Source of the DNA: Deltaproteobacteria bacterium
GTDB taxonomy: Bacteria > Desulfobacterota > Dissulfuribacteria > Dissulfuribacterales > QOAL01
DNA length: 49,551 nucleotides
NCBI GenBank assembly: GCA_027067775.1
Contig: JAMOVK010000048.1
Location: forward strand, 1-49,551
Reading direction: 5' to 3'
Within the stretch, counting starts at the first letter, position 1, and the number at the start of each line of letters is the position of its first letter. Positions 1 to 49,551 of this stretch are shown here, in pieces. The notes below the pieces were generated by a model that saw only the letters and a list, made by a program, of their open reading frames with translations, was not told where the DNA came from and did no database searches. The position numbers and the translations under genes were made by a program.

Positions 1-373
1 CACCGTCTGTGCCAAGACGTGCAGGTGTCAACAGGATCTGGGCTCCGTAGGCCCGCATTATTTTTCTTCTCTCAAGACTGGCCCCTTCGCTCATTGCTAT
101 AAGGCACCTGTAACCCTTGACCGCACACACAAGGGCAAGGCCGATTCCTGTATTTCCACTGCTTGCCTCAAGGACTATCTTGTCTTTTGTGAGTTCCCCC
201 CGCCTTTCTGCAGATTCTATCATGTTAAGTGCTATTCTGTCCTTTATGGAGCCGCCGGGGTTAAATGATTCAAGTTTAACCAGTATCTTCACCTTTCCTG
301 GCACAATGCGTTTCAATTCAACAAGAGGTGTGTTGCCAATCAGCTCGAGAATATTGTTGTGTATGGCTTTCAT
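1..373 (-). CDS. Cysteine synthase family protein (partial; C-terminus outside window)
   Basis: A PLP-dependent beta-replacing enzyme that should make L-cysteine from sulfide and an activated serine. The 124 visible residues are the N-terminal third. They show the fold type II signatures: GNTPLV at residues 13-18, the Schiff-base lysine in NPGGSIKDR (K44), and the substrate/PLP loop [11 protein letters not shown] at about 70-80. The [11 protein letters not shown] stretch near residue 105 is also typical of CysK/CysM. The ATG at 373 opens directly into the conserved [16 protein letters not shown] start, although no strong ribosome binding site is visible. It is the last visible gene of a leftward series that includes a putative sulfur-oxyanion permease, with a ~100 nt gap before it. 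I cannot separate CysK, CysM or a cystathionine beta-synthase relative without the C-terminal part. Confidence 0.9.
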
Positions 374-472
374 GGTTGTAATCGGCGCCTTTTGTCTAAG
401 TTGGACTACGGTTTGAGACAATAAAGCCCAGGGGAAACCTAGAGTCAATAAGCTGATAGGAGGAATCGAGAG

Positions 473-976
473 TTATATTGCTGGATTCAGGGCCTGGGTC
501 TGTTTTTCAACAGGAAAGGTGTCTCTGATTTCCAGTACGTTGATGCTATTTTTTTCTAAAATTTTAAAAAAAGCTGGCCTTTTGGGAAATATAAGATTCT
601 TGTTTTTTGCATGCAGAGTCAGTGCGAAGAGTATTTCCTTTTTTCTTGCCTGTAAAAACTTCCCGAGTTCATCCTTTTGAAGAAAGTTGATCCCGGCCTC
701 GGGACAGATGTGGTGCAGTTGTTGGTCAAGTTTATCTTCTTCGTCTCGGTCCAGGCCCTTAGCATAGGAGATAAAGGCGTTTTTGTCTTTAAAGGAGGCC
801 AGGGTATCTACTTCCCCGTAGTGGGCAAGGGATGGTGGCCTGAAAATTAATATTTCAATCTCAGTGCCTAGTCCCCTTGAAAGTTTGCGGGCAAATTTAA
901 CAAGAGCAATCTCTTTTGGGGACAGGCCTGGATTTGGCAACACCACGAGAAGCAGCAAGTCTTGCGTCTTGGACAC
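473..976 (-). CDS. Divergent universal-stress-protein-like cytosolic protein
   Basis: A 167-residue protein I recognise only weakly. It begins with a hydrophobic beta-strand (LLLLVVLPNPG), followed by alternating helix/strand segments, as in Usp (adenine-nucleotide alpha-hydrolase-like) domains. The G-2x-G-9x-GS nucleotide motif of ATP-binding Usp proteins is absent. A GTG start at 976 is chosen because it overlaps the TAG of the preceding 33-codon frame (TAGTG), which suggests translational coupling; the same frame stays open upstream to 1252, but that part is a shadow of the permease gene. It lies in the Usp - YeiH-type permease - small peptide operon. A role as regulator of that permease is inference from position only. 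Confidence 0.55.
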   Translation of the reverse strand: MSKTQDLLLLVVLPNPGLSPKEIALVKFARKLSRGLGTEIEILIFRPPSLAHYGEVDTLASFKDKNAFISYAKGLDRDEEDKLDQQLHHICPEAGINFLQKDELGKFLQARKKEILFALTLHAKNKNLIFPKRPAFFKILEKNSINVLEIRDTFPVEKQTQALNPAI

Positions 977-1077
977 TACCTTAGAATTTTTGCCAGGATC
1001 ACCAAAAAGATCCCCATTACAATAACAGCAATGTCCTGTTTCCTGGATTTGGATAGGTTCCTGAACCAATCGATCAT
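976..1077 (-). CDS. 33-residue single-pass membrane peptide
   Basis: A short frame starting at an ATG preceded by a good ribosome binding site (GGGAG, seven bases upstream). It encodes an amphipathic basic N-terminus (MIDWFRNLSKSRKQD) followed by a hydrophobic helix of about 15-17 residues (IAVIVMGIFLVILAKI) and a basic end. It lies 21 nt after the YeiH-type permease gene, and its TAG overlaps the GTG of the Usp-like gene. This looks like a small membrane subunit of the permease or a membrane anchor for the downstream protein. A frameshift at the TAGTG junction would fuse it to the Usp-like domain. Its size makes the call tentative, but the binding site and coupling argue that it is translated. 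Confidence 0.5.
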   Translation of the reverse strand: MIDWFRNLSKSRKQDIAVIVMGIFLVILAKILR

Positions 1078-1098
1078 TTTTTTCTCCCAGCAGCTTAT

Positions 1099-2160
1099 TT
1101 ATTCCAAAAAGGTTAAGACCACAATCAATGCCAGGGCGGCCTTTGCCCCAGCCACCAAAAAACCCATCAGAAAGCCAGACAGGCCGGCTGCCTTGAGGTC
1201 GGCAAGCCTTGTAGTAAGGCCGATGCTTGCAAAACCGAGGAGGAAGCACCATTCCATAAAGGTTTTTGCAAGCTTGATTTCAGGCTTGCTTAAAAAGCCC
1301 ATGGTGTTAAAGGCCACAACGGCAAGAAATCCCAGTACAAAGATGGGAAATTTGTCAACAATCATTTGCCACTTGTTTATTCTTATTTCCTCGCCTCCTT
1401 CCGAAGCTTCCCTGCTTGCAGCCATTATAGCCAACATCAACACCACAAATGGCAGAAAAATGACTCGTCCTATGTTGTATATTCCCGCAACAAGCCCTGC
1501 GCCATCACTGTAGCCAAAGCCTGCTGCAAGTACCTGGGCTGAATTGACTATGCCCACTCCACAAAAGGCTCCATACTGGGTGTCGCTAAGATTGAGCAGG
1601 CGTCCGATAGGGGGAAACAGCAAAAGGGCAAGAAGGCCAAACATGAGAACCACTGCTATGGAATAGGCCATGTCCCTGTTTCTGGCCCTTACCGCCGGTG
1701 CTATGGCAATGGTTGCTGAGACCCCACATACTGACAGCCCGGAGGCCAGACAGGCGGCAAGAGGGGTTGGGACCTTGAGTTTTTGTCCAACCCACATCAT
1801 GATTATGGCTGTTCCAAAAAGGAACACTGCAATATAAAACAGGGCCGGCCCTCCGACTTTTACAAGTCCCATCATGGAATATTTTGCCCCCATGACCACT
1901 ATACCGGTCTTGGTGAGAATGGTAGAAAATCTAAGCCCTGGTGCAAAGGTCTTGCTTACACCAACTGTATTTTTGATAAAAATTCCAAACAGGATGGCAA
2001 GGATGAAGTCTTTAAGTTCAAGATAGGTCTTGAAAAGCGGATACTTTTGAAGGACAGGCGCTATAAAATAGGCTGCCAGGGCTACTGCTACTACCAAGGC
2101 CCCACCAGGCAGGCTGTCCACAATCTCCTGACCAAGACTCTTTTTCTCTGACTCTATCAT
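1099..2160 (-). CDS. YeiH/UPF0324-type putative sulfate exporter
   Basis: A 353-residue polytopic inner-membrane protein of the PF03601 (Cons_hypoth698, 'putative sulfate exporter') family, full length for that family. About ten hydrophobic segments are visible. Family hallmarks are the ILFGIFIKNT segment near residue 58, the central GLSVCGVSATIAIAPAVRAR block around residue 140, and the GFASIGLTTRLADLKAAG block near the C-terminus. The ATG at 2160 has GGAGG upstream, inside the end of the preceding Usp gene. Substrates of this family are poorly proven; a sulfur oxyanion is suggested by the annotation tradition, by cysteine synthase downstream and by the TauE/SafE genes nearby. Confidence 0.85.
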   Translation of the reverse strand: MIESEKKSLGQEIVDSLPGGALVVAVALAAYFIAPVLQKYPLFKTYLELKDFILAILFGIFIKNTVGVSKTFAPGLRFSTILTKTGIVVMGAKYSMMGLVKVGGPALFYIAVFLFGTAIIMMWVGQKLKVPTPLAACLASGLSVCGVSATIAIAPAVRARNRDMAYSIAVVLMFGLLALLLFPPIGRLLNLSDTQYGAFCGVGIVNSAQVLAAGFGYSDGAGLVAGIYNIGRVIFLPFVVLMLAIMAASREASEGGEEIRINKWQMIVDKFPIFVLGFLAVVAFNTMGFLSKPEIKLAKTFMEWCFLLGFASIGLTTRLADLKAAGLSGFLMGFLVAGAKAALALIVVLTFLE

Positions 2161-2162
2161 GT

Positions 2163-2633
2163 TTAGTCCTCCGTGTCTTTTATCTTAAGGGGGTTAATGG
2201 TCATCACCGGACATGGCGCCTGAGCAATTACCTTGCTGGCATTGCTGCCAAAAATCTTCTCAGCTATTCCACTTTTGGTGGCACTGCCCATAATTACAAG
2301 GTCTATGGAGTTGTCCTTTGCATAGTTGATGATCTTTTCCGGAATTTCTCCCATCAGAAGGGCGGATTTCACATGCAGGTCTGAAAAGTGTTTTTCTATG
2401 GTTTGGCGTAGGGAGGTTTCAACCTGACGAAGCAGCTCTTTTTCATAGTTTTCCAACACGGTGTCATCCAACATGTCATGATATACCACCGATGGATCAG
2501 GAGGTCTTTCCACTACAGAGATTACGTGCAGCTCGGCCTTGAAAAAAGAGGCAAAGTATCTTACGTGATGGCTAAGTTTTTCTGTTTGTTTGGAAAGGTC
2601 TGTAGCAAAAAGGATTTTCTTAAAGATACTCAT
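2163..2633 (-). CDS. Universal stress protein, single UspA domain
   Basis: A 156-residue cytosolic Usp protein. The N-terminal strand KKILFATDLSKQTEKL is typical. The C-terminal part holds a complete ATP-binding motif (GSATKSGIAEKIFGSNASKVI, G-2x-G-9x-GS), so nucleotide binding is expected. It is the first gene of the leftward operon and ends two bases before the YeiH-type permease start. This pairing suggests it senses energy or nucleotide state for that transporter; the link is inferred from context. The ribosome binding site GGAGAG precedes the ATG. Confidence 0.9.
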   Translation of the reverse strand: MSIFKKILFATDLSKQTEKLSHHVRYFASFFKAELHVISVVERPPDPSVVYHDMLDDTVLENYEKELLRQVETSLRQTIEKHFSDLHVKSALLMGEIPEKIINYAKDNSIDLVIMGSATKSGIAEKIFGSNASKVIAQAPCPVMTINPLKIKDTED

Positions 2634-2946
2634 GCCCTCTCTCCTTTGTTCCGGCTGTCTTGGTGTTCAACTTTGCAACAGAACTGATTTAAAACAATTT
2701 TATATGAGTTTTCAAGTGGTTCCGATCACAAATCTGGCAAGTCACGGAGATTCCTTTAGTTGGTAAAATGCATAGAGGGATTAAATTAGTTTGTGAAATA
2801 AAAGATTATTGCTATATTGGTAATAGCGAGAGAGACTTGATCAACAGCACCGGTCAGCCTCCTTGCATCAAATAGATGCCCGTGGACTTGTTCGTTTGTA
2901 TAGCAGCAGGTCAAAACGTGAAAAAGATTAGCTCCAAGTCAATCAC
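2634..2946. other. Divergent intergenic region between the Usp and P1 genes
   Basis: This gap must carry promoters for both flanking transcription units. I can point to one candidate sigma-70 promoter for the rightward unit (2791-2818). A short GTG frame (2918-2950, VKKISSKSIT) ends at a TGA that overlaps the ATG of the next gene. Nothing else was recognised. Confidence 0.5.
2791..2818 (+). promoter_or_regulatory. Candidate sigma-70 promoter for the P1-P2 operon
   Basis: TTGTGA (2791-2796) and TATATT (2813-2818) are separated by 16 bases, giving four and five matches of six to the consensus hexamers. It would start transcription about 120 bases before the P1 start codon. Confidence 0.35.
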
Positions 2947-5454
2947 ATGAAAAAGGTCATAAAAAAGCCTCTTAGTCGGATATTTCACTATTTTAGAAAG
3001 ATTCTTGATCTTAACAACAAGGTCCTTGAAGAAATTGGTAATGCCGAACGGGTCCTTGGGGGAAATTATGTGTTTGACAGGGCTTTTCTGGCTGAATTTG
3101 TCACAAAGGTTTGCGAGATAACAAGAGAGGTCATCTATAATTTTAATGCCCTTACCAACGGTCAGTACATGGTCCTATACGACCGGCTCGAGGCAATAAG
3201 ATTTGCTCTTGAAGACATTATCGCTGGGGGAGAAGGTCCGTATGGACATCGTCTAACCCTTTCGTATAAAGAGATCAATCGCGATCTTGATGAGATAGTC
3301 GGTGCAAAAAATGCCAATCTTGCAGATGTCTACAACAATTTTCAGGTGCGTATACCACAGGGGTTTGCAATAACGGTAAAGGCCTACCTGCTTTTTCTCG
3401 AGACAAACCAGATTGTTCCTCAGATAGAAAAGATATACAAGCAAGACAGAGATCCAACCCTTATAAAGGAGAGGGTAACCGAGATCTTCAAGAATGCATC
3501 TATTCCGAGCCAGCTTGCAATAGAAGTAAAAAAGGAGCTAGAGGCCCTGTTTGACGAGTTGGGAAGAGTCCCTTTGCTTGCTGTAAGGAGCAGTGCGGTA
3601 GGGGAAGATACGGAAAGAAGTTTTGCAGGTCAGTTTCATACAATATTGAATGTGCATCCAGAAGATCTTTTTGATGCCTATAAAAAGGTGATCATGGCCA
3701 GGTTTATGCCTGAAGTCATGGAATATCTTGGTCAAATCAGGGATCTTTATAGCAATCCCGTGGCAGTTGGTGTTCAGGAAATGATAGATGCCAGCATTGC
3801 TGGAGTCGCCTATACAAAGGATCCTTTAAACCATTACAAGGACTGTTTGGTTATAACGGCTATTGCTGGACTTGGTGAAAGACTTGTTGCAGGCCATCTA
3901 GATGGCGATCAGTACCTGGTCAGACGTTCTTTTCCCTTTTGTCTACAGTCGAGTATCATAACTCCAAAATCTCTAAATAAGAGGCTGCCTACAGGAGACA
4001 AGCCTCTTGATATGGGAGACCACAACCTACGAAGGGGATCTTCTCTTCTTAATATCAAAAGCCTTAAGGACATCTCAGAAGTGGCCATGCTGTGTGAAAA
4101 GGCCTTTGGTAGTCCCATGGACATTGAATGGGCCCTGGATAAAAAGGGCGAGTTGGTACTGCTTCAAAACAGGCGCCTTGGTATCCAGTCGGTTTCAGAG
4201 CCCCTTCATAAGGATCTAGAGAAGGTTGTTAAGCAGTTTCCTGTGATCATGAATGGAGTTGGTCACACAGCACAGCTTGGTGCGGCATCTGGACGGGTGG
4301 TTCATGTTGAGCCTGATGGTGATCTTGAAAACGTTCCAGTTGGAGCCATTGTGGTTTCAAGGTATGCCCATCCAAAACTTAGCCGGGTACTCAGAAAGGC
4401 AGGGGCAATAGTAACTGATATAGGCAGCTCTACAGGGCATCTTGCCACTATTGCAAGGGAATACAGGGTTCCGGCCATCTTTGGGACAGGAAATGCTACA
4501 ATGCTTTTAAAGGATGGCATGGAGGTGACTGTAGATGCTGACAACAGAAAGATCTATCAAGGAATAATAGAAGAATTGGTAGAGGTGGAAGCCAGGCAGG
4601 ACTGGGAATATATGGAAGAGCCTGAAATAAAGACCTTGCGGAAGGTTTTAAGTTATGTGGCCCCACTCTACCTGATAGATCCAACTTCTAAGGATTTTAA
4701 GGCTGAAAAGTGTAAGACCATTCACGATATAATACATTTTGCCCACATAAAGGCAGTGGACGCCCTGATCGAACAGTTCTCATCCACAAAATCTTATAAA
4801 GATGAAAAAACCCTAAGGCTCAAGGCTGATCTGCCCATAGAAATTGTTATAATTGATATCGGAGGTGGTGTAGATACACGGGAAAATGACAAAGAGGTCC
4901 AGATAGACCAGATCCGCAGCGTGCCCTTTAAGGCCATCTTGTCCGGACTGTTAAGACAGGATGCATGGGATAGGGAGCCTGTGCCGTTTGGGCTTGGTGA
5001 TCTATTTTCCAGTATGGTACGCCCTGTGAGTATGATTACGCATCCACCAGAGTTTGCAGGTCAAAATCTGGCCATCGTTGCAGAGGATTTCATGAACCTG
5101 AGCCTTCTTCTTGGGTATCACTTTAACGTTATCGATTCCTTTGTAAGTGATGAGCCTGATAACAACTACATCTACTTCCGCTTTGCAGGTGGTTTTGCAG
5201 AAGAGCAGAAACGTCGGAAAAGGGCGGAGTTGATAAGGTGGATACTAGAGACCCTTGGGTTTAAGACAGAGGTAAGAAAGGACATTGTCATTGGAAAACT
5301 CAAGGGGCTTGACCAGCAAAAGCTTGTTAAAATACTTGAACATCTGGGGTGGCTCATCGCCTTTACCAGACAGCTTGATGTAAGGATGGCAGACGAGCGG
5401 GCCGTAGAGCATTTTTACAACTGTTTTCTCGATCTTTGCGAAAAATCACTGTAG
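2947..5454 (+). CDS. PEP-synthase-like ATP-grasp/phosphohistidine protein P1 with novel C-terminal domain
   Basis: An 835-residue cytosolic protein related to the N-terminal half of PEP synthase and pyruvate phosphate dikinase. Visible order: a helical N-domain (about 1-110); a PPDK_N ATP-grasp domain (about 115-420) with the lysine loop VGAKNANLA, AVRSSAVGED (R214) and DIEWALDKKGELVLLQ; a swivelling phosphohistidine domain with H498 in STGHLATIARE; and a C-terminal domain (about 550-835) I do not recognise, with HDIIHFAHIKAV, IDIGGG (D637), a GYHFNVIDSF segment and FRFAGG. The PEP/pyruvate TIM barrel of true PEP synthase is missing, so 'pyruvate, water dikinase' would be a misannotation. ATP-driven histidine phosphorylation is likely from conserved residues; the final acceptor is unknown. 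The P2 gene starts 17 bases after its stop. No Shine-Dalgarno is obvious before the ATG. Confidence 0.85.
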   Translation: MKKVIKKPLSRIFHYFRKILDLNNKVLEEIGNAERVLGGNYVFDRAFLAEFVTKVCEITREVIYNFNALTNGQYMVLYDRLEAIRFALEDIIAGGEGPYGHRLTLSYKEINRDLDEIVGAKNANLADVYNNFQVRIPQGFAITVKAYLLFLETNQIVPQIEKIYKQDRDPTLIKERVTEIFKNASIPSQLAIEVKKELEALFDELGRVPLLAVRSSAVGEDTERSFAGQFHTILNVHPEDLFDAYKKVIMARFMPEVMEYLGQIRDLYSNPVAVGVQEMIDASIAGVAYTKDPLNHYKDCLVITAIAGLGERLVAGHLDGDQYLVRRSFPFCLQSSIITPKSLNKRLPTGDKPLDMGDHNLRRGSSLLNIKSLKDISEVAMLCEKAFGSPMDIEWALDKKGELVLLQNRRLGIQSVSEPLHKDLEKVVKQFPVIMNGVGHTAQLGAASGRVVHVEPDGDLENVPVGAIVVSRYAHPKLSRVLRKAGAIVTDIGSSTGHLATIAREYRVPAIFGTGNATMLLKDGMEVTVDADNRKIYQGIIEELVEVEARQDWEYMEEPEIKTLRKVLSYVAPLYLIDPTSKDFKAEKCKTIHDIIHFAHIKAVDALIEQFSSTKSYKDEKTLRLKADLPIEIVIIDIGGGVDTRENDKEVQIDQIRSVPFKAILSGLLRQDAWDREPVPFGLGDLFSSMVRPVSMITHPPEFAGQNLAIVAEDFMNLSLLLGYHFNVIDSFVSDEPDNNYIYFRFAGGFAEEQKRRKRAELIRWILETLGFKTEVRKDIVIGKLKGLDQQKLVKILEHLGWLIAFTRQLDVRMADERAVEHFYNCFLDLCEKSL

Positions 5455-5471
5455 CTAAAAGGCCCTTTGGC

Positions 5472-8117
5472 ATGTTTGATTGGGTAAAAAGACAGATAGA
5501 AAGGTTTCATGAAGTTCGGCATCAAAAGGCCAAAGAGCGTCTTGAGGAGCTCAAGTGGCGTTACCAGATTTTTCGCTCCCTTTTGTATGAAAATACCAAG
5601 GCCGTGGAGCTAATTACAGACATTGACCTGAAACTCAGGGAAAGTGATTTTTTTGGGCCGGACATTCACCACAAGATACACGAACTCATTGATATCACTG
5701 GAGAGCTGGTTGAAAAACTCAACCAGCTAGACTACGAAAGACATACCTCTTTATTCAACATACATAAGAAGCTCAGCAAAAGAATAAACGAGCTTCTCAA
5801 AAAGGTGCCTACCCATAAGGATATTCCCCTTTGCGTTACCCTTGATGAAGTGTTACCTCACTATGCCTCCTTTGCAGGTGGCAAGGCAGCCAGTCTTGCC
5901 CGGCTCAAGAGCCAAGATAAATTTAACGTGCCTGACGGATTTTCTATCTTGGTCAATGCCTGCAGGTACTTTCTAGATGAAAGCGGACTGTCGGTAAAGA
6001 TCTTAAAAAGGCTCCAGCCATTTTTGTTCCAGGATAAAGAGGTAACCAAGGAGCTTGAGGAAGAGATAAAACAGGAGATCATGTCTGCAGACATGCCCGG
6101 GTCTCTGGAAGAGGCCTTGAAGCACATGTCGGCAAGATTTTTTGATCAAGGCAAAGGGCTTGCCGTAAGAAGTAGCGCATTAAGTGAGGACGGACTTCAT
6201 CACTCTTTTGCTGGCCAGTTTACCTCTGTGCTCAATGTGGTCTCTTTTGAGGCCCTAAAGGTTGCAGTAAAGGAGGTAATATCAAGTAACTTTAACTCCA
6301 GGAGCCTGGCCTATAGAATTGGGGCTGGAATGAAAGCTCTTGACTTTAACATGGCAGTCCTTTGCATAGAAATGATAGATGCACAAAAGGCTGGTGTCAT
6401 ATTTTCCATGGATCCAAACGATCCCAAAGAAGAGACAATGCTCATTACAGCACTTTACGGCATGGGAGAACTTGTTGTCTCTGGCGCTTCAATGGCTGAC
6501 GTTTACAAACCTTACAGGGAGAATCTCAAGGATCTTTTTTCAGTTCCTCCGGTAGTTGCAAAAAAAAGCAAACGCCTTGTTCTTGATCCACATGGTGGTC
6601 TTAAGGAAGATGAGATACCGCCACAGCTGCAGAATGAGCCGGTTTTGTCCAATGATGAAGTCCGTAAGCTGGTTGATCTAGCTCTTGAACTCGAGCATAT
6701 GTTCAACGGACCCCAAGATATCGAGTGGGCTATAGACAGGAAAGGCACAGTTTGGCTTCTTCAGACAAGACCTCTCATTATGGAAGGGCACAAGACAAGG
6801 CCTGTTTTTCGTTTCGACAAGAGAAAGCCAATTTTTAAGGGAGCTCTTATTACATCTAGGGGGGTTGCTACCGGCAGGGTAAAAAAGATAAGAAAGAGAA
6901 AGGATCTTGATTCTGACTTTTCGGAGCCAACGATTCTGGTTCTGCACAGGAGTCTGGTGGATGCTGCCAAGGTTATAGGGAAGGTGAGGGGACTGCTTGT
7001 GGATTTTGGCAACCCGGCAGACCATCTTTCATGTGTTGCCAGAGAATATGGCCGCCCCATGCTTGTTGGGCTTGTAAATGCCATGGAGAATCTGGAGGAA
7101 GGGCAGTGGATAACTGTTGATGGCGAACATGGAAAGGTCTTTCCTGCCGAGCAAGATGAGATAAAAAAGGCTGTTGAAGAATTTGAAAAGGAGCAGGCAT
7201 CTGCAGATCAGAAAAAAAGGGTTTCTCAGGAAAAAGATGGTGTGCTGCAGCAGTTAAAGGAGCTTACCATAAAGTTGAATCTTACGGATGCCTATGGCCC
7301 TACCTTTTCCATAATGGAGTGCCGCTCCCTGCACGACATAGTCCGGTATGTGCATGAAAAGGCAGTTATTGCCTTTTTTGAGGCAGGAGATGAGCTCCTT
7401 GAAGAAACCTCTGGTGTAGTTTACAGACTGGAAAGCGATATCCCGTTTTTTCTACACATCATAGATGTAGGAGGGGGGCTTGGCCCCAGTCTGTCTAAAA
7501 AGCGGTCAGTAACGCCAGATGAGATTGTCTGTAAGCCTTTCAGGGCCTTGTGGCGTGGAATATCTACTCCGGGTCTGAGATGGGCCGGGCCACCGCCAGT
7601 GGTTGGAGATGTATCATCTGTTATAGGCAGGTGGATGTCAGATACTCGAAGCCAGCGTCCCATCGGTATGCCTAACTACCTCATCATTGCTAGAGACTAT
7701 CTTAATCTTAACGCTCGCATGGATTTCCATTTTACCATGGTGGATACGGTGTGCGGACTGGATACCAAAGAGAACTATGTCAAGTTCCGTTTTAAGGGTG
7801 GCGGTACAACCATGAAACAGCGTCACCGGCGGGCCCTTGCCATAGGCGAAATACTAGAACGCGCAGATTTTTTTACAGATGTAAAGGCAGATCTGGTCAA
7901 CGCCATTTTTGAATACGCCCCATCAGATATTATAGAAGAAAAACTGGTTATAGTTGGAAGGTTACTTGGTTTTACCAGATTAATAGACGCTGCCATGTAT
8001 AACGATCAGACTCCCTATCTCGTGGCTGACGCCTTTTATGAAGGAGACTATGAGCTGAAAAAACTTGTGGATTTTTTATCTAAGCAGCAGGCGCAACAAA
8101 GGGATAGAAGGGGATAA
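5472..8117 (+). CDS. PEP-synthase-like ATP-grasp/phosphohistidine protein P2, tandem paralogue
   Basis: An 881-residue paralogue of P1 with the same layout. It has a longer helical N-domain (1-115), then ATP-grasp motifs FAGGKAASLARL, AVRSSALSED (R233), QDIEWAIDRKGTVWLLQ and the phosphohistidine in GNPADHLSCVARE (H518). The C-terminal domain has HDIVRYVHEKAV, IDVGGGLG, an NARMDFHFTMVD segment and FRFKGGG. It is the most diverged of the three copies, notably around the phosphohistidine (ADH instead of TGH or SHM) and in the C-domain (RLLGFTRLIDAAM). The ATG at 5472 is preferred over an in-frame TTG at 5436 inside P1 because AAAAGG lies nine bases upstream and the homologous start aligns. It is co-transcribed with P1 and ends three bases from a convergent phosphatase gene. 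Confidence 0.85.
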   Translation: MFDWVKRQIERFHEVRHQKAKERLEELKWRYQIFRSLLYENTKAVELITDIDLKLRESDFFGPDIHHKIHELIDITGELVEKLNQLDYERHTSLFNIHKKLSKRINELLKKVPTHKDIPLCVTLDEVLPHYASFAGGKAASLARLKSQDKFNVPDGFSILVNACRYFLDESGLSVKILKRLQPFLFQDKEVTKELEEEIKQEIMSADMPGSLEEALKHMSARFFDQGKGLAVRSSALSEDGLHHSFAGQFTSVLNVVSFEALKVAVKEVISSNFNSRSLAYRIGAGMKALDFNMAVLCIEMIDAQKAGVIFSMDPNDPKEETMLITALYGMGELVVSGASMADVYKPYRENLKDLFSVPPVVAKKSKRLVLDPHGGLKEDEIPPQLQNEPVLSNDEVRKLVDLALELEHMFNGPQDIEWAIDRKGTVWLLQTRPLIMEGHKTRPVFRFDKRKPIFKGALITSRGVATGRVKKIRKRKDLDSDFSEPTILVLHRSLVDAAKVIGKVRGLLVDFGNPADHLSCVAREYGRPMLVGLVNAMENLEEGQWITVDGEHGKVFPAEQDEIKKAVEEFEKEQASADQKKRVSQEKDGVLQQLKELTIKLNLTDAYGPTFSIMECRSLHDIVRYVHEKAVIAFFEAGDELLEETSGVVYRLESDIPFFLHIIDVGGGLGPSLSKKRSVTPDEIVCKPFRALWRGISTPGLRWAGPPPVVGDVSSVIGRWMSDTRSQRPIGMPNYLIIARDYLNLNARMDFHFTMVDTVCGLDTKENYVKFRFKGGGTTMKQRHRRALAIGEILERADFFTDVKADLVNAIFEYAPSDIIEEKLVIVGRLLGFTRLIDAAMYNDQTPYLVADAFYEGDYELKKLVDFLSKQQAQQRDRRG

Positions 8118-8120
8118 AGG

Positions 8121-8777
8121 CTAGGCGTGATAAAAACGCATCTCTGGCAGTACCACGGCAGTCAAGACATTTCCGTAAACTGCACCTGTATCTATGCCAA
8201 TCTTGTTTTTTGTTACAAGAGGCATTTCAAAGGCAGTATGACCAAAGACCACGGTTTTCCCTATGTCCAGATCTGCTTCTAAAAATATGTCCCTGACTTC
8301 GCAAAATTCCATAGCCGTGTGTTTTTCAAGGGGAAGGCCAGGCATAATACCTGCGTGCACAAAGAGATAGTCTTGTTCAGTGTAGTAGAGTTTTAGATTT
8401 TTAAGAAAGTCCACATGTTCTTTGGGCATGAAAGAGAGTTCGTGCAGGCTGCTAAGGTTGTTTTCCCCGTAACTCTTGACAAAGGCCTCAATATGCTGCT
8501 GCCGAAGATATGGTATCAGTATGTCGTCTGGAGATTTCACATACTCCAACAACAGGTTTTCATGGTTCCCAAGGAGGAAAATTACATTTTTGTTTTCCTT
8601 CTTTAGGTCTATAAGAAGAGATATAACATCTTTTGAACTTGGCCCCCTTCCTATATAGTCCCCAAGAAATACAACCCTGTCGTTGGCACGTATCGAAAGG
8701 TATTTTAGAAGCTTTTCAAGCTTTTTGATGCAGCCATGTATATCCCCAATGGCTATCAGTCTTCCATTAGAGCCCAT
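8121..8777 (-). CDS. PPP-family serine/threonine-type metallophosphatase
   Basis: A 218-residue calcineurin-like phosphoesterase resembling PrpA/ApaH-type bacterial phosphatases. Metal and phosphate motifs in order: AIGDIHGC (residues 11-18), FLGDYIGRGP, LLGNHE, HAGIMPG and FGHTAFEMP, then the terminal DTGAVYG block. The second aspartate of the usual GDxxDRG motif is replaced by glycine (GDYIGRG). The first aspartate and the arginine remain, so activity is still plausible. The ATG has GGAG seven bases upstream. It faces the P2 gene with only three bases between the stop codons. Opposing ATP-dependent phosphotransfer by P1/P2 is an attractive but unproven role; dinucleotide polyphosphate hydrolysis is the main alternative. 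Confidence 0.85.
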   Translation of the reverse strand: MGSNGRLIAIGDIHGCIKKLEKLLKYLSIRANDRVVFLGDYIGRGPSSKDVISLLIDLKKENKNVIFLLGNHENLLLEYVKSPDDILIPYLRQQHIEAFVKSYGENNLSSLHELSFMPKEHVDFLKNLKLYYTEQDYLFVHAGIMPGLPLEKHTAMEFCEVRDIFLEADLDIGKTVVFGHTAFEMPLVTKNKIGIDTGAVYGNVLTAVVLPEMRFYHA

Positions 8778-8900
8778 GAAATGCTCCAGATTCTTTAATC
8801 ATATAGAATAGAGGATACACCCGAATCAACCCTTATAGCAAGTTTCCATATGAAATTTTTGTAGCCTGTTCATATTTGATATTTTGGCCCCTGGGACCAT

Positions 8901-8915
8901 GTTTCAAAATGAAAC
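8901..8915. promoter_or_regulatory. Perfect palindrome GTTTCA-AAA-TGAAAC, operator candidate
   Basis: A perfect inverted repeat of six-base arms with a three-base centre, in the region upstream of the small membrane protein/TauE/Usp operon. The left half extends to TGTTTCAA, the same octamer that occurs three times upstream of the second TauE unit (17465-17532). Confidence 0.45.
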
Positions 8916-8986
8916 GATATCTTGCTGAAATTTAAGAAAAAATTCATAAACTTTTCCGATTTGAAAGTTAAAAAATTCTCAGAACC

Positions 8987-9015
8987 TTGACACGCCTATA
9001 ACTTGGGTCTAAAAA
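8987..9015 (+). promoter_or_regulatory. Candidate promoter of the first TauE operon
   Basis: A perfect TTGACA (8987-8992), a 17-base spacer and TAAAAA (9010-9015, four of six). It lies about 50 bases upstream of the first start codon and about 70 bases downstream of the GTTTCA palindrome. A sigma-54 reading of the same bases was considered and judged weaker. Confidence 0.4.
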
Positions 9016-9065
9016 GTGATTGCTTGTGAATAAGGATTCATATTGTGAAGGGAGGGTGTTTCATT

Positions 9066-9305
9066 ATGAAAAAGCAAAAGTCTAAAGGCCCCCTGTTCAT
9101 CAAGACCATGGTTTTTGGGGCCATGTCAGGTGCTCTCTACTACTTGGTGTTTTCCAATGTTGATTGGGTCACCAAGACGTATACCATGGGAGGATGGCAC
9201 ACTGTCTATCCTGTGGGAACAGCCTTAGTTTTTTCTTTTATCCACGGTGCCTTTGCAAGTAACCTTCTGGCCCTTTTGGGCATAGAGGCCAAAGGCAGCC
9301 ATTAA
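9066..9305 (+). CDS. Small two-helix membrane protein of the TauE operon
   Basis: A 79-residue protein with two hydrophobic segments (about 15-35 and 50-72) and a positively charged N-terminus (MKKQKSKG), which predicts an N-in topology. The ATG at 9066 is chosen over a GTG at 9045 because GGAGGG lies about nine bases before it. It ends with EAKGSH; short glycine/histidine-containing tails also close two membrane proteins of the second TauE operon. It lies 21 bases before the TauE/SafE permease gene, with which it is almost certainly co-transcribed. I do not recognise a named family; a small accessory subunit of the permease is the natural guess. Confidence 0.7.
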   Translation: MKKQKSKGPLFIKTMVFGAMSGALYYLVFSNVDWVTKTYTMGGWHTVYPVGTALVFSFIHGAFASNLLALLGIEAKGSH

Positions 9306-9326
9306 GTCCTAAAGGAGGGGAGGAAG

Positions 9327-10646
9327 ATGCGACGCATTCTCATATTTTTGGTAATTATTGGTGCTGTTTTTCTTTTTGCCCAAGATGTTCTTGCAGGTGG
9401 TGGCGGGCCACCCAAAAACATGCTGAAGGGTTTTTTTGAGAAGGTTAACCCTGATGGTACTGCAGTCTTTTTAGTTGATACTACCGGGGAAAGGAAGATC
9501 CTGGTACTTCCAAAGGACATGAAGCCGGAAGATGTGCCCATGGATAGAAAGGTCCTGGTAAGTCTGGTGACCGAAGGGCATGGGCACAAGATCACCAACA
9601 AGATCAAGAGTGTGTCCATAATGTTTATAGATCTGCCAACTTCAAAGGTGATAGCGCTTCTTGTTGTTGGTCTTATCGGTGGTCTACTGAGCGGATTTAT
9701 TGGCTCAGGTGGTGCATTTGTCTTGACACCCGCCATGATGTCCCTTGGCGCACCTGGTGCAGTGGCAGTTGCCAGCAACATGTGTCACAAGTTTCCAAAG
9801 GCCATGGTTGGTGCCTACAAGAGATGGAAATATGGACAGGCAGACATAAAACTTGGTGTCTTTATGGCTGTAACCGCCATTGTTGGTGTCCAGATTGGAA
9901 TCCAGATCCAGAAGTACATCCTTGATCACTGGGGAAATGCCGGTTCCAATCTCTATGTGAGCCTCATGTTTGTCATCGTGTTGGTGGTAGTTGGTGCCTA
10001 TGTGTTCTATGATGCATACAAGCTGTCAAAGGGCGGAAAAGAGGCAGAGACAACCAAGCTTGCCAAAAAGCTTCAGAGCATAAACCTTCCTCCAATGATC
10101 CACTTTAAAACGGCAGGGATCAGGATCTCCGCATGGTTTACCATTCCTGTTGGAGTGGCGACAGGAATGCTTGCTGCCACTATTGCCGTTGGAGGGTTTA
10201 TTGGGGTTCCCGGACTTATCTACGTTATTGGTGCATCTGCTGTTGTTGCCAGTGCCACAGAGTTGGTAATTGCATTTTGTATGGGTATGTGGGGTTCCAT
10301 ACAGTGGGGTTTGAGTGGTCTTATAGATATCAGGCTTACCCTCCTTATCCTTGCTGCCTCTCTTATTGGAGTGCAGCTTGGTGCCCTTGGTACAACCTAC
10401 GTTAAAGACTATATGATAAAGATAGTCATGGGTGCTGTGATGTTGATAGTTGCAGTTAGCAGGGGAGCAAAGATCCCGGGTTATTTGGCAGATCTTGGTC
10501 TTCGTCCACCCCTTGATCCATCTACAACATCCTTTTTGAACTCGGTAAGTTTCTGGGCCTTGGTGGCTGCCCTTGGTACGGCAGGCATAATAATATCTGC
10601 TGCCATGATAAGGGGTATGCTCCAGGCACGGGCTGAAGGTTCTTAA
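9327..10646 (+). CDS. TauE/SafE-family anion permease 1 with extracytoplasmic N-domain
   Basis: A 439-residue inner-membrane permease of the TauE/SafE family (sulfite, sulfoacetate and related organosulfur anions are known substrates). A signal-like N-terminus (about 1-23, ending VLA) precedes an unusual soluble segment (about 24-100, GGGGPP..., probably extracytoplasmic). The usual two repeats follow, with the diagnostic LSGFIGSGGAFVLTPAMM (about 120-137) and ATIAVGGFIGVPGLIYV (about 285-300). About nine transmembrane segments are visible. Typical family members are near 250-300 residues, so the front domain and a C-terminal extension make it long. AGGAGGGGAGG precedes the ATG. A tandem Usp gene follows 17 bases after the stop. 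Confidence 0.88.
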   Translation: MRRILIFLVIIGAVFLFAQDVLAGGGGPPKNMLKGFFEKVNPDGTAVFLVDTTGERKILVLPKDMKPEDVPMDRKVLVSLVTEGHGHKITNKIKSVSIMFIDLPTSKVIALLVVGLIGGLLSGFIGSGGAFVLTPAMMSLGAPGAVAVASNMCHKFPKAMVGAYKRWKYGQADIKLGVFMAVTAIVGVQIGIQIQKYILDHWGNAGSNLYVSLMFVIVLVVVGAYVFYDAYKLSKGGKEAETTKLAKKLQSINLPPMIHFKTAGIRISAWFTIPVGVATGMLAATIAVGGFIGVPGLIYVIGASAVVASATELVIAFCMGMWGSIQWGLSGLIDIRLTLLILAASLIGVQLGALGTTYVKDYMIKIVMGAVMLIVAVSRGAKIPGYLADLGLRPPLDPSTTSFLNSVSFWALVAALGTAGIIISAAMIRGMLQARAEGS

Positions 10647-10663
10647 CATAGGGAGGCTTTGTC

Positions 10664-11509
10664 ATGGGAATCTACAATAGGGCCCTTGTGCCATATGATG
10701 GTTCAGATTCGTCAAAAAACGCCCTTAGGCAGGCATGTGCCATGACCGATGTGTTGGAATTGCATGTCATTTCGGTATTTCCAGCCTATGAGGGTGATCT
10801 GGAATTAATCGGTGTAGACAACATAAAAAAGATAATAGAGGGTCCTGTACAGGAATTGATAGACGAGGCGAGAAACATAGCCAAGGATCTCGGCAGGGAC
10901 ATAAAGACAGAGGCCAGGTATGGGGAACCTTTCCAGGAGATAGTTGACTATGCGGAGGAGATAGGTGCCCATGTCATAGTTATGGGGCGCAGGGGCCTTT
11001 CTCGGCTTGAAAGACAGCTCATAGGAAGTGTTACCGCCAAGGTGGTTGTCCATGCAGACACGGATGTGATAGTGGTGCCACAGGGTGCTCAAATAAAGTG
11101 GGATAAGATGTTGGTGGCAGTAGATCAGTCAGAGTTTGCCAAGAGGGCCTTTTTAAGGGGGGTAGATCTGGCAAGGCTTCACAACTCTTCTCTGGAGGTC
11201 ATTTATGTCATCTTTACCTTTGGCAAATTCTGTGGTGTACCTCCTGAGGCCATTAAGGAGATCAGGGCCAATGCCCGTGCCTATATGGAACAGCTAGAGA
11301 AGATGGCCAAGGAGAGAGGAGTGGATGTGAGTACGCATGTAGTGGAAGGCGAGGCCCATGAGGAAATTGTACAGATGGCCGAGGAAAAGGCCCCAGATAT
11401 TATAATTATGGGCTCTCGCGGTATGAGTGGAATAAAAAGGCTTATGCTTGGAAGCGTTACTGAAAAGGTTATAGGTATGGTCAGCTGCCCTGTGTTGGCA
11501 GTTCATTGA
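10664..11509 (+). CDS. Tandem-domain universal stress protein (two UspA domains)
   Basis: A 281-residue cytosolic protein made of two Usp domains (about 1-145 and 146-281). Both carry a full nucleotide-binding motif: GRRGLSRLERQLIGSVTAKV in the first and GSRGMSGIKRLMLGSVTEKV in the second. It is coupled to the TauE/SafE permease gene, shares its operon and is closed by a clear terminator. GGGAGG precedes the ATG. An energy- or nucleotide-responsive regulator of the permease is the likely role; this is inference from gene order. Confidence 0.92.
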   Translation: MGIYNRALVPYDGSDSSKNALRQACAMTDVLELHVISVFPAYEGDLELIGVDNIKKIIEGPVQELIDEARNIAKDLGRDIKTEARYGEPFQEIVDYAEEIGAHVIVMGRRGLSRLERQLIGSVTAKVVVHADTDVIVVPQGAQIKWDKMLVAVDQSEFAKRAFLRGVDLARLHNSSLEVIYVIFTFGKFCGVPPEAIKEIRANARAYMEQLEKMAKERGVDVSTHVVEGEAHEEIVQMAEEKAPDIIIMGSRGMSGIKRLMLGSVTEKVIGMVSCPVLAVH

Positions 11510-11535
11510 ATTGATTCATTTTAATAGGGGTCATT

Positions 11536-11578
11536 AAAATGGCAGTGGTCTTTTAATGGCTACTGCCATTTTTATTTG
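11536..11578 (+). terminator. Rho-independent terminator of the first TauE operon
   Basis: An 11-bp perfect stem, AAAATGGCAGT (11536-11546) with ACTGCCATTTT (11562-11572), followed by a T-rich run. It sits 27 bases after the tandem Usp stop and separates that operon from the SLC13-type gene. Confidence 0.8.
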
Positions 11579-11659
11579 AAAGTGAATTTAAAGATTTCCA
11601 AATCAATCCGATGGTAAGAACATAAGGATTGTTACATCCTCGGAAAAAGTATAGGGGGA

Positions 11660-13612
11660 ATGATGAAAAACAGGTTGGGTCAAGGTGCTCTAATATGCCT
11701 TGTACTAATGTTATTGCTTTTATCAGGTCAGTCTGTATTTGGAGCAGAGACAGTTACAGCTCCTGAACTTGAACTCACCAACCAGATTATGGTGGTGATG
11801 GGTGTTCTGGTCTTTGCCATTTTGCTGTTCATCTTTGAATGGGTAAGGGTTGACGTAGTTGGCATAATGATGATGGTCATTCTGCCACTACTCGGGCTTG
11901 TTACACCAAAACAGGCCATAAGTGGACTGAGTTCAAATGCCGTGGTTTCCATTATCGCGGTTATCATTATAGGGGCAGGTCTGGACAAGACTGGTGTTAT
12001 GAACATCCTTGCCAGACACATCATCAAGCTTGCCGGCAAGTCTGAAACCAGGATCATGGCCCTTATTGCTGCCACAGTAGGCCTGATCTCAAGCTTTATG
12101 CAGAACATTGGGGCTGCAGCCCTCTTTATGCCTGCGGCAACAAGGATTAGTAAGCAACTTGGAGTACCAATCTCTAGAATTCTCATGCCTATGGGATTTT
12201 GCGCCATAATTGGAGGCTGTATCACCCTGGTAGGTTCCAGTCCTCTCATCCTCTTGAACGATCTCATGGAGTCATGGTGGAACAACAACATATCCCTTTT
12301 AGGTGGAAAGGCATTTGAACCTTTTGGCCTTTTTACAGTAACTCCAATGGGCCTGGCGCTCCTGGCTGCTGGAATTGCCTATTTTGCCCTGTTTGGAAGA
12401 TGGATACTTCCTGCCAAGGAGGCGCAGGATACAAAGCTTATGTCAGACCAGGTTGAAAGTCTTTACTCCATAAAAATCGGCAAGAGGCCCTTTGAGTTGG
12501 AGGTGCCAGAAGATTGGCAGCCCAAAAGCCTTGAAGAGATAAATTTTAGACCAACCTATAAGGCGACTATAGTAGGCATATACAAACCTTCGTCTAAAAA
12601 GATGGTACTTTCTCCTGTAAGAGATGATGTGATCGAGCCAGGAGATGTAGTTGCAGTGTTCGGTCGCGAAGAAGATGTGAAAAAGGCGGCAAAAACACTT
12701 GGTTGGAAGATAAAGGAAGACCTTGAATACTTCGCAGAGATGTTCTCGCCAAATAACTGTGGAATAGTAGAAGCAGTTGTGCCGCCGAACTCGAAGATGG
12801 TTGGAATTTCCATGAGAGATATACATTTTCGAAAAATTTACGGGGTAAATCCTCTCGCTATTAACAAGGGTGGGGAAATCATTAGAAGGAATATATCAAA
12901 GGTTAAGCTCAAGGCAGGTGACGGCATTCTGCTTCTGGCACCCTGGGAAAAACTGCATTTCTTAAAGAAAAAGGGAATACTGCTTTTTACAGAAGACCTA
13001 AAAGGGGAGATCATGAGGCCTGAAAAGGCCTTGCCTGCAGTTGCATGTCTGGTGTTGGCCTTGACCCTTGCCCTTGGATTTCATGTACAGCTTTCCATCG
13101 CCCTTCTTACCGGCGCTCTTGGGATGGTTCTTCTAAGGGTAATGACCATTGATGAGGCATATCAGTCTGTGGATTGGATGACGGTCTTCCTTCTTGCAGG
13201 TCTCATTCCTTTAGGTCTTGCCTTTGAAACAACAGGGGCTGCCCGTTACATAGCAACGAGCATTATGCATGCAATGGGAGAGGTAACTCCCTTTATCCTT
13301 TTGCTGATAGTGGGTCTTTTGACTTCCTTTTTTACCCTTGTAGCCTCAAATGTTGGTGCAACGGTTCTGCTCGTTCCTTTATCAATGAACATGGCACTTC
13401 AGGCAGGAGCTGATCCTAGAATGGCAGCACTGGTAGTGGGTGTAGCTGCATCAAATACCTTTGTGCTTCCAACACATCAGGTAAATGCTTTGATCATGAG
13501 GCCTGGAGGATACAAGACCATAGACTATATTAGGGCAGGTACTGGTATGACCATTATCTACTTGGTTGTCATGATGGCCATGCTTTACTTCTTTTACGGT
13601 ATCTCAAGTTAA
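11660..13612 (+). CDS. SLC13/DASS-type anion permease with paired RCK_C (TrkA-C) domains
   Basis: A 650-residue inner-membrane permease. It starts with a signal-like hydrophobic segment (residues 10-30, ending VFGA), then about five to six transmembrane helices with the family block MQNIGAAALFMPAATRIS and LVGSSPLILLNDL. A cytosolic insert (about 265-455) follows, containing two TrkA-C/RCK_C-like modules (for example PGDVVAVFGREEDVKKAAK and KAGDGILLLAPWEKL). The second helix bundle has LVASNVGATVLLVPLSMNMA. This is the layout of the sulfate/dicarboxylate-type members common in sulfur bacteria. RCK_C modules usually bind small ligands or nucleotides, so gating by such a ligand is expected. GGGGG precedes the ATG. 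The next permease gene starts about ten bases downstream. Confidence 0.85.
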   Translation: MMKNRLGQGALICLVLMLLLLSGQSVFGAETVTAPELELTNQIMVVMGVLVFAILLFIFEWVRVDVVGIMMMVILPLLGLVTPKQAISGLSSNAVVSIIAVIIIGAGLDKTGVMNILARHIIKLAGKSETRIMALIAATVGLISSFMQNIGAAALFMPAATRISKQLGVPISRILMPMGFCAIIGGCITLVGSSPLILLNDLMESWWNNNISLLGGKAFEPFGLFTVTPMGLALLAAGIAYFALFGRWILPAKEAQDTKLMSDQVESLYSIKIGKRPFELEVPEDWQPKSLEEINFRPTYKATIVGIYKPSSKKMVLSPVRDDVIEPGDVVAVFGREEDVKKAAKTLGWKIKEDLEYFAEMFSPNNCGIVEAVVPPNSKMVGISMRDIHFRKIYGVNPLAINKGGEIIRRNISKVKLKAGDGILLLAPWEKLHFLKKKGILLFTEDLKGEIMRPEKALPAVACLVLALTLALGFHVQLSIALLTGALGMVLLRVMTIDEAYQSVDWMTVFLLAGLIPLGLAFETTGAARYIATSIMHAMGEVTPFILLLIVGLLTSFFTLVASNVGATVLLVPLSMNMALQAGADPRMAALVVGVAASNTFVLPTHQVNALIMRPGGYKTIDYIRAGTGMTIIYLVVMMAMLYFFYGISS

Positions 13613-13623
13613 AGGGGGTTTTG

Positions 13624-15459
13624 ATGATGGGAAATTTGTTTTTCCCCGGTGTTGGATCCAAAACTAGGTCCTTCTTTTGGATGTGTTTTTATCTGTCATT
13701 TCTCTTGTTTTTTTCTGTCAACTGGATTTCCGGCCTGGCCAGGGCCAAGGAACACCGGGCTGCCAATGCCCATCATGGACAGGAACAGGATAGGTTTGAA
13801 GGCGAAATCCTTGCCATTTCCGGCAAGATAGTAAATCCTCACAACACTGGAGTCGATGATGTTGTGTTGAAAGTGCTCCTAAATGGCAAGGAGTTTAAGC
13901 CAAAGGCCAAGGAAGGCCAGCATGCCCATGGCGAAGGCGGATTAAAGACAGAAGCTGATGGCACGTTCCAAACGGTGCTGGAATTGCCAAAAGGTAGCAT
14001 AAAAGGCTCTACTATAGAAATAGTGGCCTATAAGCCTAGTTATGAAAAGGGCAAGGTACTACTTGATAACACCAAGATTGCCTTTGATGGCAAGCAGTAT
14101 CTGGCCCATGTGGAACTCTCCATAAAGCGTACCCAGGGACCTGCCTTCTGGATAGCAACGGTTATCTTTGTCCTTGCCTACATCCTTATCTCCTTTGAAC
14201 TCCTTCACAGGACCCTTGCTGCCATGCTCGGAGCAGCCACCATGCTTGTGATAAGCTATACCATTGGCACGATAAATCCCGAGTACCATATACTGTCTTA
14301 TGAAACTGCTATCCATGCCATTGATATGAACGTGATATTCCTGCTCATGGGCATGATGATAATAGTTGGCATTCTAAAGCACACTGGGGTGTTCCAGTGG
14401 TCAGCCTATCAGTGCTACAAAATGGCAAAGGGAAATGTGATAGTGCTTTCCGTCATCCTCATGAGTTTTACTGCAGTGGCCTCGGCCTTTCTTGACAACG
14501 TTACCACAATGTTGCTCTTGACCCCGGTCAGTATAGAAATAGCGCTATCCTTGGGTATCAATCCTCTAGCCCTGCTCATTCCAGAGGTCTTGGCCTCCAA
14601 CATAGGCGGTACGGCAACCCTTATCGGTGATCCACCTAACATAATGATAGGCTCTTATGCAGGGTTAACCTTTATGGATTTTGTTATAGACCTGACTCCT
14701 GTATGCCTTATCTCCATGGTGGTGCTTTTTGTCTATTCCAAATTTGCCTATGGCAGGGAGTATGGTAAGGCCAAGATTACAGACATAGATGCGTTTATAG
14801 AAAAGCTTCGCCAGGAATATCAGATTACCGATTCCCAACTGCTTACGGTTGGCGGTATCATTATGGGAATTGTTGTAGCTTTGTTTTTGACCCACGGCTA
14901 CTGGCACATGGAGGTGTCTATTGCAGCCCTGTTTGGAGCATCACTTCTTTTTACCTACGGGCTCTTGACCAAAAAGATCGATCTTCTAGAACTCATTGAA
15001 AAGGATATCGAATGGACAACCCTGCTCTTTTTCATGTTCCTGTTTATCCTGGTAGGAGCTGTAGAGGAAACAGGCCTTTTGGATCTTATTGCCGACTGGG
15101 TTCTGCATCTATCCCATGGTAGCCTAGTGACATCTATATGTCTGATTCTCTGGGTCTCTGCCATAATGAGTGCCTTTGTAGATAACATTCCATTCACCGC
15201 CACCATGCTTCCCATTGTAGGGTATCTGACACAGGTTATTCCAGGGGCAGATTCTGGAGTCCTTTGGTGGGCACTGGCCTTTGGTGCATGCTTTGGCGGT
15301 AACGGGACGATGATTGGTGCGAGTGCCAACGTGGTGACTCTTGGTATTGCAGAATCAGCTGGGCATCCCATGAAATTTTTCGGTTTTATGAAAGTGGCTT
15401 TTCCTTATATGATTATAAGTGTGGCCATAGCCAATGTGTGGCTCTTGATGTTTTATTAA
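13624..15459 (+). CDS. ArsB/NhaD-superfamily ion permease with extracytoplasmic N-domain
   Basis: An approximately 611-residue permease of the ion-transporter (ArsB/NhaD/SLC13) superfamily. A signal-like segment (about 17-42) is followed by a soluble domain (about 43-180) resembling a carboxypeptidase-regulatory/beta-sandwich module (ILAISGKIVNPHNTGVDDV...), which is rich in histidine at its edges. Then come about eleven transmembrane helices. Signatures are SAFLDNVTTMLLLTPVSIEI and NIGGTATLIGDPPNIMIGS in the first half, and AFVDNIPFTATMLPIVGYL with GACFGGNGTMIGASANVV in the second. Substrate is undecided: Na+/H+ exchange, arsenite or an oxyanion are all possible; the neighbourhood favours a sulfur oxyanion. 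The start is at ATG 13624 or 13627, following GGGGG; a TTG at 13621 is also in frame. Confidence 0.83.
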   Translation: MMGNLFFPGVGSKTRSFFWMCFYLSFLLFFSVNWISGLARAKEHRAANAHHGQEQDRFEGEILAISGKIVNPHNTGVDDVVLKVLLNGKEFKPKAKEGQHAHGEGGLKTEADGTFQTVLELPKGSIKGSTIEIVAYKPSYEKGKVLLDNTKIAFDGKQYLAHVELSIKRTQGPAFWIATVIFVLAYILISFELLHRTLAAMLGAATMLVISYTIGTINPEYHILSYETAIHAIDMNVIFLLMGMMIIVGILKHTGVFQWSAYQCYKMAKGNVIVLSVILMSFTAVASAFLDNVTTMLLLTPVSIEIALSLGINPLALLIPEVLASNIGGTATLIGDPPNIMIGSYAGLTFMDFVIDLTPVCLISMVVLFVYSKFAYGREYGKAKITDIDAFIEKLRQEYQITDSQLLTVGGIIMGIVVALFLTHGYWHMEVSIAALFGASLLFTYGLLTKKIDLLELIEKDIEWTTLLFFMFLFILVGAVEETGLLDLIADWVLHLSHGSLVTSICLILWVSAIMSAFVDNIPFTATMLPIVGYLTQVIPGADSGVLWWALAFGACFGGNGTMIGASANVVTLGIAESAGHPMKFFGFMKVAFPYMIISVAIANVWLLMFY

Positions 15460-15486
15460 TCCTAAACAGATTAAGAGAGGGGTAAA

Positions 15487-16452
15487 ATGACAAAAAAAGT
15501 AGAACCTCTTAGCAAATTTCTATTGCCAATAGATGGAAAGGGCACTTTTAAATCTGCCTGCATGCTGGCAGGGACGCTGGCCAAGATCCTTGGAGATCGG
15601 GTATCAGAGATTACCATACTTCATGTGATGGCAGGCAGATATCTAAGTACACACATGACCAACATTGATATCCGTGCTGGCCTTGTCCTTGAGAGCGAGA
15701 CGTTTAAGAGGCTGAGGGAGGAATTTATAAATAAGCAGATAGCTCCCTTGATGAATGAGGCAAAGGATATTGTAGCACGGTTTAATCCTTCTGCTCCCAT
15801 TGATATGGAGATAGTGGATGGCAAACCAGCCAACAAGATCTTGGAGTTTGTAAAAAAATACAACTATTCAACAATAGTAATGCAGAGAAGGTGCATGGAC
15901 CCTGTCAAAGGCTCCTTTATTGGCAGCGTGACTTCGGGCATACTTTATGGACGAGGTTCCTGTTCCGTATACATCCCTGGAACTGATTTTCCCGAGGATG
16001 GACAGTTTGAGATTAAAAGACTGCTCATACTTGTTGATGGATCCAAGGGGTCGATGGCTGCGGTCAAGGAGGCTGGAATCCTTATGACATATGCCAAGGA
16101 ATCCAAGGCGTGGTTGCTTAACGTGATGGACGTTGCTGATATAGCCGAGGCCGCAGATTCCGATTCTTGGCCTAGTCCTCTTGAGGAGGCAGAAGGTATT
16201 CTAAAAGAGGCTCGCAAAGAGCTGGAACAGTTAAAAGTGACTCCCGACAGGATTGTTGAAAAGGTTGAAGCGGGTGATCCTGCTGAAGTGATATCCTCTT
16301 ACTCTGAAGAAGCAGAGGCAGACATCATATACCTTGGCAGGACAATAAGAAGCGCTATCTCTGATATACTTGTAGGAAGTGTGGGACGGGCTGTTCTTGG
16401 CAGATGCGCAAAAAAGACCATAGCCGTAGTGTCCCCGGAAGAAGAGGAGTAG
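15487..16452 (+). CDS. Tandem-domain Usp-like protein with degenerate nucleotide motifs
   Basis: A 321-residue protein with two Usp-type domains (about 1-165 and 170-318). The first contains RRCMDPVKGSFIGSVTSGIL and the second GRTIRSAISDILVGSVGRAV. In both, the GS at the end of the Usp nucleotide motif is kept, but the leading glycines are altered, so ATP binding is uncertain. GAGGGG precedes the ATG, and the gene begins 27 bases after the ArsB-type permease, consistent with one transcription unit. A regulatory subunit for the permeases upstream is inferred. Confidence 0.85.
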   Translation: MTKKVEPLSKFLLPIDGKGTFKSACMLAGTLAKILGDRVSEITILHVMAGRYLSTHMTNIDIRAGLVLESETFKRLREEFINKQIAPLMNEAKDIVARFNPSAPIDMEIVDGKPANKILEFVKKYNYSTIVMQRRCMDPVKGSFIGSVTSGILYGRGSCSVYIPGTDFPEDGQFEIKRLLILVDGSKGSMAAVKEAGILMTYAKESKAWLLNVMDVADIAEAADSDSWPSPLEEAEGILKEARKELEQLKVTPDRIVEKVEAGDPAEVISSYSEEAEADIIYLGRTIRSAISDILVGSVGRAVLGRCAKKTIAVVSPEEEE

Positions 16453-16489
16453 GCTAGGGGTTTTTAAGGAAGAAGGAGGATCTCTGTTT

Positions 16490-17281
16490 ATGTATTTATC
16501 AACCGTAAGGACTGTTATTGTTACAGGCATTGTGATTTTTGCATGTGCGTCAGGAGTGTTTCAACAGGCTGAAGCCGCCTCCAAGACCTTTAAGAACTCT
16601 GTTGGCATAGAGTTTGTGTTGATACCCGCGGGAACTTTCATGATGGGGGCAGCAAGGCATTTCGAAAACGCCGATATAGACGAACTTCCCAGACACAAGG
16701 TTACCATATCCAAGCCCTTTTATATTGGAAAATATGAAGTTACACAAGAACAGTGGGTTGCTGTTATGGGCTATAATCCAAGCCATTTTAAGGGTCGCAG
16801 GCGTCCTGTAGAGAATGTTTCATGGAACGATGTTCAAAAATTTATCAAAAAGCTTAATGAGATGGAAAAGACAGACAAATACAGACTTCCAACAGAGGCT
16901 GAATGGGAATACTCTGCCCGTGCAGGCGAACCCGGTTCATACTGCTTTGGAGATATGGTTTCTGATCTTCCCTTGTATGCATGGTTTTATCAAAACTCGA
17001 ACGCCCAGACCCATGAAGTTGGACTCTTGAAGCCTAACATGTGGGGCCTTTATGACATGCATGGAAACGTATGGGAGTGGTGCAAGGACTGGTATTCCTT
17101 TGATTATTATTCTAGATCTCCAGAGGTTGACCCTCAAGGCCCTGAAAACGGGGTGTTGAAGGTGGAAAGAGGAGGGGGATGGGATGCATTGCCAGATGCA
17201 TGCAGGTCTGCGTATCGTCACGGATTTTTCCCCTTCAAGGGTAACTCTGCCTTGGGTTTCCGGCTTGTAAAAATTCCCTGA
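16490..17281 (+). CDS. Secreted SUMF/FGE-like domain protein
   Basis: A 263-residue protein with a cleavable-looking signal peptide (1-30, ending QAEAA) followed by a complete SUMF1/formylglycine-generating-enzyme-sulfatase fold. Family blocks in order: FVLIPAGTFMMGA, DELPRHKVTISKPFYIGKYE, TQEQWVAVMGYNPS, PVENVSWNDVQ, YRLPTEAEWEYSARAG, NVWEWCKDWY, RGGGWDALPDACRSAYRHG and ALGFRLV. The paired active-site cysteines of true FGE are not seen in the C-terminal block, so it is probably a binding or structural SUMF protein and not a sulfatase activator. It should be periplasmic or lipidic-surface located. AGGAGG precedes the ATG. A strong terminator follows. Confidence 0.88.
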   Translation: MYLSTVRTVIVTGIVIFACASGVFQQAEAASKTFKNSVGIEFVLIPAGTFMMGAARHFENADIDELPRHKVTISKPFYIGKYEVTQEQWVAVMGYNPSHFKGRRRPVENVSWNDVQKFIKKLNEMEKTDKYRLPTEAEWEYSARAGEPGSYCFGDMVSDLPLYAWFYQNSNAQTHEVGLLKPNMWGLYDMHGNVWEWCKDWYSFDYYSRSPEVDPQGPENGVLKVERGGGWDALPDACRSAYRHGFFPFKGNSALGFRLVKIP

Positions 17282-17315
17282 TCACCAGGACAGACTACAT
17301 ATTCTCCGGCAACTA

Positions 17316-17345
17316 GGCCCTGGTATTCATGCCAGGGCTTTTTTG
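17316..17345 (+). terminator. Rho-independent terminator after the SUMF gene
   Basis: A seven-bp GC-rich stem, GCCCTGG (17317-17323) with CCAGGGC (17332-17338), an eight-base loop and a run of six T. It ends the permease/Usp/SUMF transcription unit. Confidence 0.9.
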
Positions 17346-17578
17346 ATTCTGGATGTCTGTGGATAGTGCGCCTTTCTTTATGAAGCCATTTTGTCCAGTA
17401 CATATTGCCCTGTAAAAAAGCAGTTTTTTAAGGCACTTTTATCCATTTGTTCACAAGAGAAACAGTTGTTTCAATCTTGATTTGAATGTTGTTTCAACCA
17501 GTTACATGGGAGCTGTTTACTTTTGAAACAACAATAGTTCTTGTTTGCGCAAGCTTATGGCACCGAAATGAGGCGGGA
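17346..17578. other. Regulatory region upstream of the second TauE unit
   Basis: No convincing gene is present. The notable content is three copies of GTTGTTTCAA (see separate entry). No promoter hexamers stand out; a TGGCAC at 17558 resembles half of a sigma-54 site but lacks the -12 element. Confidence 0.5.
17465..17532. repeat. Three GTTGTTTCAA boxes, two direct and one inverted
   Basis: Identical decamers occur at 17465-17474 and 17488-17497 (direct, 23-base period) and as the reverse complement TTGAAACAAC at 17523-17532. This spacing and symmetry are typical of a multi-site operator or activator array. The core octamer TGTTTCAA also forms half of the palindrome upstream of the first TauE operon at 8901-8915. 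Confidence 0.55.
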
Positions 17579-17722
17579 ATGGGCAAGGATGCTGGGATTA
17601 CAGTATGTGAAGATTTTGGCATCTTGCATGCAGAGTCGATGGTGAAGGCCGAGCTTGTTGATGTTTTTGTTAGTGGAATTTTGGAGAAAGGTAAAAGAAG
17701 ACGCAGGATGGTTTGGGCTTAA
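17579..17722 (+). CDS. Possible short ORF coupled to the Usp-like gene
   Basis: A 47-codon frame (MGKDAGITVCEDFGILHAES... ending KRRRRMVWA) whose TAA overlaps the ATG of the next gene (TAATG). The frame is open further upstream to an ATG at 17486, but the internal ATG follows a purine-rich AGGCGGGA more closely. No family is recognised and the ribosome binding site is too close to the ATG to be ideal. It is recorded because the overlap suggests translational coupling. Confidence 0.25.
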   Translation: MGKDAGITVCEDFGILHAESMVKAELVDVFVSGILEKGKRRRRMVWA

Positions 17723-18243
17723 TGGGAAAGAGAGTGGCCCTACTGATGGACGGACATGATTCTGATCTATATGCAAGTTTTTGCGCGGTAAAACTGGCAA
17801 AGCGGATGGATGCAGAGCTGTTTTCAGTCTTGCTGATATTAAAGTCTGATGTATCTGATCTCCAGGCAGTCAGATCCAACGGGCCATGGAGCAACTTTTC
17901 TCCTTCAGCCTTATGGCAACTTGTATCCGGACTGTGCAGCTTGGAACAGGTTCAGGTTTCCTATCATATGTTGAGAAAGGTTTCAGATGGCGAACTTGTG
18001 GATTTTTTGGTGGACTACAAGATTTCCTGCCTGATAGCAGGAACCCTAAACGATGATGATTTTGATAAAAAAAGGGATTGGTTGTCCAAAATAGTCAAAA
18101 AGGTGAGCTTTCATCCTGAATGGTATTTATCGAATCTAACGGTTTTCTTGGCCAGACCATGGGACGATGATTTCTTTCAGAAAGTTTTGCAACAGATAAA
18201 TGCAGATTGCAGTCTGTATTCAATAGAGATTGTGTCTGCCTGA
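17722..18243 (+). CDS. Divergent Usp-like protein upstream of TauE permease 2
   Basis: A 173-residue cytosolic protein whose strand-helix pattern (KRVALLMDGHDSDLYASFCA at the start, then LFSVLLIL) resembles a Usp domain. The C-terminal nucleotide motif is missing, and the region corresponding to it (LIAGTLNDDDFDKKRDWLSKI) is acidic. Start at ATG 17722 is chosen for its TAATG overlap with the short upstream frame; TTG 17713 is also in frame. It lies 49 bases before the TauE/SafE gene, so it repeats the Usp-plus-permease pattern of this region. Function is unknown; a permease regulator is inferred. Confidence 0.6.
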   Translation: MGKRVALLMDGHDSDLYASFCAVKLAKRMDAELFSVLLILKSDVSDLQAVRSNGPWSNFSPSALWQLVSGLCSLEQVQVSYHMLRKVSDGELVDFLVDYKISCLIAGTLNDDDFDKKRDWLSKIVKKVSFHPEWYLSNLTVFLARPWDDDFFQKVLQQINADCSLYSIEIVSA

Positions 18244-18292
18244 GTAGGCAGCAGGATCTGTTTTTAATCTTAAAACCGTAGGAGGGTTTTCT

Positions 18293-19255
18293 ATGTATAT
18301 TTATTTGCCAATAGCACTTACCAGCGTGACCCTTTGGCTAGTGGTTGGTCTTGGGTTGCTGGTCGGGCTTCTGTCGGGCCTGTTTGGTGTTGGCGGAGGA
18401 TTTCTAATGACGCCGCTACTGATGATGATTGGTATTCCGCCTACAGTTGCTGCGGCTACAGACGCAAACCAGATTGTAGCAGCATCGGCATCAGGTACCC
18501 TGGCCCATTGGAGGCTGGGCAATGTGGATTTCAAGATGGGTCTTCTGCTGCTTGTTGGTGGTTTTACGGGCGGTGCACTGGGTGTCTATGTGATAAAGGT
18601 CCTTAGGGCTACAGGTGGTGCTGATTTTCTTATAAAGATAACCTATGTGATAATGCTTGGTGTGGTGGGTACCTTTATGTTTTTTGAGAGCCTTCATGCC
18701 CTTAAAAAACAAAAGGCAGTGGCCAGAATGAGCGAAGAAGAGCGTATCGAAGCAGAAAGAAGGGCAAGGGAAAAGGCAGCGGTCAAGGCAAAGAAAAAGA
18801 GCATCTTGGCATCTCTTCCCATGCAGATACACTTTGAAAAGTCAGGAGTAACCCATTCTGCCATCCTTCCGGTGGGGCTTGGAATATTTGTTGGAGTGCT
18901 TGCTGCCATCATGGGCGTGGGAGGAGGTTTTCTCATGGTTCCGGTCATGATCTATCTGCTTCGCATGCCCATGCATGTAGTGGTGGGAACAAGCCTGTTT
19001 CAGATCATGTTCACGTGTGTGGAAGTCACCTTTCTCCAGGCCTACCAGAACCATACGGTAGATATCATCCTTGCTATTCTTCTTCTTGTTGGCTCCACCA
19101 TTGGAGCACAGATAGGAACCAAACTGGGCAAGAAGCTCCATGGAGATCAGTTGAAAATCCTGCTAGCCATGATAGTGCTCGGAGTGACCGTAAAAATGAT
19201 TCTCGGGCTAGTGCTTGAGCCATCCCTGTTGCTGGCACATGGAGGAGGGCATTAG
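18293..19255 (+). CDS. TauE/SafE-family anion permease 2
   Basis: A 320-residue inner-membrane permease with the two pseudo-repeats of the family: LLSGLFGVGGGFLMTPLLMM (about 24-43) and LAAIMGVGGGFLMVPVMIYL (about 205-224), with about eight transmembrane helices. A charged cytosolic loop (about 140-180, rich in Arg/Glu/Lys) lies between the repeats. Known family members export or import sulfite and sulfonates. It ends with AHGGGH, a glycine/histidine tail. GGAGG precedes the ATG; the TIGR02186-type gene starts two bases after the stop, so the two are tightly coupled. Confidence 0.92.
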   Translation: MYIYLPIALTSVTLWLVVGLGLLVGLLSGLFGVGGGFLMTPLLMMIGIPPTVAAATDANQIVAASASGTLAHWRLGNVDFKMGLLLLVGGFTGGALGVYVIKVLRATGGADFLIKITYVIMLGVVGTFMFFESLHALKKQKAVARMSEEERIEAERRAREKAAVKAKKKSILASLPMQIHFEKSGVTHSAILPVGLGIFVGVLAAIMGVGGGFLMVPVMIYLLRMPMHVVVGTSLFQIMFTCVEVTFLQAYQNHTVDIILAILLLVGSTIGAQIGTKLGKKLHGDQLKILLAMIVLGVTVKMILGLVLEPSLLLAHGGGH

Positions 19256-19257
19256 AG

Positions 19258-20031
19258 ATGAACAGGATCCCTTTAGTACTGTTACAGGCTGTAGTCGCGT
19301 TAGTTATCTTTGTCTGTCTTGTGCCAACTCCTGCATCTGCATTGACGGTAGATGTTACGCCAGGCAAGATCCCTATCACGATCGGCTATCACGGCACCAA
19401 GTTGGTCGTTAAAGGCAGCGGCCTTAACACCAAGGATGTGATAGTTCAGATACACTCACAGCTAGGAGAAGAACATCTAAAGTACAAGGGCAAGGCCGGC
19501 GGCATTTTCTGGATGAAGCTTGGCAACATAGTGTTTGAAAATGTACCCAAGGTGTATCTTGTTTATTCCACAAGGGATATTCATGATATGCTTCCTCCAA
19601 AGACTTGTAAAGAACTTGGCATAGGATACGATGCCCTTAGGAGCAAGGCCAAGATAAAGACCGATATGAAGGACTTTGACCGAGATACATGGATTGTGGA
19701 ATTTTTAAAGTTTATGGAAGAAGAGCATCTTTACCATGAAGAAGATGGAGTGGTGAAAGTTGATAAGGAGAATCACACATTTTCTGTTGAGATAGATTGG
19801 CCCTTTGAGGCACCTCCTGGAGAATATTTTGTTGAAGCCTTTGCTGTAAAGGATGGCAAGGTCGTGGATAAGGCACAGGCCAGAATAAGGGTGGAACGGG
19901 TAGGCCTTATCAAGCAGCTTTCCCACATGGCTTTTGAAAGACCAGCCCTTTATGGCATTATTGCCATCATTGTGGCAATAGTGGCAGGTTTTGGTGTGGG
20001 CATGGTGTTTAAAGGTGGAGGTGGTCATTAA
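19258..20031 (+). CDS. TIGR02186-type (Alph_Pro_TM) secreted/membrane protein partner of TauE
   Basis: A 257-residue protein with a signal sequence (about 1-29, ending ASALT), a long extracytoplasmic beta-rich domain (about 30-225) and one C-terminal membrane helix (about 230-252) with a GGGGH tail. This layout and the blocks DVTPGKIPITIGYHGTKLVV, DVIVQIHS and APPGEYFVEAFAVKDGK match the family annotated as TIGR02186/PF09608, which often travels with TauE/SafE genes. It probably forms an extracytoplasmic module of the permease; biochemical function is unknown to me. A strong terminator follows. Confidence 0.72.
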   Translation: MNRIPLVLLQAVVALVIFVCLVPTPASALTVDVTPGKIPITIGYHGTKLVVKGSGLNTKDVIVQIHSQLGEEHLKYKGKAGGIFWMKLGNIVFENVPKVYLVYSTRDIHDMLPPKTCKELGIGYDALRSKAKIKTDMKDFDRDTWIVEFLKFMEEEHLYHEEDGVVKVDKENHTFSVEIDWPFEAPPGEYFVEAFAVKDGKVVDKAQARIRVERVGLIKQLSHMAFERPALYGIIAIIVAIVAGFGVGMVFKGGGGH

Positions 20032-20076
20032 AGCTGATGTTGAACTAAAAACAAGTACCCTCCAGTTCTTGTTTTG

Positions 20077-20116
20077 CCCCTGCCTATTATTAGATTATAA
20101 GGCAGGGGTTTTTTTT
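20077..20116 (+). terminator. Rho-independent terminator after the TIGR02186-type gene
   Basis: A nine-bp stem, CCCCTGCCT (20077-20085) with AGGCAGGGG (20100-20108), followed by eight T. P3 begins 20 bases further on, so it may have its own promoter or depend on read-through. Confidence 0.92.
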
Positions 20117-20136
20117 GTTTTGACCAGGAGTGAAAA

Positions 20137-22725
20137 TTGACACGCTTTATTCAGCAACTAGCAGATAGAATAAGGGGAGCGATTTCAAAATCATCGGCGC
20201 AAACCAGCGTTGATATCAGAGAGAAGTTCGAGCGTTTTAAAAAGGTGCTCCAGTGTAATCAGACAGCTCTTGAGATAATTGCCGATATGGGTGAAAAGCT
20301 CAGTGGCGACTATCTCTTTGACAGACATTACATAGAAACAACCTTTGATGAGTTATCCGAGACGGTCTTAAAGTGTGTGCACAGGCTTAACACCCTGTGT
20401 GATAACAGATACAAGGATTTATATGAGGTCTATGAGCACATATACGACAGGCTGCTCCAGGTGCTTAAAGGGCGAGATGACCGTCATGGGCCGCCTGTCA
20501 TTCTCCTGCATGAAATTACAAAGGGTCAGTTTCCCATAATCGGGGGAAAGGCCCTTCATCTTGCAAGGATAATCACGGACCTTGAGCTTCCGGTTCCCCC
20601 AGGCTTTGTCATAACCACAAAGGCCTATCATGACATTATTTTTTTTAACGGTCTTGAAGACAGCCTTGAAAGGCTGGAAAGGCTTTTAGGCTCTCATTCT
20701 GCCACAGATGATGAAATTGAGGAGCTTAGAAAGAAGCTCAAACAGTCCATAATGCAACTTCAGCCCACACGACATCTTCTGGAGGAGATCGAGCTTGCAA
20801 TCTCTCACCTGGCAGATTCGGGTCACGAGGTAAGCCGTTTTGCTGTAAGAAGCAGCGCTCGGGAAGAGGATATGGACTTTTCCTTTGCTGGTCAGTTTGA
20901 GACAGTCTTGAATGTCCAAGGCTCTTCCATGGAGATCTTTAACGCATACAGGACTGTTTTGGCCAGCCTTTTCAGTAGACATGTCATTGAGTACAGACGT
21001 ACAGTGCTGGAGGGAGAAGGTCAGATGTCAATTGCCGCCATATGCCAGGTGATGGTTGATGCAAAGAGTAGCGGCGTCCTTTATACGACCGATCCCCTTA
21101 ACGCAGCCTCAGACAATATGGTGATTGTTGGAAACTGGGGACAGGGAGAGGCTGTGGTCGATGGTAAAATGCCTACAGATTCCTTTATCTTATCAAAAAA
21201 AGATGGGCTGAAAATTGTCGACAGAAAAATAGCCAGGAAGACAGAGGCCTTGTATTTGGCAGCTCAGGGTGGACTTGAAAAGAGAAATTTACCTCATGAA
21301 TTACAAAACAAGGCCTGTCTTACAGATGAGCAGATACTTGAGCTTGGCAGAATGGGAATCAAGCTTGAAAACTATTTTAAGCATCCGCAAGACGCAGAGT
21401 GGGCCCTGGATCCAAACGATAGACTGTTGATCCTTCAATCCCGGGAACTTCTTATTAAAAAAGAAAGCGATATTGATCGATCCCTTTTGAATCTTGAAGA
21501 TAAATATGAGGTGATCTCCAGTGGAGAAGGGCTTACCGCCCAGCAGGGAATAGGATATGGCCCTGTAAAGATAATCAGGAACATCCGGGAAGTCGATGAC
21601 GTTCCTGAAGGAGCCGTACTGGTAAGCCCGCGTGACAGCTCTGTTTTGGTCAGGGTTATGAAAAAGGTTTCGGCAATCGTCACCGAGGTAGGTAGTCCGG
21701 TAAGCCATATGGCCACAATCTGTAGGGAGTTGTGCGTGCCGTGCCTTGTAAACGTCACAGGTATAACATCCAAGGTGGAAGACGGTATGGAAATAACAGT
21801 GGATGCCGAGGACAGAAAGATATACAAGGGAAAAGTGAAGGAGCTTCTGGTATACAGAAGTTGTCAGTCTATGAATGTTTTTGCCTCGTCGGATTTCAGG
21901 CTGCTTAGAAGACTGCTAAACGAGATCGCTCGTCTCAATCTGATAGATCCCTTGATTGAAGAATTTCGGATGGACAGGTGCGAGACCTATCATGATGTCC
22001 TTAGGTTTATACATGAAAAGGCTGTGCAGGAATTGATAGAGCTTGGAAAAGACGAAAAGAGACTACTGAAGGGCCATCTTACCAAGAGGCTTGAACTTCC
22101 CATCCCTACAGGTATCCTGTGCCTGGACCTTGGTGGAGGCATATCCAAAGAGGCTCCTGAAGATCACTGCGAGTTTGAACACGTCGTCTCAATACCTTTT
22201 AGGGCCCTTTTAAAAGGGATGCTTACCCCTGGCGTATGGCATACCGAAATGATGGACGTTAGTCTCAGAGACATGGTAACAAGCATGATAAACGCCCCTG
22301 CAGATGCCCTTGATGGACAATATTCTGGTCATAACATTGCCATAATTACAAGAGAATACATGAACCTGAGCCTGCGTTTTGGCTACCATTTTAACATTGT
22401 GGATGCGTACTGCAGTGATTATCCAAGAGACAATCACATATATTTCAGATTCCTTGGAGGGGCTACAGACATAACAAAGAGATCCAGGAGGGCCAGATTG
22501 ATTGCTGAAATACTCAAGGCATCCGATATGAATGTGAAAACCAAGGGAGACGTTGTTACTGCAAGGATGGGTAATATGCCTCGTCAGGAAATGGAAAGGA
22601 TCTTGGAAATACTTGGAAGGCTGATAGGCTTTACTCGGCAGCTGGATGTCCACATGGAAAGTGACTCTTCAATTCAACTGTACTTGGAAGCCTTCTTGTC
22701 AGGAAATTACAGTGTGGCACGCTAG
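20137..22725 (+). CDS. PEP-synthase-like ATP-grasp/phosphohistidine protein P3
   Basis: An 862-residue third paralogue of P1 and P2, closer to P1. Layout: helical N-domain (1-125, with FKKVLQCNQTALEIIADMG, homologous in P2); ATP-grasp domain with PIIGGKALHLARI, AVRSSAREED (R238) and QDAEWALDPNDRLLILQ; phosphohistidine H524 in GSPVSHMATICRE; unrecognised C-terminal domain with YHDVLRFIHEKAV, LDLGGG, SIPFRALLKGML, RFGYHFNIVDAYC and FRFLGG. The PEP/pyruvate TIM barrel is absent. TTG start at 20137 is supported by AGGAG seven bases upstream. It lies downstream of the second TauE unit and upstream of a receiver-only regulator. ATP-dependent phosphotransfer is likely; its acceptor is unknown. Confidence 0.85.
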   Translation: MTRFIQQLADRIRGAISKSSAQTSVDIREKFERFKKVLQCNQTALEIIADMGEKLSGDYLFDRHYIETTFDELSETVLKCVHRLNTLCDNRYKDLYEVYEHIYDRLLQVLKGRDDRHGPPVILLHEITKGQFPIIGGKALHLARIITDLELPVPPGFVITTKAYHDIIFFNGLEDSLERLERLLGSHSATDDEIEELRKKLKQSIMQLQPTRHLLEEIELAISHLADSGHEVSRFAVRSSAREEDMDFSFAGQFETVLNVQGSSMEIFNAYRTVLASLFSRHVIEYRRTVLEGEGQMSIAAICQVMVDAKSSGVLYTTDPLNAASDNMVIVGNWGQGEAVVDGKMPTDSFILSKKDGLKIVDRKIARKTEALYLAAQGGLEKRNLPHELQNKACLTDEQILELGRMGIKLENYFKHPQDAEWALDPNDRLLILQSRELLIKKESDIDRSLLNLEDKYEVISSGEGLTAQQGIGYGPVKIIRNIREVDDVPEGAVLVSPRDSSVLVRVMKKVSAIVTEVGSPVSHMATICRELCVPCLVNVTGITSKVEDGMEITVDAEDRKIYKGKVKELLVYRSCQSMNVFASSDFRLLRRLLNEIARLNLIDPLIEEFRMDRCETYHDVLRFIHEKAVQELIELGKDEKRLLKGHLTKRLELPIPTGILCLDLGGGISKEAPEDHCEFEHVVSIPFRALLKGMLTPGVWHTEMMDVSLRDMVTSMINAPADALDGQYSGHNIAIITREYMNLSLRFGYHFNIVDAYCSDYPRDNHIYFRFLGGATDITKRSRRARLIAEILKASDMNVKTKGDVVTARMGNMPRQEMERILEILGRLIGFTRQLDVHMESDSSIQLYLEAFLSGNYSVAR

Positions 22726-22847
22726 CGAAAAGTGCGAGCTGTTGTGATGTCGTGCTAAGATATGGTAAAATCAAAACAGACAGGACTGTTTGTTATGACC
22801 CGAAGCCAATTTTGGCAACCTTTATATTGTGTAACTGGAGCAGGATC

Positions 22848-23231
22848 ATGGAAGACAAATCGGAATCAGTCATTACATTGGTGATAATAGATGACGAACC
22901 CATAGTAGGACGCAGGCTTAAACAGGTCTTTACCAAGATGGGATATAAGGTAGAGATTTTCACAAACCCTCTTGAAGCTGTTAAGTATATGGAAAACAAC
23001 CCCTTTGATATTGTTGTTACCGATTTCAAAATGGAAGAGATTGACGGTATGGAGGTGCTCCGCAGGGCAAAAGAGCTTAATCCAGATTCAAGGGTGATCA
23101 TTATAACCGGTTATGCGAAACCCGAGACCGCCAAAGAGGCCTTTAAGAGCGGTGTGTTTGATTTTATGGTAAAGCCTTTTAGGCTTGAGGAACTGAAAAA
23201 TGCTGTAAACAGGGCAGCAGAGGCCCAATAG
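22848..23231 (+). CDS. Receiver-only response regulator
   Basis: A 127-residue CheY-like protein with only a receiver domain. Acidic pocket D15/D16, phospho-acceptor D59 (VVTDFKMEEIDGME), the conserved Thr/Ser region IIITGYAKPE and lysine in MVKPFRLEEL are all present, so it should be phosphorylated by a histidine kinase. No output domain and no kinase gene adjoin it. The ATG at 22848 has GGAG seven bases upstream; an earlier in-frame ATG at 22752 would add 32 unconserved residues. It follows P3 by about 120 bases. A link to the phosphohistidine protein P3 is a speculative reading of gene order. Confidence 0.9.
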   Translation: MEDKSESVITLVIIDDEPIVGRRLKQVFTKMGYKVEIFTNPLEAVKYMENNPFDIVVTDFKMEEIDGMEVLRRAKELNPDSRVIIITGYAKPETAKEAFKSGVFDFMVKPFRLEELKNAVNRAAEAQ

Positions 23232-23377
23232 CAGGCGTGTCAAACATACCAAAGCTGTCTCCCCCTTTCACAAAGGCTCCCAAACCAGCCTGTATCAATA
23301 AGTAGCTTTTTCTTGAATAGCTTACTTGCGGTTTGCAAGACTTTTCTCCACGGTGGCATTAGAGTAATATCGGTCGT

Positions 23378-26194
23378 ATGGAAAAGAGATACATAGTAGG
23401 AATTGATCTTGGAACCACCAACTGTGCAGTTGGTTATATAGATCTTTACGATGCAAGCCCGGGTTCCATCCAGATAAAATCCTTTGATATCCCTCAACTT
23501 GTTGGTATGGGCAGGCTTGGCATGTCAAAGACCCTGCCCTCTTTTCTTTTTTTGCCTCCCGCCTTTGATGTGAAAAAGGGTGTATTTGCCTTGCCGTGGG
23601 ATGAGAAAAGAGACTATGCCGTAGGAGTTTACGCCAGGGATCACGGGGCTCTTGTCCCTGGACGACTGGTGTCTTCGGCCAAAAGCTGGCTGTGCCACGG
23701 AGGAGTCGACAGAGACGCCCCAATACTTCCCTGGGGTTCCAGGGAAGATGTAAAAAAGGTTTCTCCCGTTACTGCGTCTTCCCGCTATCTCCAGCATATA
23801 AAAGAGGCATGGGAGTATGAAATGGGCCTGCCGCTTTCCGAGCAGGAGGTTGTGCTTACGGTGCCTGCATCCTTTGATCAGGTAGCCAGAGAGCTTACCC
23901 TAAAGGCGGCCCAGGAGGCTGGTCTGGAGCATGTGATTCTTTTGGAAGAGCCCCTGGCCTCTTTTTATGCATGGCTTTCCCATCACGAACAGTCATGGCA
24001 GGATCATATTCGACCCGGCCAGCTTTTGCTTGTATGCGATGTTGGAGGAGGAACAACAGATTTTACGCTTATTGCCTGCGAGAAAGGAGACAGTGGTCCA
24101 AGGCTTGAGCGTCTTGCAGTGGGTAACCATCTTCTGCTTGGCGGGGATAACATTGACCTGGCCATTGCCGCTCTTTGCGAGAAGAAGATCGGCAGGAGTC
24201 TTTCTCAGGCAGAATGGCAAAACCTGTTCCACCAGGCGCGTCAGGCAAAAGAGGCCTTGCTTTCAAGGTCGGATCTTGAAAGGACTTCGGTTCGGCTGGT
24301 AGGTACAGGAAAATCTCTTGTGGCAGGAACTGTTTCTGTTAGCCTTGATAGGGCAGAGATAGAATCCATAATCCTTGATGGCTTTTTCCCAGAGCTGGAT
24401 TTTGACAGCGCGGCAAAGGGTGAAGGCACATCTTCAGCTCTTAGGGAGATGGGGCTTCCCTATGAATCAGATCCTGCTGTTACAAGACATCTTGCAAGGT
24501 TTCTGTCAAGACAGGGACATGGAAGACTACCAGATATTATCCTTTTTAACGGAGGCACACTTAAACCCCTTGCCATCAGGCACAGGGTATCTTCGGTGCT
24601 TTCCAGCTGGAAGGGTGGGGAAGATGTTCTGGATATAGAGAACGAATCCCTGGATCTTGCCATTTCAGTAGGGGCAGTCTATTACGGTCTTGTCAGAAAG
24701 GGTCTGGGGCTGAGGGTTGGAGGCGGTGTGCCACGGGCCTATTTCATAGGTCTTACAGGAGGTAAGGTCAAAGACAGTAAGGAAAAGGCCCTGTGCCTTA
24801 TTGAAAGAGGGACAGAAGAAGGGCAGGAGGTGGAGATAGACAGAAGGTTTGAGGTTCTTACAAACAGGCCTGTAAAGTTTAGCCTTTTTAGCTCTACAGT
24901 CAGACAAAATGATCATGTTGGGGATCTGGTAGAGATAAACGCTCAGGATTTTGTGCGCTTGCCCCCTTTGCAGACTGTGCTGAAATATGGTAGGCGCAGC
25001 CAGGACAAAAAGATTCCTGTCAAAGTCGGTTCTAAGATTACCACAATAGGTACATTAGAGCTTTATTGCCGTTCTCTTGTGTCTCCTCACAGGTGGCGCC
25101 TTCAGTTTGATCTCAGGGCTGATCGTCACTCTAAAAGGCCAGGTAGTTATCAGGTGGAGGGTGTTAGGGTAGCCTTGAAGGATATCCCAAAAGACATTTC
25201 TGAACAGGGGCTTACTGAGGAAGACAGGCAGGCCATCTCAAGGGCAGAACAGGTCGTTAAGGGATGTTTCATTGGTAAGGGAAGAGATTCAATAGCTCCA
25301 AAGGAGCTTGGCGCAGCCTTGTCAGAAATATTTGGTATGGGCAAGGAGCTTTGGTCCCTGGGAATACTGAGGGCCCTCAGTGATATATTTATTGAGGTAA
25401 AAGCTGGTAGGAAAAGAAGCTTAATGCATGAGGCAAGCTGGTTTAATCTAACCGGTTTCTGCATGAGGCCGGGGTTTGGGGATCCGGCCGACCCTTGGCG
25501 CATTAAAAAGATATGGCCCCTTTCCTTTGAAGGCCTTTCAAATGTTAACAAGCTGGAGGCACGGCTTCAGTGGTGGATCTTTTGGAGAAGGGTTGCAGGA
25601 GGTCTTAGCAGCGGACAGCAGGTCCAGCTTTTTGCTCCGGTGCTACAAGTTTTGGTTTCTGGAAAGAGATCCAGAAGAAAGAAAAAGACAAGGTTGTTCA
25701 AACCTGTTGCAGAGGAGGCAAAACAGATGTGGCTCCTGGCAGGAAATATGGAAAGGCTTGAGATTAACAGCAAGGAGGCCCTTGGCAGCCAGGCAATCTC
25801 TATACTGCAAAAGAGCCCGTTCAAAAGGGATCTTTTGTGGGCACTTGGCAGGTTGGGGGCAAGGATTCCCCTTTATGGACCTGCAAACAAGGTGGTTCCA
25901 GCCTCAGTGGTGATAGGGTGGATAGAGGAACTCAAAAGATACGAGTTTAAAAAGGAACTTGCCGCTCTTATAAACTGTGTGGTTTCAATGGCAAGGATAT
26001 GTGGAGACAGGGCCAGGGATCTGCCGGAAAAGGCTAGGCAGGACATTGCCCTATGGCTTGAACTTCTTGGGGCAAGGCCTGATCAGATTTCTCCCCTTAA
26101 GGAGTTACGGGAGATCGAACAGAAGGAGCGAGATAGGGCCTTTGGAGAGCATCTGCCAGAAGGGCTTATCCTTTCAGAGGAAGATGTACTATGA
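23378..26194 (+). CDS. Large Hsp70-family chaperone with DUF3731-type C-terminus
   Basis: A 938-residue Hsp70 relative, about 300 residues longer than DnaK. The actin-like ATPase domain is clear: GIDLGTTNCAVG (phosphate-1), PASFDQVARELTLKAAQEAG, LLEEPLASFYAW, CDVGGGTTDFTLIA (phosphate-2) and a late LFNGGTLKP block. A beta-rich region follows, then a long helical C-terminal part that fits the DUF3731 architecture of bacterial Hsp70-like proteins, not the DnaK lid. It probably acts on specific clients or complexes; no J-protein or GrpE adjoins it, although a J-protein gene lies at 37.9-39.0 kb. The DUF3592 gene overlaps its stop by four bases. No clear ribosome binding site is seen before the ATG. 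Confidence 0.88.
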   Translation: MEKRYIVGIDLGTTNCAVGYIDLYDASPGSIQIKSFDIPQLVGMGRLGMSKTLPSFLFLPPAFDVKKGVFALPWDEKRDYAVGVYARDHGALVPGRLVSSAKSWLCHGGVDRDAPILPWGSREDVKKVSPVTASSRYLQHIKEAWEYEMGLPLSEQEVVLTVPASFDQVARELTLKAAQEAGLEHVILLEEPLASFYAWLSHHEQSWQDHIRPGQLLLVCDVGGGTTDFTLIACEKGDSGPRLERLAVGNHLLLGGDNIDLAIAALCEKKIGRSLSQAEWQNLFHQARQAKEALLSRSDLERTSVRLVGTGKSLVAGTVSVSLDRAEIESIILDGFFPELDFDSAAKGEGTSSALREMGLPYESDPAVTRHLARFLSRQGHGRLPDIILFNGGTLKPLAIRHRVSSVLSSWKGGEDVLDIENESLDLAISVGAVYYGLVRKGLGLRVGGGVPRAYFIGLTGGKVKDSKEKALCLIERGTEEGQEVEIDRRFEVLTNRPVKFSLFSSTVRQNDHVGDLVEINAQDFVRLPPLQTVLKYGRRSQDKKIPVKVGSKITTIGTLELYCRSLVSPHRWRLQFDLRADRHSKRPGSYQVEGVRVALKDIPKDISEQGLTEEDRQAISRAEQVVKGCFIGKGRDSIAPKELGAALSEIFGMGKELWSLGILRALSDIFIEVKAGRKRSLMHEASWFNLTGFCMRPGFGDPADPWRIKKIWPLSFEGLSNVNKLEARLQWWIFWRRVAGGLSSGQQVQLFAPVLQVLVSGKRSRRKKKTRLFKPVAEEAKQMWLLAGNMERLEINSKEALGSQAISILQKSPFKRDLLWALGRLGARIPLYGPANKVVPASVVIGWIEELKRYEFKKELAALINCVVSMARICGDRARDLPEKARQDIALWLELLGARPDQISPLKELREIEQKERDRAFGEHLPEGLILSEEDVL

Positions 26195-26655
26195 AGTTTA
26201 TAGGTCTTTTGTTTGCCCTTTTTGGTCTTTGGTGTCTTGCAGTTGGGATATCCATGGGGATAGAGGGAATAAAGGCCAAGAAATGGCCTGTGGCCAAGGG
26301 ACGGATAATAAAATCGAAGGTTGAAGAACTTCGCACATCTTCAAATATCCGTATTGCCCGTCTTTGTCTCAACCTTGACTATCTTTACATGGTGGGGGAC
26401 AAGATACTAGAAGGTCACAGACTTAACTCGGGATGGCGCTGTTTTGCATCAGAAAGTTACATGAAAGAGGTGCTTAAAAGATATCCGGTTGGGAAAATGG
26501 TGGCTGTGAGGTTCAATCCAGCCCGACCAGAAATAAGCATGCTTGAACCGGGTCTTAACTGGTCTGTCTTTTTAATGAGCGGTCTCGGGCTTGTCACCCT
26601 CTCCATTGCTTATCCTCTTGTAAAAGACATTTTTAAAAGAAGGTCAGTGCACTAG
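26191..26655 (+). CDS. DUF3592-type membrane protein
   Basis: A 154-residue protein with an N-terminal hydrophobic helix (about 3-22), a soluble beta-rich segment (about 30-120) and a second helix (about 124-145). The WPVAKGRIIKS start of the soluble part and the VAVRFNPARPE(I)SML block are characteristic of DUF3592. Function is unknown. ATGA overlap with the Hsp70 gene indicates translational coupling and possibly membrane tethering of the chaperone or its clients. Confidence 0.75.
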   Translation: MKFIGLLFALFGLWCLAVGISMGIEGIKAKKWPVAKGRIIKSKVEELRTSSNIRIARLCLNLDYLYMVGDKILEGHRLNSGWRCFASESYMKEVLKRYPVGKMVAVRFNPARPEISMLEPGLNWSVFLMSGLGLVTLSIAYPLVKDIFKRRSVH

Positions 26656-26669
26656 TAAACAGAAATTGC

Positions 26670-27215
26670 ATGTGTCGATTTAATAAGATAGCCATTTACA
26701 CACTTGGATTTTCCACAGATTGGTTTTTGGAAGGGCTCGTTCGTGCCCTTGAGGTTGTCTTTGGTGTGTCTGTTTCGCACAAGGGACAGATCCCGATGCC
26801 TTCTGCAGCATGGGATAACCAAAGAGGCCAGTATTTGGCCGAGACGGTGCTGGAACAGCTTGTACCTCTGAGAAAGAGCTCTTCAGAGGTGTTAATAGCT
26901 ATAACCAAGGAAGACCTTTATGCTAGGGGTTTGAATTTTGTTTTTGGTATAGCCTCTGCCATTGCAGGCTGTTGTCTTGTATCCACGGCAAGACTTGTAA
27001 ATTCGTTCTACGGATTACCTGAAGACGAGGGTTTGTTTCTAGAGAGGCTGGTAAAAGAGTCTGTTCATGAAATAGGACATGTATTAGGACTGTCTCATTG
27101 TGACAATCCAGAGTGTGTTATGTACTTTTCAAACTCTATTGTAGATACAGACAGGAAGGGGATGGATTTTTGTCCAAGGTGTCGCAGTCTAGTGAATGCC
27201 GCAATTTGTCCATAG
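26670..27215 (+). CDS. Archaemetzincin-family zinc metalloprotease
   Basis: A 181-residue protein with the full archaemetzincin signature: HEIGHVLGLSHC from H133, then NPECVMYFSNSIVDTDRKG and FCPRC near the C-terminus. The HExxHxxGxxH box binds catalytic zinc and the extra cysteines hold a second zinc, as in AmzA. No signal peptide, so it is cytosolic. It follows the DUF3592 gene by 15 bases and so belongs to the Hsp70 unit, which suggests a proteostasis role. The family is common in archaea and occurs patchily in bacteria. Start at ATG 26670 lacks a strong ribosome binding site. Confidence 0.93.
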   Translation: MCRFNKIAIYTLGFSTDWFLEGLVRALEVVFGVSVSHKGQIPMPSAAWDNQRGQYLAETVLEQLVPLRKSSSEVLIAITKEDLYARGLNFVFGIASAIAGCCLVSTARLVNSFYGLPEDEGLFLERLVKESVHEIGHVLGLSHCDNPECVMYFSNSIVDTDRKGMDFCPRCRSLVNAAICP

Positions 27216-27245
27216 GAACTGTCCGTTTTTGTTTATGTGAAAAGA

Positions 27246-27575
27246 TCAGCCCCCATAGTTTTGCCAAAAGACATCCTGGGTAATTTCTCTAATCCCTGCT
27301 TCCTGCTCCTGATTAAGTTCTGTAAATTCCACTCCATAAAGATAGTGCAGGTCTTCTTTTTTCATCCACCTTACTACTCCCTTGAGTTTGAGGGGCTTTT
27401 TCCATTCAATGGAAAAGGTAAGGTGTTCTTCCGGATGGAGCTTGGTCTGGGTCTCAAGTTTAAGCCCGCCAGGGCTGATGTCTATCACATAGGCCTTGAA
27501 AAGTTTCTCTCCTGCTTTACATACAGCCTCAATATTTAGCTGGAGTCGATGTGTTTTTCTTTTTTCTGGAAACAA
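27246..27575 (-). CDS. PilZ-domain protein (cyclic-di-GMP receptor candidate)
   Basis: A 109-residue stand-alone PilZ domain. Both c-di-GMP-binding motifs are present: RKTHR (RxxxR, residues 6-10) and DISPGG (D/NxSxxG) about 25 residues later, followed by the typical RWMKKE...YGVEF strand pattern. A TTG start at 27575 is the first start in the frame and has GGGAGG ten bases upstream. It converges on the archaemetzincin gene and diverges from argS. A motility or surface-attachment role is plausible given the chemotaxis genes in the window. Confidence 0.85.
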   Translation of the reverse strand: MFPEKRKTHRLQLNIEAVCKAGEKLFKAYVIDISPGGLKLETQTKLHPEEHLTFSIEWKKPLKLKGVVRWMKKEDLHYLYGVEFTELNQEQEAGIREITQDVFWQNYGG

Positions 27576-27621
27576 AGTTATCTTACCTCCCAGGAGATTG
27601 TCTCATGCATCTTTATCAGTC

Positions 27622-27639
27622 AATAAGAACCTTCTTATT
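27622..27639. promoter_or_regulatory. Perfect inverted repeat between PilZ and argS
   Basis: AATAAGAA-CC-TTCTTATT, an 18-base element with eight-base perfect arms, in the divergent promoter region of the PilZ and argS genes. No T run follows, so it is an operator candidate and not a terminator. Confidence 0.4.
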
Positions 27640-27779
27640 CACCAAGAACCCTTGCAAATATTATGCATTTATTTTATCTCAACCAAGATAAGAAAGATAA
27701 TATTTTGTATTTTGAAAAGATCCCACTAAAAAACAGGAAGCTGGAAGACGGACAGGAATGTAGAAAGGTAGATGAAATT

Positions 27780-29441
27780 ATGCGGAAAATGATAAAGACT
27801 CTTGTGGAAGGAGCCTTTGAAAGGCTTGTTGAAGAAAAGGAGCTGCCTGCATCAAAATTAAAGGAGGGGCATCTGATTTCAGTTCCCAAGCAGGAACAGC
27901 ATGGAGATTACGCCAGTAATCTTGCCATGGTGATGGCATCTGTTTTGAAGATGCCTCCTAGGCAGATAGCCGAAAAGCTGAAAGGCGTTCTTGAAGAAAA
28001 TCCTGACTTTGAAAAGATTGAGGTGGCAGGTCCCGGTTTTTTGAACTTTTTTTTCTCGGATTCCTTTTGGCACAGGCGTCTTGTAGAAATAAAGGAAAAG
28101 GGATCAACCTTTGGAAGCACTGACACGGGACAGGGAAAGAAGGTTTTGGTGGAGTTTGTAAGTGCCAATCCTACAGGGCCCCTTCACGTAGGGCATGGAA
28201 GAGGGGCTGCAGTGGGAGACAGCCTTTGCAGGATACTGAAGGCCGCTGGTTTTAAGGTGGAGAGCGAGTACTATATAAATGATGTGGGAAATCAGATGAA
28301 CACCCTTGGACGTTCTGTCTATCTGCGTTATCAGGAGGTGCTGGGCAGGGAGATAGAGTTTCCAGATGAATGCTATAAGGGAGAGTATATAAGGGATATA
28401 GCAAGAGAGATAGTTGAGGAGTACGGGGACAGGTTTCTTGATATGGATCTAGACGAGTGCCTTGAGTTTTTCACAGAAAAGGCTGTTTCTAAGATTTTTA
28501 AGGGCATCAAGGATGATCTTGATCTTTTCAGGGTCCATTTTGACAACTGGTTTAGTGAACGAACCCTTCATGACTCTGGTTACGTAGAAGAGACTATAGC
28601 CATTCTTATGAAAAAGGGAATCATTTATGAAAAGGATGGTGCCTTGTGGTTTCGTACGAGCGACTTTGGAGATGAAAAGGACAGGGTGGTCAAGCGCTCA
28701 AATGGAGTGCTCACCTACTTTGCAGCAGATATTGCGTATCACAGACACAAGGTAGAAAGAGGCTTCGACATGCTTGTGGATATCTGGGGGGCAGATCACC
28801 ACGGTTATGTCCCCCGGGTAAAGGCTGCCCTGAAGGCTTTGGGATATGAGCCTGAAAGATTGAATGTGCTTCTGGTTCAGCTGGTCAATCTTCTTGAAGG
28901 CGGCAAGGTCAAGGCAATGTCTACCAGGGCGGGCGAATTTGTTACCCTTCGTCAGGTCTTGGATGATGTGGGGGTTGATGCCACAAGGTTTATATTTTTG
29001 ACAAGAAAATGTGACAGTCATCTTGATTTTGATCTTGATGTGGCTAGAAAACAGAGCCAAGAGAATCCTGTTTACTATGTACAGTATGCCCATGCCAGGC
29101 TTTGCAGTGTGTTTGCCACGGCTGCTGACAGGGGAATAGAGCTGGCCCCGGACAGTGTTGACGTTTCCCTGTTGTCTGATTCGGAAGAGATAGGTCTCAT
29201 GAAGTTTTTGGTAAGGTTTCCCGAGGTGGTTGCAGCCAGTGCAACCAGCCTTGAGCCTCATCGAATAAGTTACTACCTTACAGAGTTGGCAGGGATGCTG
29301 CATAAGTACTATACTAAACACAGGTTTATTGGAGATGACCCTGAGCTTACCCAGGCAAGGCTCCTTCTTGCAGAAGTTACAAAGACTGTTTTGAGAAACG
29401 GGCTAGAACTTCTTGGAGTAGAGGCTCCAGAGAAGATGTAG
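27780..29441 (+). CDS. argS: Arginyl-tRNA synthetase
   Basis: A 553-residue class I synthetase that charges tRNA-Arg. It shows the N-terminal Add-1 domain, the HIGH-type motif in ANPTGPLHVGHGRGAAVGD (about residues 125-145), the KMSKS-equivalent region KVKAMSTRAGEFVTL, the dispersed catalytic blocks GADHHGYVPRVKAAL and YVQYAHARLCSV, and the DALR anticodon-binding domain at the end. The frame is open upstream to 27663, but ATG 27780 (or 27789) gives the conserved start MRKMIKTLVEGAFERLVEE. A SPOR-domain gene follows after 24 bases. Confidence 0.95.
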   Translation: MRKMIKTLVEGAFERLVEEKELPASKLKEGHLISVPKQEQHGDYASNLAMVMASVLKMPPRQIAEKLKGVLEENPDFEKIEVAGPGFLNFFFSDSFWHRRLVEIKEKGSTFGSTDTGQGKKVLVEFVSANPTGPLHVGHGRGAAVGDSLCRILKAAGFKVESEYYINDVGNQMNTLGRSVYLRYQEVLGREIEFPDECYKGEYIRDIAREIVEEYGDRFLDMDLDECLEFFTEKAVSKIFKGIKDDLDLFRVHFDNWFSERTLHDSGYVEETIAILMKKGIIYEKDGALWFRTSDFGDEKDRVVKRSNGVLTYFAADIAYHRHKVERGFDMLVDIWGADHHGYVPRVKAALKALGYEPERLNVLLVQLVNLLEGGKVKAMSTRAGEFVTLRQVLDDVGVDATRFIFLTRKCDSHLDFDLDVARKQSQENPVYYVQYAHARLCSVFATAADRGIELAPDSVDVSLLSDSEEIGLMKFLVRFPEVVAASATSLEPHRISYYLTELAGMLHKYYTKHRFIGDDPELTQARLLLAEVTKTVLRNGLELLGVEAPEKM

Positions 29442-29465
29442 CCCTGGAAAGGTGAGGTTAAGGAT

Positions 29466-30260
29466 ATGGCAACAACCAAGAAAAAGGGCAAGGCCATCCA
29501 GTTTCAGATTGGTTGGGCAGGTTTAATAGCCATAACGGTTTCCTGTGTATGCGTTTTGTTATGGACCTTTGTGCTTGGCTTCTGGATGGGCCAGAAGGTG
29601 GCAACAGGAAATTCCAGCAAACCAAAGGTTTCTGTTTATGAGCCCGGGGCGCAAGGCAAGCCGGAAACAGATCGCGAGTTTGCCAACACTGCCAAAACCG
29701 TTGATATCGCTGGAGAAAAGGATAACACTGCCCTTAAGGAGTTCAGCGCCCTAAAGGAAAGTCTCAAGGAAGAGGCCTCCAAGGAGGGTATAAAGACAGA
29801 GGTGCTGTCTGGACCAGAGGACATCAAAGGTCTCAACGGGTCGATTGCTAGCCATGGCAAGGTTAATATGGAGCAGGAAAAAACCGTTGTCAAACAGAAA
29901 GAACTTTCAAGGGACAAGGTATCCTCATCCAACAAGAAGGAACAGATTAAAAAAGAACATGCCAAAAAGGCCAGCAAGGTAAAAACAGAGAAAATTGCAG
30001 ACACATCTAGTGGCATTAAAAGGCCCTTTTCGCTTCAGATTGCCTCCTACAGGACTATAACCCAGGCCAGAAAGGAGGCTGCCAGATGGAGGAAAAAGGG
30101 ATATTTTGTAAGGGTAAAAAGTGCAAATCTTGGTAGAAAGGGTATATGGTACAGGGTTTATCTTGGAAGATATAGGAGCCTTGAGGAGGCCAAAAGGGCC
30201 TCTGTAAAACTCGCCTCAAAAGAGGGCATCCGTTCCTATGTGACTAAGGTTTCTAAATAG
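29466..30260 (+). CDS. SPOR-domain membrane protein
   Basis: A 264-residue protein with a short cytosolic start, one membrane helix (about 17-42), a long charged and low-complexity linker rich in Lys/Glu/Ser (about 50-180) and a C-terminal SPOR domain (about 185-262; FSLQIASYRTITQARKEAAR ... WYRVYLGRYRSLEEAKRASV). This is the FtsN/DedD-like topology; SPOR domains bind denuded peptidoglycan at the division site. It follows argS by 24 bases, an arrangement seen in several delta-class genomes. Confidence 0.9.
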   Translation: MATTKKKGKAIQFQIGWAGLIAITVSCVCVLLWTFVLGFWMGQKVATGNSSKPKVSVYEPGAQGKPETDREFANTAKTVDIAGEKDNTALKEFSALKESLKEEASKEGIKTEVLSGPEDIKGLNGSIASHGKVNMEQEKTVVKQKELSRDKVSSSNKKEQIKKEHAKKASKVKTEKIADTSSGIKRPFSLQIASYRTITQARKEAARWRKKGYFVRVKSANLGRKGIWYRVYLGRYRSLEEAKRASVKLASKEGIRSYVTKVSK

Positions 30261-30345
30261 CGGTCAAGGAATTTTAGGAAATTATAGCCCCTCCTTGGCA
30301 GGCCTTTTGACATTGGCTGCCTGTATTCCTAATTTAACAAGTGTT

Positions 30346-30359
30346 CGATTGTGCAATCG
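30346..30359. promoter_or_regulatory. Short inverted repeat and TATAAT box before the acetyltransferase
   Basis: CGATTG-TG-CAATCG (30346-30359) lies upstream of a perfect TATAAT (30401-30406) that lacks a good -35 box. The start codon is only about 22 bases beyond the TATAAT, so any transcript would have a very short leader. Confidence 0.3.
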
Positions 30360-30427
30360 GGTAAAGTACATGGTCCCAGCGTTGGTTTTATATTAGAGAT
30401 TATAATAGCCGACAAGTTAATAGTCAG

Positions 30428-30883
30428 ATGAGGATAAGAAAGGCCAAAATAGATGACATTAGGCCGATCCATGGTCTACTGTCCCATTTTGCAGAAAAAG
30501 GGCTTCTGCTGCCACGTTCTCTTAGCGATTTATACGATCATCTTAGGGATTATGCGGTAATAGAAAATCCAGCAGGGGAAATAATAGCAGTGTCCGCCCT
30601 TCATGTGTGCTGGGAGAATCTGGCAGAGGTCCGCTCCCTTGCGGTACGGGAAGACTTCCAGGGAAGCGGTATTGGACGCAGCCTTGTTGAATACTGTATT
30701 TCAGATGCCATAACCCTTGGTATCTACCGGGTGTTTACCCTTACTTATCAGCCCGAGTTTTTTAAGAGGCTGGGTTTTAAAGCAGTGGACAAGTCTGCCC
30801 TTCCGCACAAGATATGGGCAGACTGTGTTAAATGCCCTAAATTCCCGGAATGTGACGAAACAGCCCTTTTAATAGAGGTATAA
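30428..30883 (+). CDS. GNAT N-acetyltransferase, short ArgA-like N-acetylglutamate synthase
   Basis: A 151-residue GNAT protein. The acetyl-CoA loop appears as VREDFQGSGIGRSLVEYC (R/Q-x-x-G-x-G/A), preceded by AEVRSLAV, and the C-terminal part has LTYQPEFFKRLGFKAVDKSALPHKIWADC, typical of the stand-alone ArgA-type acetyltransferases that make N-acetylglutamate in bacteria without the kinase-fused enzyme. The CVKCPKFPEC cysteines near the end are also usual in that group. argJ lies two genes downstream, which supports arginine biosynthesis. The ATG has no clear Shine-Dalgarno. Confidence 0.83.
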   Translation: MRIRKAKIDDIRPIHGLLSHFAEKGLLLPRSLSDLYDHLRDYAVIENPAGEIIAVSALHVCWENLAEVRSLAVREDFQGSGIGRSLVEYCISDAITLGIYRVFTLTYQPEFFKRLGFKAVDKSALPHKIWADCVKCPKFPECDETALLIEV

Positions 30884-30895
30884 AAAGAGGATCAA

Positions 30896-33433
30896 ATGAT
30901 TGGAAAGGTACTTACAAAGGTTTTTGGAACCAAACACGACAGAGAGATCAAAAAGATAAGGCCTATTGTTGAAAAGATAAACAGCCTTGAACCTCAGATA
31001 GCCAAACTCAGCGATGAGGAACTAAAGGCCAAGACTCCATATTTTAAGGAACAGATAGACAAGGGTGCCAGCCTTGACGAACTTTTGCCCGAGGCCTTTG
31101 CAGTGGTCAGGGAGACATCCAAACGCGTGCTTGGAATGAGGCATTTTGACGTGCAGTTGATTGGAGGTGTGGTTCTCCATCAGGGTAAGATAGCCGAAAT
31201 GAAGACTGGTGAAGGAAAGACCCTGGTTGCCACCCTTCCTGTATATCTCAACGCCCTTCTTGGTAGAGGGGTACATGTGGTTACAGTCAACGATTATCTG
31301 GCCAAAAGGGATTCCGAGTGGATGGGCAAGGTCTACAATTTCCTTGGCCTTGATGTTGGGGTTATTGTCCACGGTCTTGACGATGAAGAGCGGAAAAAGG
31401 CCTACAATGCAGATGTTACCTATGGAACCAACAACGAGTTCGGGTTTGACTATCTCAGGGATAACATGAAGTATTCCCTTGAAGACATGGTGCAGAGGGA
31501 TTTCTACTATGCCATTGTGGACGAGGTGGATTCCATTCTGATTGACGAGGCAAGGACGCCCCTGATCATATCTGGTCCTTCTGACGAGTCCACTGAACTT
31601 TACTACAGGGTCAACCAGATAATCCCCTTTCTGAAAGAGGAGCATTACAAGATAGATGAAAAGGCAAGGGCAGTGACCCTTACAGAAGAAGGTGTTGCCC
31701 AGTGTGAAAGGCTTCTTGGAGTTGAAAACCTGTATGATCCTGCAAACACGGAGCTTCTCCATCATGTTCAGCAGGCACTTAAGGCCCATAAACTTTTCAA
31801 AAAGGATGTGGATTACATAGTAAAAGATGGCCAGGTAATAATTGTAGATGAGTTTACCGGCAGAATCATGCCTGGAAGGCGCTACAGTGACGGGCTTCAT
31901 CAGGCACTTGAGGCCAAGGAAGGGGTAAAGATAGAAAGTGAGAACCAGACCCTGGCATCCATTACCTTTCAGAACTTTTTCAGGATGTACGAGAAGCTGG
32001 CAGGCATGACAGGAACCGCAGATACCGAGGCTGCAGAGTTCAAGAAGATCTATGATCTTGATGTGGTTGTAATTCCAACCCATCAGCCCATGATAAGGGA
32101 AGATCATCCTGATGTGGTTTTCCGTACAGTAGAAGAAAAGTTTCGTGCTGCAGCCAAAGAGATACAAGAACTCCACAGGCAGGGCCGGCCAGTGCTAGTT
32201 GGCACTACAAGTGTGGAAAATTCTGAGAAACTTTCAGACATGCTCAAAAAGATGGGCGTGCCTCACGAGGTGCTCAACGCCAAGCATCATGAGCGGGAGG
32301 CCGAGATAATAGCCCATGCAGGAGAAAAGGGCATGGTGACCATTGCAACAAACATGGCTGGCCGTGGAACAGACATAGTGCTCGGAGAAGGCGTACGCGA
32401 GCTTGGTGGTCTTCACATACTTGGTACGGAAAGGCATGAGTCAAGGCGAATAGACAACCAGTTAAGAGGGCGTTCCGGGCGTCAGGGTGACCCGGGTTCC
32501 TCACGCTTTTATCTGGCCCTTGAAGATGATCTTTTGAGGATCTTTGGCTCAGATAAGATAGCAGGTCTTATGGACAAGATGGGTATGAAGGAAGGCGAGC
32601 CAATAGAACATCCAATGCTTTCAAAGGCCATTGAAAACGCCCAGAGAAAGGTGGAGGCCCACAACTTTGAAATCAGAAAGCATCTGCTTGAATATGATGA
32701 TGTCATGAACAAGCAGAGAGAGGTGGTTTACGGGCTTAGAAAACAGATAATGAAAGGCGAGAATTTGAGGGAAGAGATTCTTGCCTACATAGAAGAGATA
32801 AGCGGCAATCTTGCCCAGAGCTACTTTGATGACAAACTGCCTCCAGAGGAATGGGACTGGAAGGGTCTGGATGAGACATTAAGGGTTCGTTATGGAGTTG
32901 AAAAGAGCATAAAAGACGCTCAGGAGCTTCCCACTTCACAGACAGAGTTGAAGGAGCTTATAGAGTCTCTTCTGAAAGAGGCCTATGAGCGCCAGGTGGA
33001 ACGTTTTGGCGACGAGGAAATGTCCATGGCCGAAAGGTTTATAATGCTCCAGAACCTTGACACCATTTGGAAGGATCACCTTCTGAACATGGATCACCTG
33101 CGCGAAGGTATTGGGCTTAGGGGCTATGGCCAGAAAGATCCTCTTCAGGAATACAAAAAGGAAGGCTACGAGATGTTTCTGGATATGGTGCGCCGTTTTA
33201 GAGAAGAGACGGTGAGCCTTATGCTAAGGATACGTCCAATGAGGCCGGAAGAGGTGGAAGAATTGGAGGAAAAGCGCCGCCGCAGACAGGAGCGAGAACT
33301 CAGGATGAGTCACGGTGATGAAGAGGCCTCAAAACCCAAGCCAATAAAACGAAAGAGTAAGAAGATAGGCAGAAATGCACCCTGTCCCTGTGGCAGTGGC
33401 AAAAAGTACAAGAAGTGTTGCGGGAGAAAGTAA
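30896..33433 (+). CDS. secA: Preprotein translocase ATPase SecA
   Basis: An 845-residue SecA, the motor that drives unfolded proteins through SecYEG. DEAD-type motor blocks are intact: [20 protein letters not shown] (Walker A), [20 protein letters not shown] (Walker B), the [18 protein letters not shown] and [16 protein letters not shown] blocks, and [17 protein letters not shown]. The C-terminus is a SEC-C zinc finger, [16 protein letters not shown], used for SecB or lipid contact. GAGG is at suitable distance before the ATG. Its stop overlaps the argJ start (TAATG), so it is embedded between arginine genes. Confidence 0.98.
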
Positions 33434-34629
33434 TGGAAGTTCCTGGTTTTTATGGAGCAGCTGTTGAAGCAGGCATAAAATATAAAGATCGGCTTGATCT
33501 CGGAGTCATATTTTCAAAGGCTTCCTGCAACCTGGCCGCTGTCTTTACAAGAAATATTGTAAAGGCAGCGCCTGTCCTTGATTCCATGGAAATAATCAAA
33601 AGGTCATCTTCTTTCAGGGCCATAGTGGTAAACAGTGGAAATGCCAACGCATGTACTGGCAAGCAGGGTCTTGATGACTGCTTGAGCATAAGGAAAAAGG
33701 CATCCGAATCCCTAGGCTGTAAAGAGGAAGAGGTGCTTGTTGCATCCACAGGGGTTATAGGAGCCTTTCTTCCCATGGAAAGGTATCTGGCCGGACTTGA
33801 AAAGGCCTGTGCCTCATTAAAAAAGGATGGCCTGCTCGATGTTTCTCAGGCCATTCTTACCACAGATACCAGGCATAAGGTGGCCATGAGGGAAGTGGAA
33901 GGCCAGGGCTCACCTATCACTGTATTTGGGATGGCCAAGGGGGCTGGAATGATAGCTCCAAACATGGGGCCTCCACAGGCCACAATGCTGGCCTTTGTTT
34001 TGACAAATGCAGTGGTTGATCCTGATCTTTGGCAAGGAATGCTTGAGGAGGCGGTGGATGCCTCTTTCAACCGTATAACCGTTGATGGAGATACCAGTAC
34101 CAACGATACGGTCTTGGCCCTTGCAAATGGCCAGGCAAGAAATCAGGTTATTGACGGCCATGAAACACTTTCTGAAGAATTTGAAAAGGCCCTCTACGAT
34201 GTATTGCAAAGCCTTGCAGAACAGATTGTCATGGACGGCGAAGGGGCAACAAAGTGTGTAAGAGTAACTGTAAATGGCGCAGCTTCAGATGAAGATGCAA
34301 AGGTATGTGCCAGTACCATTTCCAACTCGCCACTGGTAAAAACGGCGTTTTTCGGACAGGATCCCAACTGGGGGAGAATAATAGCTGCTGCGGGAAGATC
34401 AGGGGCATATTTTGATCCAAACAAGGTAACAATAGCCATTGGAGGTGTAAGGGTGGCAGAAAGAGGAATGGCCTGTGGACAGGATGCCGAGAAAGAGGCA
34501 GCAGAAAAGATGAAAAGGTCGAGGTTTGATGTAGAGATAGATTTGAAGGCGGGAAAGTACAGTCATTCAATGCTTACATGCGATTTTTCCACAGAGTATG
34601 TCCACATAAATGCTGACTATAGGACATAA
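33433..34629 (+). CDS. argJ: Glutamate N-acetyltransferase / ornithine acetyltransferase ArgJ
   Basis: A 398-residue ArgJ, which moves the acetyl group between acetylornithine and glutamate. The autoprocessing site is recognisable as KGAGMIAPNMGPPQATMLAF, the catalytic nucleophile being T184. Other family blocks: NSGNANACTGKQG, ASTGVIGAFLPME, TVDGDTSTNDTVL, MDGEGATKCVRVTV and FGQDPNWGRIIAAAGRSG. The segment GPPQ between PNM and ATML is an insertion relative to the common PNMATML form. The ATG overlaps the secA stop (TAATG) and has GGGAG upstream. With a separate ArgA-like protein nearby, ArgJ may be monofunctional, but this cannot be told from sequence. Confidence 0.95.
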   Translation: MEVPGFYGAAVEAGIKYKDRLDLGVIFSKASCNLAAVFTRNIVKAAPVLDSMEIIKRSSSFRAIVVNSGNANACTGKQGLDDCLSIRKKASESLGCKEEEVLVASTGVIGAFLPMERYLAGLEKACASLKKDGLLDVSQAILTTDTRHKVAMREVEGQGSPITVFGMAKGAGMIAPNMGPPQATMLAFVLTNAVVDPDLWQGMLEEAVDASFNRITVDGDTSTNDTVLALANGQARNQVIDGHETLSEEFEKALYDVLQSLAEQIVMDGEGATKCVRVTVNGAASDEDAKVCASTISNSPLVKTAFFGQDPNWGRIIAAAGRSGAYFDPNKVTIAIGGVRVAERGMACGQDAEKEAAEKMKRSRFDVEIDLKAGKYSHSMLTCDFSTEYVHINADYRT

Positions 34630-35172
34630 AAGAGGCCAATTAGTTAGGTCTCCATTACTCCAACAACTATAGTCTTTCTATGTATCAGGATTTAAGATAG
34701 AAGTTGCAGAGTAAAAAACATCATCCAGAGTAAGCGGACGGGCAAGGAAAGGCTTTTCTAGACCCTGTTCCCAAACGTCTAATCAAAGCCCTATCCTTGC
34801 CCTATTCATCATCCCTGCAATGCAGTATTTTCTAGCAGGATGAAAAGAGAGGGATGCATATAATCCTTCTCAAAACAAGTCCCCTTTGCAAGCCTTGGGA
34901 GATACCTTTATCAGAGGCGGCATTTTTGATTCATAGAATGAATTTAATATATTCTGAAACATTTAATGATTATTAAATAGGATACTTAAAAATTGGGCTA
35001 TTGAATATTTACTTAACTTAAAAATAACAATGTTAAGATTTGCAGTTTGTAGGATAAAATCTATGTATTTGGAGCAGATTTGTCAGGATTGGGGCTTTTT
35101 CAATGCCTGTGAAGGTCACCTTTTGGCAGATCTGCATTCCTTTTGATTATGTTGGTGTTTCTAGAAAGTAAA
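34630..35172. other. Long convergent intergenic region with structured segment
   Basis: About 540 bases without a plausible gene, between two gene 3-prime ends (argJ and the chemoreceptor), where only terminators would be expected. The first 240 bases hold several hairpins (see the ncRNA candidate); about 34930-35060 is markedly AT-rich. No known RNA (RNase P, tmRNA, 6S, SRP) could be matched by eye. Confidence 0.5.
34676..34844 (+). ncRNA. Candidate structured RNA (hairpin series)
   Basis: Three hairpins follow each other. First, TTCTAT (34676-34681) with ATAGAA (34697-34702). Second, a nested long hairpin: GGGCAAGGA (34740-34748) with TCCTTGCCC (34794-34802), GGCTTT (34751-34756) with AAAGCC (34785-34790), and AGAC (34760-34763) with GTCT (34777-34780), separated by short internal loops. 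Third, TTCAT and CCTGC (34805-34818) with GCAGG and ATGAA (34835-34844). A TATAGT box at 34668 could start transcription, but the -35 is poor. The strand is uncertain. A decayed mobile or repetitive element is the main alternative. Confidence 0.3.
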
Positions 35173-35206
35173 GGGGCCATCTGACACTACAAGCCAGATG
35201 GCTCCC
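35173..35206 (-). terminator. Terminator hairpin after the chemoreceptor gene
   Basis: CAGATGGC (35195-35202) pairs with GCCATCTG (35176-35183), extended by three more pairs, including one G-T. It is 26 bases past the chemoreceptor stop; the T run on the minus strand is interrupted (CTTTACTTT), so it may be only moderately efficient. Confidence 0.6.
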
Positions 35207-35231
35207 TCTTGTTTTGGTATAATTTTATCAG

Positions 35232-37556
35232 CTATCTGCTGGAAACCCCTTCATTTGGCCATATGGTCTTGATATCGTTTACCAGTCTCAGTAGTTCATC
35301 TATCTTAGGTTGCAGGTTTTCCACAAAGAATTCGAGCCGCTCTTTTCTGTTTGTGTTGGTCTGATAGAGCTTTGAAAGCTCTTCTGCACTTGTGTGAAGC
35401 TCATTGTGGATACGTTTAATCTTTGCAATTATGTCTGATGGGAAAAGGTTAGAAGACGAGACACTTTCAAGCCACTTGCCCATGACACAGTTGTTAGGAT
35501 TGAGCTCAACGTCTGGTTTCCGGTCTTCCATGATGGCCAGCCTAATGTTTTCAGACCATGTGAAGTGGGCAAGTATGGCACCCATAAGTTGTGCCTTTGG
35601 AAGTGTATAAGAGGCTACTTCATGTAACACTTTGGTATCACAGTAAAAGAGTGAGGCAATTTCGTTTAACTGGTTGGAAAAGGCTTCAACTATTGATTTG
35701 CTCATGCCTATTGAATCGGCTACTGCTGAAAAGTCGTTTGCCTGTTCTGCAAGCTTGTGGGCCTGGTCCTCCAAAGTTCTCACCTTTTCTGCACCTTCCA
35801 GAACGCTTTGGTTTATTTCTGAAACCGATGCTGTCTGTTCCTCAGCCGCACTGGCTATGGTGTTGGTAAAGTCGTTGACCTGCGCCACCGTCTGGGTAAT
35901 TTCCTCCACAGATGAGACTGCCTTGGAAGTGCCAGACTGAATGATCTGGATCATCTTGGTTATCTCTTCAGTGGCCTCTGATGTCTGTTTGGCAAGTTCT
36001 TTGACCTCATTGGCCACAACTGCAAAGCCCTTTCCGGCCTCTCCTGCTCTTGCTGCTTCTATGGTGGCGTTAAGAGCCAAGAGATTGGTTTGATCAGCAA
36101 TAGAGTTTATCACCTCTATGATGCCCCCTATCTTTTCAGAGTTTTCTCCAAGCTCCTTTATAACATCATTAGTATATTCTGCCTTTTCCTGGGCCTCGCT
36201 TGTGGCTCTGGCAGATTCTGCAACATTCTGGGCGATTTCATTTGTAGCCTCGGAAAGTTCCTGGGTGGCACCAGCTACATTTTCCAAGGTGGCTGCCGCC
36301 TCTGATGAAGCATCTGCAACCCTCTGGGCCGCCTTGTCCATATCGGCTGCGCCTTCCTTTACAATGGTATTTACTGTATCCAATTCGCCTGTAATCCCTT
36401 TTATGCCAACAGCCTGTTTTTTTAGGAGATTTGTAAGATGGCCATTGGTGTACACTATGTTGTTGGCCATCTTTCCAAGCTTTCTTATCTGTGGTGCACC
36501 TTCTGGTTTTACGCTTTTTCTCAGATCGCCATTGGTTATCTCTTCCAGCACGGACATAATGCGAGAGACAGGAGTCTGAAGGTTTATTTTCAGTCCTATG
36601 TAACTGAGAATTATGGCCACAATGCAGGTGATTAGGGCAACTGCAAGACTTGTTGCTATTTCTTTTTGGGCCTTGGCATATACAGGGGTCATGTTTAGAT
36701 ATTGGACATACACACCAATTGGTTCATTTTTGTAATCAGGTACTCGGACACCGAGTATCAAGAAGCCGCCCACGCTTTTTAAGGCAGTTCCTTTTTCAAA
36801 GGCCTTGTTTAGAAATGTCTCATCCACATGGGAAGATAGTTTTTCAGGTCCTTTTGTAAGGATGGAAAAGTTGCCCAGGTATTTTAACTGACTGGTACTC
36901 GCTGTAGATTTGATCTTTTGAAACCCAAAGATCTGAATCGGGTTATTTGTAGTTTCTTGCACCATTCTGGCCACATCTGCAAGGCCTGTGATTACTTCAA
37001 CACTTGCCATAGGCTTTGAGCCGTTGGCTGCAAAAATGGGTGCAATGCCCCGTACGGCCAAGCCTATGCGGCCTGCCTCGATTCCCTTGACAGGCATTCC
37101 TGTAGTAAGGACGTCTACCACAGTCTTTCTGAAACTGGATATATCGTCACCAAATTTTTTCGGTTTCCAGACTCTTAAAAAGGAACGGCCTGGCGGTACG
37201 TGAAAGTGGACCTTTATCTTTGTCTTGTTTCTACTGTTAATAGAAGAGATTATGGGTTTTATTACCGAAAGCAGGGATTCCCTGTCACTGTCTTCAAGGG
37301 CCTGTTGTACCCTGGCCATGTTAGCAATAAATGTGGCTATTGTCAGATTGGTGTCAGCAGTGCTTTCTGCTTTTTTTAGGAGGACATCCGAGTTTAGAAG
37401 TGCCTGGGATTTGATGGCTTCTACCTCTGAGTTTGCTGCAAGCTTTATCTGAACGATCTGAATGGCAGAAAGGCAGGTAATGATTATACTGATTCCTATT
37501 AAAATTCTTACCATTAGCGACATCTGGGAAAAGATACCGGTGATTTTTCGCAGCAT
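35232..37556 (-). CDS. Methyl-accepting chemotaxis protein with CZB zinc-binding domain
   Basis: A 774-residue chemoreceptor. Visible parts: membrane helix 1 (about 14-34), a large periplasmic sensor (about 35-300, Cache-like, with [20 protein letters not shown]), membrane helix 2 (about 303-325), a HAMP domain, the signalling domain with the hairpin tip [20 protein letters not shown] near residue 495, and a C-terminal CZB domain (about 640-735) with [13 protein letters not shown] and [11 protein letters not shown], the usual His/Cys zinc ligands. CZB receptors sense zinc-linked or redox cues in the cytosol, in addition to the periplasmic ligand. AGGAGG precedes the ATG and a sigma-28-like promoter lies about 47 bases further upstream. 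Confidence 0.93.
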
Positions 37557-37933
37557 GATGCTCCTCCTAATTGATGATGAGATGGTTTTTGTCCTATGCT
37601 TTTTATCGGTCTTGTATTTGCGGCCCTTGAGGGAAGGGAAAGGAATTTTCTAAACAATTTAATAAACCGAGCCCGCCTGCCGTTACGGACGGTACCGTTC
37701 ATTTTCCATCGGTCGACAGAACTATAAGTGGCAGACCGCCTATCCTGCTGTAACAGGTTCTTCAAAATTCCTGTGGCATGGTCTTGGACAACCCCAATGA
37801 CGCAGTAAAATCAACTGGTTGAAAAATATTAATTTTAAGGAATATAAAATCATGTGAAAGGATTCTCTGGTATTCGTTGCTGTTTCTTGAAAAAAGTTGC
37901 GTATTTCGTTACCGGAGTAATAACTGTTTTGGA
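37557..37933. other. Intergenic region upstream of the chemoreceptor
   Basis: It contains the sigma-28-like promoter (37603-37630) and, further from the receptor, a GC-richer block (about 37675-37790). On the minus strand that block can form GUCUGCC/GGCAGGC (7 bp, one G-U), GUUC/GAAC, CCGU/ACGG and ACAGG/CCUGU stems. A perfect palindrome ACGGTACCGT lies at 37689-37698. No gene is credible here. Confidence 0.45.
37603..37630 (-). promoter_or_regulatory. Sigma-28 (FliA)-like promoter of the chemoreceptor
   Basis: On the minus strand TCAAGGGC, a 12-base spacer and ACCGATAA (seven of eight matches to GCCGATAA). It is about 47 bases before the ATG, the same distance as the similar element before cheY. 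Confidence 0.5.
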
Positions 37934-38959
37934 TTAGCTGAGGTTTGACACAGAATGAGGTAATGCTTTGGAAATGTGGCTATCGCAAGGCCACAGGGTT
38001 TTAAGTTTTAATATCAGCTCCAACGCCTCCTTTGGACATGGACCCTTTGGAGAAAGCACATTCAGTCTAACCAGATGATCTCCTCTTTGTCCGTTTCTGT
38101 CTATCCACCCTTTGTTTTTGATCCTTATGAAGCGGTCACTACCAAGACCAGGATTCAGAAAGATCTTTTCAAGCCCGTCTATGGTTTCTACCTCTATGTA
38201 TCCGCCTCCAAGTTTTGTCCAGCAATCAACATCCACAGTTGAAATTATGTCTTTTCCATGAATTATCCAGCCTTTTGGCATATGGACCTCTATTTCGAGG
38301 AAGCAGCCCTCCCCGGAGGTCTGATTGTCTGAACCAATAGACTGGTTTATCTGTAAAATGGTACCGTTTCTTGTACCCTTGGGAATCTTTACCTCTATCT
38401 TTTTCTTTCGTGTGACAAGTCCTCTACCAGAGCAGTCCGGGCAGGTGGGTAGCCTGTCTCTGCCCCTGCCACTGCAGTGAGAACATATGATCTTAAGATC
38501 CTTTTCTCCCCAGTTTAGGGTCTTGTATCCCTTGCCATGACATGACGGGCATGGGGGCAGATCAGCCTGAGCTATTTTACCGAGACCGTTACATCTACTG
38601 CAAAACTCCTGCCCGTTCGCAATCTCTATATCTACACTTGAACCATACAGGGCCTCTTTCAATCCGATCTGTATGAACAGGAAGGTACCCTCTGCGGAGA
38701 GGTTTTCCCCACAGGAGTAATCTGTTTGGACCACAGACTTTACAGGCTGATTTCCTGGAGTCTTTACCGTCAGTCTTTTCTTAAGCAGCACATATGCATC
38801 CTTGATGGCTAGAAACCTTTTGATATTTTCCATGCTCTTGCCACATACGTCTGGATGCCATATACGGACCAACCGTCTGTAGGCGCTCTTTACCTGTTCT
38901 AGGTCGGCGTCCTTTTTTAAACCAAGAATGGAATATGGATCAATGTCAAAATAGGTCAA
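37934..38959 (-). CDS. DnaJ-type co-chaperone (J domain plus zinc-finger domain)
   Basis: A 341-residue type I J-protein. The J domain (about 6-65) contains YSILGLKKDADLEQVKSAYRRL and the HPD motif (WHPDVCG). There is no Gly/Phe linker of normal length. The zinc domain has four CxxCxGxG repeats (CSRCNGLG, CPSCHGKG, CSHCSGRG, CPDCSGRG), followed by a beta-rich client-binding part. It is shorter and more diverged than housekeeping DnaJ, so a specialised role is likely. A TTG start at 38959 is the first in frame, without a clear ribosome binding site. It closes the leftward chemotaxis operon; whether it serves the Hsp70 at 23.4 kb is unknown. Confidence 0.85.
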   Translation of the reverse strand: MTYFDIDPYSILGLKKDADLEQVKSAYRRLVRIWHPDVCGKSMENIKRFLAIKDAYVLLKKRLTVKTPGNQPVKSVVQTDYSCGENLSAEGTFLFIQIGLKEALYGSSVDIEIANGQEFCSRCNGLGKIAQADLPPCPSCHGKGYKTLNWGEKDLKIICSHCSGRGRDRLPTCPDCSGRGLVTRKKKIEVKIPKGTRNGTILQINQSIGSDNQTSGEGCFLEIEVHMPKGWIIHGKDIISTVDVDCWTKLGGGYIEVETIDGLEKIFLNPGLGSDRFIRIKNKGWIDRNGQRGDHLVRLNVLSPKGPCPKEALELILKLKTLWPCDSHISKALPHSVSNLS

Positions 38960-39020
38960 TTGTTTTTATATGGATAATATCAAAAGAGGGACAGTCAGGC
39001 ATGCCCCTCATTTATGTTTT

Positions 39021-39548
39021 TTAACCGGCGTTTTTCTTCTTTTTCTCTGTATTTTCTATGGTTTTGCTGTTCAAGATTATAAGAAGTTTGCTGTCCAGTT
39101 TGCAAACCTGCCCGACATATTTAAGATCGATACCCTCTATCATGTCCGGCGGAGGCTCTATCTTTTCAGTTGGAATGGACATCACATCTCCGATCCGTTC
39201 CACAAGAAGGCTGATGGGTTCTTCTCTGTTGCCCATTATGACGTTATTGTATTCTTTTTTCTCATTTTTTTTCTCAATGTTTTTACATGATAGCCCTATC
39301 CTTGTGGCAAGATCTATGGCAGTAAGTATCTGGCCCCTAAGGTTTACAACTCCTGAAACATATTCCGGGGCCATTGGAACAGGAGTGACGTCCAGTGTCC
39401 TGTTTATTTCTATTACGTCGTCTATGGGCAGTCCAAAGAAGTGCTTGTCATAGTAGAATGTGACAAATTGGGATGTATCGGCCATTGCCATTTCTACAAC
39501 GTTTCCCTTTTTTTCTACTGCAGGAAGCGTTTCATTTGTCCGTTTCAT
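39021..39548 (-). CDS. cheW: Chemotaxis coupling protein CheW
   Basis: A 175-residue CheW that links chemoreceptors to CheA. The core is seen in FVTFYYDKHFFGLPIDDVIEI, PEYVSGVVNLRGQILTAIDL, and the later ISLLVERIGDVMSIP. Extra charged residues occur at both ends (N-terminal 28 residues; KKKKNAG tail) and a Lys/Glu-rich loop (KNIEKKNEKKEY) interrupts the middle. It follows cheA by 15 bases with GGAGA before its ATG. Confidence 0.93.
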   Translation of the reverse strand: MKRTNETLPAVEKKGNVVEMAMADTSQFVTFYYDKHFFGLPIDDVIEINRTLDVTPVPMAPEYVSGVVNLRGQILTAIDLATRIGLSCKNIEKKNEKKEYNNVIMGNREEPISLLVERIGDVMSIPTEKIEPPPDMIEGIDLKYVGQVCKLDSKLLIILNSKTIENTEKKKKNAG

Positions 39549-39563
39549 CTCGGTCTCTCCTTT

Positions 39564-42254
39564 TTATGCGGCAGTTTCCAGGGTCTTTTCTTTAAGAAGA
39601 TTTGTAACCGCCCTAAGTACCTCATCCCTGTCCAGCTTGGCCTGGTAATCGTCTATGCCGGCCTCAAGGCCCCGTTGCCTGTTCTGTTCACCAGAAAGAG
39701 AGGTGACGGCGATGATGGGTATATCTTCGTTGGCGCCTTCGTTTCTTATCTTCCTAGTAAGTTCAAATCCGTTCATCCTTGGCATCTCTATGTCGGTAAT
39801 CACCAGGTCAAAGTGATCAGACTGGAATATTTCCCAGGCCTTCTGTCCATCTTCAGCCTCTACCACTTCATAACCAGCACCTGTTAGATAGGAAGACAGC
39901 AGATTGCGATAGAAGGTAGAGTCCTCAGCAAGGAGAATCCTTGCAGGAATATCTGCATAGAGCTCTTCTTGGGTAAAGAAGTCAGGATCATGCATGGATA
40001 TAATCTGATAGACGTCCAGGAATAGGGTGGTTCTTTCCTTGATAATTGCTGATCCCAAGATGCCATCTTGTTTGAATGTCCCTTCCTCAACGTCAATAGC
40101 AAGGTCTAGGCTGTCATCTATCTGCGATACAAGAAAGGCGATGTCCTTATGGTTCATGTGAAATACAATCAGATGATATTCATCTTGTTCAGGTAATGGG
40201 GAGATTGGCAGATAGTTTTCAAGACGTATGACAGGCATGGAATGTCCCCTGTATTGGATAACCTCTTTGCCTCCCACAAATTCCAGATCGGTGGCCTTTA
40301 TCTTGTCAAGCCTGTTTACGAGTGCCAGAGGCAGGGCAAAGTATTCATCTGGCCCTATAGTGCAAAGGAGCAGGAATTGATGATCGTCTTCAACGGTTTT
40401 AGTGCTCACCACTGATCCATGTTTCATGGCGTCGTCACCGGCAGCTGCAGAGGATGTTATGCCTACCACATCCAAGATAAGGGCGACTCTTCCGTCTCCC
40501 ATAAGGGTGGTTCCTGCAAAGACAGGAATGTGCTTTAGGTGAGAGCCAAGGGGTTTTACCACTATCTCTTCAGAATCACTTATGGAGTCTACAACCAGAC
40601 CAAATAGATGGCCTCCCGCATTTAACACCACAATGTTCATCCCTTCCTCGGACTGCTCTCCTTCCTGCTCTCCAAGTCGTAGCACGTTCCTGAGGCGGAT
40701 AAGGGGCAGTATCTCTCCACGTAGCCTGTAAAACTCGGAGTTTCCAATCTTTTGAACGTCTCTTTCCATAAGTTTGGGATTCAGGTGCACAAGTTCTACA
40801 AGATTGACCTGTGGAATGGCGTAACGCTGGCCCTGGCTGGTAACTATGAGTGCAGGAATGATGGCAAGGGTCAATGGAATCTTGATCTTTATGGTGGTTC
40901 CAACATTTATTTCACTTAACAGTTCTACTGTTCCGCCAAGCTTTTCTATGTTGGTCTTGACCACATCCATTCCAACACCGCGGCCTGATATGTTGGTGAC
41001 CTTTTCAGCAGTAGAAAAGCCTGGCTGGAATATCAGCATCAGGGCTTCTCTGTCACTCAAGGCCTCTGCCTGCTCTTCCGTGATTATGCCCTTTTCTACA
41101 GCCTTTTTGCGAAGCATGTCTGGATCTATACCAGCTCCGTCGTCAACAATCTCAATGATTACCTGTCCGCCTTCATGGTAGGCCTTCATGGTCAGGGTGC
41201 CAACAGGGGGTTTTTCTTTTTGGACCCTGATTTCTGGGGGTTCAATTCCGTGATCAATAGAATTTCTCACCATGTGGGTGAGAGGGTCCTTTATGCTTTC
41301 AATAATGGAACGATCTAGTTCTGTTTCTGCACCCTCGATCCGGAGCTGTACCTTTTTTTCTGCAGTCTTTGCCAGATCCCTGACGATCCTTGGAAACTTG
41401 TTGAAGACATTTCCAATTGGCTGCATCCTGGTTTTCATAATCTGTTCCTGGAGCTCTGTAACAACAAGGCTCATGCGCTGGTTGGCTGTCAGGAATTCAG
41501 GGTCATTAAGCTGATTGGCAAGCTGGGTAAGCCTGTTTCTTGAAAGCACAAGTTCACCTGCAAGGGTCATGAGCTGATCAAGCAGGTGTACATCAATCCT
41601 GACATGGCTCTCTGTCAAGTGGGTTGTGGTAGGAGCAGGCTTTCTTGCTGGAGGCTTCTTTTTGGGCTGGGCTTTGGGCGGTTCCGCTTTGGCCTTTTCC
41701 ACCTTTTTTTCAGGCTCTTTTGACTTCTCTTTCGATTCCTCTTTTGCCTGAGCTTCTTCCTTTGTTTTATTGCTCCTGTCTTCGCCTTTGTCTTGATCTT
41801 GGGCGACGGTTTCTTCTTTAGCTTCTTCCTTTTCTTCAGGAGGAGAAGTAGAGACGCCCTTTGTAATCTTTTCAGCGAAATTTCTCAAATCCACGATGAA
41901 ATCCAGATATTCTGTATCCACCGGCTCCTTGCCGCTTGCCTCTAGCTCTGCCACTATGGCCTTGATGTAATCCACAGATTGAAGCAGCATCGTGGTGATG
42001 TCTTCGTTTACCTTTATGATTCCATCCCTGAGTTTGGACAGTATGTCTTCTGCAAAGTGTGCAATTCCCTCAAGGGTTGTAAAACCAAAGAACCCGGATG
42101 TCCCCTTTATGGTGTGAATGGTCCTGAATATGCTTTTTATCAGTTCCTCATTTTCAGGGTCTTGTTCCAATTCAACAAATTGTTGGTCAAGAAGTTCGAG
42201 GTTTTCTTTGGATTCTGCCAAAAAATCTTTCAGAATGTCGTCTTCCATTCCCAT
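39564..42254 (-). CDS. cheA: Chemotaxis histidine kinase CheA fused to a C-terminal receiver
   Basis: An 896-residue hybrid CheA. Order: HPt/P1 domain with phosphorylated H47 (RTIHTIKGTSGFFGF); a long Lys/Glu/Pro-rich linker (about 135-215); dimerisation and HATPase domains (HMVRNSIDHGIEPPE, VDDGAGIDPD, GRGVGMDVVKTNIEKLGG); two CheW-like domains (about 475-620 and 635-770); and a receiver (about 780-890) with LLAEDS, the phospho-acceptor in LVITDIEMPRMNG and AVTSLSG. No P2/CheY-binding domain was recognised. The fused receiver may serve as a phosphate sink, since no CheZ, CheC or CheX gene is visible in the operon. GGAGA precedes the ATG. Confidence 0.95.
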   Translation of the reverse strand: MGMEDDILKDFLAESKENLELLDQQFVELEQDPENEELIKSIFRTIHTIKGTSGFFGFTTLEGIAHFAEDILSKLRDGIIKVNEDITTMLLQSVDYIKAIVAELEASGKEPVDTEYLDFIVDLRNFAEKITKGVSTSPPEEKEEAKEETVAQDQDKGEDRSNKTKEEAQAKEESKEKSKEPEKKVEKAKAEPPKAQPKKKPPARKPAPTTTHLTESHVRIDVHLLDQLMTLAGELVLSRNRLTQLANQLNDPEFLTANQRMSLVVTELQEQIMKTRMQPIGNVFNKFPRIVRDLAKTAEKKVQLRIEGAETELDRSIIESIKDPLTHMVRNSIDHGIEPPEIRVQKEKPPVGTLTMKAYHEGGQVIIEIVDDGAGIDPDMLRKKAVEKGIITEEQAEALSDREALMLIFQPGFSTAEKVTNISGRGVGMDVVKTNIEKLGGTVELLSEINVGTTIKIKIPLTLAIIPALIVTSQGQRYAIPQVNLVELVHLNPKLMERDVQKIGNSEFYRLRGEILPLIRLRNVLRLGEQEGEQSEEGMNIVVLNAGGHLFGLVVDSISDSEEIVVKPLGSHLKHIPVFAGTTLMGDGRVALILDVVGITSSAAAGDDAMKHGSVVSTKTVEDDHQFLLLCTIGPDEYFALPLALVNRLDKIKATDLEFVGGKEVIQYRGHSMPVIRLENYLPISPLPEQDEYHLIVFHMNHKDIAFLVSQIDDSLDLAIDVEEGTFKQDGILGSAIIKERTTLFLDVYQIISMHDPDFFTQEELYADIPARILLAEDSTFYRNLLSSYLTGAGYEVVEAEDGQKAWEIFQSDHFDLVITDIEMPRMNGFELTRKIRNEGANEDIPIIAVTSLSGEQNRQRGLEAGIDDYQAKLDRDEVLRAVTNLLKEKTLETAA

Positions 42255-42301
42255 GGCTATTCTCCTAATATATTAAGGTTCTAAATTCCTATCGGTCAGT
42301 T

Positions 42302-43117
42302 TTACTGTTTCTGCCAGCATGTAGTGCGACCAAAGGTCTTCCTCTTCATGCAAGAGGGAAGCCCAACAGGTGTCTCTGTTGCTCCAAGGAACAGATAACC
42401 CCCAGGATTTATAACTTTTACCAGTTTCTCCAGTATGGATTGCTTGGTCTTTTGGTCAAAATAAATGAGTACATATCTACACATGACAACGTCTATATTG
42501 TTTATCCCGATGAGAGGCCCCATAAGGTTTACCTTTTTAAATCTTATGAGCCTTTTTAGATTGTCATTAACAATCCAAAATGCCCCCTGCTGCTTGAAAT
42601 ACTTGATCAGGAGCTGGATGGGCAGGCCCCTGTTAACTTCCACCTGCGTGAATCGTCCTGCACGTCCCTTGTCTATTGCCCGCTGAGATATGTCAGAGGC
42701 GATGATCTCCCTTCTCCATGTCTTGATCTGGGGAAAGTTTTCTTCCAATATGATGGCAATGCTGTAAGGCTCCTGCCCTGTGGAGCATGCTGCACTCCAA
42801 AATCTTAAGGTTTTCTTGGTTTTTCTTTTTTCAATCAGTTCCGGTATGATCTCCTTTTTCAGGACCTCAAAGGGATGTTGATCCCTGAAAAAATAGGTCT
42901 CATTAGTGGTCATGGCCTCTATGATCTGTTCTTTCAGCTTAGGCGTTGGACTGAACTTTGCCTTACGGTACAGATCGTTGAGATCCTTTAGTCCAAGGAC
43001 CCTGGCAAGTTCGTTAAGCCTGCTTTCAAGCAGATATTCCTTGCCTTTTGTCAAGGCGATTCCGCTTGATTCTTTGACCATTGTGGAGAAAAACCGGAAC
43101 TGTTCCGGATTAATCAT
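42302..43117 (-). CDS. cheR: Chemoreceptor methyltransferase CheR
   Basis: A 271-residue SAM-dependent methyltransferase that methylates glutamates on chemoreceptors. The small N-terminal helical domain leads into MTTNETYFFRDQHPFEVLKK, the SAM site FWSAACSTGQEPYSIAI, then ASDISQRAIDKGRAGRF, DVVMCRYVLIYFDQ and PGGYLFLGATE. Normal length. It lies 22 bases after cheB in the leftward chemotaxis operon. Confidence 0.95.
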   Translation of the reverse strand: MINPEQFRFFSTMVKESSGIALTKGKEYLLESRLNELARVLGLKDLNDLYRKAKFSPTPKLKEQIIEAMTTNETYFFRDQHPFEVLKKEIIPELIEKRKTKKTLRFWSAACSTGQEPYSIAIILEENFPQIKTWRREIIASDISQRAIDKGRAGRFTQVEVNRGLPIQLLIKYFKQQGAFWIVNDNLKRLIRFKKVNLMGPLIGINNIDVVMCRYVLIYFDQKTKQSILEKLVKVINPGGYLFLGATETPVGLPSCMKRKTFGRTTCWQKQ

Positions 43118-43139
43118 GATCTACACGTCCCCTTTATTC

Positions 43140-44249
43140 TCAAAATCTGTGTCCTGAAAGCTCTAAAATCGAACTGGTAATGCTTCCTAGAGGCACCACC
43201 TTGTCTGCAAGGCCTGACTTGGCAACAAACTTGGGCATGCCCCATACCACACTTGTCTCTTTGTCTTGAGCCAAGATTATCGCGCCTTTTTGTTTTAAAA
43301 ATTTTGCACCCTCCAGTCCGTCCTGTCCCATTCCAGTCATAACAGCAGCTACCACTCGGCCACCATAAGCCTTGGCCAAAGAGCGAAACAGCACGTCTAC
43401 TGCCGGGCGGCAGCTGTTTTCAGGAGGATCCTGGTTAAGGCTTACCATAAAGGAACGGTCTTTCTTTTTTACCTCCATATGATAGTCGCCTGGTGCGATG
43501 TATACGGTTCCGCCAGTGACTGGCATGTTGTCTTTGGCTTCTACCACCTTTAATTTAGATTTTTGATCAAGCCTGTGAGCAAGCTGAGCTGTAAATACAG
43601 GAGGCATGTGCTGGACCAAAAAGATGGGAAGTCTGAAGTTTGCTGGAAAGCGGGGAATGACCTGATTGAGAGAATTTGGTCCACCCGTAGAGACGCCTAT
43701 GCCAATGGCCTCTATTTTTCCTGGTCTAACCACTTTGCCTTTGCCAGGTGCTTTTCCAGTGCAAACCGGTCTTGATGCCTTAGTTGCAGGTTTGGCAACC
43801 TGAACCCTGGGCCTGGCTACATTTCTTTGAAATTTGTTGCCATTTCTGGTTGGTCCCAGGGCCTCAATTTTTGGTATAAGGAGATTTTCTATTGTCTTTA
43901 CACTCTCAGCAAAGGCACCAGTGCCTTTTGGCTTTGGTACAAAGTCAACAGCCCCCTTAGAAAGCGCTTCAAGGGTTGTTTTTGCCCCCTGGGAGGTGAG
44001 ACTTGAAAACATAATGACAATGGTCCTCAGACGCTGCCTTTTTATAGCCTCAAGGGTGGCAAGACCATCCATTTCAGGCATCTCTACATCCAGAACCGTT
44101 ACGTCCGGCCTAAGGATCCTGATTTTTTGTACAGCCTCCCGTCCATTTGAGGCAGTGCCAACCACGCGGATCTTCGGGTTTTTGCCAAGAGCCTCCTGGA
44201 GTATTTTCCTGAAGACCAGTGAATCGTCCACGACAAGTACTCGAATCAT
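43140..44249 (-). CDS. cheB: Chemotaxis methylesterase CheB
   Basis: A 369-residue protein with a receiver domain (1-120; D8/D9, phospho-acceptor D54 in VTVLDVEMPEMDG) and a C-terminal methylesterase domain. The Ser-His-Asp triad is seen in GVSTGGPNSLN, LVQHMPPVFTAQLA and MTGMGQDGLEGAK. It removes methyl groups from, and deamidates, chemoreceptors. Its ATG overlaps the stop of cheY by four bases. Confidence 0.96.
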   Translation of the reverse strand: MIRVLVVDDSLVFRKILQEALGKNPKIRVVGTASNGREAVQKIRILRPDVTVLDVEMPEMDGLATLEAIKRQRLRTIVIMFSSLTSQGAKTTLEALSKGAVDFVPKPKGTGAFAESVKTIENLLIPKIEALGPTRNGNKFQRNVARPRVQVAKPATKASRPVCTGKAPGKGKVVRPGKIEAIGIGVSTGGPNSLNQVIPRFPANFRLPIFLVQHMPPVFTAQLAHRLDQKSKLKVVEAKDNMPVTGGTVYIAPGDYHMEVKKKDRSFMVSLNQDPPENSCRPAVDVLFRSLAKAYGGRVVAAVMTGMGQDGLEGAKFLKQKGAIILAQDKETSVVWGMPKFVAKSGLADKVVPLGSITSSILELSGHRF

Positions 44250-44617
44250 AGACCAAGCACCATTTTGACCTTTTCTTCCAGCATCTCTGGAGTAAAGGGT
44301 TTCATAAGATATTCGTTTGCTCCTGCCATTACCGCTTTGATCACATTTTCTTGTTGATTCTCTGTGGTCACCATCATTACCTTCGTGTCATTCCATTCAG
44401 GTTTCTTCCTGATTTCCACAAGGCAATCGTAGCCCTCCATCTCCGGCATATACCAATCAAGGAGCACCAGATCGAAGGGGCCCTCATCTTTTATCTTTTC
44501 CAGGGCATCTACCCCGTTTACAGCCTCCTTTATTTCTCCAAAGGCGTTCATCTGTTTCAGGCCCGCCTTTACGATATTACGCATGGATTTTGAGTCATCG
44601 ACCACTAGTGCCTTCAT
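44246..44617 (-). CDS. cheY: Chemotaxis response regulator CheY
   Basis: A 123-residue receiver domain with D7/D8, phospho-acceptor D54 (LVLLDWYMPEMEGYD), the threonine in MMVTTENQ and lysine in LMKPFTPEML. The ATG at 44617 is chosen because AGAGG lies seven bases upstream; an earlier in-frame ATG at 44659 would lie at the predicted transcription start. It is the first gene of the cheY-cheB-cheR-cheA-cheW-J operon and should carry the signal to the flagellar motor. Confidence 0.94.
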   Translation of the reverse strand: MKALVVDDSKSMRNIVKAGLKQMNAFGEIKEAVNGVDALEKIKDEGPFDLVLLDWYMPEMEGYDCLVEIRKKPEWNDTKVMMVTTENQQENVIKAVMAGANEYLMKPFTPEMLEEKVKMVLGL

Positions 44618-45162
44618 AGAGTGACCTCTGTTAGTTTTTGGTTTGATATACCCATTCAATGTTTTTATCGAAAATTCTTGCTAAACCATTAAGTAATTTT
44701 GAATCAAATTTGCCAGCAATGTCTCAGGTCCTGGTAACAGCACACGTTTTTTCAACCATGAAGCTTTGGAATGTTGCCATTGGTAGAAAACCATCATTGC
44801 AAGCAGAGCTCATGGATCATTTCATGGAGATACAAGAGAGAAATTGTTGGTGATGAGGAAAGTAAGGATAGCCAAAAGTTACCGCAGCAATAAGACAGGA
44901 GATTATCTAAAAAAATCAGTTACTATTCGTTAAATTCGGTAGTTTTTTCATCTTTTCTAACTTGCCTGGTTTGTGATTCTTGAGGCTGGGATAACTGCTA
45001 AATGGGAGTATCTAGAAAGGTTTTGGGTCCTGTTTTTTAATATATTATTAACGATCTCAATTGATGGGTTTTATTTAGTTGTAAAACATCCTTGAGAGCT
45101 ATGAGAAAATAGGCTAAGACATGGCAGCATAATAAAAAACAACACAAATATGGTGAAGACCT
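44618..45162. other. Divergent intergenic region between cheY and ileS
   Basis: It holds the sigma-28-like promoter for the chemotaxis operon. No T-box or other known leader was found before ileS. A 26-codon frame (44853-44933, MRKVRIAKSYRSNKTG...) and a 64-codon frame (44659-44853) are not supported by binding sites or recognisable families. A weak TTGAGA box at 45092 may belong to an ileS promoter. Confidence 0.5.
44665..44691 (-). promoter_or_regulatory. Sigma-28 (FliA)-like promoter of the chemotaxis operon
   Basis: On the minus strand TAATGGTT, an 11-base spacer and TTCGATAA: six of eight matches to each of TAAAGTTT and GCCGATAA, with ideal spacing. It is about 48 bases before the cheY ATG. 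Confidence 0.5.
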
Positions 45163-48057
45163 ATGGACTACAAAGACACATTAAATCTTCCTAAAACAAA
45201 GTTTCCGATGAAGGCCAATCTGAGCCAGAAAGAGCCCAGCATGCTCAAAAAATGGGAAACAATATCTTTGTACAAGAAGCTTCTTGAAAAAGGGAAAGAC
45301 CGTCCGAAGTTCATACTTCATGATGGCCCCCCCTATGCAAACGGTCATCTTCACCTTGGTCATACAGTTAACAAGGTGCTCAAGGATATTATTGTAAAAT
45401 ATCAGACAATGGGTGGCAAAAGCGCACCGTTTGTTCCCGGCTGGGACTGTCATGGCCTGCCTATCGAGCATAATGTTGAGAAAAAGCTTGGTTCCAAGCG
45501 TCATAAAATGGACAAGCTCCAGATAAGAAAGAAATGCAGGGAGTATGCCGAGCGGTTTGTTGATATTCAAAGAAAGGAATTTGAACGATTAGGAGTCATA
45601 GGTGATTGGGAAAATCCCTATCTCACCATGAATTATGACTATGAAGCTACTATTGCAAAAGAATTTTGTCAGATATATCTGGATGGCTATGTAGTCAGAA
45701 GCACCAAGCCTGTGCACTGGTGTCCTACCTGTGTGACAGCGCTTGCTGAGGCAGAAGTTGAATATGCCCCTCATACCTCTCCTTCCATTACAGTACGCTT
45801 TCCCTGCAGTGACGAGTTCAAAAACTGGCTAAGATCCAGGATAGAAGGCCTGGATCAGAAGTCAGGTTGCTACGTTCTTATCTGGACAACTACCCCATGG
45901 ACCCTGCCAGCCAACAGGGCAGTGGCAGTGCATCCTGATTTTGACTATGTAGTGGTTCGGGTTCCGGCAGACAAGGCCAAGGCCGCTCTGTCTTCAGAAA
46001 AAGATGGTGCGGATGAGATTTGGATAGTGGCGGAAGCCAGACTTCAGGCCATACTGCTTGCATTAGGGCTTGAGCAGCAGGATGTTGAGATACTTCATGA
46101 ACTTAAGGGCCAGGAACTAGAAGGCCTGCAGGTGCATCATCCGTTTATTGATAGGCAGGGGCCGGTTATTGTTGCTGATTATGTGACCCTTGATAGTGGT
46201 ACTGGCATTGTTCACATTGCCCCTGGTCATGGTACCGAGGACTATGAAAGTAGTAGAAAGTATGGACTTGAGGTCTATTCGCCAGTTGATGACAGAGGGC
46301 TTTTTACAAAGGATGTCCAAGGTCTTGAGGGCCAGCATGTATTTAAAGCAAATCCAGAGGTTGTGGAGCATTTAAGGCAGAAGGGGATGCTGATCCATAC
46401 GGAAGAGTTGAGCCACAGTTATCCCCACTGCTGGAGGTGTAAGAGGCCTGTGATATTTAGGGCAACTGCCCAGTGGTTTATCTCAATGGATAAAAACGAC
46501 CTGAGATCCAGGGCCCTTGAAAATATTGATAGGGTCAAATGGATCCCTGCATGGGGCCGGGACAGGATTTACGGAATGGTAGAGGCCAGGCCAGACTGGT
46601 GTATATCCAGGCAGAGGGCGTGGGGAGTACCAATTACTGTTTTTACCTGCAGGTCCTGTGGTCAGTCGATTTTGACGCAGGAGATGGCAGATAGGATCGT
46701 TGAAATTTTTGAAAAAGAAGGTGCCGATTCCTGGTTTCAAAGACCTGTTTCCGATTTCATCCCAGAAGGATATGCATGCCAAAGTTGCGGCAGCTCTGAT
46801 TTTAAAAAGGAAGAGGATATCTTAGATGTCTGGTTTGACTCAGGTGTAAGCCACGCTGCAGTACTTGAAAGGCGCCAGGAACTTTCGTGGCCGGCAGATA
46901 TGTATCTTGAAGGCAGTGATCAGCACAGGGGCTGGTTTCAGAGCTCCCTTTTGACTTCTGTTGCCACCCGCAACAAAGCTCCATATAGATCTGTCCTTAC
47001 CCACGGTTTTGTGGTGGATGGCAAGGGCAAGAAGATGTCCAAATCCGTTGGAAACGTAATTCCGCCTGAAAAGCTGATAAAGCGTTTTGGTGCGGAAATC
47101 TTGAGGCTTTGGGTAAGCGCAGAGGATTATAGGGATGATATAAAGATATCAGACGAGATACTGCAAAGACTAACAGAGGCCTACAGAAAGATCAGGAATA
47201 CCATAAGATACCTCTTGAGCAATCTTAACGACTTTGATCCAGACAGGGATTCGGTTCCCCTGAGTGAGTTGGAATCCATAGACAGATGGGCTCTTGACAG
47301 GGTCTTTAAGGTGTTGAAGCGGGTCCAAAAGGGCTATGAGGAATACAAGTTTCATATCGTTTTTCATCAGATTCACCAGCTGTGTACAGTCGATTTGAGT
47401 TCACTCTATTTGGACATAGTCAAGGACAGGTTGTACTGTGAGCTGCAGGATGGAAGGCCAAGGAGATCCTGTCAGACCGTTCTTTACCACATAGCCAGGC
47501 ATCTGATTGTAAATATGGCCCCAGTTCTATCATTTACAGCTGATGAAGCCTGGTCTCATCTTACGGGTAATGAAAACACTTCTGTATTTTTTGAACAGTT
47601 TCCCGAGACCCAAGAGGATCTTTTGTCTGAAGAGGAGAAAGTTTTTTGGGCCAAAGTCATAGAACTTAGAAATGAGATCACAAAGGCCCTTGAACTTGCT
47701 AGAAGGGAAAAACGCATAGGTCTTGCCCTTGATGCCAAGGTTCTGGTGCAGTTACCTGAAGACATTGGTCTTAAGAAAGATGACAAGCTAGCCAAATGCC
47801 TTAGAATGGTGACCATTGTGTCCCAACTGCAACTTGTTGACAGTTTTGATGAAAAACATATTAAAGAGGGTAACATCTGGCAGAGTGAAGACCTGCCAGG
47901 GCTTTTATGTCTGGTGTTGCCAGCAGAAGGCAAAAAGTGCGCCCGCTGTTGGACCTGGAGCACGTACGTTGGAAAGGATAAAGAGTTTCCTGATGTGTGT
48001 GATAGATGTGCAAGGGTCTTGAGACAGATGGGTATCAAATCAGAAACAGGTGAGTAA
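45163..48057 (+). CDS. ileS: Isoleucyl-tRNA synthetase
   Basis: A 964-residue class I synthetase that charges tRNA-Ile and edits valine. HIGH motif in PPYANGHLHLGHTVNKVL (near residue 64), the editing domain block WTTTPWTLPANRAVAVHP, the GWFQSSLL block, KKMSKSVGN (from residue 624), and a C-terminal zinc-binding CARCW...CDRCARVL. This is the bacterial form with a C-terminal zinc ribbon. Start at ATG 45163 fits the family N-terminus (MDYKDTLNLPKTKFPMKANL); the ribosome binding site is weak. Confidence 0.98.
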   Translation: MDYKDTLNLPKTKFPMKANLSQKEPSMLKKWETISLYKKLLEKGKDRPKFILHDGPPYANGHLHLGHTVNKVLKDIIVKYQTMGGKSAPFVPGWDCHGLPIEHNVEKKLGSKRHKMDKLQIRKKCREYAERFVDIQRKEFERLGVIGDWENPYLTMNYDYEATIAKEFCQIYLDGYVVRSTKPVHWCPTCVTALAEAEVEYAPHTSPSITVRFPCSDEFKNWLRSRIEGLDQKSGCYVLIWTTTPWTLPANRAVAVHPDFDYVVVRVPADKAKAALSSEKDGADEIWIVAEARLQAILLALGLEQQDVEILHELKGQELEGLQVHHPFIDRQGPVIVADYVTLDSGTGIVHIAPGHGTEDYESSRKYGLEVYSPVDDRGLFTKDVQGLEGQHVFKANPEVVEHLRQKGMLIHTEELSHSYPHCWRCKRPVIFRATAQWFISMDKNDLRSRALENIDRVKWIPAWGRDRIYGMVEARPDWCISRQRAWGVPITVFTCRSCGQSILTQEMADRIVEIFEKEGADSWFQRPVSDFIPEGYACQSCGSSDFKKEEDILDVWFDSGVSHAAVLERRQELSWPADMYLEGSDQHRGWFQSSLLTSVATRNKAPYRSVLTHGFVVDGKGKKMSKSVGNVIPPEKLIKRFGAEILRLWVSAEDYRDDIKISDEILQRLTEAYRKIRNTIRYLLSNLNDFDPDRDSVPLSELESIDRWALDRVFKVLKRVQKGYEEYKFHIVFHQIHQLCTVDLSSLYLDIVKDRLYCELQDGRPRRSCQTVLYHIARHLIVNMAPVLSFTADEAWSHLTGNENTSVFFEQFPETQEDLLSEEEKVFWAKVIELRNEITKALELARREKRIGLALDAKVLVQLPEDIGLKKDDKLAKCLRMVTIVSQLQLVDSFDEKHIKEGNIWQSEDLPGLLCLVLPAEGKKCARCWTWSTYVGKDKEFPDVCDRCARVLRQMGIKSETGE

Positions 48058-48090
48058 AATTTATGGAGTTTTTTGAAGGGAAGGCGTTAG

Positions 48091-48696
48091 GTGGATAACA
48101 CAGGTTTAAGCGACAGATTGCGAAGGCTTACCCATCCTTTGCTTTTGCCAATGGCAAGGTTTCTTGGACGGTTGGGTTTTACTCCAAATATGCTTTCCCT
48201 TATAGGAATGGGGGCTTACGTACTGGCTGCCTTTGTCTTGGCAGCGGGTCATCCTCTCTTGTGCGCTGCAATTTTGATAATATTTGGACCTCTTGACGTA
48301 CTTGACGGGACCTTGGCCAGGGACAGTGGCCAGGAGAGCGATTATGGCGCTTTTCTTGACGCAACCCTTGATAGGTATGAGGAGTTTTTTATATATGCCG
48401 GGCTCCTTTACTACATGCTAAATGGGCTTGGCAAGGGCCCTCTTTCTGCTTTACTGGTCCTTTCGGCCCTTTCTGGCTCCTTTTTTGTCAGCTATACCAG
48501 GGCAAAGGCCGAGGCCCTTGGTTTTGAATGCAGTGTAGGCATACTCACGCGCTTTGAAAGGATAGTGCTTTTTATTCTAGCCATAGTGACTGGCTGGATA
48601 GATCCCTTGTTGGCAGTGATAGCCCTGCTTTCTTTTGTCACAACCTTCCAAAGAATGGCTGTGGTGGCAAAGCAGGCAAGGAAACATGAAGGATGA
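48091..48696 (+). CDS. CDP-alcohol phosphatidyltransferase
   Basis: A 201-residue integral membrane enzyme that joins a CDP-activated lipid to a polar alcohol. The catalytic motif is complete: DVLDGTLARDSGQESDYGAF followed by LDATLDR (DGx2ARx8Gx3Dx3D). Five to six membrane helices are visible. The N-terminal part (MARFLGRLGFTPNMLSLIG) is typical. Whether the product is phosphatidylglycerol phosphate, a phosphatidylinositol phosphate or another lipid cannot be told. The GTG start at 48091 follows AAGG; the reading frame overlaps rsmI by 11 bases. Confidence 0.9.
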   Translation: MDNTGLSDRLRRLTHPLLLPMARFLGRLGFTPNMLSLIGMGAYVLAAFVLAAGHPLLCAAILIIFGPLDVLDGTLARDSGQESDYGAFLDATLDRYEEFFIYAGLLYYMLNGLGKGPLSALLVLSALSGSFFVSYTRAKAEALGFECSVGILTRFERIVLFILAIVTGWIDPLLAVIALLSFVTTFQRMAVVAKQARKHEG

Positions 48697-49551
48697 TCAT
48701 AAAGGCCGCCTCCTTGTGGTGGCAACCCCTCTTGGAAATCTCAAGGACATCACATTTAGGGCTGTCGAGGCATTGAAAGGGGCTTCCCTTGTAGCAGCAG
48801 AAGATACAAGAAGAACAAGGAAGCTCCTGGCACATCTTGGTATCAAGACCAAATTGATCAGTTGCAACGAATACAATGAGGCCAAGAGACTCAAGCTTGT
48901 ACTTGATGTTTGCAACCAGGGTGGAGATGTGGTCCTTGTGTCCGATGCCGGAACTCCTGGAATCTCTGACCCTGGTGCCTATCTAATAAAAATGCTAAGG
49001 GAAAAGGGGGTCGAAGTCCTTCCGGTACCAGGCCCAAGTGCAGTGGCCTGTGCCCTCAGTGTTTGCGGTATGAAGGCGGACTCGTATCATTTTGTCGGTT
49101 TTTTGCCATCAAAGAAACAGGAAAGGCTGAGGATTTTAGAACAGATATCCAGTCTTGGGAGTCTGCTCGTGTTTTTTGAGGCTCCTCACCGTATTACTTC
49201 TACCTTGCAAGATATGTTAGAAATATTTGGAGACAGGCAGGCCTTTCTGGCCAAGGAAATGACAAAGCTACATGAAACCTACATATTCTCCAGTATTAGC
49301 GATATCCTGGCCATGCTTTCAGCAGACCCCAGGGTAAAGGGGGAGATTACCTTGATTGTGGAAGGAGCTGTTAGGCCGGCTGGGAATGGGGATGAGATTC
49401 CGCAAGGAGTGAAAAGGGTGATGGCAGGGCTGTTGTCTGACAGGAAGATGAGTGTCAAGGAGGCTTCGGCCCTTCTTGCCAGTATTTGTGATGTAAAAAA
49501 AGGAGTCTTGTATCAGTATGCCCTTGACCTGTCTAGAAAAGGCAAAAGTAA
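48686..49551 (+). CDS. rsmI: 16S rRNA 2'-O-ribose C1402 methyltransferase RsmI (3' end at window edge)
   Basis: The frame starts at ATG 48686 (overlapping the previous gene) and stays open for 288 codons to the window end, about the full family length, so only a few residues should be missing. Tetrapyrrole-methylase-type motifs: LLVVATPLGNLKDITFRA at the start, AAEDTRRTRKLLAHLGI, SDAGTPGISDPG, PVPGPSAVACALS and FFEAPHRI. It methylates the ribose of C1402 in 16S rRNA, together with RsmH. Confidence 0.95.
   Translation, partial: MKDDHKGRLLVVATPLGNLKDITFRAVEALKGASLVAAEDTRRTRKLLAHLGIKTKLISCNEYNEAKRLKLVLDVCNQGGDVVLVSDAGTPGISDPGAYLIKMLREKGVEVLPVPGPSAVACALSVCGMKADSYHFVGFLPSKKQERLRILEQISSLGSLLVFFEAPHRITSTLQDMLEIFGDRQAFLAKEMTKLHETYIFSSISDILAMLSADPRVKGEITLIVEGAVRPAGNGDEIPQGVKRVMAGLLSDRKMSVKEASALLASICDVKKGVLYQYALDLSRKGKS

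Follow-up and report, generated by a model that had tools for sequence, protein, structure and literature searches.

PEP synthase, PPDK, rifampin phosphotransferase and the phenol/hydroxyphenylethanone kinases belong to the ATP-grasp/swivelling-phosphohistidine superfamily, in which ATP phosphorylates a histidine of the swivel domain, which then serves an acceptor site. The window analysed here, a 49,551-nucleotide stretch of DNA from a Deltaproteobacteria bacterium, carries three genes (P1, P2 and P3) whose products keep these catalytic modules and share a C-terminal domain (the C-domain). Together with a fourth full-length member in the same genome (P4, on contig C32, 30% identical to P3), they are best explained as a new subfamily of this superfamily. 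That the family belongs to the superfamily is clear, and mutant phenotypes of one likely member have already been published; the literature searched, with most subscription journals outside it, gave no biochemistry on any family member and no description of the C-domain, of the gene module or of its link to dsrA.

Nitrate is used against oil-field souring, and the control of sulfur-anion uptake in sulfate-reducing and related bacteria is, to our knowledge, poorly understood. The published phenotypes come from the Desulfovibrio nitrate cluster, where 100 mM nitrate makes no difference to the growth of transposon mutants of DVU0246, 0247, 0250 and 0251; these insertions hit the permease gene, its neighbour 0250, the receiver gene and the PEP-synthase-like gene 0246 (PMC4001038). 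Mutants of the phosphatase gene DVU0245 are still inhibited by nitrate (pooled fitness -6.04), whereas mutants of its G20 homologue Dde_0605 have a positive nitrate fitness (+2.08); the authors suggested that a leaky thiosulfate transporter admits nitrate (PMC4001038). The family described here offers a testable explanation for this nitrate resistance. It is multi-copy and nearly limited to dsrA genomes, it carries an undescribed domain, and it is tied to signalling and permease genes.

Architecture and conservation of the family

P1, P2 and P3 each begin with a helical front domain (~115 residues), which is followed by the PPDK_N ATP-grasp domain, the PEP-utilizers mobile domain and, at the end, the C-domain (~290 residues); in P1, the front domain spans residues ~1-115, the ATP-grasp 116-415, the swivel histidine domain ~440-535 and the C-domain ~545-835. 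The P3 gene starts with a TTG codon preceded by AGGAG. PPDK_N (PF01326, E 1e-60 to 1e-76) and PEP-utilizers (PF00391, covering the mobile domain with its catalytic histidine) are the only Pfam matches above cut-offs in the three proteins, and PEP-utilizers_C gave no match. NCBIfam PEP_synth alignments to P1-P3 end around position 470 of 784, which shows that the part with the TIM barrel is absent; the secondary structure of the predicted model likewise contains no barrel in the C-terminal part. The NCBIfam full-length RPH model scores at most 232 bits on P1-P3, against a curated cut-off of 999. The first-pass annotation, made from the sequence alone, had already described three such genes lacking the PEP/pyruvate TIM barrel: the open reading frames are indeed present and intact, alignment bears out the phosphohistidines H498, H518 and H524, and the C-domain blocks that it had picked out (HD..H, D.GGG, P-F-A, HF..D and FRF.GG) align across all three proteins.

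It had also called the C-domain new, and searches of Pfam, NCBIfam and PDB and with Foldseek and VIA-align matched it to no PEP/pyruvate-binding or other characterised domain. None of 84 diverse C-domains had a credible Pfam match, NCBIfam gave none by sequence, the best hit of a sequence profile against PDB had an E of 0.39, and no viral match was seen at E 0.001. The AlphaFold model (pLDDT 84.5) predicts an alpha/beta domain in which consecutive strands resemble an antiparallel sheet. With this model, Foldseek found no clear PDB fold (best E 0.04) and the best VIA-align scores (Z 6.0, to red chlorophyll catabolite reductase and coproporphyrinogen oxidase) fall within the background range, results that do not prove the fold to be new. 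The ATP-grasp and swivel domains align to PEPS/RPH with Z 38 and Z 13-18, respectively.

The conservation of the active site, first noted in the three window copies, extends to 154 relatives: the catalytic residues K138, R238, E421, Q434, R436 and H524 are kept in 149-154 of them, the catalytic histidine itself in 150, and D419 of the D-x-E motif in 146. Judging from these residues, ATP-driven phosphorylation by P1-P3 is likely. The C-domain is conserved more strictly still, H619, D620, H626, P687, H751, N766, G774, G775, R785 and G827 being invariant (154/154). Some copies have nevertheless lost the catalytic residues and kept the C-domain: in four loci (L122, L124, L125 and L126) the lysine, glutamate, glutamine and histidine are gone (K->A, E->T, H->R), and each of these loci also holds an intact copy with kinase and receiver genes, which suggests a pseudoenzyme-enzyme pair. 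The copy in L141 carries K->G and R->A and retains the histidine, and a 394-residue protein in L140 (8308-9492, minus strand) consists of the front domain and the C-domain without ATP-grasp or swivel. Since the dead copies and the L140 protein keep the C-domain, its role appears not always to need phosphotransfer. The L140 protein adjoins a dual-specificity phosphatase (DSP) gene, and a receiver lies nearby. Long open reading frames (up to 1450 aa) were considered as fusions, and the three tested showed just the two known Pfam domains.

Gene neighbourhood and genomic distribution

Table 1. Features of the window, with positions counted from its first nucleotide.
Feature	Position	Strand	Remarks
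P1, PEP-synthase-like phosphotransferase	2947..5454	+	835 aa; phosphohistidine H498
P2, P1 family	5472..8117	+	881 aa; phosphohistidine H518; 17 bp downstream of P1
Calcineurin-like (PPP-type) phosphatase	8121..8777	-	directly after P2
Second TauE/SafE permease	9327..10646	+	N-terminal extension; local neighbour
ArsB-type permease	13621..15459		long N-terminal extension before the membrane domain
FGE-sulfatase (formylglycine-generating-like) domain protein	16490..17281		likely signal peptide; inside the permease island
176-aa protein	17713..18243	+	upstream of TauE; homologues in 27/80 loci
TauE/SafE permease (TauE320)	18293..19255	+	recurring partner
Alph_Pro_TM (PF09608) protein	19258..20031	+	recurring partner upstream of family members
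Terminator-like hairpin and T-run	20077..20117	+	located by eye in the gap from Alph_Pro_TM to P3
P3, P1/P2 family	20137..22725	+	862 aa; phosphohistidine H524; C-domain ~570-862
Single-domain CheY-like response regulator	22848..23231	+	after P3; open reading frame listed from 22752, likely start 22848
Hsp70-related gene (HSP70 + DUF3731)	23378..26194		after the P3-receiver pair
Chemotaxis cluster	35232..44659	-	judged by translations alone

The surroundings of P3 follow a recurring order. Across 80 P3-like loci, a sigma-54 regulator, a Usp-like protein, TauE/SafE and Alph_Pro_TM precede the family member, which is followed by a single receiver, a histidine kinase and often two further members, P1- and P2-like; the L084 protein at the position of the 176-aa protein matches Usp. 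No histidine kinase lies beside P3 in the window, and the hairpin in front of P3 could mean that P3 and its receiver are attenuated or transcribed apart from the genes upstream. When gene density within 3 kb of family members is compared with that further out in the same loci, Alph_Pro_TM is 4.4x denser, receivers 2.8x, histidine kinases 2.5x and TauE 2.3x. The pairing with Alph_Pro_TM is especially close: this gene occurs in 51 of 297 genomes, 50 of which carry the family (p=2e-25), and 42 of its 59 copies lie directly upstream of a family member. Receivers beside many family members carry the DD..D..T..K residues.

The first-pass annotation had tied the family to permeases and Usp proteins in general, a link that recurs for TauE/SafE and fails for the rest: Usp genes are not enriched in the 3 kb test, and genes for YeiH and SLC13/ArsB are either missing near family members or less dense there than further out, so most of that list is local to the window. 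The PPP phosphatase it had pointed to does recur, since a calcineurin-like phosphatase gene adjoins family members in 9 of 95 loci, none being seen at a greater distance in these loci. PPP and dual-specificity phosphatase genes were seen only within 3 kb of family members in the scored loci, and most members have no recognised phosphatase neighbour. The receiver beside P3, the usual histidine kinase and the Alph_Pro_TM pairing had been missed, as had the mutant phenotypes published for the syntenic Desulfovibrio cluster.

Other genes of the window and of the genome deserve mention. A second Hsp70-like open reading frame, related to the one after the P3-receiver pair, lies near the pair of P4 and its DSP gene elsewhere in the genome, on a different contig (L139, 14581-16404). 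The N-terminal extensions of the ArsB-type permease and of the second TauE/SafE permease are long, precede the membrane domain and are possibly extra-membrane. The chemotaxis cluster appears to encode a methyl-accepting protein, CheW, CheA with a receiver, CheR, CheB and CheY.

The family is widespread, yet limited in the kind of genome that carries it, a feature that the first-pass annotation had not seen. In a phylum sample of 297 genomes and 198 genera, it occurs in 107 genomes and 65 genera, the highest number of copies scored in one genome being seven. dsrA is above cut-off in 143 of the 297 genomes and in 102 of the 107 that carry the family (p=1e-38), and the five family-positive genomes without dsrA are 62-80% complete. 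Many Nitrospirota also carry the family (>500 contigs), and 24 of 25 further family-positive genomes, mostly Nitrospirota, have dsrA. The family is thus almost confined to genomes with dissimilatory sulfite reductase, a striking near-subset relation, the link being statistical and sharing phylogeny.

Proposed function and its alternatives

We give about even chances to the reading that the family is an ATP-driven phosphotransferase under two-component control that switches a sulfur-oxyanion permease module. A phosphoryl group from ATP would be loaded onto the swivel histidine (H498, H518 or H524) and handed to an acceptor recognised by the C-domain. A sensor kinase and a single-domain receiver would turn the enzyme on, and the linked TauE/SafE sulfur-oxyanion permease system would depend on its action. 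In some subfamilies, the protein phosphatase encoded next to it (PPP or dual-specificity) probably counteracts the enzyme; the presence of such a gene beside some family members suggests that the acceptor is a protein. A more specific version, in which a receiver-controlled enzyme on a PEP-synthase chassis phosphorylates a protein of the permease module via its C-domain and is reset by a cognate phosphatase, is proposed tentatively.

Alternatively, the C-domain might bind an imported sulfur or organic anion, which the enzyme would phosphorylate for trapping or activation, in the way of rifampin phosphotransferase and the phenol kinases with their substrates. Relatives of known function whose acceptor domain is not one for PEP do act on small molecules (PMC12167813), the invariant histidines, aspartate, asparagine and arginine of the C-domain suit an anionic ligand, and transporter genes adjoin. 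We consider such a small-molecule dikinase rather unlikely, because the genes for a receiver, a histidine kinase and a protein phosphatase nearby are more in keeping with a regulatory role, and because up to seven copies per genome and dead copies that keep the C-domain would be odd for a pathway enzyme. It is improbable that the family acts as an unconventional histidine kinase, with a sensory C-domain and a swivel phosphohistidine that passes its phosphate to the adjacent receiver: the receivers beside many members do carry the DD..D..T..K residues, but these receivers have a donor already in the canonical HisKA/HATPase kinase that is usually encoded close by. Equally doubtful is a family of ligand or nucleotide sensors in which function resides mainly in the C-domain and phosphotransfer is subsidiary; the stricter conservation of the C-domain, the five loci with catalytically altered copies and the L140 protein speak for it, but ~97% of members, P1-P4 among them, retain the catalytic residues. 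Divergent PEP synthase/PPDK paralogues that make PEP, as the PPDK_N and PEP-utilizers domains might suggest, can be dismissed given the missing TIM barrel and the ordinary PEP synthase that the genome encodes on contig C150.

Comparison with known systems

The proposed switch of a permease module by a phosphotransferase finds a parallel in Desulfovibrio. P4, whose gene adjoins a DSP gene, belongs to a clade of 12 members (tree support 1.0) with the order TauE, PtxB-like lipoprotein, sensor kinase, receiver, family member and DSP, seen for instance in L119 (TauE, PF12974, histidine kinase, receiver, family member, DSP); a separate P2 clade had a tree support of 0.0 and is not claimed. The Desulfovibrio nitrate cluster (DVU0251-0245 / Dde_0597-0605) has the same gene order, with a PPDK_N + mobile-domain protein at the place of the family member, and the C-domain does not appear in its annotation table (PMC4001038, Table 3). 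DVU0246 is likely a family member, as judged by synteny, annotation and length: its 2235 bp encode 744 aa, the length of the family member in L104, which lacks the front domain. Because permease, receiver and enzyme mutants share one phenotype, the receiver and the enzyme would act in the pathway of the permease, barring polar effects, with which the transposon data would also be compatible. The nitrate-cluster order is shared by the P4-type subfamily and not by P1-P3, which fall on different branches and have Alph_Pro_TM or PPP as partners, and the Desulfovibrio result may carry over to them.

Among characterised enzymes, RPH, HpeHI, CreHI and PpsAB, the latter three being two-component aromatic dikinases, carry both catalytic modules as well, together with an acceptor domain that is not one for PEP, and no signalling or permease link is described for these enzymes in that study (PMC12167813). 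In the family described here, the putative acceptor domain comes after the swivel domain, at the C-terminal end, and is unmatched to that of RPH. PpsA and PPDK share the ATP-grasp domain, the swivelling phosphohistidine domain and the catalytic residues with the family, which differs from them in that (i), the TIM barrel is replaced by a domain of ~290 residues that has no clear fold match; (ii), a helical front domain is added; and (iii), the genes lie in a signalling and permease neighbourhood.
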